Assembly (NCBI GenBank): GCA_014607495.2
Contig: CP053171.1
Coordinates: 1,364,001 to 1,428,000 of the forward strand
Direction: 5' to 3'
DNA length: 64,000 nucleotides
Source of the DNA: Carposina sasakii
Lineage: Eukaryota; Arthropoda; Insecta; Lepidoptera; Carposinidae
Made by a program: the position numbers and the translations under genes. Below, piece by piece: positions 1 through 64,000 of the stretch (its first letter is position 1; each line of letters opens with the position of its first letter). The notes below the pieces were generated by a model that did no database searches, was not told the origin of the DNA, and saw only the letters and a list, made by a program, of their open reading frames with translations.

Positions 1-1
1 T

Positions 2-103
2 GGCGTGGACTCTGCGTCACAGTCCTCGGACGACTGGAGGTACCAGCGCATGGGCAGCGTGGTGTGGCGCGATCACGTTCGGCGCCGTCAGCAGTTTTGC
101 TGA
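2..103 (+). CDS. 3'-terminal coding exon of an unidentified gene (partial)
   Basis: Reading from base 2 gives 33 codons and a TGA at 101-103. The frame is rich in G/C at third positions, unlike the AT-rich DNA after it, and the peptide is basic and polar at its end (WRDHVRRRQQFC). No transmembrane stretch or known motif is visible. The exon begins outside the window, so its splice acceptor cannot be checked. The other two plus frames give less protein-like peptides, although both are open at the start. I do not recognise the protein. A chance GC-rich open stretch is the alternative. Confidence 0.5.
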   Translation, partial: GVDSASQSSDDWRYQRMGSVVWRDHVRRRQQFC

Positions 104-290
104 ACTACGGATATCGCGCGGCGTTGCTTGTGCGTTAAATATAGTGTTGCGAATGTATGACTATGATGTGTGTAATGCTTGTCTTCTTGTAGGTGTACAT
201 ATATATGAAATATAGTGTATCTGTTTAGTATTAATAAATATAAATACACATATAGATATATATAAATATGTATCAGGTCACCTACAACCA
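104..290 (+). other. Probable 3' UTR with polyadenylation signal
   Basis: Composition drops abruptly to AT-rich right after the TGA at 101-103. A canonical AATAAA lies at 233-238, about 130 bases after the stop, which fits a short 3' UTR. The tandem array begins directly after this stretch. Confidence 0.4.
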
Positions 291-877
291 CTATACATAT
301 GAAGCTGAAATCGGGCATATATGTTCATTGGGGAGAGCAAGGGAGGACTAAAAACGGATTTCCCGAAATTCCCACGGGAAGGGGACAAACGGGAATTCAT
401 AATTTTTACGAAAACCGCTATACATATTAAGCTGAAATTGGGCATAGATGTTCATTAGGGACTGCAAGTAAGCACTAAGGACGAATTTCCCGAAATTCCC
501 ACGGGAAGGGGGCCAACGGGAATTAATTATTTTTTATGAAAACGGTTACACATATGAATCTTAAGTTGGGCATATTTGTTTATTTGGGACCCCGAGGAAG
601 CACTAGGAACGGATTTCTCGAAACTCCCACGGGAAGGGGACAAACGGGAATTCATTTTTTTACGACAAGCGCGATACATATGAATTCGAAATTAGACCTG
701 TACGTTCATTAGGGACTGCGAGGGAGCGCTAAGAACGAATTTCCCGAAATTCCCACGGGAAGGGGACTAACGGGAATTCAATTTTTTTACAAAAACCGCT
801 GTACATGTGAAGCTAAAATCGGAGACTGCGGGGAAGCACTAAGAATTGATTTCCCGAAATTCCCACGGGAAGGGACT
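291..877. repeat. 127-bp minisatellite, about five units
   Basis: A CATATG-like anchor recurs at 296, 423, 551, 677 and 804, a period of 126-128 bp. Each unit carries TTCCCG and CGGGAA as an inverted pair about 8 nt apart (for example near 360-380 and 492-510). Units differ at many positions, so the array is old. Unit 5 lacks part of the middle. The array runs straight into a Helitron 3' end at 878. Confidence 0.85.
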
Positions 878-1069
878 GTCTGTGCGTTTGTGCACGCTAA
901 TCTCAGGAACGGCTTAACCGATTTCGGTGCAGTTTTCAGGAATATATTGTGACAGGTCCCACTTAACATATAGGCTACTTTTTATCCCGGGAAAATGTTT
1001 TTATCCCGGATAATTTCGACATTTTTTTTTCTGTAGTCCACGCGGACGGAGTCGCGGGCGTCCACTAGT
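878..1069 (+). mobile_element. Helitron 3' end (non-autonomous, 5'-truncated)
   Basis: The end shows the Helitron 3' signature: an inverted GGACG/CGTCC pair (1044-1062) followed by ACTAGT, with the terminal CTAGT at 1065-1069. The body matches the copies at 5682, 20681, 26248 and 50758. The 5' half is missing and is replaced by the minisatellite. It has no coding capacity. Confidence 0.8.
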
Positions 1070-1195
1070 GTTTTATATAGAACTAACCAAGATGCTTAAT
1101 ATAAGTAAAAAAACAGATTACAATATGAGGATTGCCCTCAATTTCTCCAGAATATCATCATCAGTCATCAGTCTTCAAGAACACAGCAATATATT

Positions 1196-1408
1196 TATGG
1201 AGATTTGGCTAGTGTATAGCTATCGGGATGAAAAATAACGTTGCCAATATGTAATTTAGAAAAGAGATGGTAAAATTCGTCATCCGAGTAATCGACCCGG
1301 TAGTTCAGTGGTTAGAGCGGCTGGCACGGTTTGCAGTGGTTGTGGGTTCGATTCCCACTCGGGTGAAGATTTTTTTCCATTTCTTTATTAATAATTTTAT
1401 AATATTTA
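1196..1408 (+). mobile_element. SINE-1 copy with tRNA-like module
   Basis: The tRNA-like part has an A-box-like TAGTTCAGTGGTTAGAG near 1299 and a B box GGTTCGATTCC near 1346. GTGGG/CCCAC can form a T stem, and ACCCGG/TCGGGT can pair as most of an acceptor stem. It is followed by a constant AT-rich tail ending TTTATAA. About 95 bp before the tRNA part are shared with the copies at 22205 and 29822, so they belong to the element. I call it a SINE rather than a tRNA gene because the tail and leader recur. Confidence 0.8.
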
Positions 1409-1817
1409 TGTATGTAAGTATGAACAATAATAAAGAAGAATAAGAAATTCGATTGGATATACAGCATCTTTACGCCCACCTAATTACCACGTCTATGTTT
1501 AGTTAGGGGTACAAATAATCTAAGAGATATTAGAGTGGATTATCTGTTACTAATTGATCCCCGTCTACGTTTAAATCATAACTTAAATTGTTAACTTTTT
1601 GCTCCACAAAACTTTGCTTTGACAAAGAATAAAATATTGTACCGAGAGCCATTTAATTTTACATAAAACTGGACCTCTTTGTACTAGTATTCTTCTACAG
1701 GCAATATAATTTTTACGAGAATATTAACATTTTTAGATATTTGTTACAACTTCACGTAACAAGTACTTACCAAATTTTTTAAAAATAATTTACGTAGGTA
1801 TAGCTTATACACCAGTG
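1409..1817. other. AT-rich stretch, nothing recognised
   Basis: No ORF of note, tRNA-like box, terminal inverted repeat or match to other parts of the window was seen. Confidence 0.6.
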
Positions 1818-1931
1818 GGGTAAGCACGAACCTTTTTACGCGGCGTAACGCTGGCGACTCGCTAGCAAAATCTATGTGATTTGACAGTTGGACGATAGCG
1901 TTACGGACTATCGAGAGGTTCGTGCTTACTC
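1818..1931. mobile_element. Short inverted-repeat MITE, copy 1
   Basis: The ends are inverted copies: GTAAGCACGAACCT at 1820-1833 and AGGTTCGTGCTTAC near 1916-1929. The motif GCGTAACGCT and its partner AGCGTTACG lie just inside. A second copy at 21582-21671 shares both ends and the inner motif. Superfamily unknown. Confidence 0.7.
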
Positions 1932-1979
1932 CTCTGAGTATAACTTAGTCTAAGTTTTAAGCAGTCGCTAATACAACCA

Positions 1980-2110
1980 TAATATCTCCTCTTTCTTTCC
2001 CCTGCCCTGTTCCCATTCACTTGAGGTCAGCGCGAGCGAGGTGTGGAAGATATCGTCTCTTCTTATCCTTCTTAATCATCCATATTTCCGCCATCTCATT
2101 GCTAATGAGC
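1980..2110. repeat. Possible interspersed repeat fragment
   Basis: Pyrimidine-rich sequence around CCCTGCCCTGTTCCCATTC resembles a low-complexity lepidopteran repeat known to me only by general appearance. There is no second copy in the window. Confidence 0.2.
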
Positions 2111-2201
2111 TTAAGGAAAACCCAGAGCGAAGATCCTCTCTCACATATAATATAATTCATAATTATATAAGTGACAATAAAATTGTAGAATGTTTACACT
2201 A

Positions 2202-2485
2202 GAGCCTGGATAAATAACAGGAAGACAATTCTTTAAAAAATTTGAGCCGAAACGCAACCACTAACGAACCGTTAACGAAACGCGGTGCGAAGTAATATAT
2301 ACTCACCGCTTGAGTAATAAGGTATATTTTAGCACGCACCGGTCGCGAGAATGACAGAATAAAAACAAATATCTGTATCTTGCTTACGTTACCATAAATT
2401 AATTGGTATTGCTTTGTTCTGAGCATCTACAACGGTTCCGTTTCGTATTCGTTCCACGAGACCTTTCGAGAATTGGCCCCCTGAG
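2202..2485. mobile_element. Inverted-repeat element, copy 1 (partner at 38214)
   Basis: Most of this stretch matches the reverse complement of 38214-38484, including ATTTTAGCACGCA and GACAGAATAAAAACAAA. Ends are CAGG...GACAATTC and GAATTGGCCCCCTGA. TACACTA flanks both sides (2195-2201 and 2486-2492) and may be a target-site duplication. No ORF. Confidence 0.65.
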
Positions 2486-3555
2486 TACACTACGGACAGG
2501 TTAGGATGACTTAAGATCTTAAGGCAGCCTTTCCACCACAGATTTGCTATGCTGAGAGATGCGTGTGATATCCACAAATTATATTAATTGATCCTTGAAA
2601 GAAATGATATTTATTAGCTTAAAACATGGTACAATAAAGTTATTATAATAGGATTGCCATCTTACTCGTAAACTTTGAAAACCAGGATTCGAGGAAGAAA
2701 TATCAAGACATTTCGATTAAAACCCAAGACTATACATTATGTGCGAGCCCAGTGACAATACGATTGGAGGGAGTTAGTGGCGTGCGAATTTCAAAACATA
2801 GGTCTTTAACACATTCAGTGCCGGCGACTACGTATTTGCTTCTTTTAGGCTTTCTAGAGGTGCCGCTGACGCTTATTTGCCCGATGTCGGCATCCTTAGA
2901 AAATGTGCCGACAGCGAATGTGTCAGGACTCTAAAAATCAGGATGATGCTTAAAAACTATCCAGGACAGCCCAGGATACCCCAAAAAGCAGGACATGTCC
3001 TAGGAAAACAGGACGGTTAGCAACCCTATTTTATAATATTATTAGAACAGAGACATGTTTCGCCAAAATATGTGGCAACATAGAATAACTTTGATAGGTA
3101 GCTGTAAAGCGCATGCGTAGCAACGTAGATTACTGGAAGGGCAGTCTAAGGTCGAAGAACAAGAGTATCCTAAAGCTCGAATTCAAAAACCCATCACATC
3201 ACATCACACATCACTTGACATAATTTACGGCATTAATTAATTTAGGTGTCACAAAGTTATAACTCATTTGTTAGTCTGATCCCTTAAGGGTTTGCCACGG
3301 AATAACTAATAGTAGTACGTCCTTTACTAGATTTTAGATTAAAGGTAGGGTTCACAACATTTGATCAAACTATGCTTAGAAGAATAAGTTCCTCTATGCC
3401 CTAGGCATGCGGTTAATGCAGAGGTTATGCGAGATGAAATAAATATGAACATTATAAATTAGTTTTAGTATTGGATTATATTATGCTATAAATATTTATT
3501 TACTCATAAAGTAAATAAAATAAAATTACTCTCTTTTTTACTAGTAAATATAAAC
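2486..3555. other. Mostly unassigned, with weak MITE-like fragments
   Basis: 2809-2935 has imperfect inverted ends (CACATTCAGTGCCGGC and GCCGACAGCGAATGTG) that could mark a small element. 2941-3030 ends in GGTTAGCAACCCTA, resembling the end of the hAT-type element at 44377. TGTTTCGCCAA near 3057 recalls a motif in the 6938-7513 palindrome. The rest is featureless. Confidence 0.35.
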
Positions 3556-3745
3556 AGAACTCGAGGCTCCATTAGAATACATCAGCATGTAGTTCCTTTT
3601 GTACATGTCGTAAGAGTCGACTTAGGAACTCACTAGCAACTTGTCACTAGTCTTTTACATCTCATGCTAAACGGGGTAAAGGATCTCCTCTGTGACCTGT
3701 AGCAGTTCTGGCTACCCCATTTCGGGAAATCGGCCGTGTCTGTAG
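3556..3745 (+). mobile_element. Family E repeat copy
   Basis: It contains the family landmarks in order: TAGAATACATCAGC, CATGTCGTAAGAGTCGAC, ATCTCCTCTGTGA, and GGCTACCCCATTTCGGGAA. Family E is non-coding, about 210 bp long, and present more than a dozen times in this window. Its class is unknown to me. Confidence 0.7.
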
Positions 3746-4689
3746 GTTATTTTTAAAGGGGGGTTTTACTCAAAGGAGTATATCAACTCCATTGGGTCAA
3801 GTAAATGCAGTTTTTAAAAAGTACTCAAAATTAGGCAGTGATCAACAGCTCGAATATTTACAGCTGAAGAAGTAGATTTGTAGGTAAACAATCATACCCT
3901 AATGCAATGCAATCTGCCCTTACCAAGGATTAATGTTTAAAGCCAGGTCGTTAGTACTTTGAATCCGACCCCAGCTTTACTAGATAAGGTGCCCCAAAGG
4001 GATAATTTAGTTCACAGTGGCTTATATAATGAGAACTACAAACAATATATTTAGTAGTTAATCTAGAACTAGAAATTGCTTTAGGCAAATGAAAGATATT
4101 TTCTCTGTATAATTTAAATAAAGATATACGAGTAAGACTCTTGCTTTTCTAATAATAAATTCAAATTATGAAGATACTAAGTACTTATACGTTTACCAGT
4201 TTTTTAATATCAACGTTAAGTAGGCAACCAATCCCGTCGTGCTACTCGTATTATCATGTCATTATCCTTTAATGTGATTGGTTGGCCGAGAAAGAGTCCA
4301 AATTTCAAACGTAAAAAATAAAGGCGACTGCCATCGCTTTGCTCGCGGTTATTAAGTATGTATGCAAGATTTATTTTATATAACTTGTGTGAATGATTTC
4401 AAGCATAAACTTACCTATGGTTTAGTAATGTCAACTAACATGATTTAATATACTAGCAAAGTAAATATAGACAACAGAGGATTGGGTAAGTTCGAATTGT
4501 AATTTCATATAGGGTTCTGTGCTATCGATATTAACTTATTTTTAAGGTTGTTTGCACGGGGCCCCTTGTTATCTATGATAGAACTTTCTTACTAGCTAAT
4601 GGCAACATGTATTCATTTAAGAGAAAGAGTTTAGTACCGACGACGTAGAGACGATGGACGCATATTCTTTACATACATAGATAGATAAC
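3746..4689. other. AT-rich stretch, nothing recognised
   Basis: No coding or repeat signal found apart from two TACTCGTA-type octamers (4127 and 4243) and a short inverted CAACCAATC/GATTGGTTG pair (4226 and 4276). Confidence 0.5.
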
Positions 4690-4870
4690 CGATTGGCCGA
4701 AATGGGGTAACTAAACTGCAGGGTCATAAACGTTCTACTAGTCACATTTAGTTTGGCAAGGAGAGATGTTGGTGTTCAGTGACAAGTTGCTAGCTTCTCG
4801 CCTGAAAGTATTTCTGAGTTTCTACGTCAACTCTTACGACATGCACGGAAGCAGATGCAGTATTGTAGTA
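4690..4870 (-). mobile_element. Family E repeat copy
   Basis: Minus-strand copy: GGCCGAAATGGGGTA near 4695 and CTCTTACGACATGCACGGA near 4830 are the reverse complements of the family landmarks. It is diverged and lacks the last ~20 bases of the GATGCGGGG end. Confidence 0.65.
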
Positions 4871-5352
4871 AAATTCCGTATCAGCTAGAGACTTATTAAT
4901 TTATACACAGATCCATTTATTATTCATCGTATACAGTACCCTAAAACTACACAAGAAAAACGTAAACAAAACGTAACTAACCGTGCATTATTCTTTTGTT
5001 ACTCTCCGAGAATACAAATGGCGAAGAAGTAGTTTTTTTTTTCATTATTCTACGGGCACACAAAATATAGCTTTTGTTATTCTTACAGCCTTGAAAGTCT
5101 TATATTACAAGACGGCTCTGAAAAAAGGGATAATAATTTGTAATGTAATGTACTTAAATATGGTAAAGGTATAAAAAATATAAATATATAAAGGTACGGT
5201 TTAGGGTATTATTCCTTCATTTGAATTTTAACAAACTCTTTTGAGCCTTAACTATAGCTTATTATTATAAATATAAATATTCATTTAAAATTTTAGAACT
5301 CGTTAATGCGCGTAATGTATTTTGCATTCTACGCTGTTTACTCGTACAAAGC
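4871..5352. other. AT-rich stretch, nothing recognised
   Basis: Only short chance ORFs. One TACTCGTA octamer at 5339. Confidence 0.5.
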
Positions 5353-5640
5353 TGCCTTCATTTATTTATTTATAAAAACATTTTCAAAGCATTACAGCTT
5401 GCGCCAATGTGCCTTGAAAGCTAAATAATTAAGTAAATCAATTACGAACAAAGACATACAGGTTGTTACCTATCATTCGCTATCTCACAGTACCTCAGAC
5501 AATCCCGACACACAACCGTCCATCCGCTTGCAAACAATAGGTCACATTCAGGTGCTGAAGCCAGGAGCGCTTTAAGCAGCACCAAAGCTCGGAGAAGCGG
5601 CGAGTTCTTCTGAGCCATGGTGACTTATCTATTCAGTTAC
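5353..5640 (-). mobile_element. LINE 3' end (copy 1; partner at 23690)
   Basis: Read on the minus strand this is a short ORF, about 100 bp of 3' UTR containing GCGCAAGCTGTAATGCTTT, and an ATAAATAAATAAAT tail. The plus-strand region 23690-23965 has the same order and a matching UTR and tail. The layout suggests the 3' end of a non-LTR retrotransposon; clade unknown. Confidence 0.6.
5466..5618 (-). pseudogene. 50-codon ORF in LINE 3' end
   Basis: ATG at 5618 in a good context (CACCATGG) and TAA at 5466-5468. The peptide starts with a hydrophobic leucine/alanine run (LVLLKALLASAP) and ends with four cysteines (ECDL...CRDCLRYCE). Alone it looks like a secreted-protein exon, but 23715-23783 encodes a clear relative: ASAPECDL is shared exactly and CRDCLR pairs with SRECLR. 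It sits directly before a shared LINE-like UTR and A-rich tail. I therefore read it as the last part of a retrotransposon ORF, not a host gene. Codons are more GC-rich than the flanks. Confidence 0.5.
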
Positions 5641-5681
5641 CATCTGTAGGTTACTGTTATTGTACGCTGTTTTAATATCGA

Positions 5682-5895
5682 CAAAGTTATCTTTACATAC
5701 TGGTACGATAAAATGTAACGAATCGATGTTTATGCACGCTAGTCTCAAAAAAGGCTGAAACGATTTCGATGCAGTTTTCAGGAATATATTGTGACAGGTC
5801 TCACTTAACATATAGGCTACTTTTTATCCCAGGAAAATGTTTTTATCCCGGATAATTTCGACGTTTTGTTTTTTCTACAGTCCACGCGGACAGAG
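5682..5895 (+). mobile_element. Helitron copy, 3' tip lost
   Basis: It matches the body of the 20681 and 50758 Helitrons: GATTTCGATGCAGTTTTCAG, the ATCCC-GG motifs and CAGTCCACGCGGAC. The terminal hairpin and CTAGT are missing; the sequence breaks after CGCGGACAGAG. Confidence 0.75.
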
Positions 5896-5904
5896 GTAAA
5901 TAAA

Positions 5905-6000
5905 ATGCTTTGACGGATCATTGCACAACCTTAACTAGAGATCTGAAACCTGGGAGAGTATGTTCTTTGTATGACGTAAAGATAAGCCGATAAAAAGCAG
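5905..6000 (+). mobile_element. Helitron type-2 fragment
   Basis: AAATAAAATGCTTTGAC and ATGTTCTTTGTA are shared with the type-2 Helitron at 9417-9607. Only the 5' half is present. Confidence 0.5.
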
Positions 6001-6014
6001 CCGTATGTATAGGA

Positions 6015-6128
6015 CTTGTACATATATACCCTCAAAATTGGTCAGAAGTCGCACTATGTGGTTCCATCGACCCTTGGTGCTCTGCCTACCCCGTAAGGGA
6101 TAAAGGCGTGATTATATGTATGTATGTA
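6015..6128 (+). mobile_element. RTE-tailed repeat, 3' part
   Basis: It starts at ACCCTCAAAATTGGTCAG and ends with CTACCCCGTAAGGGATAAAG and a TATG-rich tail. That end is the same as the 3' end of the RTE LINE at 47433. Confidence 0.75.
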
Positions 6129-6341
6129 TATGACTCATTTCAAAAAATGGTAATTATAATTGTAGCTTATACCACGGAGAGAAAAGAAGGCCTATGCATT
6201 TATAAATAACATGCGATAAACAGTATAAGCGTTAAGCTTGTAACTTGTCGATAAATCATTTACATCTGTCCCAGCTATGTTAAACGTGACTATGGGATCT
6301 CCTCTATGATTTTGTATTTCTGTACCCTACCGTGAGTTTAG

Positions 6342-6510
6342 TGTAACAAAAAATATTAAATTTTAAGCGAATAGCTATGTAATAAGCCCACTAAGAGAAC
6401 CTATTTCCAAAATTTGAGACTCCAAAACGCATGTTTATTTTTCAAAATTGTATGAAAATTCCAGAGTTGTTTAGAAATTCTCCATACTATCTGGGAAAAT
6501 AAATATATCT
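6342..6510 (+). mobile_element. Family B MITE, left half
   Basis: It shares GCGAATAGCTATGTAAT, GAGAACCTATTTCCAAAA and TTCTCCATACTATCTGGGAA with the full copies at 29097 and 35648. The right arm is missing. Confidence 0.65.
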
Positions 6511-6937
6511 TTACATTTATGTAAACAGTACAGGCAAACTAAGTCGCGGGCTAGCAACAAAGAACCTTTCTGGTTATCAAGCGTGCCTTTATCTTAATAA
6601 TAAAAGTTTTAAAATTTTCCCATTTCAATAAAATTTTAAACTCTAAACTTTTTCCCCGTTTAAGAACAAAAAATACAAGTCGTAATAATCAACAGGGGCT
6701 CATAGCAAGTAATTATTAAAGCAATTTAAGATTAAAATAGCTCTACGGGATATTGCCTTCGAAACTTGGAGATTTGTTTCACCAAGTAAACTGAGACGAG
6801 GTTCTCCTTATAAAGTTAAGGAGATTTTCACTCTGAATTGAGAGGTTCCTCTTTGTGGCACCTGGATGTGATAAATTTAATTAGCGAATTGTTTTAGATA
6901 AATTATTCTGTCTGTTATAAAATGATAATAATGATTT
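6511..6937. other. AT-rich stretch, nothing recognised
   Basis: No ORFs, terminal repeats or matches elsewhere in the window were seen. Confidence 0.5.
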
Positions 6938-7513
6938 ATTCACTATGGGTGCGCCCACCACCGGGCCCTACACCCTCCACTGACCCTCGGATCTGATAAC
7001 TCATAATTGCGACAACAGGCACTTGCACTAACTACAATCGCCATGAGAAACCAGACCCGAGCACCTAGCATGCAAGACGATACATTGCACCATTCCGAAA
7101 TCAAAAACTAGATAAATAATCTACATATGTTTCGCCAACAACCGTGGCATCCTCAGGATTATAGAAATTAATAATTTAGTAAACCACTAATTATTATGAA
7201 ACTCTAAAACTCAACACATTACTTACACTTTTTTTTTTGGGTTTTAGAGGTTCATAATAATTAGTGGTTTACTAATTTATTAATTTCTATAATCCTGAGG
7301 ATGCCACGGTTGTTGGCGAAACATATGTAGATTATTTATCTAGTTTTTGATTTCGGAATGGTGTAATGTATCGTCTTGCATGCTAGGTGCTCGGGTCTGG
7401 TTTCTCATGGCGATTGTAGTTAGTGCAAGTGCCTGTTGTCGCAATTATGAGTTATCAGATCCGAGGGTCAGTGGAGGGTGTAGGGCCCGGTGGTGGGCGC
7501 ACCCATAGTGAAT
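6938..7513. repeat. Large near-perfect palindrome (275-bp arms)
   Basis: The left arm 6938-7212 and right arm 7239-7513 are reverse complements with only a handful of substitutions and no net gap, around a 26-bp loop holding a T run (about 7229-7238). Outer ends read ATTCACTATGGGTGCGCC and its complement. No frame stays open across the arms. It resembles a foldback element or a tail-to-tail duplication. Transcribed, it would form a ~275-bp hairpin RNA. Confidence 0.9.
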
Positions 7514-7654
7514 GTTTGAACTTCCGAATTGTAACGCCTAATACAATTTCATTAATAATGATTTAATATTAGCTATTAATGATTCAAAGTATTTTATATT
7601 TTTTTATAGTAACTATGATTTAATATTCTAATGGTCGTTTACTTTTAGATCCCA

Positions 7655-7870
7655 TTAGCCTCACCAAGAGAGGGATAAGATGTAGACATACTCGTAGAGT
7701 GCTAATGTCATACTAGCAGTTTTGATGCACTATTAGACTTTTCGGTGCCTCACAATTCCAGTCCTTGACACTTAGATTCTATTAGTATAATGTACAGTTA
7801 TGTACTACATTAACTGATGTTTTGTAACGTATACTTACTCGTAGTAATGCAATCTAAGTGTCTCTTTCCG
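7655..7870 (-). repeat. Family D repeat copy
   Basis: 7670-7790 matches the reverse complement of 44216-44345: GAGTGCTAATGTCATACTA, TTTTCGGTGCCTCACAATT, GACACTTAGATT. This copy has 6 extra bases, CTCGTA, at 7691-7696. A second AATCTAAGTGTC at about 7851-7862 makes an inverted pair with GACACTTAGATT. Confidence 0.6.
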
Positions 7871-8029
7871 TCCGATGAGGACGAAAAAGCATCACAACTG
7901 ATAACAGATCAGGCGAAGAACCAATCTTTACTTGCTTTCTGAGGCAAGACGCAAGTGCTATTAAAAAAAATCCCTCCATACATTAAATTCAGTAATACAA
8001 GCACGTATTTTGAGTGTGCCTAAAGATAT

Positions 8030-8134
8030 CAGAAACCAGACACTTTCCAGGTATACTTCCTATGGAGAAAAATGATCGTGATGATGAGGAGATTCCGTAG
8101 TTTTCGGGAACGTTGACGACCAAAAATCAACCTG
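8030..8134 (-). mobile_element. Family A MITE, one end
   Basis: It contains GAAAAATGATCGTGATGATG, GTTTTCGGGAACGTTGACGA and the terminal CAACCTG followed by TA. Only about 105 bp of the ~390-bp element remain. Confidence 0.7.
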
Positions 8135-8404
8135 TATAATACAATATTATTCCCAAATACCTGCTTATAACGCTTCCACGCCATATTTTATTCGAGATAC
8201 CAGTACCGCCATCTAGAAATTTTAACGATAACAAAAATCACACCATAGCCTACCCTCGGTTCTTGCATTTTCAATGAAAACGTCCCGAGACTCCCGAGGT
8301 TAAGTTTCCAACGTACACTCATTTCCAATGCGGAGAAAATGGTTCGTGAAAAGTCTACTAGATGGCGTAAGGAGTCCAACTTACCTTTTAGAGCACGTGT
8401 TGAT

Positions 8405-8600
8405 AACATACAAGGGATTCGCCCCGGCTTTGCACGGGTGTAATGCCCTTTCACGTGGACAAAGTCGTGGGCGGCCGCTATAGAAAAGTGTTGTTTTTAG
8501 ACAAGTATTTAAACCATCCTCGTACTTAAGGAATATTCTAAAACAAGAATTAGCGAAATCGGTTCAGTTGTTTTTGAGATCTGCGCTTAGCAATACATTT
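8405..8600 (-). mobile_element. Diverged Helitron fragment
   Basis: CGCCCCGGCTTTGCACGGGT and the following TTTCACGTGGAC resemble, in reverse complement, the inner part of the Helitron at 56108-56308. GCGAAATCGGTTCAG near 8550 is another Helitron-like piece. The ends are not recognisable. The 88-codon minus ORF that starts here (8188-8454) is not a gene I know. Confidence 0.4.
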
Positions 8601-9416
8601 CGTAATTAATTTTAATATTACAGATTGTGTTATATGGCAGACGATTTAATGCTTTGCATCGAATGACAAGGTAATTGGTGAGTATATTTGTAATTTAGTG
8701 AGCCGTATCGTTGCGGTTTCGGTATAGTGCCATGACCTTAAAGGCTGCAGGCAAAACAGATAGTCTGGCTTTCAACTAGACTAATTAGACTAACTAGACT
8801 ATGAGAATCTTCCAGATAGGAAGTAAAATACTCTTTAAAAAATTCTACGTATTTGCATATAGGTAACATAAATGCAAATCGGACTTAATTTTGATATTCA
8901 TAAAAATACTCTAAACCCGACTAATGTTATCACGTTAGTCTGCATTTATTGTTTTATTGTTAATTGATTTTATTTTAAATAAATCTTTCGTTTCGTAGAA
9001 AATTCCCCTTATACCTGACAAACTTTTTCTCCGATACTTGGCACAAGTTTTTGTTGATCCCCTTAAACCTTTCCCGAAATAAAGTTCTTTTAGAAAGAGT
9101 ATTAAAAAGTTTATGCCTTTCGTAAATTGTATGTTTTCGATGCGGTTCACTCAGAATTGTGGGTTCGAGGCCTTTGAAGTTTTTTTAAAATCTCACCAAC
9201 ACTCTGTATAAAGTGCTTACTAACAAGTATACTAAATATGCAGAGTACTACAACCCTATGTCTCTTGGTATCGTATAGTAATTAAGGGTTCCTCGTGAGT
9301 TGGGCAGCAGCGTCTTCCATATTGGCAAAATAGTCAGAGATTATACTGCAGTCACTAACTCGCCTGCCCAGCGTAGTGACTGGACAAAGCCCCCCTAATA
9401 GCTTAGCTAGCAATTA
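8601..9416. other. AT-rich stretch, nothing recognised
   Basis: GCCTGCCCAGCGTAGTGACT near 9363 is the reverse complement of part of the repeat at 41345. Otherwise no structure was found. Confidence 0.45.
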
Positions 9417-9607
9417 GATACTCGTATAGATAAAATGCTTTGACCTGCCTTAGTAACTGACTGACTTTAGAGACCTGGAAATTGAAGGATGTGTTCTTTG
9501 TACAATTTAGGTATCCGATAGCAAAGGCTTTCCCAAAATCCCCTACGGAAATAAAAAAAACGGGGAATGTAAAGTTTGCGCGGACGAAGTCGTAGGCGTC
9601 CTCTAGT
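9417..9607 (+). mobile_element. Helitron type 2
   Basis: The 3' end shows GGACG ... CGTCC (about 9578-9600) and then CTCTAGT, with CTAGT at 9603-9607. The body shares ATGCTTTGAC with 5905. No coding capacity. The 5' TC end is not clear, and a TACTCGTA octamer sits there at 9419. Confidence 0.65.
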
Positions 9608-9619
9608 ATGACACTAAAA

Positions 9620-10226
9620 TTACATTCCAAATATCCATCTCATATGTGTAAAAATGGACCACACTGTCACCAAAAAACCATGTTGTCACTTAGCATATAA
9701 TGCAAAGAACCATTTACATTACCCAACTCCACCTGGGACCAGAAGTTTTCCTCAATTTTCGGAGCATAAGAGAAATAAATCAAATGTGACGCCATCGTAA
9801 TAGTCACATCTGTCTCAAAGTCGTCTCATGTAGTGAATAGTATATGTTACAATTACACAGCGAAAACTGAAACTAGGCATATTTCTGATACGTGTGTAGT
9901 GACAGCCGTACAAATATTAATATGCTGTCTTCAAGCCATGATTCTAAACCTAGAGCTATCGAAAATTATCACAAGCAATTTTAAAATTTTACGACTTAAA
10001 AAAATCGGGGCCAAAATGGTGGAGACTAGAATTTGGTAGTGCTAGGATTAGAAAAATATAGCGCTTAAATAAAGTTAAACAACAGTTGACCCTTATGGAA
10101 TTACATAATAATCCCAAAAACAAAGTAGTCTATCACGATGACCCCAATTTCGAGAGGCACCGGAGCACCCGAAATAATAGCTCTGAATGCGAATATTGTA
10201 TAAAATCAAATAATAATTGCAACTTA

Positions 10227-10229
<3 letters not shown>
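9620..10229. other. Unassigned sequence
   Basis: No coding or repeat signal found. The 68-codon frame at 9833-10039 looks like chance. Confidence 0.5.

Positions 10230-10257
<28 letters not shown>
10230..10257. repeat. (AT)n microsatellite, 14 units
   Basis: An uninterrupted AT run. Confidence 0.95.
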
Positions 10258-10354
10258 GCTAGTAGCGCTACAGAAAATCTAGCAGAATTTGTCTAACTGC
10301 TCGTATTTACCAGTTACTTGTTAATACAAATTTTATGGTGGTAAAATTCGTGTT

Positions 10355-10499
10355 AATTCCTACTACTGGCAACTCCATTGTATACAGTAAAATTGTAGCT
10401 AAGAATAATAACATTACCACTGTAATTCATTGACATCGGACTAGGAAATAGCGTCGCAGGAACAAAGCTGTCGTCCATTAGCGATAATTGCGTTACCAT
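10355..10499 (-). CDS. Weak candidate first exon, unidentified
   Basis: ATG at 10499 (GCGATGG context) opens a frame to a stop at 10353-10355. The peptide MVTQLSLMDDSF...MNYSGN is not low-complexity and includes one N-glycosylation motif (NYS). A TATAAA on the same strand (10540-10545) lies about 24 bases before a TCAG that could be an initiator, and a possible donor G|GTAATG lies at 10418/10417. There is no similarity I can name and no second copy. It could well be chance. Confidence 0.2.
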
Positions 10500-10781
10500 C
10501 GCGTCCTGCTTGTCTGTAGCTGACGTTTCGTACAAGGAATTTATAAATAGTACCTCAATAATGGAATGTTCGTAGAAAAATTACGTTACTTCAAATATTG
10601 CTAGTAAACTAGGTGCTGAAGCCTGATAATAAACTATCAGAAGAAATGGTTCAATACATTAGATTCAAACACAAATGAGATGAAAACAAGAAAATAGAAT
10701 TATACAGGCCCGTCTCTGAGATCGACCCTACGCCCCCCAATAGGAAGGCGGACGTCCAAACATTGGGCCTATCACCCTATA

Positions 10782-10878
10782 CAGAATGTTTTTTGGTCGT
10801 CAACGTTCCCGAATACTACGGAATCTCCTCATCATCTCGATAATTTTTCTCCATGGAAGCCTATGAAATGTCTGGTTC
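10782..10878 (+). mobile_element. Family A MITE, left end
   Basis: TACAGAATG leads into TTTTTTGGTCGTCAACG and CTACGGAATCTCCTCATCAT, the family A left end. It breaks off after GTCTGGTT. Confidence 0.7.
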
Positions 10879-11060
10879 AGCACGTCATTGTGCGTACCAA
10901 AGGCGTGCGCCATCCACTTTTATAAAATCCTTGGTGCCATCACTATTTGTGATTTGCACGGAAGGAAGTATGAAGCGGAGCTTTTAAGCCTAAGCTGAGC
11001 TGCAAAATGATTGCCTACTGCTATTATAGGTTAAGCTTGGGAAGGCTCTTCGCGATATAG

Positions 11061-11160
11061 ATGGACGACCTAGCCAGGAGACTCGAGACGCGGGTCCCCG
11101 CGTATCTACTTGATGTAGGCAGTTTCCATTCAGTTCGCAAAGAAGGGTATTTGGGAAGAC
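11061..11160 (+). pseudogene. LINE C-terminal scrap
   Basis: MDDLARRLETRV resembles the WTDDLAKVAG-type motif near the end of the LINE ORFs at 32820 and 51783. It is diverged and short. Confidence 0.3.
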
Positions 11161-12150
11161 CTAAACGCACCTTCAGTTCTATTGAGCACAATAGTCAAAA
11201 ATTACAAATAGCAATTTTGCTCTTGTTCTTCAGAAGGTGCGTTATGTTCAACAGAGTTCTCGAAGCTGAAATGATGCTTTCAGATCAAGAGGTCTACCAA
11301 AATTATTCATAATTTATCAAACGGTTATATCACAGCTATATAAAAGTTCATTTTGGAAATTTTGGCTTCATGCCGTGTTTTTTAAGAACCTTGAACAAAG
11401 GTCTTAATTAAAATTAAGGTTCTAATATAAATAGGTTCTAATTGTTATTCTAACAATGCCAACTCTCCAACACTAGATCCTTCTTGGATTATTAACTTGG
11501 TTAAACTTTGATTTTGTTGTTTACCTATTATTATTGGAGTAAACACCATTAGGGTAATAACAATAGTCAGTTAAAAAGACATTATCGATAATTATTAGGT
11601 TATTATTTAATAATACAAGGTGTTAATTTCGCAAAAACTTAATGGCAGCCAGGGATAAAGGATTTTACTAAAATATTTCAAATTCAAATCCAGTTGTTTG
11701 GTGGACCACAGAGGTTTACATTTTTACGTCTTCTATTACTAGAAGACGCTTACTGCTTACGTGTACTCGCATAATTAGCACATTTCTGCCCAACTTATTT
11801 GCGGATATGCACGTGACTATGGCTAATATCTAGTATTATTAATTATATATTTTTTAAACAGAGCCTTCTACTTTTTTAAAAGTCAACTCGTACGATTACT
11901 ATATGGGACCCATTTAGTATGATGGAGCATTCATTTTGTTTAGTCACTAATATCTAGGGCAGCACCTTTTCCCTTTCCGGGTTGACAAGCTACCCTTATA
12001 AGGGACCCTATACACTGGAGAGCGGTAAAATGTAACCAGGGGCGATGCGGTTTCAGACCCTTTGGTAAATTCACAGGTAATGCACACCAAACGGTGTGGC
12101 TATTTAGATACTCGACGTTGATATACTTTCTATGTCAGCGTTTTATTATA
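11161..12150. other. AT-rich stretch, nothing recognised
   Basis: No supported gene, RNA or repeat. Confidence 0.5.
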
Positions 12151-12152
12151 TA

Positions 12153-12282
12153 CAGGGTGTAACAAATGGAGTTGTTCAGTGAAAGGCTATGAAGATAGCC
12201 CTAAAAAGTGGCTATCGTATTATTAAATTTCTATGGAAATTCCTGAGTTGTTTTGGATTTGACCATATTATCTGGGAAAATT
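12153..12282 (+). mobile_element. Family B MITE, left half (diverged)
   Basis: It begins TA then CAGGGTGTAACAAA and keeps AATTCCTGAGTTGTTT and TATCTGGGAAAAT. The right arm is missing. Confidence 0.6.
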
Positions 12283-12300
12283 AGAAAAGTATTACTTATT

Positions 12301-12660
12301 CCACCGCGGTGTCAACTGCACGCACAAGGACCTTTTTTGTATTGCGTGATGGACACCGTGGTGTTATATAATAGTTTATGGTGGTGTCAATCGACCAATA
12401 AGTCTTTTGGACTTCGTCGTTTGACACCACGGTCCTAAAGTAAAGATTTTAAAGTAAAGATATCAAACCTTTTGTTAATTCCAATATTTTCAATAAACCT
12501 CCTAAAATTTTCCACTGACCAGTACAGAAATAACATTTCTTATTTTTATTCTTGCGTGTGGATCTGAATTATAAAAATCTTTACTTCAGGACCATAGTGT
12601 CAGACGGTGAAGTCCAAAGACTTATTCAAAAAGGTCCTTGTGCAGTTGATACCGCGGTGC
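12301..12660. repeat. Foldback repeat with interrupted left arm
   Basis: Right arm 12573-12660 is the reverse complement of two left pieces, 12301-12339 (CACCGCGGTGTCAACTGCA) and about 12398-12450 (CAATAAGTCTTTTGGACTTC). Those pieces are separated by about 58 bp not present in the right arm. No coding sequence. Confidence 0.65.
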
Positions 12661-12714
12661 CAACGGCTCGTGGTGTCAACCGACGAAACACCCAAAATTT
12701 AGAATATCTATAAC

Positions 12715-12808
12715 TAACTTCAAACTACTTAGGGCTATGGCGTACCTATGGGAGGTCGGTTGACCATCCAAATGTTTACAGGATGGTCAGTCGATCTAAC
12801 TTATCAGG
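12715..12808 (-). mobile_element. LINE 3' UTR with hairpin (partner at 21865)
   Basis: CTATAACTAACTT, AACTACTTAGG and a hairpin built from GGTCGGTTGACCATCC and GGATGGTCAGTCGATC match the layout at 21865-21965, which follows a LINE ORF on the minus strand. Confidence 0.5.
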
Positions 12809-12818
12809 TCGTCATCGT

Positions 12819-12964
12819 CGTCAGCCTATTGCAGTCCACTGCTGGACGTAGGCCTCCCCCTAGTGTACGCCACATGGCTCGATCTCCCGTTTTTCCAATC
12901 CAGTCACTACCAGCCGTCCTCTTTAAGTCATCGGTCCATCTAGCCGGAGGTAACGTAGCGTGCC
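12819..12964 (-). pseudogene. LINE ORF C-terminus, truncated
   Basis: The minus strand encodes ARWTDDLKRTAGSDWIG, then RAMWRTLG and the end motif GLRPAVDCNRL. This is the usual C-terminal layout of lepidopteran endonuclease/reverse-transcriptase LINEs and is related to the ORFs at 32820 and 51783. The catalytic domains are absent. A GTC/GAC-rich stretch marks the 3' end. Confidence 0.6.
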
Positions 12965-13059
12965 CAAAATCCTGGCTGGAAAAACAAACATCGACTTGCT
13001 GTCCATAGATCAGTCTAAAGACTGATCTAATGTGCTCTACCTATCTTACACACTCGTAA

Positions 13060-13165
13060 TAGTTACGCCCATTATCCACCAAAGAGTTTGTGCAGAAGGG
13101 TGTGCAAATGACACACCCACTTTTCACAAGTTACTCTATTAAGTCTCACGTGGTAGGGAACTCAA
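13060..13165. repeat. Family F repeat copy
   Basis: It shares CACACCCACTTTTCAC, AGTTA-CT and TAAGTCTCACGTGGTA with 34765-34945; the last part is also seen at 46515. Non-coding. Confidence 0.55.
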
Positions 13166-13694
13166 TTTTTATTATTTTTTTATTTGTATTCAAAACAATT
13201 TGTTACCTTTACTGATGCTGGTACTGGCCCAGATAAATTTAAAGCACTTTACATAGATTGGGCGACACACATACGCATTCATTAACTCAGATGGGCTGTT
13301 CACGTCGGGGATTTGCAATTCGGACTACAATATCGCTACACCGCCCATTCGATGTGAATCACTTACATTATTAAACTCCACATGAACATGTGTAAGGGTA
13401 AATTACGTTAAAAAAAAAGAATAAGGTATCCTTCAATATAGTGCATCATAAGGGGCACAAAGTGAAATGCTATCAACACCACGGTTGCAGGTAATTTTCG
13501 GCTTGCACCGTAATCTGCACTACGTATGACTGATCACGAATAGCAGATACAGCATTTTATGACGTGCTACTATAGTTGAATATCACGTTATACCTCTACC
13601 CCTCACATGTAAATAATATATAATTAGCCTCTGATAATTAATGGAAATGTTTACAAGATGGGCATTATATGCCATTATAGTTATGCATTAACTT
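13166..13694. other. Unassigned sequence
   Basis: No supported feature. Confidence 0.5.
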
Positions 13695-13790
13695 TGACTT
13701 CTGAGAAGTCCACTGTTGGACATAGGCCTCCACCAACAACCTCCACTCCGACCGGTCGGAAGCAGCCACCTCGCGGGGGGTCTTCCCGAT
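13695..13790 (-). pseudogene. LINE 3' scrap (51783 family)
   Basis: The reverse complement holds GACCGGTCGGAGTGGAGGTT and GAGGCCTATGTCCAACAGTG, nearly identical to the end of the ORF at 51783-52016 (DRSEWRLLGEAYVQQWTS). Confidence 0.7.
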
Positions 13791-13794
13791 CAAG

Positions 13795-14347
13795 CAATCA
13801 AATACGTAAAGAAATTACATTGCGTGACAGTGCAGTTAATAAACCGCGTGTAAAGTTACACACCCGTTAAATACGGCTTTGACAGCAAAGTGCTAAATGT
13901 ATGAAATATATTGTTAAGTAAAACAGCGTATAGCAAAGCTTATACCACTTTATTTTTTCATCACTAAGACCTTATAGGTAGGTATAGGCATTTTTAATAG
14001 TGAGTATCTAAATATAGTTAAAATCCAGGTACAAAATGGACACAAAGACTAAAAGTATAAAAAATTTAAGCACACAGAAAGTCAATTAAAAAGCCCAGCC
14101 TTTCAAAAGAACTTTAAAAACTTCGCTTTCTGCTCGTAATAACCCCGCGAGTAACTCATTACTTTAATATTTTGGTTACGTTGCTGAAAGTAAAGTTTAA
14201 GAGGCAACAACATTTCTGAATAAGTGTTTTATATAGTACCAGCGGCTGCTTGTGACTTTGTACACATAAATCTTAGAAAGTAATCACGTTAGTAAATCCT
14301 ATAATCGAAATACAGTAATATTAGTAGGTATAATTCCATAGGTATAA
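13795..14347. other. Unassigned sequence
   Basis: No supported feature. Confidence 0.5.
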
Positions 14348-14613
14348 TCTTCTATGCTGCTCTGGGAGTGAAAAAAAAACATAATACGATAGCTGCTTCT
14401 CCTCCCGGGCATACTGTACAAGTCAGTAGAGGGACAAGAGGGTCTTGGTGTTTTGTAGGCGATGGGCTGACCACCTGTCACTACTAACCGAACTTGTACA
14501 TCTCAACTATACCCTCAAAATTGGTCAGAAGTGGCACCATGTGGTTCTATCGGCCCTTGGTGCTCTGCCTACCCCGTAAGGGATAAAGGCGTGATTATAT
14601 GTATGTATGTATA
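14348..14613 (+). mobile_element. RTE-tailed repeat, full copy
   Basis: It runs from TTCTATGCTGCTCTGGGAGT through an A run, CAGCTGCTTCTC-TCCCGGG and CCCTCAAAATTGGTCAGAAG to CTACCCCGTAAGGGATAAAG and a TATG tail. The 3' end equals that of the RTE LINE at 47433, which suggests it is copied by RTE machinery. No tRNA boxes are seen. Confidence 0.8.
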
Positions 14614-14617
14614 ATTC

Positions 14618-14745
14618 CAAGCCTGTGCTGATGCGGGGCTTTGCTAGAATCACGCATCTTCTTCCGTGTATGTCATAAGAGGCGACTATGGAACTCAGGA
14701 GCGTTTGTGCTGGCCATCTCATTTAGGGAACACAGCCGTGTGGAT
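14618..14745 (+). mobile_element. Family E repeat copy
   Basis: TGTGCTGATGCGGGGCTT, TTCCGTGTATGTCATAAGAG and GGGAACACAGCCGTG appear in family order, with the middle shortened. Confidence 0.75.
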
Positions 14746-15567
14746 ATATGTTCATAATATAGTTATCAACCTATTTTTAAGGTATCTACCGTAGAGTCAA
14801 GGTGAGGCCGTGCCGAGGACTGAGTGGCATGAAATTGACATGATGTCGTGAACATACCTACTTAGGTATATACTCGCATTAGCAAAAAAGAGATGAACCG
14901 TATGAAATAGCTTCATACTTATGACTTCGAGTGCGTGAGTGTTGAACACAATGCGCCATGTCGACGGATATTTCTTCGATATGCGTGGGAACAATATGGG
15001 AAAATCTGAAACATCAACATTGGCTCTCAGAGTATGAACTTAGCTAGCAATTTCCAACAAAAACTACCAAAGTAAACGTTAATATTGACGAGTACTTAAA
15101 TGTCGCGACGCGCCGCCTTTTATAACATAAAGGGGTCTGCTCAAATGTGTTGAAATGACGTTATAAATTAACAGCGTAAAAGTTTTAGTGTAAAAGTTTA
15201 TTTTTTCTTTTTAGCGCATTTAAATAAAAGCATTGTTTATTATCAATTGGCCCATATGTATGGCCACTTCTCTACTACCCTTTATACATCCACATGTTTG
15301 TTTTCTTATGTGCATAATTATACTTATGAATACAGCATTTTCAAATGTTATTCTGAATACCGCAAAAATATTAGCAAGCCGCCGTTGTTGCTTAGGAGAA
15401 GTAGCAAATTCAAGCCAAAAAAACCATTCCGTATATATATTTTTTAAATAGAAATTATGCCTATGTATGTATATAACCTTTGATACAATAGGTATATAAC
15501 TCTTGATGCAAATGTTGAATTACAGTTGATAGTTCATAGTATATTTTTTTCAGTTTTTTTGGTTAAT
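14746..15567. other. Unassigned sequence
   Basis: Two overlapping plus-strand frames at 15233-15451 are AT-driven and look like chance. Nothing else was recognised. Confidence 0.45.
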
Positions 15568-15672
15568 ATTCTGCTGCTGGGCTTTGCTAAAATAAGAGAA
15601 CATCAGCATTTCAATGCGTGTCTTAGGAGTCGACTAAGGAAATTGGGCATTCTCATGATAAGCTAGCAACTT
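15568..15672 (+). mobile_element. Family E repeat, 5' part
   Basis: GCTGGGCTTTGCTA, GTCGACTAAGGAA and GATAAGCTAGCAACTT are family landmarks. The family match ends near 15672, within the minus-strand ORF below. Confidence 0.65.
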
Positions 15673-15867
15673 ATTACGCTTTAGAAAGTTCCTAATTTCA
15701 GGACTTTTCTCAACGTGGCTTGAAACCAAATCGCTCATCACTTCCACCACCCATGACAACGTAGTTCCCGTTCCCGGGATCTCCACACTCGTTTTACACC
15801 AATCCCGTGATTTCCCCGGAGCTCGACGAAGCAAGTCGAAGCGATTGACTGCGCCTTTTTTATTTCT
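15634..15867 (-). CDS. Coding-like ORF of unknown origin (partial)
   Basis: The minus frame is open from just after a TAG at 15868-15870 to a stop at 15634-15636. Codons between about 15850 and 15670 give a well-mixed, soluble peptide with RFDLLRRAPGKSRDWCKTSV, then SWVVEVMSDLV, then EIRNFLKRNK, much more protein-like than neighbouring frames. No in-frame ATG precedes it, so it would be an internal exon or an inserted fragment. The last ~12 codons run into family E sequence. I know no family for it. A remnant of a mobile-element protein is as likely as a host exon. Confidence 0.35.
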   Translation of the reverse strand, partial: RNKKGAVNRFDLLRRAPGKSRDWCKTSVEIPGTGTTLSWVVEVMSDLVSSHVEKSPEIRNFLKRNKLLAYHENAQFP

Positions 15868-15874
15868 CTAAAAC

Positions 15875-17649
15875 TCTGGTGGGGGGGATTGCGTACTAGT
15901 CATGTTAGTTTGGAGATTAAAATATTCACTCGAAGAAGTATTTTTTGAGGTACTGCTTTATAATTTGTATAAAAAGTATACAAAAAACGATATCGCTTGA
16001 AATCACATTTATATTCCAAATAATATGGAGGAAACAACTCAGGAATGCTCATACAATATTAGAATATCAGCGTCTAATTTCAAGTTTAAATTTATGTGGA
16101 TAGATACAGTGGACTATTTTTATATAAATTCTCTTATTAAATAAATAAAGATTTATAATGATAAAAATATAATATGCTATTTTAAAATTATCTAGAGGCA
16201 CTTTAAAAAACCTACTTACAAAAATTAACTGCCTTGCGTACATTCACTTAATTTTTTGTGTTTGTATTTTTAATCTCGTAATACTTCCCTCCTTCGCTTA
16301 ATAAACAAAGTTATATTTCGAAAGAAGCGGATATTTAATAAACAAAGTCATATGTTCATAAGAAGCAGCACTACGGCTACGATCAATGGAAGCCGGATAT
16401 TTGAGTAAATAAATAAATGCACATAGACGCGCGTAGCAGGATTTTTTCCTCTTTTTCCATATTAAATAGAAAGTTTTTGAGCTCTATTTTATGTGAGAAA
16501 TATAAATATGTATACATATACATAATTGTATACGTCATATTCCATGTTTTTTTTATTTACATTTAATAAAAAAGATGTTACTTTCGATCCGTGTATAAAT
16601 GGTATGGCGACCTTTGCCCCCATAAAAGCAATCGCGTTAAATGATGAAAGAATCGCGTTGTTATATTTCAACTAAACATTTTTGGTTATGGTTTAGTTCC
16701 GGTTTAGATTTAGTTTGGCTCATTTGACAGCAATTCAGACATTTTAACGCCTCACTTGTAATGTTGTCAAAACTTAGCGCGATACGAAATGTACGTGACA
16801 TAATGCTTTTGGCTGTGGTTTAGTTTGAGTAACAATACTATCACCGTAAATAACCCTTTTAACTTCCCTGCCCCTTATCGTGTAGTAATTGTATGTAATT
16901 CAATACAAAAACCGTTAAAAGTGTTATCAGTTCCAACCCGTTATCTGCCGCAGTTAAAAATGCTTTATCCCTGTGGGGAAGCAAGGTCGCATTGATGGTT
17001 TATTACTCTGAGTGGTTTAAGATGTGAGGGACCGGCGGTACGACAGTAGCTAGTCAATGGAAAACGATTCGATTGTTTTTTTTTTCATTATACCGCGACT
17101 TCCCAAAGTTTATTTTATACTTACGAGATTTTCACTTTAAGACGCCACCGGGTCGTTATGATATTACATATAAGATAATTTATTCATTAATTACATTTTC
17201 GTGAATATTAAAGTTACCTACCTTAATTTACTTAAGGGTATTTTTTTGCATGCATCGGTAAAATATTTTTTGAAATTAAATCCTATCATGTACAAACATT
17301 AAAGCTACAAGATAGAATAAAATTTATAAATAAATACTTTACGGGTATTTAAAATTTCACATCGCTCACATAATCATGTATGTTATAATTCGTATAATTC
17401 TGTATAGGGTACCTATGTAAGTCTTTAAGCACATTTTAATTGCACACACTCATTAACACCTTATTACACACCATATTAATTATGGAACCAGAACGGATTA
17501 ATGATTTTTATTGATTAAAAACTAGTCATCTATTATATTTATAAAGCCTACGCTCCCACCGCTGGGCAAAGGCTTACCGATTCGGAGCCCATACCTGTCT
17601 CTGCTATAGAGGCCCACTCTGGTTGAAACTTATCCTGAACATCCTTCCA
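15875..17649. other. AT-rich stretch with one MITE scrap
   Basis: 15999-16056 matches the middle of family B in reverse (CTTGAAATCACATTTAT, AACAACTCAGGAAT). 17540-17630 has a GC-richer piece (CCACCGCTGGGCAAAGG) that may be repeat-derived. The rest shows nothing. Confidence 0.45.
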
Positions 17650-17727
17650 TTTTCTCTTTTCTCCTTTCTTTTCTTCTTTTCCTTTCTCCTTTTCTTCTCC
17701 TTTTTTCTCCTTTTCTTACTCTTCTCA
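17650..17727. repeat. Polypyrimidine tract
   Basis: About 78 bases of T and C with a single interrupting A near 17718. This could adopt unusual DNA structure. It yields a meaningless F/S/L-rich ORF. Confidence 0.85.
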
Positions 17728-17770
17728 AATTATTACATATATACATACATATTCATACAAACGGCTACAT

Positions 17771-18003
17771 TTCTTCTATGCTGCTCTGGGAGTGAAAAAA
17801 AAAGTATAATACTACAGCTGCTTCTCTTCCCGGGCATACTGTACAAGTCAGTAGAGGGACAAGAGGGTCTTGATGTTTTGTAGGCGATGGGCTGACCACC
17901 TGTCACTACTAACCGAACTTGTACATAACTATACCCTCAGAATTGGTCAGAAGTGGCACCATGTGGTCCTATTGGCCCTTGGTGCTCTGTCTACCCCGTA
18001 AGG
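17771..18003 (+). mobile_element. RTE-tailed repeat, left arm of an inverted pair
   Basis: A full-length body from TTCTTCTATGCTGCTCTGGG to CTACCCCGTAAGG. The tail is then replaced by AACACAGCTGTGTGTATG, which resembles the end of family E. It faces the minus copy at 18018-18300. Confidence 0.8.
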
Positions 18004-18017
18004 AAACACAGCTGTGT

Positions 18018-18300
18018 GTATGAATATGTATATATACATACATACATATAATCACTTCTTTATCCCTTACGGGGTAGGCAGAGCCAAGGGCCGATAGGAC
18101 CACATGGTGCCACTTCTGACCAATTTTGAGGGTATAGTTAAGATGTACAAGTTCGGTTAGTAGTGACAGGTGGCCAGCCCATCGCCTACAAAACACCAAG
18201 ACCCTCTTGTCCCTCTACTGACTTGTACAGTATGCTGGGAAAGAAAAGCAGCTGTAGTATTATACGTTTTTTTTTCACTCCCAGAGCAGCATAGAAGAAA
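18018..18300 (-). mobile_element. RTE-tailed repeat, right arm of an inverted pair
   Basis: It starts with the (TACA)n tail and ends CCCAGAGCAGCATAGAAGAA. Together with 17771-18003 it forms a ~530-bp inverted repeat, tail to tail. Confidence 0.85.
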
Positions 18301-19258
18301 TCATCCCTAAATAAACTAATATAACGCTATGTACTGTATCCTTAGCCTTATGTTTTACTACCCGTAATCTAGAGAGCCATTTCATTTCCGGCTCTCGTCT
18401 CAAGACCCACGTTCACAGTTCTCACCCTTTTATCTCGTATCTTGTTATTGTTCTGTTACTATACAGCTATTTTATTACCCTAGTAGCTTTTTTGACCTTG
18501 TAAGAGTTTGTGTACCTTCTATGGAATATATCCCTATTTTCTAGTAAACCCTTTATTCCACTGGTGGCCCACGAAGGTACAGCATCGTTTCCTAGAATAG
18601 CGGTGCCGTCATATAGCGGCGATAAAGGAACTTTTTACATGTTGGCACCGTAAAAGTGTGTGACCACGTGCCAGGCGATGCCGTTTCATCCGGCGTGTTA
18701 CCCGCGTGACGTATGGGTCATTTTGTGTAGAGCAATGGACCATTGCCTTCGGAATGCTTCAGCATAACGTGGCGACCCATGCCGTGCCATACCATCAGTT
18801 TCCGACATATGGTGGTCAGACTAAAAGACAATTCCCAGGTTCTCACATATTATATTAGAAATTATGTACTGTTTCACGAAAATCAACCAACTTCTATATT
18901 TACATTTTGCAAAGTCAATTTCAATCATTACCTAAAACAAACATAATTAATAACTATAACGTTTAACGTTGTAGGTAGATAACGTTGCAAAGTTTATCGC
19001 TTAAACGTTATCTCACAAATAACGGCTTCAGAAAACTCAAAACTCGTTACAGTTTGTACATTAAAGTCGAAACAATATAAAACAGTGATAACGGTCCCCT
19101 TCGTTTAATTGGGCAGTTTAAAAGTAAACGCGCCTAAACCTTTGATAGCGGCACAAAAAAAGTACTAATTTAGAATGCCGTTTAGTCTAAGGTATGTATT
19201 AAAATATTTTGGGGACATGAAGTACATAAGATCAAAAAATATATTATTTACCTATACA
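18301..19258. other. Mostly unassigned
   Basis: 18590-18740 is GC-richer (GCGGTGCCGTCATATAGCGG) and may be an old repeat; no frame there is convincing. Confidence 0.4.
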
Positions 19259-19440
19259 TGTGTGCTGATGCGGGGCTTCACTTTAAAGAAATACATCAGC
19301 TGCATCTCCTTCCGTGCATGTCGTAAGAGTCGACTAAGGAACTGAGGAATTATCCCCGTTATTCTAAATGTGACTTCTGGGATCTCTTATGTGATCCTAT
19401 AGTTCTGGCTGCCCTATTTCGGGAACACAGCCGTGAATAT
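19259..19440 (+). mobile_element. Family E repeat, near full length
   Basis: One of the better copies: TGTGCTGATGCGGGGCTTCA, CATGTCGTAAGAGTCGACTA, GTTCTGGCTGCCCTATTTCG, GGAACACAGCCGTG. The middle part around the GATAAGCTAGCAACTT landmark is missing. Confidence 0.8.
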
Positions 19441-19441
19441 A

Positions 19442-19583
19442 CAGGGTGATTTTTGATCGCCAACGTTCCCGAAAACTACGGAATCTCCTCATCATCACGA
19501 TCATTTTTCTCCATGGAAGCATACCTGGGAAGTGTCTAGTTTCCAAAATATTAGGATCCAAAGTTGAGTAAATAGTATGAGAA
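19442..19583 (+). mobile_element. Family A MITE, left end
   Basis: TA then CAGGGTGATTTTTGATCG, AACTACGGAATCTCCTCATC and AGTTGAGTAAATAG, then it stops. It lies directly after family E. Confidence 0.8.
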
Positions 19584-19985
19584 TACTCCCAACTGTAGTG
19601 AAAACAATTGATTTGTCAATCTATTTTCGCCTGAAAGAAACGTCGTCAAACCAAACCCATGGGGACTATTATACCGTTTTCAATATTTGCCTCCACGTGA
19701 CACAGTGCGTTTGATTATTGTGTTTTCCTTATCCTATTCCGTATTTCCTCACTATTTAGGTGTTGTCAACACGTTTATATGGATGAAGCTCAATAAGGAA
19801 GTTTGTTAGGATTGAGCCAATTTTGCCACAGCTGGCTTACATGAAAGAAGTACAAAGAAGATATACGAGGCGAAGTATTTCCTAAGTGAAATGAACTGAA
19901 ATGTATCTTTGTACTGTGTACTTTGTATTGTAATGTGATAGCCCAGTGGTTAAAAATATGTATATTTCTTCCTAAACTTCAAGAA

Positions 19986-20334
19986 TGATGATGATGATCT
20001 CCGACCGTATTTCGGCCAAGGCGACCAATCTCTATGGAGATTGGCCAGGTACGCAGGAGATATTATAGTGCACAAGTGTGTGCGCAAACACAGATGCACT
20101 CTCTATTCCGTTACTCTCATAGTCCGATGGGACGGAAAGTCGACACGACCGGAGAGAGATCATGCGCAGGACCAACGGTTTTACGTGCTTTCCGAGACAC
20201 GAGCTAAGTGACAATTATAGAACATTAAAATCTGTACATGAAATAAATTCATTGGTACAAGCCCGTGACTGGGATCGAACTTACGCCTCCCGCTTGGAAG
20301 ATGCACGTCTTAACCACTGGGCTATCACAAGAAT
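19986..20334 (-). mobile_element. SINE-2, full copy
   Basis: Read on the minus strand: A-box-like TGATAGCCCAGTGGTTAAG, B box GTTCGATCCCAG, then GTACATTTA-type linker, CACTTAGCTCGTG, and a long conserved body ending CGGAGATCATCATCATC. The (ATC)n run is the 3' tail. The 129-codon plus frame starting here is a by-product. Confidence 0.8.
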
Positions 20335-20680
20335 ATATTCAATTAATTCAAGAATATAAAAGACCTGAATTATGTATGTATTGTATTAGTTTACCCATCA
20401 TCGGCCCGTTATTCTCGAAACGAGGCGTCACTATTTGCTACGAACAAACGTTCTTAGGACACTTCCTTATGATTCTTCCTTCATTGTATATACAGAAAAA
20501 CCGTTTGTATATAGAGCAAGACACGTGCGAGCACATACTTGCAATTCTTGGTAGAGTTGTTTTGTGCAAAGCGATACTTTATTATGCTTGTGGGCGTCCG
20601 CGACTCCCTCCAAGATTTTATTTAGGCTTTAACGTCGTATTTATTTGCACGTAATCAAAAGCCTAAAAAATATGTTAGTA

Positions 20681-20878
20681 TATACATATAATAAAATTGT
20701 AATGGATTGATGTTTGTGCACGCTTATCTCATAAACGGCTGGACCGATTTCGATGCAGTTTTCAGGAATATATTGCGACAGGTCCCACTTAATATAACAG
20801 CTACTTTTTATCCCGGGGAATTTCGACATTTTGTTTTTTCTGCAGTCCACGCGGGCGGAGTCGCGGGCGTCCACTAGT
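20681..20878 (+). mobile_element. Helitron type 1, near full length
   Basis: The 5' part TATACATATAATAAAATTG matches the 50758 copy and the 3' end reads CGGAGTCGCGGGCGTCCACT then AGT, with CTAGT at 20874-20878. Confidence 0.85.
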
Positions 20879-21210
20879 ACTTAATAAAGTCGTAATTTCT
20901 GTACAAACTTTAATTCTCTATCTCTACTACTCTTTTACTATTTTCACATTAAAATTATGGCTAATGTTCTCCCTCAAGCTCTAGGCTATGTCTATTCCAA
21001 ATTTCACTTCAATCGGCTTAGCGGTTTAGGCGTGATACCAGTAGATCAACATCAGTTCAATATCATTAGTTAAACTTACCCACTCCTAGTGGCTTCTTCT
21101 ATGAGAAGGTGAAGTACACTATGCCATCCACTTCTGTCTTGTCCCTCCCACATACATTATCTGCGAAGAAATAATATTACACTAAAAAAGCGTAATTATT
21201 ATTCGATGTC

Positions 21211-21465
21211 TTGTCTCGTCTTCACCCTATTGCAGTCCACTGCTGGACGTAGTAAGACTGCCATGGGAGGTATTTGCCCATAGTTACCACGCTGGGCAGG
21301 CGGGTTGGTGACCGCAGTTTGTATTTTCGACTATGTTGTTAGCACGGGAGGCGCTGTGCCCACCTCCCGGAAACCCTTAATCGCCTCGTACGACACCCAC
21401 GGGCAGGCAGGAGTGGTACAAACTCTACTCTGTCGGCACCACGCGGCTGGTGATTATTCGATGTA
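21211..21465 (-). mobile_element. LINE-tail-like repeat
   Basis: ATTGCAGTCCACTGCTGGAC and TGCCCATAGTTACCACGCTG are shared with 41345-41468, where the same sequence has a 17-bp target duplication and a (TGATGA) tail on the minus strand. Here the repeat continues further, to about 21465. Confidence 0.6.
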
Positions 21466-21581
21466 TCATTATTATATTGCAATTATCCTTGCTTGACACA
21501 TATGACAAAAGTCTTTAGGAATGTTACCATTACCGACTATAGGCCGACATGGGGCCTAAAAGTTCTGGAATGGAGAACTGT

Positions 21582-21671
21582 AGGGTAAGCATGAACCTTT
21601 TTACGTGGCGTAACGCTATTGACTCACAAGCAAATAGCGTTACGGACTGTCGAGAGGTTCGTGCTTGACCC
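21582..21671. mobile_element. Short inverted-repeat MITE, copy 2
   Basis: GGGTAAGCATGAACCTTTTT and GAGAGGTTCGTGCTTGACCC are inverted ends; GGCGTAACGCTA and TAGCGTTACGGA lie inside. It is about 24 bp shorter than the copy at 1818. Confidence 0.7.
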
Positions 21672-21689
21672 ACAGAGATTGGCATGTGC

Positions 21690-21785
21690 AGTACTCGTAG
21701 TCTCGGGGTATCTGCTGGATGCAGGCCGCTTCCAACCGGTCGCAGTGGAAGTCATTGGAGGAAGCCTATGTTCCACAGTGAACTT
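21690..21785 (+). pseudogene. LINE C-terminal scrap
   Basis: TATCTGCTGGATGCAGGCCG and GGAGGAAGCCTATGTTCCAC recall the LINE ends at 32820 and 51783 but the frame is broken. Confidence 0.45.
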
Positions 21786-21864
21786 CCTATAAAATTATTA
21801 GTTATAACGTGTTGGGAACTTTGTTAATATATTCATTAAAAAATTAAATATTTACAAAAAGGTA

Positions 21865-22165
21865 GAAATTTCTATAACTAACTTAAAAACTACTTAGGCC
21901 TAGCGTGTATATGGGAGATCGGTTGACCAGTTCCGGGTTCACGAGTTGGTCAACCGATCTCCGTTATCAGGTAGCATGCTCAAAATGCTGGCTGCGTTGC
22001 CGCGCTGAATTGCTATACTTATTCTTTGGCCTAAGTAGCAGCCAGGATTTTGGTCACGTGTGGACTCCACGAGCCTCCCGGCCAGGTCCTTGTAGAATTG
22101 GAGCGCCGCTGTTCCCCAAGGGCCCAGCGTCTCCACGCCAAACGGCGCAAATAAGTAGAGGCTAG
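21865..22165 (-). pseudogene. LINE ORF C-terminus plus 3' UTR
   Basis: The minus strand reads YLFAPFGVETLGPWGTAAL, then GRLVESTRDQNPGCYLGQR, then ISIAIQRGNAASIL, ending near 21939. This is a C-terminal motif I associate with lepidopteran LINE reverse-transcriptase ORFs. It is followed on that strand by a UTR with a strong hairpin (GGAGATCGGTTGACCAG and GGTCAACCGATCTCC) also present at 12715. The catalytic domains are missing, so it is 5'-truncated. Confidence 0.7.
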
Positions 22166-22204
22166 AAAATTTACGCCGTTTGAGGGATTCCGCAGCTTAG
22201 GCAA

Positions 22205-22440
22205 AATTATCAATAAAGAAATGGGAAAAATTCCTTACCTGAGTGGGAATCGAACCCACGACCTCTGCATGCCGTGCTTGCGCTTTAACCACTGAGCTAC
22301 CGGGTCAATTACTAGGATGACGAATTTTACCATCTCTTTTCTAAATTACATATTGGCAACGTTATTTTTCATCCCGATAGCTATACACTAGTCAAATCTT
22401 GGCAAACAAATCAGAATCCCTCAGCACAATATTAAAAAAC
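22205..22440 (-). mobile_element. SINE-1, full copy
   Basis: On the minus strand: ATGGTTGATCGTTTTT leader, CTAGTGTATAGCTATCGGGA, GACCCGGTAGCTCAGTGGTT (A box), GGGTTCGATTCCCACTCAGG (B box), then the AT-rich tail. The anticodon region differs from other copies. Confidence 0.85.
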
Positions 22441-22474
22441 GATCAACCATATCCTAACGGAGAAGAAATTGTTT

Positions 22475-22617
22475 GTGTGTGTTCAAGTGGGTTCGAGGAT
22501 GGTTTAGATTCATATCGAATTGTAAATCTAAACAATTCTCGAATCTATTTGAAGACACACGAAAATTTTTATTAAAATCGGTCCAGCTGTTTCAATCACA
22601 AACACACTAACAGAAGA
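22475..22617 (-). mobile_element. Rearranged Helitron 5' fragment
   Basis: On the minus strand A then TCTTCTGTTAGTGTGTTTGT starts at 22617, the same 5' end as the Helitron at 22783. The inner part folds back on itself: GGTTCGAG...TTTAGATT and AATCTAAA...CTCGAATC, so it is not a simple truncation. Confidence 0.55.
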
Positions 22618-22782
22618 TTTGTATTGTTGTTGATATTAGAGAACCTTTTACATAAGATCCGGCAGACTGAACTGTAGTCGCTATGTCGATTACTCACAAG
22701 GATAATAGTTTCAGTTACGCCCGGTAGATGGTTGTTATATCTCGGAAATGTTTTCTTTATCTTCATATAATTAATAATTAAA

Positions 22783-22999
22783 TCTTCTGTTCATGTGTTT
22801 GTAATTGAAGTTCTTCTAAAACGGCTAAACCGATTTTGATGATATTTTTATTATGTGTTCAAGTGGGTTCGAAAATAGTTTAGATTCACAATTCGGTCAA
22901 TTAGACAATGTTTTTATTACGGTCCATATTGCTACAGCTTATTTCAGAAAATTTGCATTTAAGGCGTGGGACAGGACAACGTCTGTCGGGTCCGCTAGT
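22783..22999 (+). mobile_element. Helitron type 3, full length (217 bp)
   Basis: The 5' end is A then TCTTCTGTTCATGTG, and the 3' end ACGTCTGTCGGGTCCGCTAG then T. CTAGT is at 22995-22999. TC start and CTRRT end fit Helitron rules. Confidence 0.8.
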
Positions 23000-23002
23000 A
23001 TA

Positions 23003-23084
23003 TTATAAAATTATTAATAAAGAAATGGAAAAAATTCCTCACCCGAGTGGGAATCGAACCCACGACCTCTGCATACCGTGCTCA
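23003..23084 (-). mobile_element. SINE-1, 5'-truncated
   Basis: It contains only the AT-rich tail and the B-box half, stopping at the CACGGTATGCAGAGG region. It is inserted directly behind the Helitron at 22999. TATATTA appears on both sides, a possible short target duplication. Confidence 0.75.
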
Positions 23085-23689
23085 AATATATTAATTGCCT
23101 TTAAAGAGGCTAATGTTTTACTTACGACTGCTAATTAGCGTTTTGGCAATATCAACGGATATACAGATAAAAGGGTACAATTGCTTTTACCCCATTTAAG
23201 TAGGGTTCAAAACTTAAGTTATTTAATTCCTTCTATTAAGTTAATTCAAAAGTATAATTAGGCTTTTAGGGAATATTCCATCCGGTCTTGTAATTGAGCG
23301 AAATTGGTTTAAGTTGACCTTAACATTTTAAAGTGTACCTAATAACATTGCGACATAATGTGGCTTTTAACGAAATATTGAAGAACTTAGGAAACGTTAA
23401 TATTTGAAAACGTAATTTTTGGATTTCAGCATCATTAACCGGCTACTACCACGGACCTGAAAACCTCCCTCTTTTTATTTAATACACGTATTTCAATGTA
23501 GTAAAAGTGTCACTTATCTTGGTAAGCACGTAGAATCGTACATGTGCCTGATCTATTACCGCTCGTTTCGTACTTATTTCCGTCCCATCAGACCTATGAG
23601 AGTGGCACACACATGTCAAGTTTTTACAGTCCACTAATACGATGTAGGCATCCAAGGCATGTCACAAGGCTACTATCATAGCGGGTTTT
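23085..23689. other. Mostly unassigned, SINE-2 scrap
   Basis: 23525-23615 keeps pieces of SINE-2 (CACGTAGAATCGTACATGTG, CCGTCCCATCAGACCTATGA) at low similarity. Confidence 0.4.
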
Positions 23690-23965
23690 AGCCCATACTC
23701 ACCATACTAACAATGCTAAATGCACTCTTGGCATCAGCACCAGAGTGTGATCTGTTTATGAGTGCATGGCCGTCTGTGAGTCGTGAGTGTCTGAGATAAT
23801 TGTGAGATGGTGAATAAGTGAGCAAGAATGCCTATTTTTTATCTGATATTTTAATGCACATTATAATTGTTAAAGTTATCATAATATCTACATTTCAAGG
23901 CGCATTAGCGCAAGCTGTAATGCTTTGTAATATACCTATAGTTGTTGTAATAAATAAATAATAAA
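23690..23965 (+). mobile_element. LINE 3' end (copy 2; partner at 5353)
   Basis: A short frame ending ASAPECDLFMSAW...SRECLR then stop, a UTR with GCGCAAGCTGTAATGCTTT, and an AATAAATAAATAAT-type tail. Same order as 5353-5640 in reverse. Confidence 0.6.
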
Positions 23966-24120
23966 TAAATGCTGGGCAGGAGGGTTGGTGACCGCAATGT
24001 GATTTTCGGACTATATTGTCAATAGGTACGGAAGACACTTCTGCCCGACTCTCGAAAACCCTTAACTGACTCTTTTACAATACCCACGAGAGAGTTATTA
24101 GACATACGTTCCCAAAATGA
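23966..24120. repeat. Repeat fragment shared with 21280-21410
   Basis: GCTGGGCAGGAGGGTTGGTG and the following ACCGCAATGTG-TTTTCGGACTA match the middle of the 21211 repeat, then diverge. Confidence 0.5.
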
Positions 24121-24539
24121 GGTAGCCTGAGCTGTAGGATTTATTTATTTATTTATTAAGATTAGGCACGCCAACGTCACATGTATTAAAAAGGTAGAAT
24201 AAAAATTATACATTGTAGCACAATACTGATATATGCAACTATGACTGGCGCACACAAAACATGCATTAAAATCCTTACGGCCGCGCCGCCCAATAATCCA
24301 TCTCGCAACAGTTAAGTGAAACAGATATCACTGCCTCGATCACGAGACAAGTTACGAGAGGCACAACTCGTAAGGTAAATACAATAATAATAAACATATG
24401 GCCTGGGCCCGTGAATATTGTAATACCGGCAACAAAAGCCTAGTAGGGTTGATACAAGAACAAAGCAATAATAATATACAATATAGGATCATAGAGGAGA
24501 TCCAATAGCCACATTTAACATAGCGCGGACTGTAAATAA
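24121..24539. other. Unassigned, possible LINE UTR
   Basis: ATTTATTTATTTATTAAG near 24141 could be the A-rich tail of a minus-strand LINE; no ORF confirms it. Confidence 0.3.
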
Positions 24540-24668
24540 TCAGTGGCAAGTAGCTAGCTTATCGCATGAGAGCATGCCCGAATTCCTTAGTCGACTCTTA
24601 CGACATGCACGGAAGGAGATGCAGATAATGTATTCTAGTGAAGCCCCGCATCGACACGTGACCGTGTT
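24540..24668 (-). mobile_element. Family E repeat, 5' part
   Basis: CTTAGTCGACTCTTACGACA, TGCACGGAAGGAGATGCAG and GTGAAGCCCCGCATCGACAC are the reverse of the family 5' half. Confidence 0.8.
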
Positions 24669-25090
24669 ATTACTACAATTGATATAAGCTCGCCGTATCG
24701 ACATAAAATACAAGTACAAAAGCGTACACATATTCGATGCGTGACGTCAATCTGTGCCAAGCACCTAGTCTTCTTGTGCCATGCCATTAACCAATTAGTT
24801 TATGTGCCCCCATTTACATCAATAACACTTCCTCTTATAATTAATTGGGTAATAATAACATTCCAAGTGTCGGCAATATGAACGATAAGTGGTGAACATC
24901 AAGGAACTACATTGAGGATAATTCTTGTGTAGCTCGTGAACTAGTGGCTAAACTATAGTTACATAGTTCAATAGAACGGCCACAGCATACAAACTGGGCG
25001 AACTAGTTTCCAGATATTTTTTATTTATACTTACATTGAAATTGTTATATAACTTATTTTTATGGTTCTTGCTAACCATTTTCATGGTTT
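24669..25090. other. Unassigned sequence
   Basis: No supported feature. Confidence 0.5.
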
Positions 25091-25356
25091 ACATACATAC
25101 ATATAATCACGCCTTTATCCCTTACGGGGTAGGCAGAGCACCAAGGGCCGATAGAACCACATGGTGCCACTTCTGACCAATTTTGAGGGTATAATTGAGA
25201 TGTACAAGTTCGGTTAGTAGTGACAGGTGGTCAGCCTATCGCCTACAACACACCAAGACCCTCTTGTCCCTTTACTGGCGTGTACAGTATGCCCGGGAAG
25301 AGAAGCAGCTGTAGTACTATACGTTTTTTTTTTACTTCCAGAGCAGCATAGAAGAA
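25091..25356 (-). mobile_element. RTE-tailed repeat, full copy
   Basis: (TACA)n tail, CTTTATCCCTTACGGGGTAG, ACCAATTTTGAGGGTATAAT, CAGAGCAGCATAGAAGAA. A family E 3' scrap follows at 25425-25490. Confidence 0.85.
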
Positions 25357-25526
25357 GCAATATAATATATAACATTATTCCTATTTTAATAAAAAATAAA
25401 ACTAGGTATGTGTGATGTGATGGGATCTCCTTTATGATCCTGCAGTCCTGTCTACCCCGTTCCGGGAACACAGCCGTGAGTATATGGTATGTATGATTTT
25501 ATAAAACTTATTTACTAACAGCTTTG

Positions 25527-25755
25527 ACGGCCGATTGGTCTAGTACATAGCAACCCTGCTTGCGACACCATAGGTCCTGGGTTCGAATCCTGGTAGGTGC
25601 AAACATTGAGATTATAATGAATATCGATGTTTGTTTCCGAGTCATGGATGTTTCTATACCTATCTATGTATTTATATACCGTTGCTTAGTACCCACGACA
25701 CAAGACCTTAGGGATCTTAGTGTGGGACTAGGTTTATTTATTTATATATATATAC
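25527..25755 (+). mobile_element. SINE-3 copy
   Basis: A-box-like CGATTGGTCTAGTACATAG and B box GGGTTCGAATCC, followed by GATGTTTGTTTCCGAGTCAT, a TATATACC region, CCACGACACAAGACCTTAGG and a T/A-rich tail. Related copies lie at 34283 and 55406. Confidence 0.8.
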
Positions 25756-26247
25756 GTGTTTTTGATGGCACTGGGGATAGCTAAGTGACAATTGTATAAT
25801 TCAAAAAACCATTCATTAATTAAATAAATTTTGTTGTACAGGCCCGTGACTGACAAATGTTGATCAAACCTTCGACCGTACGACGGAAAAGCGATGGATT
25901 CCTAGGACAGTGGTAACATTATGTAGCATCGATATAAATAAACGTTGTTATGCCACCTCCTTATTATACTTCCTTTATGGACACGGTGCACGCAATTAAC
26001 ACGAATCTACTTCACGCCACTTAAGATCTCATGGATCTTGGCAACTGGAAAGGTTCAAAATAGGTATTATATTATATTCCTGGTTTCAAAACGGGTTTTT
26101 CTCAAAAAGTCCCCTTTCCAGAATATTTGCCAATACAGCATACTAAAAAGTAAAAGAAAAAACTGATAAAGTAATTAATGTGGACTCATGTCTGCTTTTC
26201 TTGGATTACAAAAACTGTTTATAAAATATCAATTTCAAAAAGTCTTA

Positions 26248-26968
26248 TCTATACATATATAAAAGTGTAACGGATCGCTGTCTGTACATGGAAGATATAC
26301 AGTGTAATTTTTTGTCGTCAACGTTCCCGAAAACTGCGAAATCTCCTCATCATCACGATCATTTTTCTCCTTGGAAGCATACCCGGGAAGTGTCTGGTTC
26401 CCAAGATATTAGGGTCCAAAGTTGAGTAAATAGACTTGCATTTTTCTGCATAAATGCACATAGATGCGAGTAGCAAGATTTTTTCACGAGAAATAATTAA
26501 TATCTGTCTATGAAAAAACTTGCATAAACACTGGACACTATAAATTTCGCCCGATCAAGTAATAAAAATAAAAAAATTCAAAAAAAATTTACATCATTTC
26601 CCAAAAATTTTTTTGCATAAACTTACTTTATTTGATGTATAGAATACTCGTACGTACCCTTCGTTAAGGGTGGCAACGAAAAAACAACCTGTATAAGAAA
26701 AAATATTATAGAATATCAGCGCAATAGTACCCAAAACAATGATTTTTGGAATTTTTGTCTGTTTGTCGGTCTGTCTGTTTGTCTGTGCACACTAAGCTCA
26801 GAAACGGCTGAACCGATTTCGATGCAGTTTTCAGGAATATATTGAAATAGGTCCATTTAACATATAGGCTACTTTTTATCCCGGGAAAATGTTTTTATCC
26901 CGGATAATTTCGATATTTTGTTTTTTTTTCTGTAGTCCAAGCGAGCGGAGTCACGGGCGTCCACTAGT
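26248..26968 (+). mobile_element. Helitron type 1 with nested MITE
   Basis: Both ends obey Helitron rules: A then TC at 26248-26249, and CTAGT at 26964-26968 followed by T. The body matches 50758 except for a 392-bp insertion (26300-26691). CTTTTTATCCCGGGAAAATG and the inner GTCTGTTTGTCGGTC part are intact. No ORF. Confidence 0.9.
26300..26691 (+). mobile_element. Family A MITE nested in Helitron
   Basis: TA then CAGTGTAATTTTTTG to ACAACCTG then TA. Comparing with the uninterrupted Helitron at 50758 places the insertion at a TA, so the target duplication is TA, as in Tc1/mariner elements. CTCGTA is extra at 26647-26652. Confidence 0.85.
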
Positions 26969-27117
26969 TTTAAATAATTCCCTATTCACCTGGTCATCGC
27001 ATAAAGCGAAAACGAATGTAACTCTAAACTATAACTCTGGTGCCAATTTACTAGCTAATCACTTGAGAGAATACCCTAATTTCTTTGCCGTTTATTTTAA
27101 AAATAGTAATAAGAAAA

Positions 27118-27266
27118 TGAAATGATTCTTCACCCCAGTGAGATTTGAACTCACGACCACTCGCAAACCGTGCTTTCGTTCTAACCAACTGAGCTTTCGG
27201 GTCAATTAACACGGACGACGAACTTTACCATCTCTTTTTAAATTACATTATTGGCAACGTTATTTT
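27118..27266 (-). mobile_element. SINE-1 copy (subtype 2)
   Basis: On the minus strand GACCCGAAAGCTCAGTTGGT and GTGAGTTCAAATCTCAC form A and B boxes; B is GTTCAAATC rather than GTTCGATTC, as at 40143. The leader part follows on the right. Confidence 0.75.
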
Positions 27267-27374
27267 TGATAGTTTATTTTAAGATGCAAGGAAGGAGCGA
27301 AGCCCCGCATCAGCACAGGTAAGTATACCTATATACACAGGTGCACATAGATACAGATTTTATTCGTATCTTTT

Positions 27375-27863
27375 TTGGACATTATCACAGAGGTGAAAAT
27401 TACGCTTTTTAAAGCTTACTGCCAAAATTTATACACCAGTCACCTTTGGTCGAACTACACGAGAAAAGCATATAGTGCTATGAGGGTCCAGTACAATAAT
27501 GTTTACCGTATCCTCATGCATAAACCTAGGTACTGCAGTGCTTCAGGTATGTTTGCTGACGCGCGGGTTCCCGACTTCTTTGCGATAATGAGATCCCGGG
27601 TGGCCTCGTTCTGGAAGGAACTACGGAATTCTAAAAATAAGATCCTTAGAGCCGTAGTGAATGATTTTACTAGCCCGATAATGCGACACTGGCTTGCAGT
27701 ACATCAGGGTGCAAACCGCAAGTGATTTAGGACGGCTTCACTTTTGAAGTTTATTTTAACTGACTATTTTAATATTTTATTTTATTTTGCAATTTTATTT
27801 TATTTTACGATTTTAATGATATGGGTTGTACCTGAAATAAAGATTATTATTATTATTATTATT
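27375..27863 (+). pseudogene. LINE reverse-transcriptase C-terminus, UTR and ATT tail
   Basis: An open frame runs from TTG 27375 to TGA at about 27723-27725, 116 codons: TLFKAYCQNLYTSHLWSNYT, then QYNNVYRILMHKPRYCSASG, then TSPIMRHWLAVH. This is the conserved end of a lepidopteran non-LTR retrotransposon ORF, after the reverse-transcriptase domain, and reads intact to its stop. A 110-bp AT-rich UTR and seven ATT units (27843-27863) follow, a simple-repeat 3' end usual for such LINEs. The 5' end is truncated; no catalytic residues remain. Clade not assigned. Confidence 0.8.
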
Positions 27864-29096
27864 CAGACTATTTCGCAATACAAAAAACCGACGTAAAAAT
27901 TATAAAATCAATTACCATTTACAGATTAAAATAACAACAATTAATTCACACATAACTCAATAGTTAAGAAAGAAGTTTCAATCTAGATTAAAAAAGAAAT
28001 AGATAAAAAAAACTCTTCTCCTGTAAAATTAAACCAATGGTAGATAGAACAAACAAGCACTAAAGCGACGATTTGTTACCTAATAAAATTATGCTAATAC
28101 CTAAATACCTATATAAATCTTTCAAAGTATCCTTTGCCTGATTACTACTAATACATTTTTAGACTTAAGTATGTAATTATTATTATTGGTAATACTCCAA
28201 AATGCTTACATACTCGTATTTATTGCATATTTATTGCACCCAAGACACATTGTATTGCAACACCAAGACAATCAATACAGAAACACTTCTAGATCTATAA
28301 AGCTAGAACCATCTCCTCAATTTATAGTTAGGTATGGGGACGAGGAATAATTGTTTTCTCTACGGACGCTCTTACTCTCACTTAGCGGTGTAAAATTATA
28401 TTCGACAGGCTCATTTACTTTTATTATCGTTTCGGGTCTGTAATTCTTCACTTCGATGAGGATATTTTATGACTTGTACGTTTTCTTATTAGAAAAAATG
28501 TCACTCCCAATGTTGTGCTGAAATATGGGGTACTAACGGCCACCCGCGCCTTCGTCTGCATGAACTTTATAGCCTATGTGTTATTCTGATCTATAGGTAT
28601 AAGCTATATTCAGTCGTTTTTGCGTGAAAGAGTAACAGACCCATACACGGACGTATATGAATAAGTACCTAAATAAATTAAAATAAATTAAGACATCCTC
28701 GTAAACTTTAAATCTATTAGTAGGTATAAGATAGGACATGTATGTATGTGTTTTGCGGTTCAAATTGTTTTTGTAGATTTATTTAAAAAATTCTTAATTA
28801 AGTGGATGATATCAAAACGTAGTCTATTTGTCTTGAAACAAAAGATCTGTGTCATTCTACACCTTTCCGAGAAGCTACTAGGCCAGACTCATTAAATACA
28901 AGAAGCATTCTTGTACAACAGTCTTGTACAATATAGCTATGGATGATTACCTTGTAATTGAATATTATACAAAATGTTTCTATTAAATTCGTAGCATGCA
29001 CGTAGCAAACTACGAAATTCGTAGTATTCGTAGAAGAATGACTGAAGTTGGTATAAAATTATGTATAACGCATAGTGATGGTTTGTTTTGTTTATA
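27864..29096. other. AT-rich stretch, nothing recognised
   Basis: No gene, RNA or repeat supported. One TACTCGTA at 28211. Confidence 0.5.
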
Positions 29097-29356
29097 CAGG
29101 GTGTAACAGAAAGGGTATGTTAAGCGAAAAGCTATGTAAATAGCCCACTATAGAGAACCTATTTCCAAAATTTGAGATTCGAAATCACATTTTTATTTTT
29201 CAAGATTGTATGAAAATTCCTGAGATATTTAAAAATTCTCCATACTATCGGGAAAAAAAAATATGTGATTTCGGGTCTCAAATTTTGTGGATAGGTTCTC
29301 TACAGTGGGCTATTTACATATCTTTTCGCTTAACATACCCTTTTTGTTACACCCTG
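29097..29356. mobile_element. Family B MITE, full length
   Basis: TA flanks both sides. The ends are CAGGGTGTAACAGAAAGGGT and its inverted partner CTTTTTGTTACACCCTG; the arms are inverted over much of the 260 bp (GCCCACTATAGAGAACCTAT against ATAGGTTCTCTACAGTGGGC), so it is a foldback element. Non-coding. Confidence 0.9.
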
Positions 29357-29360
29357 TATA

Positions 29361-29694
29361 CAATATGTTTTTTCGTTACCACCCTTACCGAAAGGTACGT
29401 ACTCAAATCATGTAAGTTTATGCCAAAAAAATGCTAGGTAACGATGTAATTTTTTTTTAATTACTTGATAGGGCGAAATTTATAGTGTCCAGTGTTTATG
29501 CTAGTTTTTTCACAGACAGATATTAATTATTTCTCGTGAAAGAATCTTGCTACACGCGTCAATGTGCATTTATGCAGAAAAACGCAGTCTATTTACTTAA
29601 CTTTGGACCCTAATATTTTCCATGGAGAAAAATGATCGTGATGATGAGGAGATTCCGTAGTTTTCCAGAGCGTTGACGACCAAAAATCACCTTG
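29361..29694 (-). mobile_element. Family A MITE, abutting family B
   Basis: It starts at TA just after the family B copy with a decayed end (CAATATGTTTTTT) and ends AATCACCTTG then TA. The middle holds AAGTTTATGCCAAAAAAATG, ATGCAGAAAAACGCAG and ATCGTGATGATGAGGAG. Confidence 0.8.
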
Positions 29695-29708
29695 TATATA
29701 ATGGTAAG

Positions 29709-29820
29709 TATATTATTTATAAAATTATTAATAAAGAAAATGGAAAAAATTCTTCACCTGAGTGGGAATTGAACCCACGACCACTGCAAACCGTGCCAGC
29801 CGCTATAACCACTAAGGCAT
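29709..29820 (-). mobile_element. SINE-1, left member of a facing pair
   Basis: Tail first, then GAGTGGGAATTGAACCCACG and ATAACCACTAAGGC, breaking inside the A-box end. Confidence 0.8.
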
Positions 29821-29821
29821 G

Positions 29822-30078
29822 GTTGATCGTTTCATCTTTAAACATTGTGCTTAGGGATTCAGCTTTGTTTGCCGAGATTTGGCTAGTGTATAGCTATCGG
29901 GATGAAGAATAACGTTGCCAATATGTAATTTAGAAAAGAGATGGTAAAATTCGTCATCCGAGTAATTAACCCAGTGGCTTAGTGGTTATAGCGGCTGGCA
30001 CGGTTTGCAGCGGTCGTGGGTTCGATTCCCACTCGGGTGAAGATTTTTTCCATTTTCTTTATTAATAATTTTATAATA
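29822..30078 (+). mobile_element. SINE-1, full copy, right member of a facing pair
   Basis: ATGGTTGATCGTTTCAT leader, TAGCTATCGGGATGAAGAAT, GTGGCTTAGTGGTTATAGC (A box), GTGGGTTCGATTCCCAC (B box), AT-rich tail. With 29709-29820 it makes a head-to-head arrangement. Confidence 0.85.
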
Positions 30079-30108
30079 TATAATATCTTGACTAAAATAT
30101 TTATTTTT

Positions 30109-30573
30109 ATTTTTTTATTTATTACTAAGACACACCAACAGTATACACATATAAATTAAATAATTACAGGCAATAAGGTATTTTGTCTTATGCGCATACC
30201 AATTATGGGCATGTTCGTATTGCACCTTAAATATAACATTCTATATATTATGACATAAACAGAAACTATACACAATAAAATAATAAAGAGCCAGGAACTA
30301 GAGAGAATCTTTGATTTTAGAACGGAATTTGTGATATGAGTCAAAATGAACATATCTGGCAATGTGTTACTACTACATATTAATATTAAATTGATTGGCT
30401 ATCCTAAAAATTGGCGAGTTCTTTCCTATATTAGTTCGCACAAAAGGAGTACTGAAAACTTTATTTATAGGATGTCGTGGCAGTGTTCTGGGGACGTTAA
30501 ATCTTATCTGTTCCAAAATTTCAGGACATTGACTATAGCCCCTGACAAATTTATAAAAACACTTCTCCATTAA
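30109..30573 (-). pseudogene. LINE ORF C-terminus with 3' UTR
   Basis: The minus strand from 30570 reads PEILEQIRFNVPRTLPRHPI, then KVFSTPFVRTNIGKNSPIFR, then a stop at 30373. The FNVP...RTN...KNSP spacing is a C-terminal pattern seen in Jockey/CR1-type LINEs. About 260 bp of UTR follow down to an AATAAATAAAA tail near 30109. No reverse-transcriptase core is present. Confidence 0.6.
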
Positions 30574-30751
30574 TATAATCCGTTGGTATATTATTTATTA
30601 GTTAGTACATGGAACATGAAAATTTATAAAAATCTCTAGTCTAAATAATAATTACCTACTTATTTCCAATAGTTTTGTAATCTTTGTCAATATGAGTTTC
30701 AAAAGAAACCAGAATAAGGGCAGGAAAATGATGAAGAGATACATAGGTAGA
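30574..30751. other. Unassigned sequence
   Basis: AT-rich; no supported feature. Confidence 0.5.
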
Positions 30752-30815
30752 ATTTTAGCGTCCATCTATATGTGTATCTACCTATCTATCTATCTATCTA
30801 GATGGACGCTAAAAT
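30752..30815. repeat. Perfect 16-bp hairpin with CTAT-repeat loop
   Basis: ATTTTAGCGTCCATCT (30752-30767) and AGATGGACGCTAAAAT (30800-30815) are perfect reverse complements; the loop holds several CTAT units. Confidence 0.85.
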
Positions 30816-31144
30816 CCTTGTCTCTTCCACGTAATAACTCATACAAAAATCAATCGAATGTCCCCGAAATAAATAAGAATTTAGATCACGCACCTCCTTC
30901 GGTCCGATGTAAAGTAATGCCATTAGAAGGCTTTGTGGGGCGCATACGTAATCAAAACTGCCCTATACTTAAGGGTTTTGTTTTTCAGTGATAAATGTAT
31001 AATGGTTTTGAAAAAATACAAAAAATATACCTTGGTCTTGGCTATATCCCATCTAGCCCGGTGACTTGCATATATTTTTTTTCCATGTGACCTACCTATT
31101 CCTATGTAATTGAAAATGAACTGTCTGATAACAACTATAAACAT

Positions 31145-31212
31145 ATATAGCTATGAACTCAAGACGTCGCCGATCCGAGTGACGAGCGACGGCTAAAAAA
31201 GTTTTCACTCAA
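31145..31212 (+). repeat. 68-bp direct repeat, copy 1
   Basis: TATAGCTATGAACTCAAGAC, GACGAGCGACGGCTAAAAAA and GTTTTCACTC recur at 31568 with few changes. Confidence 0.75.
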
Positions 31213-31567
31213 AAACTTAAGAGCGGGTACCAAGGTAAATTGTTGATTTTCGATTTCATTTTTACACTTTATAGAAAGGAACAAATAATTTGAATTTTCA
31301 AATATAGATATTAAATTATTTTTGCAATAAACTGAATTAAGCGAAAACATGAAATTCAAATATTTTCTCGATAGAAATTCATCCCAGAGTTGGGTCTAAT
31401 TTTCAATTTAAATCGATTTATTTCGGAAACTATGCTACATATTAATTTTTAAAAAATATATACAAAATTGTATTACCAAGAAAATGGATTAGCGGTTTTA
31501 AAAAATATTGTATACTTTACGAGTAATTGAAATAAAACTAGTTTGGCGCTTACTACGTTCTTATATA

Positions 31568-31634
31568 ATATAGCTATGAACTCAACACTTCGCTGATCCG
31601 ACCGACGAGCGACGGCTAAAAAAGTTTTCACTCA
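31568..31634 (+). repeat. 68-bp direct repeat, copy 2
   Basis: Same block as 31145, 423 bp downstream. The DNA between is AT-rich and non-coding. Confidence 0.75.
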
Positions 31635-31639
31635 ACAGC

Positions 31640-32572
31640 GAATAAAAAAGGAACACCATAAGAAGCATACTCGTAACAACCATCAACATAACAAAGTTTT
31701 TTTTCACTGCGGCCAAAATTGCGCAAAAATACAATGATACTGTAAGCCTTAGATATGTTATTTTGCAATAAAATTTATATAGTTATTTATAGTTATTCTC
31801 CTTAAAGTTTGGTAAATTATATAATTATTGAAAGTACATATTGAAGCATATCAAATAAACAAAATAGTGATAATCAAATGTGTACGTAAATATGTAATCA
31901 CTAATCACGTAAATGCTTAAAAGAAATCGCCAGATATACCTATATAAGTACTAATTATTATTCCTCAAAAGCTGCTATACACTATGAGTATATAAATATA
32001 ATGCAGATAATTATTTAGATGACGGTTTCTCAAACGCTATAAATTTTTACCATCAATTTACTAGTTTCCTAGTTTTATCATAATGTGTGGCCATTGAAAG
32101 TGCTCTATTTTTTTTTATTTATTCATAATTACAGAATATACTTTACATAATTAAAGAAGGGTCGCATAATCCCTGGTTCATTTATGCGTGACCCGTGATT
32201 ACGAGTAGTGGGTGATATTATGGCGTTTCATATAACCTACCCTTTGTATTACAGCCTGTATACGAGTACTTACCGTATTTCATCATCATAGCACTTCATT
32301 ATTTGCTGACGTTTATTCGTCTGAGATAAAAATGATTGATGACTTACTCGGTTATTGTAAATGAAGACCGGTTGTAACGAAACACAGACAATAATATATA
32401 GTTACTATCTCATGAGTTATGCAATTCCCTATTTATTTCTCGCGATTAATTTTTTTGTACAAACGGCTGTGTTTCCAAAATAGAGTTGACAGATTTACAG
32501 GATGGTGAAAGAGAATCTACAGGCACGTTTAGTACAGCAGGGCCAGATGTTAAAAACCAGTCACAAACTGAC
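31640..32572. other. Mostly unassigned
   Basis: 32235-32262 (ACCTACCCTTTGTATTACAG) looks like the right tip of a family B MITE. Otherwise no structure found. TACTCGTA-type octamers occur at 31668, 32200 and 32261. Confidence 0.4.
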
Positions 32573-32584
32573 ACGAGTAACTCT

Positions 32585-32665
32585 TATAAAATTATTAATA
32601 AAGAAAATGGAAAAAATTCTTCACCCGAGTGGGAATCGAACCCACGACCACCGCAAACCGTGCAA
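32585..32665 (-). mobile_element. SINE-1, 5'-truncated, with 12-bp target duplication
   Basis: AT-rich tail plus B-box half, stopping at CGCAAACCGTGCA. ACGAGTAACTCT flanks it exactly at 32573-32584 and 32666-32677. Truncation plus a 12-bp duplication is LINE-type retrotransposition. Confidence 0.9.
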
Positions 32666-32819
32666 ACGAGTAACTCTGCCAGAGAGAATGCTCCTCGAAT
32701 TACGATGAAACATATTTTGAGGTAAAATAAGTTTGATGTTATTTCAGCATGCCCTCTCGTTTTGTTCATAGTATCATACTTACATAGAATTACCCACATA
32801 GTAACTACATGAGTGGATA

Positions 32820-32990
32820 CCATGTATCGGCAAACGCAGCGTGGGAAGGCCACCCGCGAGGTGGACGGATGACCTGGCCAAGGTCGCGGGCGTCGGTTGG
32901 ATGCAGGCTGCTCCCGACCGGTCAGAGTGGAGGTTGTTGGGGGAGGCCTATGTCCAACAGTGGACTTCTCAGGGCTGTAAATGATGATGA
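32820..32990 (+). pseudogene. LINE ORF C-terminus (51783 family)
   Basis: Frame from 32820 gives IGKRSVGRPPARWTDDLAKV, then AGVGWMQAAPDRSEWRLLG, then EAYVQQWTSQGCK and TGA at 32982-32984, followed by TGATGA repeats. It differs by only a few residues from 51783-52016. These are the last ~55 codons of a non-LTR retrotransposon ORF, heavily 5'-truncated. Confidence 0.85.
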
Positions 32991-32999
32991 ACTACATGA

Positions 33000-33339
33000 A
33001 GTTGTCTAAGAAAAACTACAAATTCTTCGCCAAGGTCATCCAACTTTATAACTAGAAAAAAGATTTAGTTTTTATCTAGAGGCACTTGGTCTATATTTTT
33101 TCGCCGAAAACGATGTATATTTTCGTTCCAGTAAACAAGTCTCCTGAGATAGGCGCCAGTGTAGTTACAATTCTAACATAATGTCGTATGTTTTATTTAG
33201 TTTCATATGTTCACCGTGGAATTTAGTTATTGAAGTAGATACTGAGATAAGTGAGGAAAGTTGGACCGAGAGGATTATGTCCACATCTATGGGTCACTTC
33301 ATGAGGTGATAATAAAAAGGAGGTGCTTCATCGTCTTAC
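33000..33339. other. Unassigned sequence
   Basis: AGGCGCCAGTGTAGTTACAA (33152) resembles the sequence at 53140; nothing else. Confidence 0.4.
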
Positions 33340-33465
33340 CAAAATAGGGTAGCCAGAACCACAGGTACATAAAAATGATCTCATAGCCGCATTAAGCATA
33401 GAGAGGATAGATGTAATCTAGTGTGACTCTGTAGTCTAATGAGGCCCCGCATCAGTCTAGGACTT
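33340..33465 (-). mobile_element. Family E repeat, diverged
   Basis: AATAGGGTAGCCAGAACC and GAGGCCCCGCATCAG in minus order; the centre is deleted. Confidence 0.65.
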
Positions 33466-33507
33466 TACCAAATGCAAACGGATGTATGTATGTATACACT
33501 GTATATA

Positions 33508-33874
33508 CAGGTGTTTTTTTTGTGGCCACCATTAACGAAGGGTACGTACTCTATATATATCAAATAAAGTAAGTTTATGCCAAAAAAAATGCTGGGATTT
33601 TTATATTTTTTATTCCTTGATCGTGCGAAATTTTTAGTGTCTAGTGTTTCTGTTAGTTTTTTTATAGACAGATATTAATTATTTTTCGTTAAAAAAATTC
33701 TGCTACGCGCGTCTATGTGCATTTATGCAGAAAAACGCAGTTTATTTACTCAACTTTGGACCCTAATATTTTGGAAACCAGACACTTCCCAGGTATGCTT
33801 CCATGGAGAAAAATGATCGTGATGATGAGGAGATTCCGTAGTTTTCGGGAACGTTGACGACCAAAAATCACCTT
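33508..33874 (-). mobile_element. Family A MITE, full length
   Basis: TA then CAGGTGTTTTTTTTGTGGCC to CAAAAATCACCTTG then TA. All internal landmarks are present. No ORF. Confidence 0.85.
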
Positions 33875-33879
33875 GTATA

Positions 33880-34282
33880 CAAAATCAACTTCTTTTAAAG
33901 TTTTGTCTGTTTGTTTGTTCCAGTTAATCTCTGAAACAGCTGGATCGATTCGAACGAAACTCGAAAGATAGCTGAAGTAATAAGGAATAACTTAGACTTC
34001 ACCGAAACGGGAAGTAACAGGAACTGTAAAGTTCACACAGAAGTTGCCGTAATTTATTCATAAAAAGTGGTGTAACCGGTGGTGGTGCGTAATATGCCAT
34101 GACAGTCTGAAACCATTGACTACTAGTAGACCGCACTACATAGCGGTATCTCCTCATTGTTATTACTCCATTGGTCACCCACAAAGTGTGTTCATTTGAC
34201 TTTTATAGATCACTTTTTAGGGCTATTTGCAATGATGTGATAAAGATTTGGATGCGGTATTAAGGATAGTATAGGTAAAACT
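33880..34282. other. Helitron-like scrap, rest unassigned
   Basis: GTCTGTTTGTTTGTTCCAG and AAACAGCTGGATCGATTC (33905-33950) look like the inside of a Helitron. No ends seen. Confidence 0.35.
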
Positions 34283-34440
34283 GCCTGCGGCGCCATTAGG
34301 TCCTGCGTTTGAATCCGAATTTGAATCGATAGAAGCAAACAATGATACTCGTATATGATGAATGTCGAAGTTTGTTTCCGAGTCATGGATGTTTATATCT
34401 ATGTATTGATACTCCTATATTGCCCATTGATACAAGATGT
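34283..34440 (+). mobile_element. SINE-3, diverged
   Basis: CCATTAGGTCCTGCGTTTGA and TTTGTTTCCGAGTCATGGAT align with 25560-25650 and 55425-55500. It carries a TACTCGTA gain at 34346-34353 and a possible decayed one (TACTCCTA) near 34410. Confidence 0.65.
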
Positions 34441-34764
34441 GAGGTATTTCAGTATGTGTATTGTAAACTATTTGAATATAGGCCATATAGTATGTATGTA
34501 TAGCTGGGTGCACCACGGGAGGTTGAAGTGACATTGTAACCAGTCCAAAACACACAATGCCTTATCCAACTACTTCCAAACCCTTGCCACTGACCCACAG
34601 TAAAAATAATAAGCCACTTAACCCCAGCCGAGTCACGCACGATCAAGGCTGGACACAATTCTTGACCTTTCCTGGTAATGGGCTTCACAGGGTTGAGTGG
34701 GCTATGTTTTTTTTAAGTTAGTCCGTTTTAATGTGGCGGAAACTTTGACGGGTGAATACATACA

Positions 34765-34945
34765 TATAGTCAGGCTCATTATCCCCCGTTGGGTTGGGCA
34801 AAAGTGTGCGAATTACACACCCATTTTTCACCAGTTAGCCTACTCCTATTAAGTCCCACGTGGTAAGGGGTGAGCCTACCGCCGCTTTTCGGGCACAAAT
34901 ACAATAATATAGCGACCGATAACGAATCGAATAGGAAATGTTTCC
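34765..34945. repeat. Family F repeat, longest copy
   Basis: GGCTCATTATCCCCCGTTGG, ACACACCCATTTTTCAC, AAGTCCCACGTGGTAAGGGG, GCCTACCGCCGCTTTTCGGG. Shared with 13060 (left) and 46515 (right). Non-coding. Confidence 0.65.
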
Positions 34946-34973
34946 GTGCCATTTAAAAAATATACGTATCATA

Positions 34974-35368
34974 CAGGGTGTTTTTTTGTGGCCACCTTTA
35001 ACGAAGGGTACGTACTCTATACATCAAATAAAGTAAGTTTATGCCAAAAAAAATGCTGGGAAAAAAAAAATTTTTTGAAAAAAAAAATTAATTACTTGAT
35101 TGGGTGAAATTTATAGTGTCTAGTGTTTATGTTAGTTTTTTTATAGACAGATATTAATTATTTCTCGTGAAAAAATCTTGCTACGCGCGTCTATGTGCAT
35201 TTATGCAGAAAAACGCAGTCTATTTACTCAACTTTGGACCCTAATATTTTGGAAACCTGACACTTCCCAGGTATGCTTCCATGGAGAAAAATGATCGTGA
35301 TGATGAGGAGATTCCGTAGTTTTCGGGAACGTTGACGACCAAAACGTTGACGACCAAAAATCACCCTG
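34974..35368 (-). mobile_element. Family A MITE, full length
   Basis: TA then CAGGGTGTTTTTTTGTGGCC to AATCACCCTG then TA. Near its right end CGTTGACGACCAAAA is tandemly duplicated (about 35330-35358). Confidence 0.9.
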
Positions 35369-35645
35369 TATTGTTTGCCTCTTAATTGGAAGTGCCATAC
35401 GTTAAAATGTGAGGTTTATTGTTTAAAGGTTTTTTTGCAATCAAAAACCGCACATAGGCACGGCAGTCAGTGTTGTGTGAATCACTATGGTAGTTTAGCT
35501 TTTACTTTTTATGGCAAACACGCCGTACGCTTAAGAAATCGTACCATGGACAAGGCTATAGCGAGCTAGCAGCGAACTGATTTTTGTGACGTCACCAGCA
35601 CGGATAGTCACGGACCGGCGCGGCAGTGTGTATAATGCTTACTTA
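35369..35645. other. Unassigned sequence
   Basis: Spacer between A and B elements. The 64-codon plus frame at 35375-35569 has no recognisable motif. Confidence 0.4.
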
Positions 35646-35647
35646 TA

Positions 35648-35907
35648 CAGGGTGTAACAAAAAGGGTATGTTAAGCGAAAAGCTACGTAAATAGCCCACT
35701 GTAGAGAACCTATCCACAAAATTTGAGACTCGAAATCACATGTTTATTTTTTCTGATAGTATGGAGAATATTTAAATATCTCAGGAATTTTCATACAATC
35801 TTGAAAAATAAACATGTGATTTCGAGTCTCAATTTTTGTGGATAGGTTCTCTACGGTGGGCTATTTACATAGCTTTTCGCTTAACATACCCTTTTTGTTA
35901 CATCCTG
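35648..35907. mobile_element. Family B MITE, full length
   Basis: TA then CAGGGTGTAACAAAAAGGGT to GTTACATCCTG then TA; 260 bp with long inverted arms (ATTTAAATATCTCAGGAAT near the centre). Confidence 0.9.
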
Positions 35908-35982
35908 TATATGAATTCAAACAAAACCAAACAAAATCCATTGAGTCCTGTAGGTGCGGTGCGTCCGCACTTTACCATCCAG

Positions 35983-36065
35983 ACGCACATATTTTTTAAA
36001 GTTTCACCTTTTTCGCGGGGTTTTTTAAAGTTTACTCGGACGAGGTCACGGGCGTTCACTTATCG
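35983..36065 (+). mobile_element. Helitron 3' scrap
   Basis: AAGTTTACTCGGACGAGGTC then ACGGGCGTTCACTTAT recalls the Helitron 3' end, with the CTAGT decayed. Confidence 0.45.
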
Positions 36066-36300
36066 TATCAACTGATTCTACATTTATACATACTCAGACG
36101 CCCTTGAACCAAATACCTGAAACTCGTCTAAGCTGGAACAAAGCGGAAATATCCCACGTTAATTTTCCGTTCAGACTCACTTGTTCAAATACTCAGTAAT
36201 TCAGTCACGTTTCCAATTATACTGTCTCCCGCTTTACTGATTGGTGGCGAGCTTGAATATGTAAAAGTGGGTATGTACGTAAAGGTACACTGTAAATCAA

Positions 36301-36510
36301 TCTACTAATATTACAAACGCGAACGAAAGTTTGTAAGTATGGATGGATGGATGGTTGTTACTCTTTCACGTGAAAACGGCTAAAGCGATTTTAGTAAAAT
36401 TTGGTATGGAGTTAGCTGACACCCTGGATTAACACATAGACTACTTTTTATCCCGGAAAAATATCAAGAAGATTGGTTGGGCAAATAAATAAATAAACAA
36501 TCAAATTAAA
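36301..36510 (+). mobile_element. Helitron, 5' half
   Basis: A then TCTACTAATATTACAAACGC, GTTTGTAAGTATGGATGG, ACACCCTGGATTAACACATA. The reverse complement of 55168-55405 carries the same 5' half. The 3' end is absent. Confidence 0.7.
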
Positions 36511-37126
36511 TATTTATATTATTAGTCAGGATATTTGCGTTAGTTGCTAAAAGTAATAATAATGTCAAAAGTAATTATTACCTATAGGTATATATAATGA
36601 ACTTTTTAGTTCAAAGTCCATACAAATTCCACCATCCATTCCATTCCGTTCATTGAAACCTAATGTAAGTAAAATGCCTAGGCGAAAGGGGTGAACTTCA
36701 GTGCCTATGACACGGATACGAATACCTACCATTGAAATGTGATACCGCTTTTGAGAAATAAATAAAAATCAATTTACCACAAAAACATTTTAAAAAATGA
36801 AGTCAGGAATACGTTGTCATGTGTGAAATATGCATAACATAAAGTTTCCAGTTTTGGAAAACGTTCAACAATAGCACGATTGGCCCTCCTATCTGTCAAA
36901 TTATAGACTGATATACATAGATATAGTAGAGTAGTAAACCTGAAACCTCGAAACAAAGTAAAAAAATGGGACCGTCCGCTATTGAACTTACCCTCAGAAC
37001 TTACCACATACTTACTATGAGTTTTCGACGTGGTTTTGACACTTGAAATACTTTTTTCTATAGGTAACAATAATGGCCGCCGGTGCCGTCTTTATAAACG
37101 TCAAAAGCAAGGAAAATGCCAGATAA
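36511..37126. other. Unassigned sequence
   Basis: The minus frame at 36774-37070 shows no motif. No supported feature. Confidence 0.45.
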
Positions 37127-37128
37127 TA

Positions 37129-37394
37129 CAGGATGATTTTTGGTCGTCAACGTTCCCGAAAACTACGGGATCATTTTTCTCCATGGAAGCATACTGGGAA
37201 GTGTCTGGTTTCCAAAATATTAGGGTCCAAAGTTGAGTAAATAGACTGCGTTTTTCTGCATAAATGCACATAGACGCGCGTAGCTTCACGAAAAATAATT
37301 AAATCTGTAGACACTATAAATTTCGCACGATCAAGGAAAGCATGCATAAACTTACTTTATTTCATGTATAGAGCATACCCTTCTGTACATCCTG
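37129..37394 (+). mobile_element. Family A MITE, internally deleted
   Basis: TA then CAGGATGATTTTTGGTCGTC to CATCCTG then TA, 266 bp instead of ~390. Two internal deletions remove part of the ATCTCCTCATCATC region and the centre. Confidence 0.85.
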
Positions 37395-37670
37395 TATATA
37401 TTACTTTATCCCATATAAAATGGTTTTCAGTTTCAATCCACTTCTATTTATAAATTAGTTGTTATCCCTAATATTTTACGTCAATCCTTAAGTCCGCATT
37501 CTCCAATTTTCGAGACCATGAAATATGAGACGATTATTCATTCCGTGAGGACATGATTGCTGCTTGCTCCAACGTGATTAAGTAGCATATATCGTGAGAG
37601 AAAAGGTATAATAACTTTTTTTTACTACTACTGTTAAATTCCGAAATTAAAACTATTAATCTGCTCGTCT

Positions 37671-37870
37671 ACCTGATGCGGGGCTTTATTAGAAAATCAA
37701 CTGCATCTCCTTTCGTGCATGTCGGTTAAAAAGCTCGGTATTCTCTCAGGCGATAAGCTAGCAAACTTTTAACTATCATTTACAACATTTTCCCGCTAGG
37801 TGGCAGTAAATTCTCCTTTATGATTGCACAATTCTAGCTACCCTATTTCACGGAAACACATACATGTGTT
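37671..37870 (+). mobile_element. Family E repeat copy
   Basis: CCTGATGCGGGGCTTTATTA, CAACTGCATCTCCTTTCGTG, CTCTCAGGCGATAAGCTAGC, CTAGCTACCCTATTTCACGG, in full order. Confidence 0.75.
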
Positions 37871-38213
37871 TTAGATAATATATATGTATGAATATGTATC
37901 GATTCTTCGATCTCATGTAAAATAAATAATAAATAATTGCAACTACCAGTAAAGTATTAAAAACGCAAAATGATGGAAATCACGGAATCTATTGTAACTA
38001 TATAACTATACATTATAAAGTAATTAAATTTAAAATTATTGGGACTGACTATACCAACTATGTTTTAGTAAATATCTGGCTATAGTCTACAAAATGCCAT
38101 AATCTCAGTGTCACACCAACCTAAAGCAGTTTAAGGTATTTACAAATAATAACAGTTATAAATTGCGCTCGATTGTAGTCGTTACACCTTTTACAAGTTG
38201 GTAAATAATGTCC
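37871..38213. other. AT-rich stretch, nothing recognised
   Basis: No supported feature. Confidence 0.5.
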
Positions 38214-38484
38214 AGGGGCCCAATTCCCGAACTGTCTCGAGTTGGAATGAAGCCGAAACGGAACCGTTGTAGACGCTCAGAACAAAGCAAAAATTACTTT
38301 ACGGTGACGTAATTAGACACATTTCAGCACGAGACAGATCTTTGTTTTTATTCTGTCATTATCGCGACCGATGCGTGCTAAAATATACCCCATTACTCAA
38401 GCGATAAGTATATATTGCTTCGCACCGCCTTTCCTTAACGTTAGTGGTTGCATTTCGGCTTTAAAATTTTCTAGAATTGCCCCC
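38214..38484. mobile_element. Inverted-repeat element, copy 2 (partner at 2202)
   Basis: Ends CAGGGGCCCAATTC and GAATTGCCCCCCTG are inverted. The interior matches 2202-2485 reversed. CAGGGG/CCCCTG ends resemble hAT elements, but no 8-bp duplication is visible. Confidence 0.65.
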
Positions 38485-38705
38485 CTGGCCATAAGGCGCG
38501 TAGACATTATGCCATTAAGCTCTAATGTATGACTGAGTTACTAGGAAGGCTTTGCCATTTACGATGTTCTTTAAAATCGTAGTCTTTTTGCCCTTATAGC
38601 ATTATTTATGGGGTCGGCGCAACATTGTTTCTTTCGAAACGCACATTGCCAATGATTTGGCATTTTCTTTACGACCGGCTGCCTGCTGGATGACGACCCT
38701 CCTCA

Positions 38706-38857
38706 GGTATAGCTAAGTGTAAATTTTTTATAAAATCCGTACAAGAAATAGATTCAGTGGTACAGGCCCGAGACTGGGATCGAACTCACGCCTTCCGACT
38801 GAAAGGCGCACTTCTTAGCACTTCGCTGCGTCTTAACCACTAGGCCATCACTGCTTT
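38706..38857 (-). mobile_element. SINE-2, promoter part
   Basis: CCCGAGACTGGGATCGAACT and CTTAACCACTAGGCCATCAC are the reverse of B and A boxes. A short duplication near the A box (CTTAGCACTTCGCTGCGTCT) is private to this copy. Confidence 0.75.
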
Positions 38858-38879
38858 ACGGTGTTCTTTAAAATAATTT

Positions 38880-39105
38880 GATATTTTTACATACTGTGCT
38901 CCCAAAATTGTGTAGCCAGAACAGCAAGAATACAGAGGACATCCTACAGCATAACGGGGACAGATGTAAATGATCAGTGATAAGTTGCCAGCTTCTCGCG
39001 ATGTCGTATTAGAGAATGCCCAAATTTCTTAGTCGAATCTCATGATATTCGCATAGAAGGAGATGGAACTGATGTATTCTAGTGAAGCCCTGCATTAGCA
39101 CAGGG
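38880..39105 (-). mobile_element. Family E repeat, near full length
   Basis: TTGTGTAGCCAGAACAGCAA, ATAACGGGGACAGATGTAAA, GTGATAAGTTGCCAGCTTCT, TCTAGTGAAGCCCTGCATTA in minus order. Confidence 0.8.
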
Positions 39106-39109
39106 CTAT

Positions 39110-39878
39110 TATTAAGGGCTATGTTCGATCGTATTGTCTGACGTGGGCGAGCACCCTTAACGTGCGGCTTTGATTTCAGCTTGTCAAACAAAATAAAAGG
39201 CTTGCCATTTGCCTTTTTGCGCCTAGTCATCATAACAGCCCAAGATTATAACTATATAGATGTAAAACAAATCTTAGCTAACGCAGTGGTTAAAACAGGA
39301 ACTAAATTCACATTTCATTGACCAGTAACCACAAGGTCTACAGTGGCGACACTATGGTCGTTTCAGATAAGTTTGTAAGACAGTAAATGTAGAACCCCAT
39401 GAAGATAATACCCATTGACGTCACAAATTCAAAGTTCATTGACATTGCTATTCCTTCCTCGGAAAATTGCCTTTACTTCTATGTTTCGGGTAACGAAATG
39501 TCTTCTTGTTACCATCGAAAAAGCTACCTTAAGACTATAGAATTAAAGCGGATACTTTACGGGACCAGTATAAGAACTACGTCCAAATATATCTTTGTCA
39601 AATTCGCTTCGAAGATTTTAATGGTTAGTGGAGTTGAATGGTCGTAAAATTATTTTTAAAGTGATTTTAAACGATCACTCTATTTAATGACGTTAGTTAA
39701 TTTTAATGGCGAACTATTAAAGGTATTTTCTTGTAAAATGTTTCGCAATTACACACAAAAGAGTTGCATTTGTTATTAGTCTGGTAGGCGGGCTTTTCTT
39801 CGACCTATTTGTACTACATTACAACGTCTTGGTAATATCCACGTTATATCAGAAAATAAAATATAAACTGCTCTAATA
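39110..39878. other. Unassigned sequence
   Basis: The plus frame at 39399-39647 (82 codons) starts with an ATG and is somewhat mixed in composition, but I see no motif, no splice context and no relative in the window. Confidence 0.35.
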
Positions 39879-39880
39879 TA

Positions 39881-40131
39881 CTGGGTGTAAAAAGACAACT
39901 TTATTCTTTTAATACCTCGTATTCTTTATAACATCACGATCATTTTTTTCTATGGAAGCACCCCTGGGAAACTACGGGTTTCCAAGATATTGAGGTCCAA
40001 ATTAAATTATATATATTAATATTATCATATTTTTTTGTCGTTTCCCAGGGTTGGTTCCATAGAGGAAAATGATCGTAACCTTACAAAGAATACGAGGTAT
40101 TAAAAAAACATCGTTGTCTTTTTACAACCTA
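39881..40131. mobile_element. Family C MITE
   Basis: TA then CTGGGTGTAAAAAGACAACT; the arms repeat as AATACCTCGTATTCTTTATA and AAGAATACGAGGTATTAAAA, and GGGAAAC/GTTTCCC near the centre. The right end reads TTTTTACAACCTA then TA. Confidence 0.8.
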
Positions 40132-40142
40132 TATAGTTACAT

Positions 40143-40308
40143 TTTATAAAATATTAATAAGAAAATAAAATAAAGAAATTCACCCGAGTGAGATTTGAAC
40201 TCACGACCACACGCATTCCGTACATCGCTCTACCAACTGCGCTATCGGGTCACTTAACTCGGATGATGAATTTTACCATATCTTTTGATTTACGTTTTTG
40301 CCAACATT
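40143..40308 (-). mobile_element. SINE-1 copy (subtype 2)
   Basis: On the minus strand GACCCGATAGCGCAGTTGGT and GTGAGTTCAAATCTCAC, then the AT tail. It directly follows the family C MITE. Confidence 0.8.
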
Positions 40309-40539
40309 TTAATTGAAAAGAAGCTGTATAATTTATTATGTCGCATGTTGTTTCAATTTCAAAATTGAAAGGTGAATTATTACTTTCTTATATTAGGTAA
40401 GTACTATATATTACTATGCGTGTATCATCATCATCATCATTATGTTTATAACTTGTCACTGATCTTTTATATCTTGATTTTATGATCACCACATGAACGC
40501 AGCCATATGTATAAATAAATAAACAATAACAAATAACTG

Positions 40540-40843
40540 AAACATGGAAAACTGGTGTCGCTGACGTTGGCGTGCAGACCGCAAGACTGAAGTGGAACTG
40601 GGCCGGACACATATGTCGAATGCACCCAGAAAGATGGGCAAAGATAGCCACTGATTGGTTGCCTACAGACGGAAACCGGCGTAGGGAAAGACCTAGGAGA
40701 AGATGGAGGGACGATTTGGATAAGTTTCTGCCAGATTGGGCCACTATAGCCGGAACAAGACAAGTGTGGGCTCAAATGGAGGAGGCCTTTGCCCAGCAGT
40801 GGGACACGGAAAGTGCTATTAAAAAAATTGATGTACTCGTATA
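40540..40843 (+). pseudogene. LINE ORF C-terminus
   Basis: Frame: TARLKWNWAGHICRMHPERW, then RRRERPRRRWRDDLDKFLP, then AQMEEAFAQQWDTESA, stop at 40842-40844. WAGH..R and RPR-RW-DDL are C-terminal hallmarks of endonuclease/reverse-transcriptase LINEs. The reading frame is intact over ~90 codons, but no catalytic domain precedes it. Two long antisense frames (40388-40862) are shadows. It belongs to a subgroup distinct from the 51783 family. Confidence 0.75.
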
Positions 40844-41017
40844 ATTTACAGTACTTCACCAATTCTCAGCTTTTACGATCCGTCATACTAGTCCGAGCAT
40901 ATTCCAATCTTATACTCAGACTTTTCTATACAAAATATCATTTTACACCTCAGATTAAAGTTGACCGACGTCCCTCATATAGAAGGACAGTTGGACGATG
41001 ATAATAGTAGGTATGTT

Positions 41018-41931
41018 TAGGGTTGCCGCTCGATAGTCCACTATCGATAGACTATCGATAGTTGGGCAAAAACAATAGTATCGATTCCTATCGATACTTT
41101 GGCTAGTATCGATAGCCCCGTGAGGGGCAATACTATTGACACACAGCAATACCATCGATAGTATCGATACTATTGCAACTGAATATTGCAATAACAATCG
41201 ATACTATCGATAGTATCGATACTATCGATTGTTTTATCCCATCGATAATGACCTTTTCCTCAATAGTATTGCTAATACCATAATTGTCTAGCTAGTGGCT
41301 GACAGGATATGAGATGGTTTTAAGGTTTTTAAATATTTGCTTATCATCATCATCAGCCTATTGCAGTCCACTGCTGGACGTAGGCCTACCCGGGGCACGC
41401 TACAAGACTGCCATTGGGGGTTTTTGCCCATAGTCACTACGCTGGGCAGTCGGGTTGGTGACCGTTTATTTAAATATTTGCTTATAATAATTTTTATTGT
41501 CATTTAAGTTGATAACAATAAATTACAAGGTTTATGAGGGTAAAATGATAAAATCCTCCTTAAATACTGTTGCACTATTTTACATTTAGTATACCGTTTT
41601 ATTTTTAACATTTACCGTTTTTTTACATTTAGTATATACAGGTCACATCACATAAAATAGTTACATCAAGATTACAGTCTCAAAATATTTACTAGCTACA
41701 TCAGCCAATATTCATGCACAATATTATTGAATCATAGCCTACTATCGACCGCGCAACATATCGATGGTATCGATAGTATCAATTATTATTACAATAGTCA
41801 TGACCGATACTATCGATAGTATTGCTGTGTGTCAATAGTATTGCCCCTCACGGGGATATCGATAGTATCGATAGGCCTATCGATATTATGGATTATTTTC
41901 GAGGTCAACTATCGATAGTTCGGCAACACTA
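41018..41931. mobile_element. hAT-type non-autonomous element with TATCGATA arrays
   Basis: TAGGGTTGCCG (41018-41028) and CGGCAACACTA (41921-41931) are inverted ends with one mismatch. GGTATGTT is duplicated exactly at 41010-41017 and 41932-41939. An 8-bp duplication and TAGGG ends fit hAT. Both subterminal regions carry TATCGATA, about 7 copies on the left and 6 on the right, and an inverted block (CCCCGTGAGGGGCAATACTA and its complement). A LINE tail is nested inside. Confidence 0.9.
41345..41468 (-). mobile_element. LINE 3' tail nested in the hAT element
   Basis: Flanked by an exact 17-bp duplication at 41328-41344 and 41469-41485 (TTTAAATATTTGCTTAT). On the minus strand it ends ...CTGCAATAGGCTGATGATGA. 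The same sequence occurs at 21211 and partly at 23966. Only ~124 bp were inserted. Confidence 0.85.
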
Positions 41932-41939
41932 GGTATGTT

Positions 41940-42643
41940 TAATCGCATTTATCTTTGGAAAGCGCAATAGGATTTTTTTCATATACATTAGCATCCTCCA
42001 TAACTAATTATAAACTTCGTTTTTTGAAAAAAAAAAGGCTAATATTAACCTGGAAAAATAACGAATTTTCACAAAAAAAAAAGAAATTTTATAACTGTAT
42101 TCCAAGAGCGTCCCGAACAGCTATTGTAAGAACAAAATAGAAATCCGCTTATCTCGCATCAGGGTTTAATAAGAACATAACAGGCTAGAGCAGAAATATA
42201 AAGCTAAGCTTCGAACAAAGTCGAGTAAAGGTCCTATTACATTATTATGGTATCATGGCATCTCAACGAGAAGGGCTATGAAACAATGGTGCAACTAATT
42301 TGGTGGCGTACGTGATATATTCAGGTAACTAACAAAACTTAGAATTGCTTTTATTATAAGTTGTTGCGGCCGTTCTGACACATTTTTGTATGTATGATAA
42401 ATAACCTCATTCACTTAAATAAAAAACCAGAATGTGTAAAAATTTTGTATCGCTCATGACTAAGACGAATCTAATGTTATTTCTAAAGTTCAAATGCTGC
42501 AACAATCGAAAAACATAATCCTTCTTTTGGCATAGTCGGGTAAAAATAGACTTTTAGTTTTTGTACTTCAGAAAATGGTGTAATTAGTATAACATGGGGG
42601 AAAACTATTAACTTTTTATAGAAAAAAACTTAAGTTAATCTGT
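41940..42643. other. AT-rich stretch, nothing recognised
   Basis: Several A runs; no supported feature. Confidence 0.5.
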
Positions 42644-42651
42644 GTTATCAG

Positions 42652-42932
42652 CAGAGGTCGGAATTAGGTAGAGTCATTTATGTACTTGCATCGAAATGTT
42701 GATATTAATGTGGACCTTCCCAGGATTTCTAATGGACAATCCCGTGTGGCCAACAATATTACAAATAAATAATAATAAAACCCTCAGAGATAGACAAATA
42801 AAACAAAGATAATTAACATAAAATTTCTGCTCTTTAAAATTAATACCGGAATTTGAGGCATATCCACTTTATTCTTTCGCTGTATAAAATCAGTGCAAGT
42901 ACATAAATGACTCTACCTAATTCCGACCTCTG
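42652..42932. mobile_element. hAT-type MITE with 39-bp perfect inverted ends
   Basis: Left end 42652-42690 and right end 42894-42932 are perfect reverse complements, starting CAGAGGTCGGAATTAGG. GTTATCAG is duplicated exactly at 42644-42651 and 42933-42940. Length 281 bp, AT-rich inside, no ORF. The 8-bp duplication and CAGAG terminus point to the hAT superfamily. Confidence 0.93.
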
Positions 42933-42940
42933 GTTATCAG

Positions 42941-43483
42941 TTATGAAAAGTAAATACTTGGCGACGCCACCAAAATGTGCCGGTGAGACAACTTCTTAAA
43001 GGCACAGTCACATCTGCTAACAATAGCTATGAGCCGCGATTGCGCGCTTCAACTGGGTCACTGCATGCAGAATAGATAGCGCAGGGAGAGGCAGAAGTGA
43101 CGAAATTGTGTAGGTATGTTATCTATCTATGCTAGATCCATTATGGGTGTATTTATTTTGTTTTTAAAATATATTAACGTTATATCAAATAGAAGTTTAA
43201 GTTATAATATGTTACTAGTAAAACGAGAAATAAAGAATTTTAAACATACATTTGATCTAAAAGTATTTTAAATAAATCTTACGTAAATAGAGTAACAGGT
43301 GATAATCAATTTATAACTCTTGATATATCTGGAAAGAAATTTATTTATAAAATTAAGAATAGAGTAATGTATCTAACGTTATCATAGTTAAATACCTTTA
43401 CGGTTAAAGTTACGAAAAATACTACGGTTAATATTGATACGTTAACATTAAGTACCCTACTTAGTACCTAACTTTTATATCAA
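42941..43483. other. Unassigned sequence
   Basis: 43010-43110 is GC-richer (TGAGCCGCGATTGCGCGC) but not convincingly coding. Confidence 0.45.
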
Positions 43484-43742
43484 ACTAGCTTATTACCCGC
43501 GGCTTCGCCCGCAGTGGAGCCATTAAATAAGTATGAGAGATAAAGGGTAAGGGTATAATAATAGAAATGAGTCAATATCATTTTTTTATATTTCGTATTT
43601 TTTAAAAATATAAAGTACCCTATGTTACTTCTAATACCTTCAAGAGTATATGTACAAAGTTTCATGATGATCGGTTAAGTAGTTTTTGCGTGAAAGCGTA
43701 ACAAACAAACTTACATTCGCATTTATAATGTTATAGTAGGGA
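43484..43742 (-). mobile_element. Helitron type 4, full length (259 bp)
   Basis: On the minus strand A then TCCCTACTATAACATTATAA at 43742, ending GCGGGCGAAGCCGCGGGTAA...GCTAGT at 43484, then T. TC start, GC-rich hairpin and CTAGT end between A and T are exact Helitron features. Confidence 0.9.
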
Positions 43743-44136
43743 TAGTCAATAAAAATAAAAACTATAGGAAGCAGCTGTGAATAGTTGTTATTCAATCGGA
43801 ATCAGAGAAGATAGCATAGCATAGAGCTATTTTAATTTAATAATATTATGACTCTCGTAGAAATAGGTAACAATAAAAAAAATTGCCGGTACAATCTCAA
43901 CATCAACCAACTGTCCTATCTACACTCACATAATCTTAGACAATGCATGAGTCGGCCAGGAAAATCGATAGCTCGGTGAACGACCGCGCTTCGTCCGGGA
44001 CACTGGGAAGCCAAGGCCAGTCTGCGCTAGCGGCTCAAATTAGACACAAGACAAGACATTACCTAGACATTACCTGTGTATCACAAATCAAATAGTTTAT
44101 TATAGTTTTTATTTGTATTTATCTATGTACTTTATT
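43743..44136. other. Unassigned sequence
   Basis: No supported feature. Confidence 0.5.
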
Positions 44137-44216
44137 TGGAAAAAATTCTTCACCCGAGTGGGAATCGAACCCACGACCTCTGCATACCGTGCTAGTTGCT
44201 CTAACCACTGAGCTAC
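44137..44216 (-). mobile_element. SINE-1, partial
   Basis: GAGTGGGAATCGAACCCACG and CTAACCACTGAGCTACAT in minus orientation. It ends where family D begins. Confidence 0.75.
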
Positions 44217-44345
44217 ATTACTTGTAGTAATGCAATCTAAGTGTCAAGGGCTGGAATTGTGAGGCACCGAAAAGTCTAATGGTGGATCGAAACTGTTAGT
44301 ATGACATTAGCACTCTATGTATACATCTTATTCCTCTCTGGTTCT
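44216..44345 (+). repeat. Family D repeat copy
   Basis: Opposite orientation to 7655-7790; here CACTCTATGTATACATC lacks the 6-bp CGAGTA seen in the other copy. Confidence 0.65.
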
Positions 44346-44376
44346 GGCTACCACCTTCCGGGAACACAGCCACGTG

Positions 44377-44787
44377 TAGGGTTACCATATCTCAGGATTT
44401 GTCCTGAGATTTCAGGATTTTTCTACTTTTCTCAGGATTGCGGCCGGATTTTTCAAATCTCGTGATATTACAGGATTTTTAAAGATCTCTTTAATTAAAA
44501 GTTAAACCATCTAAAAATAATCTTCTTTTGGTAACAATTTAACAGTTAAAATCTATAGTTATCTATCCAAGTGAAACAAACTAAAAATAATCTTTTGGTA
44601 ACAACCCGGTTGCTTTGAGTGCGATGTACAATTTGCAAAAGCGTGAGCTAGATCCGCAGTGTATAAAACTATAATAATACGTTTTTAAGAGAAAAAAAAA
44701 TTCTTAAACTGTATAAAATCTCAGGACTTTTCCATGGAAATCAGGCCTTTTCTCCGGTCTTATTGATTTTTTCATCTGGTAACCCTA
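44377..44787. mobile_element. hAT-type MITE (411 bp)
   Basis: TAGGGTTACCA (44377-44387) and TGGTAACCCTA (44777-44787) are perfect inverted ends. Flanks GCCACGTG (44369-44376) and GCCACGTA (44788-44795) give an 8-bp duplication with one change. Subterminal CTCAGGATT/AATCCTGAG motifs repeat. No ORF. Confidence 0.88.
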
Positions 44788-44795
44788 GCCACGTA

Positions 44796-45076
44796 TATAC
44801 ATATATGTATATACCTACCTACTATCTACCTACATTTCCACGTGGTCATCACACTTCACACCCTCATTTAAAGTTTAAATTGACTATATAACAACCCATT
44901 TGGTTTCAAGAGTCCTTTGTGCTAAGCTGTTTGCTCACTAACGACCTGTTTTATCGTGGGGTGTTTTGAAGTTATTCTATTCTTATTTGTCGTTTTAAAT
45001 AATGACGAAATATTTTATAACAAATAGGAATTACTAGTGATAACCGGACACGTGTACTGCAGAAAATAATTACAAC
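44796..45076. other. Unassigned sequence
   Basis: No supported feature. Confidence 0.5.
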
Positions 45077-45209
45077 ACTAGTGGACGCCCGCGACTCGGT
45101 CCGCATGGACTACAGAAAAAACAAAATGTCGAAATTATTCGGCATAAAAACATTTTCCCGGGATAAAAAGTAGCCTATATGTTATGTGGGACCTGTTACA
45201 ATATATTAC
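45077..45209 (-). mobile_element. Helitron type 1, 3' half
   Basis: Begins ACTAGTGGACGCCCGCGACT (reverse of the 3' terminus) and runs to about CTGTTACAATATATT, then stops. The ORF at 45179-45361 partly overlaps it and is not convincing. Confidence 0.8.
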
Positions 45210-45565
45210 TAAGATTATTTTTTGGAATAAACTTTAAAGCTCCCGTTACCGCAAGAATTTCGGGAATCCTACGCCGAGTAATCTTGGTTGTGCGTCATCT
45301 GTCAGTAACTGAATTATTGGCTCGAAAAATATATTACTTTAGAAAACTTTTAGGTAAGTAATGATATCCACATCGAAGCAAGCCCTGGAGTGGATTCCCC
45401 AAGGAACGGTTAAACGTGACCATTCTAAGTAGACCTGGCTGCAAGTGCAGAGGTGAGGAAGCTCAAAACGAGTAGGATAGCGGAAAACTAATGAGGCCTT
45501 CTGCTTCATCTACGGGACACAGAAACTTAAGTGAACGTTGTTTCCACAGACCAGGCTGTGATATA

Positions 45566-45829
45566 CAGGATGTAACAGAGCGGGTATGTTAAGCGAAAAG
45601 CTATGTACATAGCCCACTATACAGAACCTATTTTGAGAATTAATTTGAGACTCGAAATCACATGTTTATTTTTCAAGATTATATGAACATTCCTGAGTTG
45701 TTTAGGAATTCTTCATACTATCTGGAATAATAAACATGTGATTCCGAGTATGAAATTCTGAGGTTAGGTTCCTTTTAGAAGGCTATTTACATAGCTTTTC
45801 GCATAACATACCCCTCTACTTACACCCTG
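45566..45829. mobile_element. Family B MITE, full length
   Basis: TA then CAGGATGTAACAGAGCGGGT to ACTTACACCCTG then TA; 264 bp. Confidence 0.85.
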
Positions 45830-45831
45830 TA

Positions 45832-46318
45832 TAGGTATTTTTTTTTTTAACTACGTTGTATGACTTATTCTTAATTGTACACAAAAGCTAATGTACATAA
45901 GGAAAATTTCACTCTAAAAGATATGTCCTCTATCGAACCAGCATCAGTATACCTACATTAAAACAGCCTGTAATTTTGTAAATATGAAATTAATTTCTCG
46001 GTTTACACGACAAAACGGCTGAACGGATCTTATTAAAATGATATTGGAGATCCAGGAAAAAACGAAGGAAAAATAATTCGTAAAATTTTCAGTATTTATT
46101 CTCCACGTGCAAGAAATAAATAGAGTTTTCTATTTCATCACAGTTTCAACCCCGCTTTTGCCACCCCGAGGGAACATTTGAAGATTCCGGAATATAAAGT
46201 ATACGGGGTAAACAAACATACAGTGAAATAAAATCCAGTTAGTTTTATTTATGTATTTTCTAAAATACTTGTATGCAAAATTACTATCAAAACCTTATTA
46301 TAGGTACATATTTAAAAA
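45832..46318. other. Mostly unassigned
   Basis: CAAAACGGCTGAACGGATCT (46011) is a Helitron- or LINE-like phrase without ends. Confidence 0.4.
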
Positions 46319-46412
46319 CTTGTACATCTCAACTATACCCTCAAAATTGGTCAGAAGTGGCACCACGTGGTTCTATCGGCCCTTGGTGCTCTGCCTACCC
46401 CGTAAGGGATAA
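46319..46412 (+). mobile_element. RTE-tailed repeat, 3' part
   Basis: TTGTACATCTCAACTATACC to CTACCCCGTAAGGGATAAA; the TATG tail is missing. Confidence 0.75.
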
Positions 46413-46514
46413 AACCTAAGAAACCATTTGATACTAAACCAAATTCTCTCATTTTTTTCACATGTCCTAATCATAGTTACTAAATATATCCCTTTTCTTC
46501 ATAAAACACTTCAG

Positions 46515-46605
46515 CGTATATCCCACGTGGTAAGCCTACTGCCGCCTTTCGGGCAGAAATATAATAAATTATTTAGAGTCCACTAACGAATCCAAAAGGG
46601 AAAGT
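46515..46605. repeat. Family F repeat, right part
   Basis: ATCCCACGTGGTAAGCCTAC and TGCCGCCTTTCGGGCAGAAA match 34845-34900. Confidence 0.6.
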
Positions 46606-46675
46606 TATCAAGAAAAATAACTAATACGAGTATTACATAAATTCTACTCAACTTCTTCTATGTTTTGTTATAATA

Positions 46676-46760
46676 AAAGACTACGCCTTTGTACTATTTC
46701 TTTTACAACTTACTGTCTATGATAAAAATTTATGTGTACAATAAAGAATACTAAGAATAC
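46676..46760 (+). mobile_element. LINE 3' UTR scrap
   Basis: TACGCCTTTGTACTATTTCT and GTGTACAATAAAGAATACTA resemble the ends at 50628-50735 and 53437-53565. Confidence 0.5.
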
Positions 46761-47419
46761 TAAGACTATATAGATATAGGTATAAATAAAGCTCGCTAGT
46801 CTCACATTCAAAATAACCCAAACATATACGTGATATAACATAAATAAAAGATACCCAGTGATATCTGTACGACCTGAGATAAGGCCACGGACGCTCCATT
46901 TAGGCTACAGTTTGCTGCCTTGACATACATAAACCCTCATTATTATTAATCTTTGACTCAAATTTCAAGCACACTCAACGATCGACAAATCTTATTTATT
47001 ATGTCAAAGATAACAAAGAAGTATTACTTACTCTCACTGGCCCCTTATTACGTATAAAAACAATGCAAAAGCAAAAATCATACAATTTTCGGTAGTCGCT
47101 AGAATTCAATCACAAAGGAATCACCGCCGCATGCCTTTACATCGAAAACTCCGCCATCTCTAGTGATCGTACCAATATTACAAATGTGGAATTTTGAGAA
47201 TATAACACTATGTATATATTTCTCTTTTCTCTAAAATTGTCGTAACCTACGGATTTTGATGGAACCAGACATGCTCATTACTTAGCCCTGCTTCCAGCAA
47301 ATCTAAAGACATCTCTTTCTTTCGACGTCAATGCCAGACACCATTTCGTGCTATTTCGATTTAAAACTAGATTTACGTATTTGCTGCTAGTGAACATAAA
47401 AAAAAATACAAACGAAGCT
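46761..47419. other. Unassigned sequence
   Basis: Low-complexity AT stretches; no supported gene. Confidence 0.45.
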
Positions 47420-47432
47420 GCGGGTATAATAC

Positions 47433-47619
47433 CTACATACATAACCTCACGCCTATATCCCATAGGGGTAGGCAGAGACTACAGATCTCCATTTATTACG
47501 TTCCAAACATACCTCTTTCGCCTCATCCACATTCATTAACATCTTCATACATGCTCGCCAGTTTCGGGTGCTCTTGACTAGCCCTTTTTTTAGCACATCC
47601 CCAATTTGGTCTATGTAGG
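47433..47619 (-). pseudogene. RTE LINE, 3' segment
   Basis: The minus strand from about 47619 reads YIDQIGDVLKKGLVKSTRN, then WRACMKMLMNVDEAKEVC, then NKWRSVVSAYP, followed by the RTE 3' end and (TATG)-type tail at 47433. It is the C-terminus of an RTE-clade reverse-transcriptase ORF. The tail sits next to the left copy of the 13-bp duplication (47420-47432). It joins an oppositely oriented 5' segment at about 47619/47620. Confidence 0.85.
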
Positions 47620-47823
47620 AATTATAAGTGGCGTGACTTTGCGAGATAGAGTGAGAAATAGTGTGGTAAGAGAATTATGCGGTGTGAAAGAGGACGTAGT
47701 GACAAGGATAGAGACAGGTATGCTTCGATGGTTTGAACATATAGAAAGAATGGATGGAAGACGATTAACGAAAGAGATATATATGGCAGAAGTGAATGGC
47801 TATGCTGGGAGAGGTCGCCCTAG
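47620..47823 (+). pseudogene. RTE LINE, inverted 5' segment
   Basis: The plus strand reads VTLRDRVRNSVVRELCGVKE, then IETGMLRWFEHIERMDGRRL, then GYAGRGRPRR, stopping at 47823. In RTE ORFs this block is followed directly by the (T)Y(I/V)DQIGD block, which is here on the minus strand at 47619. The two pieces are thus one ORF whose 5' part is flipped. GCGGGTATAATAC follows at 47824-47836. Confidence 0.85.
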
Positions 47824-47836
47824 GCGGGTATAATAC

Positions 47837-48127
47837 ATATACATACATACATATAATCACGCCTTTACGAGTATCCCTTACGGGTAGGCAGAGCACCAAG
47901 GGCCGATAGAACCACATGGTGCCACTTCTGACCAATTTTGAGGGTATAGTTGAGATGTAAAAGTTCAGTTAGTAGTGACAGGTGGTCAGCCCGTCACCTA
48001 CAAAACACCAAAACCCTCTTGTCCCTCTACTGACTTGTACAGTATGCCCGGGAAGAGAAGCAGCTGTAGTATACGTTTTTTTTTTCACTCCCAGAGCAGC
48101 ATAGAAGTATAATATATATAATAGTAA
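47837..48127 (-). mobile_element. RTE-tailed repeat, full copy, with 13-bp target duplication
   Basis: (TACA)n tail, then the usual body to CAGAGCAGCATAGAAG near 48108 and about 20 AT-rich bases. GCGGGTATAATAC lies on both sides (47824-47836 and 48128-48140). Near its tail it carries an extra CGAGTA (47868-47873) that the other copies lack. Confidence 0.85.
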
Positions 48128-48144
48128 GCGGGTATAATACTTAA

Positions 48145-50242
48145 TTATACTCGTATTTACGGATCAAGCAAGCCTTCAACAATATTAAAATAAATTGTGT
48201 GTTATCGTGCCTATAGGCATTTAGAAATAACTAATATGCACTTAGGCTCATCAATGAAATTAATTAATTTACGGCATCAGAGCAAACCCAAAGTAACAAA
48301 TAATTAATTAGTTTTATGTTGCTGGTGTTATGATGAATGTTGATGTTTGTATTTAAATATTTGTTTCTATTTATCCTGTGAGTGCCGATGCGGGGCTTAT
48401 TATCTGACTACGTAAACAGTGATGAAGAAGAATTTGTCATGCTTATGAGTCGATTTTACTCGGGCATTTCTGAATACTGCACTTGTTATTTTGTTTGTTA
48501 AATTTGTATTGTATTAGGTAATGTAATGGACTAATTTTTCATGTTCGTAAGCTTAGTATGGGCAAGATACAGATCACTTTGTGTGTAATTTGCATAATCG
48601 CGACCTACTGGGCATTCAATTACCTTAGTAATCAAGGGTCACGAACAATAAGGGATTATGTCTTCATTCTAATTAAATAGATTTGCAGTTTGGCTATTTA
48701 TGACCGTGTGTGCATGGAGGTCCTACGATGCGGGGATCTTTAGTTCCTTACTGTGACATTACTTTTACATCAGCTAAACAGCTGATGAAGAAGACTCTAA
48801 AATTAATGTTACTTCGGGAATTCTGTAAATGCATTACGTAAGACAAACTCGTGACCTTAAGGTACCCGGGCATTCTCGATAAGCTAGCAATAATAAAACC
48901 ATCTGTCCTCGTATTGTTACGACAAAACAAAATGTGGCATTGTTAGCGTCATGGATGTAGCTTCAAATCCTACGGAGATCATGGGGATGGTTCTACGTGC
49001 AGCATTTTAGCCCTACGAGGCTGGCATTGTCCCGTGAATTTAAGCCAGTTAATGACTCTAACTCCACGACCGTGTTGAAAAAAATCCTCACACACAGGTG
49101 AAGGTACATCTTGTACAAAATTCGTTCTACAGGAAACAGCTATAGCAGGTAGGGTTCAAAATGGCACGTTTTTATACAAGATCTTAAGTTACCCCTTACA
49201 TGTGTTTTTGTACCACAGATAATGTTTGTAACTTATTTAATGACAATATAGCATGACATGAAGAAGCTGAATTAATACAATTTATTACATTATTTTGACT
49301 GTAAAGTACCTTCAGTTGCATTCCTGCGTATTGGTAATGGTATATATCTTTATAAACAACTAGTTTGTTGCACAAATCGATACAAAATATTGTGGCTCTT
49401 TCGTTCTGTATCAAGAACTAAAGAACTTTATAGAAACATTTGTGAGCAGTAACACTATCGTATAACTCAACACAATTGTTCAGCATTTTAGTATTTGCCT
49501 GGCTGTCACTTGCACCCTGTATACTAGTAGGGCGTCGTCGCGATGTTTAGCCGTAAAGGTAATAAACCTTGACACACTGACTGAGATTTACGTAAAAGAA
49601 CGCCCTCTGAGCCAGAATCAGAGGTGAGTTACCAGAAGAAAACTTTTTCAAAGATAAATCTATGCATTATTTTATAAAGGGTTTATACTTGCTTTTAATA
49701 CGAATAGGTTTATCACAAAAAAAATCGACACCTTAAAGGAAAAATAGAAGTAAATATTAAATTAGACCCTGCTGATTTCTTAATCTCACTTTTTTTCTGC
49801 TATGCTGGAGGAAATCTTTTATAGAGATAAGACGTGTTTGTATGCAATTATTTTATTAGTTTTTCTGTACTATTTACTATAGTAGTAGTGTATTATATGA
49901 AATAAAATATTAACTTTAACCTAAATTTAAAATATTATATGTTTGAATAAAATATTTAATATTTATAAGTAAGTCGTATTTAAAATTTAATCGAAATTAA
50001 TATCATCTGTTTTTATTACTGTCCAGTAATATTAAATTATTAGTTCCAATTAAATAAATAAAATGATCTTCAAATTATATTAAGTATTAATTTTCCTCGT
50101 ATTTATGAAATGTTATTCAAAAAATTTATGACTACGTTCAGGGAACTTTAATTTTATACTGATTGTTTCATGTAAATCGGGATACACGAAATGAATATAT
50201 ATTATGTACCTATATAGGTACCATACCTACAACCATCGGTAA
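48145..50242. other. Mostly unassigned, family E scraps
   Basis: 48380-48400 (GAGTGCCGATGCGGGGCTTA) and 48720-48900 (GATGCGGGGATCTTTAGTTC, CGATAAGCTAGCAA) are diverged family E pieces. 49790-49890 resembles a LINE UTR (GGAGGAAATCTTTTATAGAG). No gene is supported. Confidence 0.4.
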
Positions 50243-50735
50243 CTTTCTGAGTTTGAGTTGAATACAGCTTCACTGTTAAAAACTCCTCGACATCAATCTG
50301 CCACCTATGACTACTCCTTCACTGTGTATGCAGTTAAGCTGTGGAATTAACAGTATTCGAGATTGTCGTACAATTGGAAATTTTAAGAAAAAATTAAAGG
50401 ATCATTACCTCTCGCTTCCTTGATAGGTCTGCAGTCATTGCATTATAATTTCTTCTCTTTTTTGTCATCTGTCCCACTATGTATTATGTAAGTATGTCCT
50501 TTTTATTATTTATTTTATATTAAGTAATTAGTATTTATTGTTATTGTAAGTTTTTGGTGTGTATATTTATTTTATCATTATGTACACATATAATCCACCT
50601 ATATATATATTTTCTCTCTATCCCAACTGGTTTGCTGGAAGAAATCTATTTAAGAGATAAGCTCGCCTTTGTACATTATCTATGTTATATAATTACCTGC
50701 TATATATTTTCTGTGTACAATAAAGAATAAAGTTG
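50243..50735 (+). pseudogene. LINE ORF end with frameshift, plus 3' UTR
   Basis: TPRHQSATYDYSFTVYAVKL-WN reads in one frame, then NSIRDCRTIGNFKKKLKDHY and LSLP stop in another; they meet after a 2-base shift at about 50342. The xLWNS...FKKKLK-HYL pattern is the usual end of Jockey/CR1-type LINE ORF2. The UTR carries GCTGGAAGAAATCTATTTAA and ends GTGTACAATAAAGAATAAAG. The catalytic domain is missing. Confidence 0.7.
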
Positions 50736-50757
50736 TCTGAGTTGACATTTAGTATAA

Positions 50758-51060
50758 ACTAGTGGACGCCCGCGACTCCGTCCGCGTGGACTACAGAAAA
50801 AACAAAATGTCGAAATTAACCGGGATATAAACATAGCTTATATGTTAAGTGGGGCCGAAAACTGCATCGAAATCGGTTCAGCCGTTGCTGAGATTAGCTT
50901 GCACAAACGCACAGACAAACCGACAAACAGACAAAAATTCCAAAAATCATCGTTTTGGGTCCTATTGCGTTGATAAAGGTCTCCTATAATATATATTTTT
51001 TTCATATATCCTCCATGTACAGACAGCGATCCGTTACATTTTTATTATATGTATAGAAGA
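50758..51060 (-). mobile_element. Helitron type 1, full length (303 bp)
   Basis: On the minus strand A then TCTTCTATACATATAATAAA at 51060, GTCTGTTTGTCGGTTTG inside, and GTCGCGGGCGTCCACTAGT at the 3' end (50758), then T. It is the reference empty copy for the nested insertion at 26300. Confidence 0.92.
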
Positions 51061-51083
51061 TAGGTCGTACGTTATACATATAA

Positions 51084-51200
51084 AAGTAGAGGACATCTAC
51101 GACTTCGTCCACGTAAACTTCAGAGTTCCCATTTTTTCAAAGATTTTGGGAAATTCATTCCCAAAATGTCATAAAAATAAACTCTATAAGTTTTTTTTAG
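51084..51200 (-). mobile_element. Helitron type 2, 3' scrap
   Basis: GTAGAGGACATCTACGACTT and GTCCACGTAAACTTC are the decayed reverse of the 9417-9607 3' end. Confidence 0.5.
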
Positions 51201-51257
51201 ACCAGCAGTTTAAGATGTGTGTTGATTCGTTTGCTGTATATAGAGTATGCATTTATA

Positions 51258-51628
51258 CAGGGTGATTTTTGGTCGTCAACGTTCCCGAAAACTACGGAAT
51301 CTCCTCATCATCACGATCATTTTTCTCCATGGAAGCATACCTGGGAAGTATCTGGTTTCCAAAATATTAGGGTCCAAAGTTGAGTAAATAGACTGCGTTT
51401 TTCTGCATAAATGCACATAGACGCGCGTAGCAGGATTTTTTCACGAAAAATAATTAATATCTGTCTATAAAAAAACTAACATAAACACTAGACACTATAA
51501 ATTTCGCACGATCAAGGAATTTAATTTTTTTTTTTTTTTTAAAAAAATTTTCCCAGCATTTTTTTTGGCATAAACTTACTTTATTTCATGTAAAGAATAC
51601 GTACTCTTCGTTAAAGGTGGCCACAGAT
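51258..51628 (+). mobile_element. Family A MITE, right tip decayed
   Basis: TA then CAGGGTGATTTTTGGTCGTC and all internal landmarks to CGTTAAAGGTGGCCACA; the CACCCTG tip is lost. Confidence 0.85.
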
Positions 51629-51782
51629 AAACATCGGATCAAAATGATGATTTTAAAAAATATTGCACTACTGTTTGTTCCAAATAAAAATTATTTAAAT
51701 ATCGGCGCAATAAAGTAATTAATTCTAATAATATATTAACAGTTAATAATTAATAATATATTATATATAAGATTGTTTAGTT

Positions 51783-52022
51783 GTGGGCAGGGCACATAGC
51801 TCGAAGAACTTTACTGATGGCCGATGGAGTCGGAAAGTTCTAGAGTGGATGCCACGTATCGGCAAACGCAGCGTGGGAAGGCCACCCGCGAGGTGGACGG
51901 ATGACCTGGCCAAGGTTGCGTGCGTCGGTTGGATGCAGGCTGCTTCCGACCGGTCGGAGTGGAGGTTATTGGGGGAGGCCTATGTCCAACAGTGGACTTC
52001 TCAGGGCTGTAAATGATGATGA
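51783..52022 (+). pseudogene. LINE ORF C-terminus
   Basis: WAGHIARRT (from 51783) then, after a small frame-shifting insertion near 51810, DGRWSRKVLEWMPRIGKRS, VGRPPARWTDDLAKVACVGW and LLGEAYVQQWTSQGCK, TGA at 52014-52016, followed by a TGATGAT tail. It matches 32820-32984 and the scrap at 13695. Last ~75 codons of a non-LTR retrotransposon ORF; no reverse-transcriptase core. Confidence 0.85.
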
Positions 52023-52371
52023 TTAAGATTGTTATTTTATTTTTCAGTGCGATGACTCATATAATTAATCTAAGCCTAATTATTTGAATCTGTGAAAACG
52101 AATTCCTGAATTTCCACATTATTTTTAGTACTCTAATGGCAATAAACGTTCGTAAATTCATCTATGTTAAACGCAGCCTTACGCCAAGAGAGCACACGCT
52201 TATTTTCTAACCTCTTGACCTTTCCCTGAAGACTGTGAAATAACTGTTTTGAGATTTTGAGAACTCGAGTGATGACTTTTAGTTGTTTAAAAACAGATGC
52301 CTGAAGTGTTACAAAGCTTTCAACCTTTCAACACTCCGTGATTGTCTCATATATTTTTTTATTTGTCCAGC
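52023..52371. other. Unassigned sequence
   Basis: No supported feature. Confidence 0.5.
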
Positions 52372-52812
52372 ACCAGTAGCATGCCGTCCGCGACTCACGT
52401 AAATAGCGCTTTTTGTGTCGCCTAAATGTCAAAATTCGCGACAAACTGACGTTTCACACGTCAAGCTGATATTGAAACCCGCGTCACGCCGCGCGCAATA
52501 TACTCGTATAACCCGCGGTTGCGAGCATGGCGCTTAAATTCACGCGGGGTCTTATCGCTAATTTTGACATTTCCTGTGACTGTATATCAATTCAATTACC
52601 GATTCAGTGTTGAACGTAATAAAGTTAATTTTACTTTCGCAATGGTAGCACCACTTCCAAAAAGACGTTGTCAAAAAGTTGTCCAAAAGACGCGTGGCGC
52701 GTGGGTTCAGAATCTCTGTTATTGCCTTGCTCGCATTTGGTTACTGGAAACACGCGCGCGGTTGATAAAATAACCCGCGTCTCGTTTTTTTCCATGCTAC
52801 CAGTGCAGGAAA
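52372..52812. other. CpG-rich block with inverted tips
   Basis: CACCAGTAGCATG (52372) and CATGCTACCAGTG (52793-52805) are near-inverted (11 of 13). ACCCGCG recurs at 52479, 52511 and 52773. A plus frame MVAPLPKRRCQKVVQKTRGA begins at 52642 and ends after 43 codons at TAA. TTCAGTG upstream (52603) could be an arthropod initiator. It may be an old TIR element or a promoter/first exon. Neither reading is secure. Confidence 0.3.
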
Positions 52813-53436
52813 GAGACTTGATTTTGTGTGTACGCATAATTATGTACATCAATTGTCATTCTTATTAAAATTATTGAAATTACATGTATTTTTAATTTAC
52901 GCTCCTTATATTTTTTTCTGCCTTCATTATTAAAATAACGAATTACGTTTTAGGAAAAAAACTTGCCCCTCTGATCGTTGAACTAAATAGTCTCTTAAAA
53001 TAGCTTTAGTTATTACAATAATAGGCTTACAAACATAACGCTCTATAACAACGCGACATTTCTAACCTATCCGAGTCACGCCAATAGGCATGATACGAAA
53101 ACCTCCTATACTTTATTTCGTCAATAAAGTCACCTTTTACAGGCGCCAGTGTTCTTGTAACTCTAACACTGGCCTATTCAATTGATGTAGTTCTATAAAA
53201 CTCCGTGGGACTTCGTTATTGGCAGCAGTAGCCCATTCGAAATGGCGACGTGGCGCCTGCGACCTTGACTTTATCCGTGGTTGGATATCAAAATACTTTG
53301 GCACCGAAGTGTGCCAAAAAGCCACAGATTTGGTATTGACCTAGAAATCTGGACAGACAGACTTGAGAATAATGTATATATATATTATTTTGTCTCAAGT
53401 ACACATACAATAGAACATTTGCATTTAATTTTCGCT
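52813..53436. other. Unassigned sequence
   Basis: CAGGCGCCAGTG (53140) and GTGGCGCCTG (53249) form an inverted pair around a minus frame without an ATG (53137-53325). No identity. Confidence 0.35.
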
Positions 53437-53565
53437 ATGTCAAGTTGTTTACTAGAAGAAATCTCTATTAGGGATAAGCACGCCCTTGTACGTTATCATT
53501 GTAAACTGTTGTTTTTTTTTTCAGTAATATATTGTTTGTGTACAATAAAGAATAAGAGTAAGAAT
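53437..53565 (+). mobile_element. LINE 3' UTR scrap
   Basis: CTAGAAGAAATCTCTATTAG, GGATAAGCACGCCCTTGTAC and GTGTACAATAAAGAATAAGA match the end of the 50243 LINE. Confidence 0.65.
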
Positions 53566-53584
53566 ATTGTTTTTATACAATAAT

Positions 53585-54062
53585 GCGGCAGACAGATCTT
53601 CGAGATCATAAAGGAAGATCCTCGCAATCATATTTAGCATAGCAGCGTCAGATGTAAAAGATCAGTGACTGATGATGATGATCTCCGACCGTATTTCGGC
53701 CAAGGCGATCAATCTCTGCGGAGATTGGCCAGGTACGCAGGAGATATTATAGTGCACAAGTGTGTGCGCAAACACAGATGCACTCTATTCCGTTACTCTC
53801 ATAGTCCGATGGGACGGAAAGCTGACACGACCGGAGAGAGATCAGGCGCAGGACCAACGGCTTTACGTGCATTCCGAGGCACGAGCTAAGTGACAATTTT
53901 GCAACATTAAAATCTGTACATCAATCTGTAATCAGTGACTAGTTGCTAGCTCATTGCCTGAGAGTAGGTACGCCCATGAGTTCTTTGTTCGACTCTTACG
54001 ACATACACGGTAAGTGATGCAGCAGATGTAGTATTCTAGTAAAGCCTTGCATCAGAATAGGT
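53585..54062 (-). mobile_element. Family E repeat interrupted by SINE-2
   Basis: Left part 53585-53670 and right part 53941-54062 together restore the family order; the gap is filled by the SINE at 53671-53930. Confidence 0.8.
53671..53930 (-). mobile_element. SINE-2, 5'-truncated, with 10-bp target duplication
   Basis: (ATC)n tail and full body but no tRNA-like head. ATCAGTGACT is duplicated exactly at 53661-53670 and 53931-53940. Confidence 0.88.
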
Positions 54063-54132
54063 TAGCGTACATAGGATGTAGGTACGTATAAATATCTCTG
54101 TGACCTCATATAGATATAATATAAATTATATA

Positions 54133-54510
54133 CAGGGTATTTTTTGGTGGCCACCTTTAACGAAGGGTACGTACTCTATACATCAAATAAAGTAAGTTTA
54201 TGCCAAAAAAATGGTGAGAAACAATGTAAATTTTTATTTAAAAAAAAATATATTCCTTGATCGGGCAAAATTTATAGTATCCAGTGTTTATGCTAGTTTT
54301 TTCATAGACATACATTAATTATTTCTCCTGAAAAAATCTTGCTACACGCGTAAATGTGCATTTATGCAGAAAAACGCAGTCTATTTACTCAAATTTGGAC
54401 CCTAATATTTTGTAAACCAGACACTTCCCAGGTATGCTTCCATGGAGAAAGATGATCGTGATGACGAGGAGATTCCGTAGTTTTCCGGTTGACGACCAAA
54501 AATCACCCTA
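54133..54510 (-). mobile_element. Family A MITE, full length
   Basis: TA then CAGGGTATTTTTTGGTGGCC to AATCACCCTA then TA. A small deletion sits near the GTTTTC-GGTTGACG part. Confidence 0.85.
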
Positions 54511-54521
54511 TATACATTTTA

Positions 54522-54774
54522 CAGGATATAATACGAGTAGAAAGGGTATGTTAAGCGAAAAACTATGTAAATAGCTCACTATAGAGAACCTATTTCCAAA
54601 ATTTGAGACTCGAAATCACGAATAGTTTATTTTTCAAGATCGTATAAACATTCCTGAGTTGTTTAGGAATTCTCCATACTATGTAGAAAAATAAATATGT
54701 GATTTCGAGTCTGAATTATTGTAAGTAGGTTCCTTTAAGTGGGCTTTTTACATAGCTCTTCGCTTAACACACCG
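54522..54774. mobile_element. Family B MITE, 11 bp after family A
   Basis: TA then CAGGATATAA, TACGAGTA (gain, 54532-54539), GAAAGGGTATGTTAAGCG and the inverted arm to CGCTTAACACACCG. The right tip is decayed. Confidence 0.8.
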
Positions 54775-55167
54775 TATATAATGTATTCCTTAACATCATT
54801 AACTTATCAGTCAACTTGTTAATATCAAACTAACTAGAAATCGTATTACTTGGCTACATTACTTTGACTTTCACTAAAGTTTGGGTACACACTAGTTCAA
54901 AATGTCGCTGACGCATATTTTTTTCGTTAGAATATGGCGTGTGTTCGGCTAGTTTGACTAGAGTGCGTTTCACCAAATAGTTCTTTTGAATGATGGCGCT
55001 AAGCCACTATTGTCAGACTAAATTATATCATGTTACTGCATACGAAAAACGTTAGTTCCGAAATCAGACATATCAGAATAATCAGAATTATCCTATGAAA
55101 TGGATTCAATACAATGAGTAATGTTTGCACTAATTTTCCCCTTAACGCGCAAACGTATTTATGTTGT
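54775..55167. repeat. Mostly unassigned, shares a block with 58660
   Basis: ACTGCATACGAAAAACGTTA and GTTCCGAAATCAGACAT (55035-55072) are the reverse of a block at 58660-58700. Nothing else recognised. Confidence 0.4.
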
Positions 55168-55405
55168 ACTAGTGGACACCCGCGACTTCGTCCGCGTGGA
55201 CTGCATAAAAAACAAAATGTCGAAATTATCCGAGATAAAAATATTTTCCCGGGATAAAAAGTAGCCTATAGGTATCTTAATCCAGGGTGTCAGCTAACTC
55301 CATACCAAATTTTATTAAAATTGCTCCACGTTTACGTGAAAGAGTAACAAACATCCATCCATCCATCCATGCCCACAAACTTTGGTGTTTATAACATTAA
55401 TAAGA
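55168..55405 (-). mobile_element. Helitron, full length (238 bp)
   Basis: 3' terminus ACTAGTGGACACCCGCGACT at 55168 (reverse); 5' end on the minus strand A then TCTTATTAATGTTATAAACA at 55405. Inside are (ATCC)n at 55352-55371 and a Helitron 5' half like 36301. Confidence 0.85.
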
Positions 55406-55590
55406 TCATGCCTGCGACGCCATAGGTCCTGGGTTCAAATCCCGATAGGTGCAAACATTGATATAATGAATATCGATGTTTGTTTCCGGGTCATGGATGT
55501 TTCTATACTTATCTATGTATTTATATACCGTTGCTTAGTACCCACGACACAAGACCTTAGGGATCTTAATGTGGGACTAGGTTAATGTGT
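55406..55590 (+). mobile_element. SINE-3, 5'-truncated
   Basis: Starts in the anticodon region (CCTGCGACGCCATAGG), B box GGGTTCAAATCC, then the shared body to GTGGGACTAGG. It abuts the Helitron 5' end exactly. Confidence 0.8.
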
Positions 55591-56107
55591 TGTGTAGTGT
55601 GTGAATATTAATATTAATATAGAAAGGATAAAGAAACTGTAGTAGTATATAGTAAATTGTTACTTACGTCCCATATTGAGAGAGCAGTTTTGGCCGAAAT
55701 ATACCGACACATGCTTGACAGTGAGCGATTATTAGAACCTATACAGTATACAGTGTGTCCTCCACTAAGGATAATAACTCCGTATACCTCAGGGCCTATA
55801 GAGGCAGACTTCGGAAATCATAACTTTAATAATTAAACTAATGTAGTTCAAGAGATAACAGCCTGTACTAAATCACCAATCAGATGATTGCAATTAAGCG
55901 ATTTTGATTGGAGTATCATTTTAAACATCGAGTTCATTGGTCCCGATGGAGTAGCCTATTTAATTATTGTTGAAGCTGGCGCGGTTTCTGATATAATATA
56001 TGTTCATAATTTATGTTAACAAAAACTATCAAGATTATGTACCTACATGAAAATAACAGATATTTTACATAAACTTTTAAAATAAAGGCTGACGCCGATA
56101 TACGTAC
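55591..56107. other. Unassigned sequence
   Basis: No supported feature. Confidence 0.5.
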
Positions 56108-56308
56108 ACTAGAGGCTACCCACGAGTTCGTCCGCGCGAAAGGGGATTACACCCGTGCAAAGCCGGGGCGAGTTACTATATAGCCTTTCTCGATAATAGA
56201 GCTATCTAACACTGAAAGAATTTTTCAAATCGGACTAGTAGTTCCTGAAATTAGCGCGTTCAAGGAAATAAACAAACAAACTCTTCAGCTTTATAATATT
56301 AGTATAGA
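56108..56308 (-). mobile_element. Helitron type 5, full length (201 bp)
   Basis: On the minus strand A then TCTATACTAATATTATAAAG at 56308; GCCCCGGCTTTGCACGGGTG inside; 3' end GGACGAACTCGTGGGTAGCC then TCTAGT at 56108. Confidence 0.88.
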
Positions 56309-56318
56309 TTTAATTTAG

Positions 56319-56487
56319 CGGTGATAGCCCAGTGGTTAAGAAGTGCACCTTCCACGCGGGAGGCGTAAGTTCGATCCCAGTCACGGGCCTCTACCAATGA
56401 ATTTATTTCATGTACAGATTTTAATGTTGTAAAATTATCACTTAGCTCGTGCCTCGGAAAGCACGTAAAACCGTTGGTCCTGCCAAA
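56319..56487 (+). mobile_element. SINE-2, 5' part
   Basis: GCGGTGATAGCCCAGTGGTT (A box), GTTCGATCCCAGTCACGG (B box), linker, TCACTTAGCTCGTGCCTCGG, then it breaks at GTTGGTCCTGCC. Confidence 0.85.
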
Positions 56488-56629
56488 GTATTATACTTTT
56501 TTTTTCGTCCAAAACTAGAAGCAATACTATACAAAACAGTAAGCACGCTTTTCTAGTACCTATCTAGCGGCGAGAGGTATATCCCTTGCCACGTGAAAAT
56601 AAAATAGGCTGACAGGTGAAAAAAAGAAA

Positions 56630-56947
56630 CGTATAATACTACAGCTGCTTCTCTTCCCGGGCATACTGTACAAGTCAGTAGAGGGACAAGAGGGTCTTGG
56701 TGTTTTGTAGGCAATGGGCTGACCACCTGTAACTGAACTTGTGCATCTTAACTATATCCTTAAACATATGGCACGGAATGCAGAGGTCGTGGGTTCGATT
56801 CCCACCCGGGTGAGAAATTTTTTCCATTTCTTTATTAATAATTTTATACCCTTAAAATTGGTCAGAAGTGGCACCATCTGGTTTTATCGGCCCTCGGTGC
56901 TCTGCCTACCCCGTAAGGGATAAAGGCGTGATTATATGTATGTATGT
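56630..56947 (+). mobile_element. RTE-tailed repeat with nested SINE-1
   Basis: Usual body from CGTATAATACTACAGCTGCT to GTAAGGGATAAAGGCGTGAT and TATG tail, split at TATAYCCTTAAA by the insertion at 56765-56844. Confidence 0.88.
56765..56844 (+). mobile_element. SINE-1, 5'-truncated, nested
   Basis: GGCACGGAATGCAGAGGTCG, B box GTGGGTTCGATTCCCACC, AT tail. Flanked by TATATCCTTAAA (56753-56764) and TATACCCTTAAA (56845-56856), a 12-bp duplication with one change. Confidence 0.88.
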
Positions 56948-56949
56948 AG

Positions 56950-57554
56950 AATCTATGAATACATAATGCTACCGCACACAAAAGTTATCAAAATCAATAC
57001 GAAACTCCATAAGTTATGTAAGTATAGGTTAATGTCAAAGCCTTCAATCCGCCCCCTACCCTTATGTGACCTCGCCTTCGAATCAGGGTTAAGAAAGTAG
57101 ACATTGTGACGCCATGGAGGTTACTGGGCATTCGGTATGGGGTGAGACAGGTTACATAGGAAATCCTGCAATCACGTTCAACTGACTTATAAATGTGGCT
57201 ACCGTAATTCAAACGGTTAAGATTTTAAGCAACTATTTACCACTTAAAAGTTTCCACAGCTTACAGATACCTTGCCATATTGTGAACAGTCAATAAGTTT
57301 GTTAGCTTGGCTTTATGCTCATCCCATAACGTGGGGTTTAGATTAGTTGCCGCACAGGTTGAACTAGGCGCCCATACAGACAGAAAAAAGGTTTTCCTGT
57401 ACTTTTAATCACGTTGAGAAATTTTCTTAAAATTTCAGTCGTCCTGAATCTTTTGCATCTCGCCTGTCATAATTAAATGAAGCTAAATGAATTGGCATTA
57501 TTTAACTGTGGTCCGAACAATACTAGAATATATAATACAAAACATACTTTAACA
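56950..57554. other. Unassigned sequence
   Basis: No supported feature. Confidence 0.5.
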
Positions 57555-57811
57555 GACATATAAACACGCCTTTATCCCTTACGGGGTAGACAGAGCACCA
57601 AGGGCCGATAGAACCACATGATGCCACTTCTGACCAATTTTGAGGGTATAGTTGAGATGTACAAGTTCGTTAGTAGTGACAGGTGGTCAGCCCATCGCGT
57701 ACAAAACACCACAACCCTCTTGTCCCTCTACTGAATTGTACAGTATTCCCTGGAAGAGAAGCAGCTGTAGTATTATACGTTTTTTTTTTCACTCCCAGAG
57801 CAGCATAGAAG
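57555..57811 (-). mobile_element. RTE-tailed repeat, full body
   Basis: CGCCTTTATCCCTTACGGGG to CCCAGAGCAGCATAGAAG; the TACA tail is short. Confidence 0.85.
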
Positions 57812-59383
57812 TTATACCTAGATATAAACCTGCTGTATAGTATGCTAGCATGCTAGTTGAAAAATGAAAAGGAAAATTGTTTTATTCTTTGACATAAACA
57901 TCGCACATAATACAGTTGTATGGAATTTCCTATTAAGTTAAAGACTAACTTGTGCCAGGAAACTCCCCTTCTCCATACCAGTTAATATTAAATTGCTTTA
58001 AAAATGCATGAAAAAACAACAGGCAAGTTAACTAGGTCTAATTAAATTAAAAATAAATTAAATTAAGGGCAGAAATAACGATAGGAATCTACTAAAGAAT
58101 CAGAAGTTTAAAACATAAAACCGAAACTCTTTCTTTACAATTTTTTTAATATATAAAACAAGGATATCTAACAAGTATTTGTAGTAACATATAGGTATAT
58201 GTGTCAAGCTCTGCTTTCACGTTATCATTAATAACAGCGTCAAACATAAACCAAATATAATCGTAGAAGCTATATAATTATATACCGTTTATTTGTTCAA
58301 GTAAATTACTGACGTTTTTTACTAACGACTAAACAATACAAAACAACATAAGATTCTTATTTAAATAGATAAAAAAAACGCTCGCTGCGCTCACTTTCAT
58401 TTCGTATATCATAACCTTCAAACCAATCCAAAATCCTCGAGGTTCGAAAGGCAGATGCCAAAAAGTTCTCCACCAATGAGAGACTCGTGAAACAGACATG
58501 ACCTCACTAAGAGCAGACACCGTGGCGCCATCTCTTGAAAGTCATTGCCAAGTTTATGTTTATTCCATAAGTTTGGAGATAAAGGTACTGGCAGTAAGCC
58601 AACTAAAGATAGACGTCTTTATTATTCGTTTCATAGATTCTATGTATAGGTATATAGTTCCTATGCCTGATTTCGGAACTAAATTTTTTTGCATGCAGTG
58701 AAATAGAAAATGTATCATACACATAGTAACCAGCGCCATCATCCATCGGAACTATACGGTGTAACGCACTTTATCACTTGGATTTTGGTGGAACTTTACG
58801 CAATCGTTTGAGTTGATACTAACATTACGTAGAAACTAGCGCCAAGTCAGGAATGTGTGAATTAGACTAGTGAATACTTTTATAGGTTTCAAGGTTTTAT
58901 CCCTGACATGTGTTTTTAGTTTCGAAGTATTTTGGCATAAAGATAGCTCCTGGTAATCAGTGCATTTATCTTTATTTAAAACTTATTTCAAATCATAGTT
59001 TTTATACATACCTATAGGAAAGGAAAAACTGACTTATAATTCTATATAAATGTTTACCTTTCCCCTGTATTATACTTTTTAAACATATACGAGTGGGAAA
59101 GAAAAAACTAGCTTAATCCTACATAAATGCTTACCTTTTCTCAAATGTAAAATAAAGTTATATATATAATAAATATATTTTCTTATTCTTATGCTTTATT
59201 CAATACAGTAAAGTTTTTATAAATAAAGTTTACAACAAGGAAGATGTACAAATATTTCTTTAATTCCTAATAATAAAACACGTCACAGTTAAATAGTTGT
59301 AAATACACTAGAACCTATAAATCAGGGGTAGCCAAAACTGCAAGACTATGAAAGAGAACCAACGGTCATAATTTTACATAACA
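57812..59383. other. AT-rich, mostly unassigned
   Basis: 58660-58720 shares a block with 55030-55080 (reverse). 59020-59140 holds a diverged tandem duplication (GGAAAGGAAAAACTGACTTA and GGGAAAGAAAAAACTAGCTT). The minus frame at 58329-58520 has no recognisable motif. Confidence 0.4.
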
Positions 59384-59512
59384 TATACATATACATACAT
59401 ATAATCACGCCTTTATCCCTTACGGGGTAGGCAGAGCACCAAGGGCCGATAGAACCACATGGTGCCACTTCTGACCAATTTTGAGGGTATAGTTAAGATG
59501 TACAAGTTCAGT
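59384..59512 (-). mobile_element. RTE-tailed repeat, 3' half
   Basis: TACA-rich tail, CCCTTACGGGGTAGGCAGAG to TTAAGATGTACAAGTTCAGT. Confidence 0.8.
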
Positions 59513-59857
59513 TGTACATAACATATAGGATATAAATAATACTGACTAAAACCTAGACTTTACACAAAAAGGCAAGATCTCCTATTTTTAGAAAGTTAGA
59601 CGTCCTTGGCTTACACCATAACCCTGAGAGGATTGCAGACATACCGGCGCCTGACGACTCGGGTCAATCATGTGTTCCTAAACAGATGTTTATTCTCCCT
59701 TCCGTCCTTCATTTTCCTAATCGAAATCGAACTAATCTAATAAGGGAACTTTGTTAGCTGTAGATTTCTTTCTTAGTAGCATATGATACGAAACTTCGTG
59801 CTACAAAACTACTACGAGTAAAGAGATGTGCAAATTATTATAATTTTTGCTTATTCT
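59513..59857. other. Unassigned sequence
   Basis: No supported feature. Confidence 0.5.
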
Positions 59858-60150
59858 GTGCTGATGCAGGGCTTCATTAGAATACGCCTCGAGCACACCG
59901 GATGCGTATGCGTACACGTAAGCGTAGACGTACACGTACCTCTGAGTTGTAATGTATGGAACTGTATAAGACAGGACACACCGTTTGACGTCTACGCTTA
60001 TGTCTACGCATACGCATCCGGTCGGCCCGTGCCTATACAGTTCCATACATTACAACTCAGAGGTAAGTGTACGTCTACGCTTACGTGTACGCATACACAT
60101 CCGGTGTGCTCGAGGCTTTATCCTCTGTCTCCGCTATTCTAAACGTGGTT
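59858..60150 (+). mobile_element. Family E repeat split by a hairpin element
   Basis: TGTGCTGATGCAGGGCTTCA (59858) and CCGCTATTCTAAACGTGG (60132) are family E pieces on either side of the hairpin at 59887-60115. Confidence 0.6.
59887..60115. mobile_element. Hairpin element with 82-bp arms
   Basis: Arms 59887-59968 and 60034-60115 are near-perfect reverse complements, starting CCTCGAGCACACCGGATG. They are rich in alternating GCGTACACGTA-type sequence; the 65-bp loop holds another partial copy of that motif. No ORF of substance. Confidence 0.88.
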
Positions 60151-60207
60151 GTCTTTTTTATATTAGGTAGATGTACAATCATAAATATACAGACGTCTGT
60201 ATTTACA

Positions 60208-60505
60208 ATGATGATCTCCGAACGTAATTCGGCCAAGGCGACCAATCTCTACGGAGGTTGGCCAGGTACACAGGAGATATTATAGTGCACATGTGTGTGC
60301 GCAAACACAGATGCACTCTCTATCCCGTTACTCTCATAGTCCGATGGAAATGACGGAAAGCCGACACGACCGGAGAAAGATCAGGTGCAGGACCAACGGT
60401 TTTACGTGCTTTGAAATAAATTCATTGGTACAGGCCCGTGACTGGGATCGAACTTACGCCTCCCGCATGAGGTGCACGTCTTAACCACTGAGCTATCACC
60501 GCTTA
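60208..60505 (-). mobile_element. SINE-2, near full length
   Basis: ATGATGATCTCCGAACG tail side, then body, then GTGACTGGGATCGAACTTAC (B) and CTTAACCACTGAGCTATCAC (A). An internal deletion removes the GCTAAGTGACAATTT linker. Confidence 0.85.
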
Positions 60506-60514
60506 TGTATGTAT

Positions 60515-60860
60515 TCACAATATAGGGTAGTCAGAACCGCAGGACAACAACGGAGATCCTATAGCCACTAGCATAGCAGCCCCCCTAGCATGACCACGCA
60601 TCGTGGATATCGTATCGTCTCCATACAAAATTCAACATGGCGGCTATACGTATTTTGACAGGGGAAATGTCGAAAAATCGATTTATCATATCGTGTATCG
60701 CAGGCCATGCTAGGTTTGCAGGGCCAGATACGAAATGTCTGTGAGATATAGCTAGTTTATCGCCTGAGAGAACATCCCTGAGTTCCTTTGTCGACTCTTA
60801 TGACATGTACAAAAGGGGATGCAGCTGATGTATTCTAGTGAAGCCCCGCATCAACACATG
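60515..60860 (-). mobile_element. Family E repeat with nested inverted-tip insert
   Basis: ATAGGGTAGTCAGAACCGCA, TAGCTAGTTTATCGCCTGAG, TAGTGAAGCCCCGCATCAAC in minus order, split by 60581-60718. Confidence 0.75.
60581..60718. mobile_element. Small inverted-tip insert
   Basis: CCTAGCATG near the left edge and CATGCTAGG near the right edge are inverted. Inside are GATATCGTATCGTC and TATCATATCGTGTATCG. It interrupts family E, which shows it is an insertion. Superfamily unknown. Confidence 0.6.
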
Positions 60861-60864
60861 ACAA

Positions 60865-61069
60865 AGATTTTTTATTCCTAAAAAAAGTCTACAGCCTAGA
60901 CAATCGTCATAATTTATTTGTTTTTTTTACTAGTACTTAAAAATTTTATTCGTCTCTCAAGTTTTTAAGTGATCATTAATTATTGCGCTGTTAAAGGATT
61001 TTTATTACTGGATTCATAAATGATAGCATAAATTATGTTTTTGTAGACTACGATAAAAAATAGTGTTAC
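60865..61069. other. AT-rich, nothing recognised
   Basis: No supported feature. Confidence 0.5.
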
Positions 61070-61210
61070 ATTAAGCCGGGGTGAGTCCTTAGTTATACAT
61101 ATAAACCTTTTTCTTAAATCACTCTATCTATCAAAAAAACCTCATCAAAATCTGTTGCGTAGTTTTAAAGATCTAAGCATACATAGTGAGAGACAGCGGG
61201 AAGCAAATAG
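61070..61210. mobile_element. Helitron-like fragment
   Basis: CTCATCAAAATCTGTTGCGT and TAAAGATCTAAGCATACATA are phrases I associate with lepidopteran Helitron-type repeats. No ends are visible. Confidence 0.4.
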
Positions 61211-61544
61211 GAAAATTTGGTATAACCGAGCTGATGGCATGATGTACACTCATTAGCACTCGTGGAAATTTACAACATAATGAACCTTTTGCAAAGAACT
61301 CTTCAAAGATACTTCGAGAAGGTTCCGCAGCATAAATTAGGGCGCTAATTATGCATTTTAATAATTAGGATAATGTTTGAAATTAAATTTGAAAAGAAGA
61401 TCTCATTATAGAAAAATAAAAAATAATATACAAGAGAAATTTATAGAACGCAGATTCAAGAATTAACAATTTAAGCTTTTTTTCGAAAATGAGTAGCAAA
61501 TATTGAGTTGCATCAGATGTACTCGTATTGTAGTAGCAAAGTAC
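61211..61544. other. AT-rich, nothing recognised
   Basis: No supported feature. Confidence 0.5.
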
Positions 61545-61853
61545 CTGGGGGTCTACTCTGAAATGCCGCTTTCGAATCTTTCGGTCCGACCGAAGCCCGA
61601 CCGAATCGAAGCCTTTAAACAGCCTTTGACCCTACTACGAAATTGCTTTCGGATTCATTCATCTGAGTTCACAACTCATTCGGAACCATAGAGAATAATT
61701 CACATTGACTAATATTATAAACCTGTCAAATAAAGTTCGATTGGACCGAATGAAAAAACGGCGCGACTGACCCGATCGAAGGTAGTTCGTAGTAGGAAAC
61801 ACCTCGATATTCGGCCGATACTTCGTTTATCGTCACTTCAGAGTAGACCCCTG
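61545..61853. mobile_element. Inverted-repeat element (309 bp)
   Basis: GGGGGTCTACTCTGAAATG at the left and CACTTCAGAGTAGACCCCTG at the right are inverted with few mismatches. Inside, CCTACTACGAA and TTCGTAGTAGG are also inverted. No target duplication is obvious. Confidence 0.75.
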
Positions 61854-61904
61854 CATCTTCATCTGCTACCAATCTATCTGTCTATGGTTTCATTCATACA
61901 CATA

Positions 61905-62092
61905 ATTCCCGAAATGGGGTAGTTAGTACAAAATTATCACTAAAGAGGTCCTGCAGCCATGTATAAGAACAGTCACAGCTAGCTGTCCAGTTCATCACCT
62001 GAGAAAACACCTCTGATTTCCTTAGTCGACGTCTACGACATGCACGGAAGGTGATGCAGCTGATGTATTCTAGTGAAGCCATTGATTATCAC
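61905..62092 (-). mobile_element. Family E repeat, near full length
   Basis: CCCGAAATGGGGTAGTTAGT, GTCCTGCAGCCATGTA, CACGGAAGGTGATGCAGCTG, ATTCTAGTGAAGCC in minus order. Confidence 0.78.
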
Positions 62093-62392
62093 AGAGTACA
62101 CTGACAATTACTAAAAACTTTACCATTGAAAATCCTTCAAAACTTTAATTACCTGTCGTTTCTTATCTTTACGTGTGCGAAAGAGATAGAACACGGTCGG
62201 AGCCACCTATAAACAATTGTTTGAAAACTAAACTCATTTAGGGAAAGGTAGGCTGGTTTGTTACAGTATTGGATAGTTGTAGCTAAGATAACAAACAGTG
62301 TATCAACATTGATAAGTGATTGGGAATTGGGGGTTGGGTATCTGCCTGCTAAGCCAAATTAACAATGTACTCGTAACATAGGAAATAACATT

Positions 62393-62740
62393 GATGATGA
62401 TGATGATGATGATGTTGATCTCCGACCGTATTTCGGCCAAGGTGACCAATCTCTACGGGGATTGCCCAAGTACGCAGAAGATATTATAGTGCACAAGTGT
62501 GTGCGCAAACACAGATGCACTATCTATTCCGTTACTCTCATAGTCCGATGGGACGGAAAGCCGACACGACCGGAGAGAGATCAGGCACAGGACCAACGGT
62601 TTTACGTGCTTTCCGAGGCACGAGCTAAGTGACAATTTTACAACATTAAAATCTGTACATGAAATAAATTCATTGGTACAGGCCCGTGACTGGGATCGAA
62701 ATACGCCTCCCGCTTGGAAGGTGCACGTCTTAACCACTAA
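62393..62740 (-). mobile_element. SINE-2, near full length with (GAT)n tail
   Basis: Eight or so TGATGA-type units at 62393-62416, then TCTCCGACCGTATTTCGGCC body and GTGACTGGGATCGAAATACG (B box side). It stops before the A box. Confidence 0.85.
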
Positions 62741-62954
62741 TATAATATATTACTCGTTGTATAAAGTGACATTATGTATTAAGAAGTCTAAGTTTAATGT
62801 CGGAGTGTGCTCGGAGTAAAATGACCGATTTTTCTTAATAAGACATAATAATTGGACATGCACTGACAGATATTCATAACTGTCGTAAAAAAAGAAAATA
62901 AACGACATTTCCAAGGATTCAAGCATATACCTATACATCGCTGTTTTCCCGAAT

Positions 62955-63550
62955 GAGCAGGATCATAAAAAGATTGAGCATAGGATCATAAAAAGATTCC
63001 ACAGCTAAGCATATCGGGCACGTAATTTTTATCAACGACAAGTTAGCTCATCGCCCGAAAGAATGCCCGAGTTTCTTAGTCGACTCTTACGACATAATTA
63101 TACAGGGTGTAAAAAGACAACAATGTTTTTTTAATACCTCGCATTTTTTGCAAGGTTACGATCATTTTCTTCTATGGAACCAACCCTGGGAAACGACAAA
63201 AAAAAATATGAAAAAATACTGTCATTTTTTTGCAAGCAATGTATTCGTTTGATGCGCAAAGTACAAATGTACCTACAAAACTAACATTATAACATTTTGA
63301 CATGGTATCTTTGAAAAAAAAAATGTTTGTTCACCAATTTCAGATGGATTTATGTAAAAAGAATGATAATATTAATGCAACTTTGGATCCTAATATCTTG
63401 GAAACCCGTGGTTTCCCAGGGGTGCTTCCATATAAAAAATTATCGTGATATTACAAAGAATACGAGGTATTAAAAGAACAAAGTTGTCTTTTTACACCCA
63501 GTATATTCAGAGGCAGATATTTTCTAGTGAAACCGCGCATCAGCATAGAA
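62955..63550 (-). mobile_element. Family E repeat split by a family C MITE
   Basis: Left CGCCCGAAAGAATGCCCGAG and TAGTCGACTCTTACGACAT, right CAGATATTTTCTAGTGAAAC and CGCGCATCAGCA. The MITE at 63103-63501 sits between. Confidence 0.78.
63103..63501. mobile_element. Family C MITE, full length (399 bp)
   Basis: TA then CAGGGTGTAAAAAGACAACA; ends TTGTCTTTTTACACCCAG then TA. GGGAAACGAC/GTGGTTTCCC inside. TA duplication fits Tc1/mariner. No ORF. Confidence 0.88.
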
Positions 63551-64000
63551 CTTCTAAATAAAGACTAAGAAATAATTAAAATATTGCATCTTAGCATACA
63601 CTTTAAATGTACAAAATGTTCCAGAACTTGTTATTTGCAGCCAAGCCGAAGTTAACAGAACTTTACCAAACTTGCATCTGCGAAATTACTCATTTGCATT
63701 TGTATCGTACATATTTTAGGTTATATTGCGTTTCTCACGTATGGTTAAGTCGAAAGACTGTACAGGATGGTGTTGGCATCGTAATGGAAACTTTGAAAGC
63801 TGTTGTATGTTCCGTTATGGCATGTAGACTTTTTCTATCGGATACTTAAGTATGTCATTATTATTAATATTTGCTTATGGCGACGTTAAACTATGTGACC
63901 CTTTGAATTACATACAAATAGACAGTGTAGGCAACCTGTAAGCCAAAGATGTAACTCAAACTGATACAAAAGAATCAACTCAGAATCATTGATAAATGGT
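63551..64000. other. Unassigned right edge
   Basis: The 80-codon plus frame at 63607-63849 has an ATG and a mixed composition (cysteines, aromatic residues) but no motif I know. It could be chance or part of a repeat. Confidence 0.3.

Follow-up and report, generated by a model that had tools for sequence, protein, structure and literature searches.

An exact octamer, TACTCGTA (read as TACGAGTA when it lies on the minus strand), is strongly over-represented in the window, that is, the whole 64-kb stretch of DNA analysed here, as well as in further sequence from the same genome. Alignments of repeat copies suggest that most occurrences came about by insertion of the same 6 bases at a TA. Most of these octamers are probably excision scars of IS630-Tc1-mariner transposons with CGAG ends, a reading to which we assign a probability of roughly two in three.

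Over-representation of the octamer

All 24 starts given in an earlier note carry one of the two words (16 on the plus strand, 8 on the minus strand) and no occurrence in the window had been overlooked (Table 1). The chance estimate of two to three made at that time is matched by the expectations of an order-2 (2.5) and an order-3 (2.1) Markov model. The octamer was compared with the other 8-mers present in the window (22,381 in all) after counting occurrences with related flanks or less than 40 bp apart as one; this de-duplication was applied only to words passing an initial filter on raw excess. With 23 occurrences retained it is the strongest 8-mer of the window (log10 P of -15.8 against -6.4 for the next). 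Three apparent rivals collapse: 13 of the 15 sites of TATCGATA fall inside 41,042-41,910, while GATGATGA is reduced from 27 sites to 10 distinct contexts and TTCCCGAA from 20 to 6. A microsatellite or repeat family as the source of the octamer was rejected, because 23 of the 24 window sites persist once shared contexts are removed. The flanks of the window sites are mutually unrelated and no single flanking position is prominent.

The genome sample consists of 21 further stretches of 10 kb (210 kb) and contains 52 octamers against 6.7 expected. Ranked by raw excess, with contexts not de-duplicated, the octamer comes third in these stretches, below the simple-repeat words CATCATCA and GATGATGA. 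Window and stretches together (274 kb) hold 76 octamers against 8.9 expected. Single-substitution variants, a comparison that the earlier note had proposed, show no excess over the same 274 kb (188 against 208.5 expected). Octamer density is regionally uneven when all sequence is considered (variance/mean 2.2, P = 0.001). Strong clustering, at which the window alone hints (P = 0.033 for spacings of at most 150 bp), was rejected, as the within-stretch spacing over all sequence is ordinary (P = 0.17-0.78). Using a Tc1-type target score, we obtain a z of 2.1 for octamer sites against -0.6 for core-substituted words. One putative nested scar is seen (TACTCGTACGAGTA).

Table 1. Octamer sites in the 64-kb window and, where sibling repeat copies or related repeats bear on them, the outcome of the comparison.
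Feature	Position	Strand	Comparison
TACTCGTA octamer	2663..2670	+	
octamer (TACGAGTA on +)	4127..4134	-	
TACTCGTA octamer	4243..4250	+	
TACTCGTA octamer	5339..5346	+	
octamer	7689..7696	+	exact 6-bp gain at TA against single sibling copy 44222-44350
octamer	7836..7843	+	substitution probable; TACTTGTA in the related inverted repeat
TACTCGTA octamer	9419..9426	+	
TACTCGTA octamer	21692..21699	+	
octamer, repeat family A	26645..26652	+	five window siblings without octamer; exact empty TA in copy 51402-51633; other copies differ there
TACTCGTA octamer	28211..28218	+	
octamer (TACGAGTA on +)	31518..31525	-	
TACTCGTA octamer	31668..31675	+	
octamer (TACGAGTA on +)	32200..32207	-	
octamer (TACGAGTA on +)	32261..32268	-	
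octamer	34346..34353	+	two sibling repeats without octamer; gaps 8 and 5 bp, inexact
TACTCGTA octamer	40834..40841	+	
octamer (TACGAGTA on +)	46625..46632	-	
octamer	47866..47873	-	exact 6-bp gain; empty TA in eight window siblings; filled copy also short one G in nearby G run
TACTCGTA octamer	48148..48155	+	
TACTCGTA octamer	52501..52508	+	
octamer, family B	54532..54539	-	6-bp gain; siblings read CA where TA implied
octamer (TACGAGTA on +)	59813..59820	-	
TACTCGTA octamer	61520..61527	+	
TACTCGTA octamer	62368..62375	+	

Six-base gains at TA in repeat copies

For 8 of the 76 octamers in window and stretches a sibling repeat copy could be aligned across the site. In six of them at least one sibling is short by a net 6 bp; one shows an inexact gap and one a substitution. 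The possibility that the octamer is ancestral in the repeats and was lost in the siblings was tested on the same eight, none of which is common to the aligned siblings. A bare TA is present in a sibling for 7689, 26645 (one copy), 47866 and position 4806 of stretch L035, and the 6-bp gains that had been claimed for the first three are borne out by the alignments. The two sites that had been described as agreeing less exactly fare differently: 34346 stays inexact and 54532 proves to be a 6-bp gain (Table 1). Two octamers, 7836 and position 1514 of stretch L028, fit a substitution better. With 7836 probably a substitution, the 24 window octamers are not all insertions; chance alone would supply about two of them.

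A tabulation of short gains in the repeat alignments, also among the checks proposed earlier, lists 508 gains. Six-bp gains make up 72 of these; 14 of the 72 fit TA-N4-TA, and among those 6 are the exact octamer. Four similar gains (TACGAATA twice, TACAAGTA and TACTCCTA) were found, some in ambiguous alignments. Any process that adds 6 bp at TA sites would also generate small indels, which would largely escape repeat annotation.

A CGAG-ended mariner and the excision reading

The octamer has the form of a Tc1/mariner footprint, with TA duplicated around four bases and empty TA sites in siblings. The earlier note had doubts about such an origin, having found no element with CGAG/CTCG ends. This holds for the 64 kb of the window, where our search found none, but not for the genome: stretch L028, outside the window, contains a TA-flanked mariner of 954 bp (4410-5367) whose ends start with CGAG and thus match the bases within the octamer. 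It was found by a search for the CGAG/CTCG ends themselves, and among 100 TACGAG...CTCGTA pairs less than 5 kb apart it is the one conspicuous case: the inverted repeat extends to 13 of 14 further bases, against 8 in the next best pair. The terminal inverted repeats (TIRs) measure 30 bp, or 32 with the TA (31 of 32 matching), and the TA target duplication is present at both ends. The element encodes a broken Mos1-like transposase fragment with the Mos1 HTH domain (PF17906) above cut-off; the fragment is matched by Mos1 structure chains (E 3e-11), has 1,341 relatives at E <= 0.001 and shares 97% identity over 81% with a 331-aa protein. As judged by eye, TGDES is kept and the mid-gene part present in P0006 is lost, so that the complete DD34D catalytic triad is absent; from its sequence we predict a non-autonomous deletion copy. 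The window has 52 ORFs of at least 80 aa; Pfam searches with 10 of them gave only matches below cut-off.

The footprint reading is better supported because a mariner with just these ends and TA duplications lies in the same genome and because CGAG ends are common in mariner lineages. In Rhodnius prolixus the TIRs start with CGAG in 16 of 32 mariner lineages (PMC4678618), and those of the drosophila-subfamily mariners Rpmar11 and Rpmar1 do so as in L028; a hand count gives 29 of 33 bases in agreement between the Rpmar11 TIR and the L028 end. The words 'footprint' and 'excision' are absent from the main text of that paper. Hsmar2, a human irritans-type mariner, has ends that read TACGAGGGG and thus begin with the same four bases; as a point against the footprint reading, its reconstructed transposase produced non-canonical footprints in HeLa cells, although the authors doubt full function of its catalytic domain (PMC3770610). 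Among eight transposon end types that we tried, CGAG is the sole strong TA-N4-TA excess.

We infer a link between the scars and the L028 element or CGAG-ended relatives, together with a 4-nt stagger, a pairing step between overhangs and many jumps per surviving copy. A CGAG-ended element would insert at TA and duplicate it, giving TA-CGAG...CTCG-TA, and after its later excision each flank would carry the four end nucleotides as a 3' overhang. Between two CGAG overhangs the outer positions could form base pairs (C:G and G:C), with two mismatches in the centre; joining, and resolution of the mismatches to one strand, would then yield TA-CGAG-TA (TA-CTCG-TA on the other strand). Pairing of the outer bases could explain a uniform scar, and many jumps per surviving copy the scar numbers.

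As with Mos1, TA is duplicated around a few terminal nucleotides, and the L028 element has a Mos1-type HTH and transposase fragment. Mos1 excision, however, leaves 3 nt, whereas here we find 4 nt and one dominant product. In the Sleeping Beauty footprint, as in the pairing proposed here, the outer bases form C:G pairs and a mismatch is resolved. The C(A/T)G scar of this element equals its end overhang (PMC3878927), but is 3 nt long instead of 4. Size is a point against the reading: the strongly over-represented CGAG word has a 4-nt core and not one of 2-3 nt as in studied Tc1/mariner elements. Overhangs in this group measure 2-3 nt according to one source (PMC3878927), although another allows footprints of 2-4 bp (PMC7913693).

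The remark in the earlier note that one identical scar at such density is odd still stands. There is no clear excess of ragged scars, and scars far outnumber elements: the 274 kb contain about 67 octamers beyond expectation and one CGAG-ended element. The L028 ends and the CGAG-ended lineages speak for a footprint, the single uniform scar and these numbers against it. Transposon breaks are often repaired raggedly; in rice, just 8 of 94 excisions left precisely the duplicated target (PMC4423477). In our 274 kb the 3-nt word TACGATA shows a weak excess (56 against 41.7, P = 0.019), the other three of the four 1-nt core deletions show none, and neither do 1-nt insertions (24 against 37.5 expected). 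Five 2-nt deletion words are in excess, but are unreadable as scars because they overlap common simple repeats. The joined-overhang word TACGAGCTCGTA has a count of 0 in the same sequence. There are two mixed mismatch products: TACTAGTA shows a weak excess (15 against 7.5, P = 0.01) and TACGCGTA shows none (2 against 3.3 expected).

If the octamers are mariner scars, each would document one past jump and could be counted as such, and the word count would be a direct tally of cut-and-paste jumps. Extrapolation of the genome sample (52 in 210 kb, 6.7 expected) to the first 20 contigs gives a tally of approximately 60,000, with a size of 290 Mb assumed from ten contigs of 11.8-19.1 Mb. Jump counts, jumps per surviving copy and the repair of germline transposon breaks would become measurable in any assembled genome, with no need to locate the elements themselves. 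CGAG-ended mariners would then also be expected to have a 4-nt stagger, and the repair route to be unusually uniform.

Alternative sources and earlier reports

The cleanest gains (7689, 47866 and L035:4806) measure 6 bp with few nearby changes, which would also suit an enzyme that makes a 2-bp staggered break at TA, adds a templated CTCG and duplicates the TA with no prior transposon. Ragged products not being clearly seen, and sites far outnumbering CGAG-ended elements, point the same way. We nevertheless consider such writing unlikely, since it makes a coincidence of the exact-ended element in this genome and of the common CGAG ends of mariners; we know of no enzyme that breaks TA and adds a templated CTCG. 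A transposon-free micro-insertion mutator that writes a fixed tetranucleotide (elsewhere the dinucleotide of TACCTA) with few errors over tens of thousands of events seems improbable to us. It is doubtful, too, that the scars stem from a different transposon or MITE, one with CGAG ends and a TA target that was once common and is now lost or rare. The single CGAG-ended element in 274 kb would fit, as would the several mariner subfamilies with CGAG ends, but the 12 and 5 pairs listed for 78 TACGAG and 66 TACTCG non-octamer sites include no family of remnants bounded sharply at TA-CGAG. The idea that the octamer marks the terminus of an unseen element was rejected: the pairs listed at these sites have no common inner sequence with a sharp TA boundary, and families having TACGAG or TACTCG in common also match outside that word.

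An exact word in unrelated flanks might equally be expected from a sequencing or assembly artefact inserting a fixed oligonucleotide. This is very unlikely, given that an artefact would need neither TA nor TA duplication, that density varies by region, and that the four similar gains, some ambiguously aligned, could be mutated copies. The same exactness and unrelated flanks recall HIP1 of cyanobacteria, a hugely over-represented exact octamer. A short functional motif under selection is nonetheless the least credible source, as the octamer here appears by 6-bp insertion into repeat copies whose siblings are without it.

A literature search, mostly without subscription papers, gave no report of the octamer as a footprint among the matches listed; in PMC6696609 the word occurs only within a table of bamboo TIR variants. 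The text of Lepidoptera papers has no readable enrichment of TACTCGTA or TACGAGTA (9 and 12 papers) over the control TACCAGTA (12 papers). Matches in passages from these papers included three primers and one barcode-like holotype sequence. Scans for related sequence yielded either five stretches or none among viral contigs, and 20 stretches among genome contigs, the latter from records titled bacteria or archaea.

The octamer in the window and across the genome

All 24 octamers (TA-CTCG-TA, or TA-CGAG-TA on the other strand) listed in the earlier note were found in place and none had been overlooked. Its chance estimate of 2-3 is borne out by an order-2 (2.5) and an order-3 model (2.1). With each context counted once, the octamer is the top 8-mer of the window (log10 P -15.8 against -6.4 for the runner-up; of the 22,381 8-mers present, only those above a raw-excess filter were de-duplicated). 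The flanks of its copies show no mutual relation, and its 24 single-base variants total 55 against 55.3 expected.

The 21 stretches of 10 kb sampled from ten contigs (11.8 to 19.1 Mb) of the same assembly contain 52 octamers against 6.7 expected, or 51 without overlaps because one nested pair overlaps; by raw excess, without context de-duplication, the octamer ranks third there after CATCATCA and GATGATGA. Window and stretches together (274 kb) yield 76 against 8.9 expected, whereas single-substitution words show no excess (188 against 208.5). The signature is real, genome-wide and exact. Density among 10-kb pieces is uneven beyond chance (variance/mean 2.2, P 0.001), against 0.75 for core-substituted control words, which is no more than chance. 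In the nested pair (TACTCGTACGAGTA, L030:8948-8961) one octamer was apparently inserted into the TA of another. Stretch L026, at the start of contig C1, has a GC content of 0.64, few TA sites and zero octamers. Retroelement fragments and ACAT-type tails give the host a lepidopteran look.

Gains at TA in repeats

Window repeat alignments (n = 820) gave 101 distinct short gains. Those of 6 bp with the form TA-N4-TA comprise the octamers at 7689, 26645 and 47866, all three proposed earlier, and one TATACCTA at 25655. At 47866 eight window siblings (other copies of the repeat) have an empty TA, and the copy with the octamer additionally lacks one G in a nearby G run. Two cases had been described as less exact: at 34346 the gaps in the siblings indeed measure 8 bp and 5 bp, and 54532 does carry a 6-bp gain, but its siblings read CA instead of TA. 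The octamer at 7836 is likelier a substitution, since a related inverted repeat reads TACTTGTA.

When the stretches are included with the window, the 4,221 alignments contain 508 gains, of which 72 are 6 bp long (differing alignments may count a site twice). The TA-N4-TA form is seen in 14 of these (see the table), part of the underlying alignments being ambiguous. Two TACGAATA gains (L035:8042 and L028:8559, opposite strands) are one base off the octamer and may be mutated scars (of the proposed Tc1/mariner excision) or a second core. An alignment across the octamer to a sibling exists for 8 of the 76 octamers; the octamer was found in no sibling of these eight, and at six (7689, 26645, 47866, 54532, L030:5409 and L035:4806) at least one sibling shows a net 6-bp gap. 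The other two are 34346, with its inexact gaps, and L028:1514, where siblings read TACTCGTG, a substitution; a minority of such cases is unsurprising because about 9 of the 76 are expected by chance.

Location and counts of features and gains
Feature	Location	Detail
Mariner element	L028 4410-5367	contig C1 about 3,004,410-3,005,367
Octamer inside this element	L028 5234-5241	
Local array or foldback	window 41042-41910	13 of all 15 TATCGATA sites in the window
Tandem repeat	window 286-819	127-bp unit, 4.2 copies
Rfam tRNA matches (4)	window 1294-1366, 22235-22306, 29968-30040, 40180-40251	ARAGORN calls no genes there
TA-N4-TA gain, exact octamer		6/14
TA-N4-TA gain, TACGAATA		2/14
TA-N4-TA gain, TACAAGTA		1/14
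TA-N4-TA gain, TACTCCTA		1/14
TA-N4-TA gains, TATA/CCTA-type words		4/14

A CGAG-ended mariner and the probable origin of the octamer

The earlier statement that no element with CGAG/CTCG ends is present holds for the window but not for the genome. There are 100 TACGAG...CTCGTA pairs spaced by up to 5 kb. One of them continues as an inverted repeat at 13 of the next 14 bases, against 8 of 14 for the second best. This mariner element in stretch L028 measures 954 bp between its TA duplications (958 including them), and its ends agree at 31 of 32 bases, TA included. Its reverse strand encodes a 198-aa piece with a Mos1 HTH domain (PF17906), which matches Mos1 transposase structures (E 3e-11) and the 331-aa protein P0006 (97% identity, 81% of the query). 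Because the middle of the gene is absent, the copy is non-autonomous; no further match to it above 36 bp was found in the 274 kb. In the Rhodnius prolixus mariner table of PMC4678618, TIRs begin with CGAG in 16 of 32 lineages, spread over several subfamilies, and by hand count the Rpmar11 and L028 ends have 29 of 33 bases in common.

Most likely, the octamers are excision scars of CGAG-ended mariners. In the Sleeping Beauty C(A/T)G scar the overhangs pair at their outer bases. Modelled on this scar (footprint listed in PMC3878927), a TA-flanked, CGAG-ended element cut with a 4-nt stagger would leave flanks ending in TA-CGAG. The outer positions of the two overhangs could then pair (C:G and G:C) while the two central ones mismatch; resolution to one strand would give TACGAGTA, read as TACTCGTA on the opposite strand. 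Mixed resolution is weakly supported, since TACTAGTA occurs 15 times against 7.5 expected (P 0.01) but TACGCGTA 2 times against 3.3. Among eight transposon end types tried, CGAG is the only one whose 4-nt word is strongly over-represented. Elements ending in CAGGG, with 43 TA-CAGG[G/A]TG ends in this genome, show no excess of 3- or 4-nt words. Shorter words of other end types are also in excess (TACATA, TACCTA, TACTTA, TATTTA, TACGTA and TAACATA), which may be a simple-repeat effect.

Against excision stands the behaviour of known systems. Footprints of studied relatives are put at 2-3 nt in PMC3878927, though at 2-4 bp in PMC7913693, and according to PMC4423477 precisely the duplicated target remained after 8 of 94 excisions in rice, several superfamilies included. 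Hsmar2, which starts with CGAG like the proposed scar-makers, left non-canonical footprints in HeLa cells, although the passage in PMC3770610 adds its authors' view that the catalytic domain is not fully functional. Among imperfect words, TACGATA shows a weak excess (P 0.019), while no excess is seen in the 274 kb for the other three words lacking one core nucleotide, for 1-nt insertions or for joined overhangs. All five words with a 2-nt deletion are raised, but they overlap with simple repeats like GTACGTAC and ACAT tracts. Less probably, the octamers stem from a TA-directed micro-insertion, a reading kept alive by the uniformity of the scars. Excision from mariners must also account for some 67 excess octamers against one CGAG-ended element in 274 kb, a ratio that could work, by argument rather than measurement, if copies jump many times before dying.

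Other words and repeats

Another word bracketed by TA, TACCTA/TAGGTA, is likewise over-represented, with 472 copies in the 274 kb where 203 are expected. Its context is palindromic and target-like (A at -3, R before, Y after; score z 10), and three 4-bp gains of it at TA occur in repeats (window 24023, L044:4419 and L045:2742). It could be the 2-nt footprint of another element, but GTACCTAC-type simple repeats are a confounder. The four Rfam tRNA matches of the window are perhaps tRNA-derived repeat heads.
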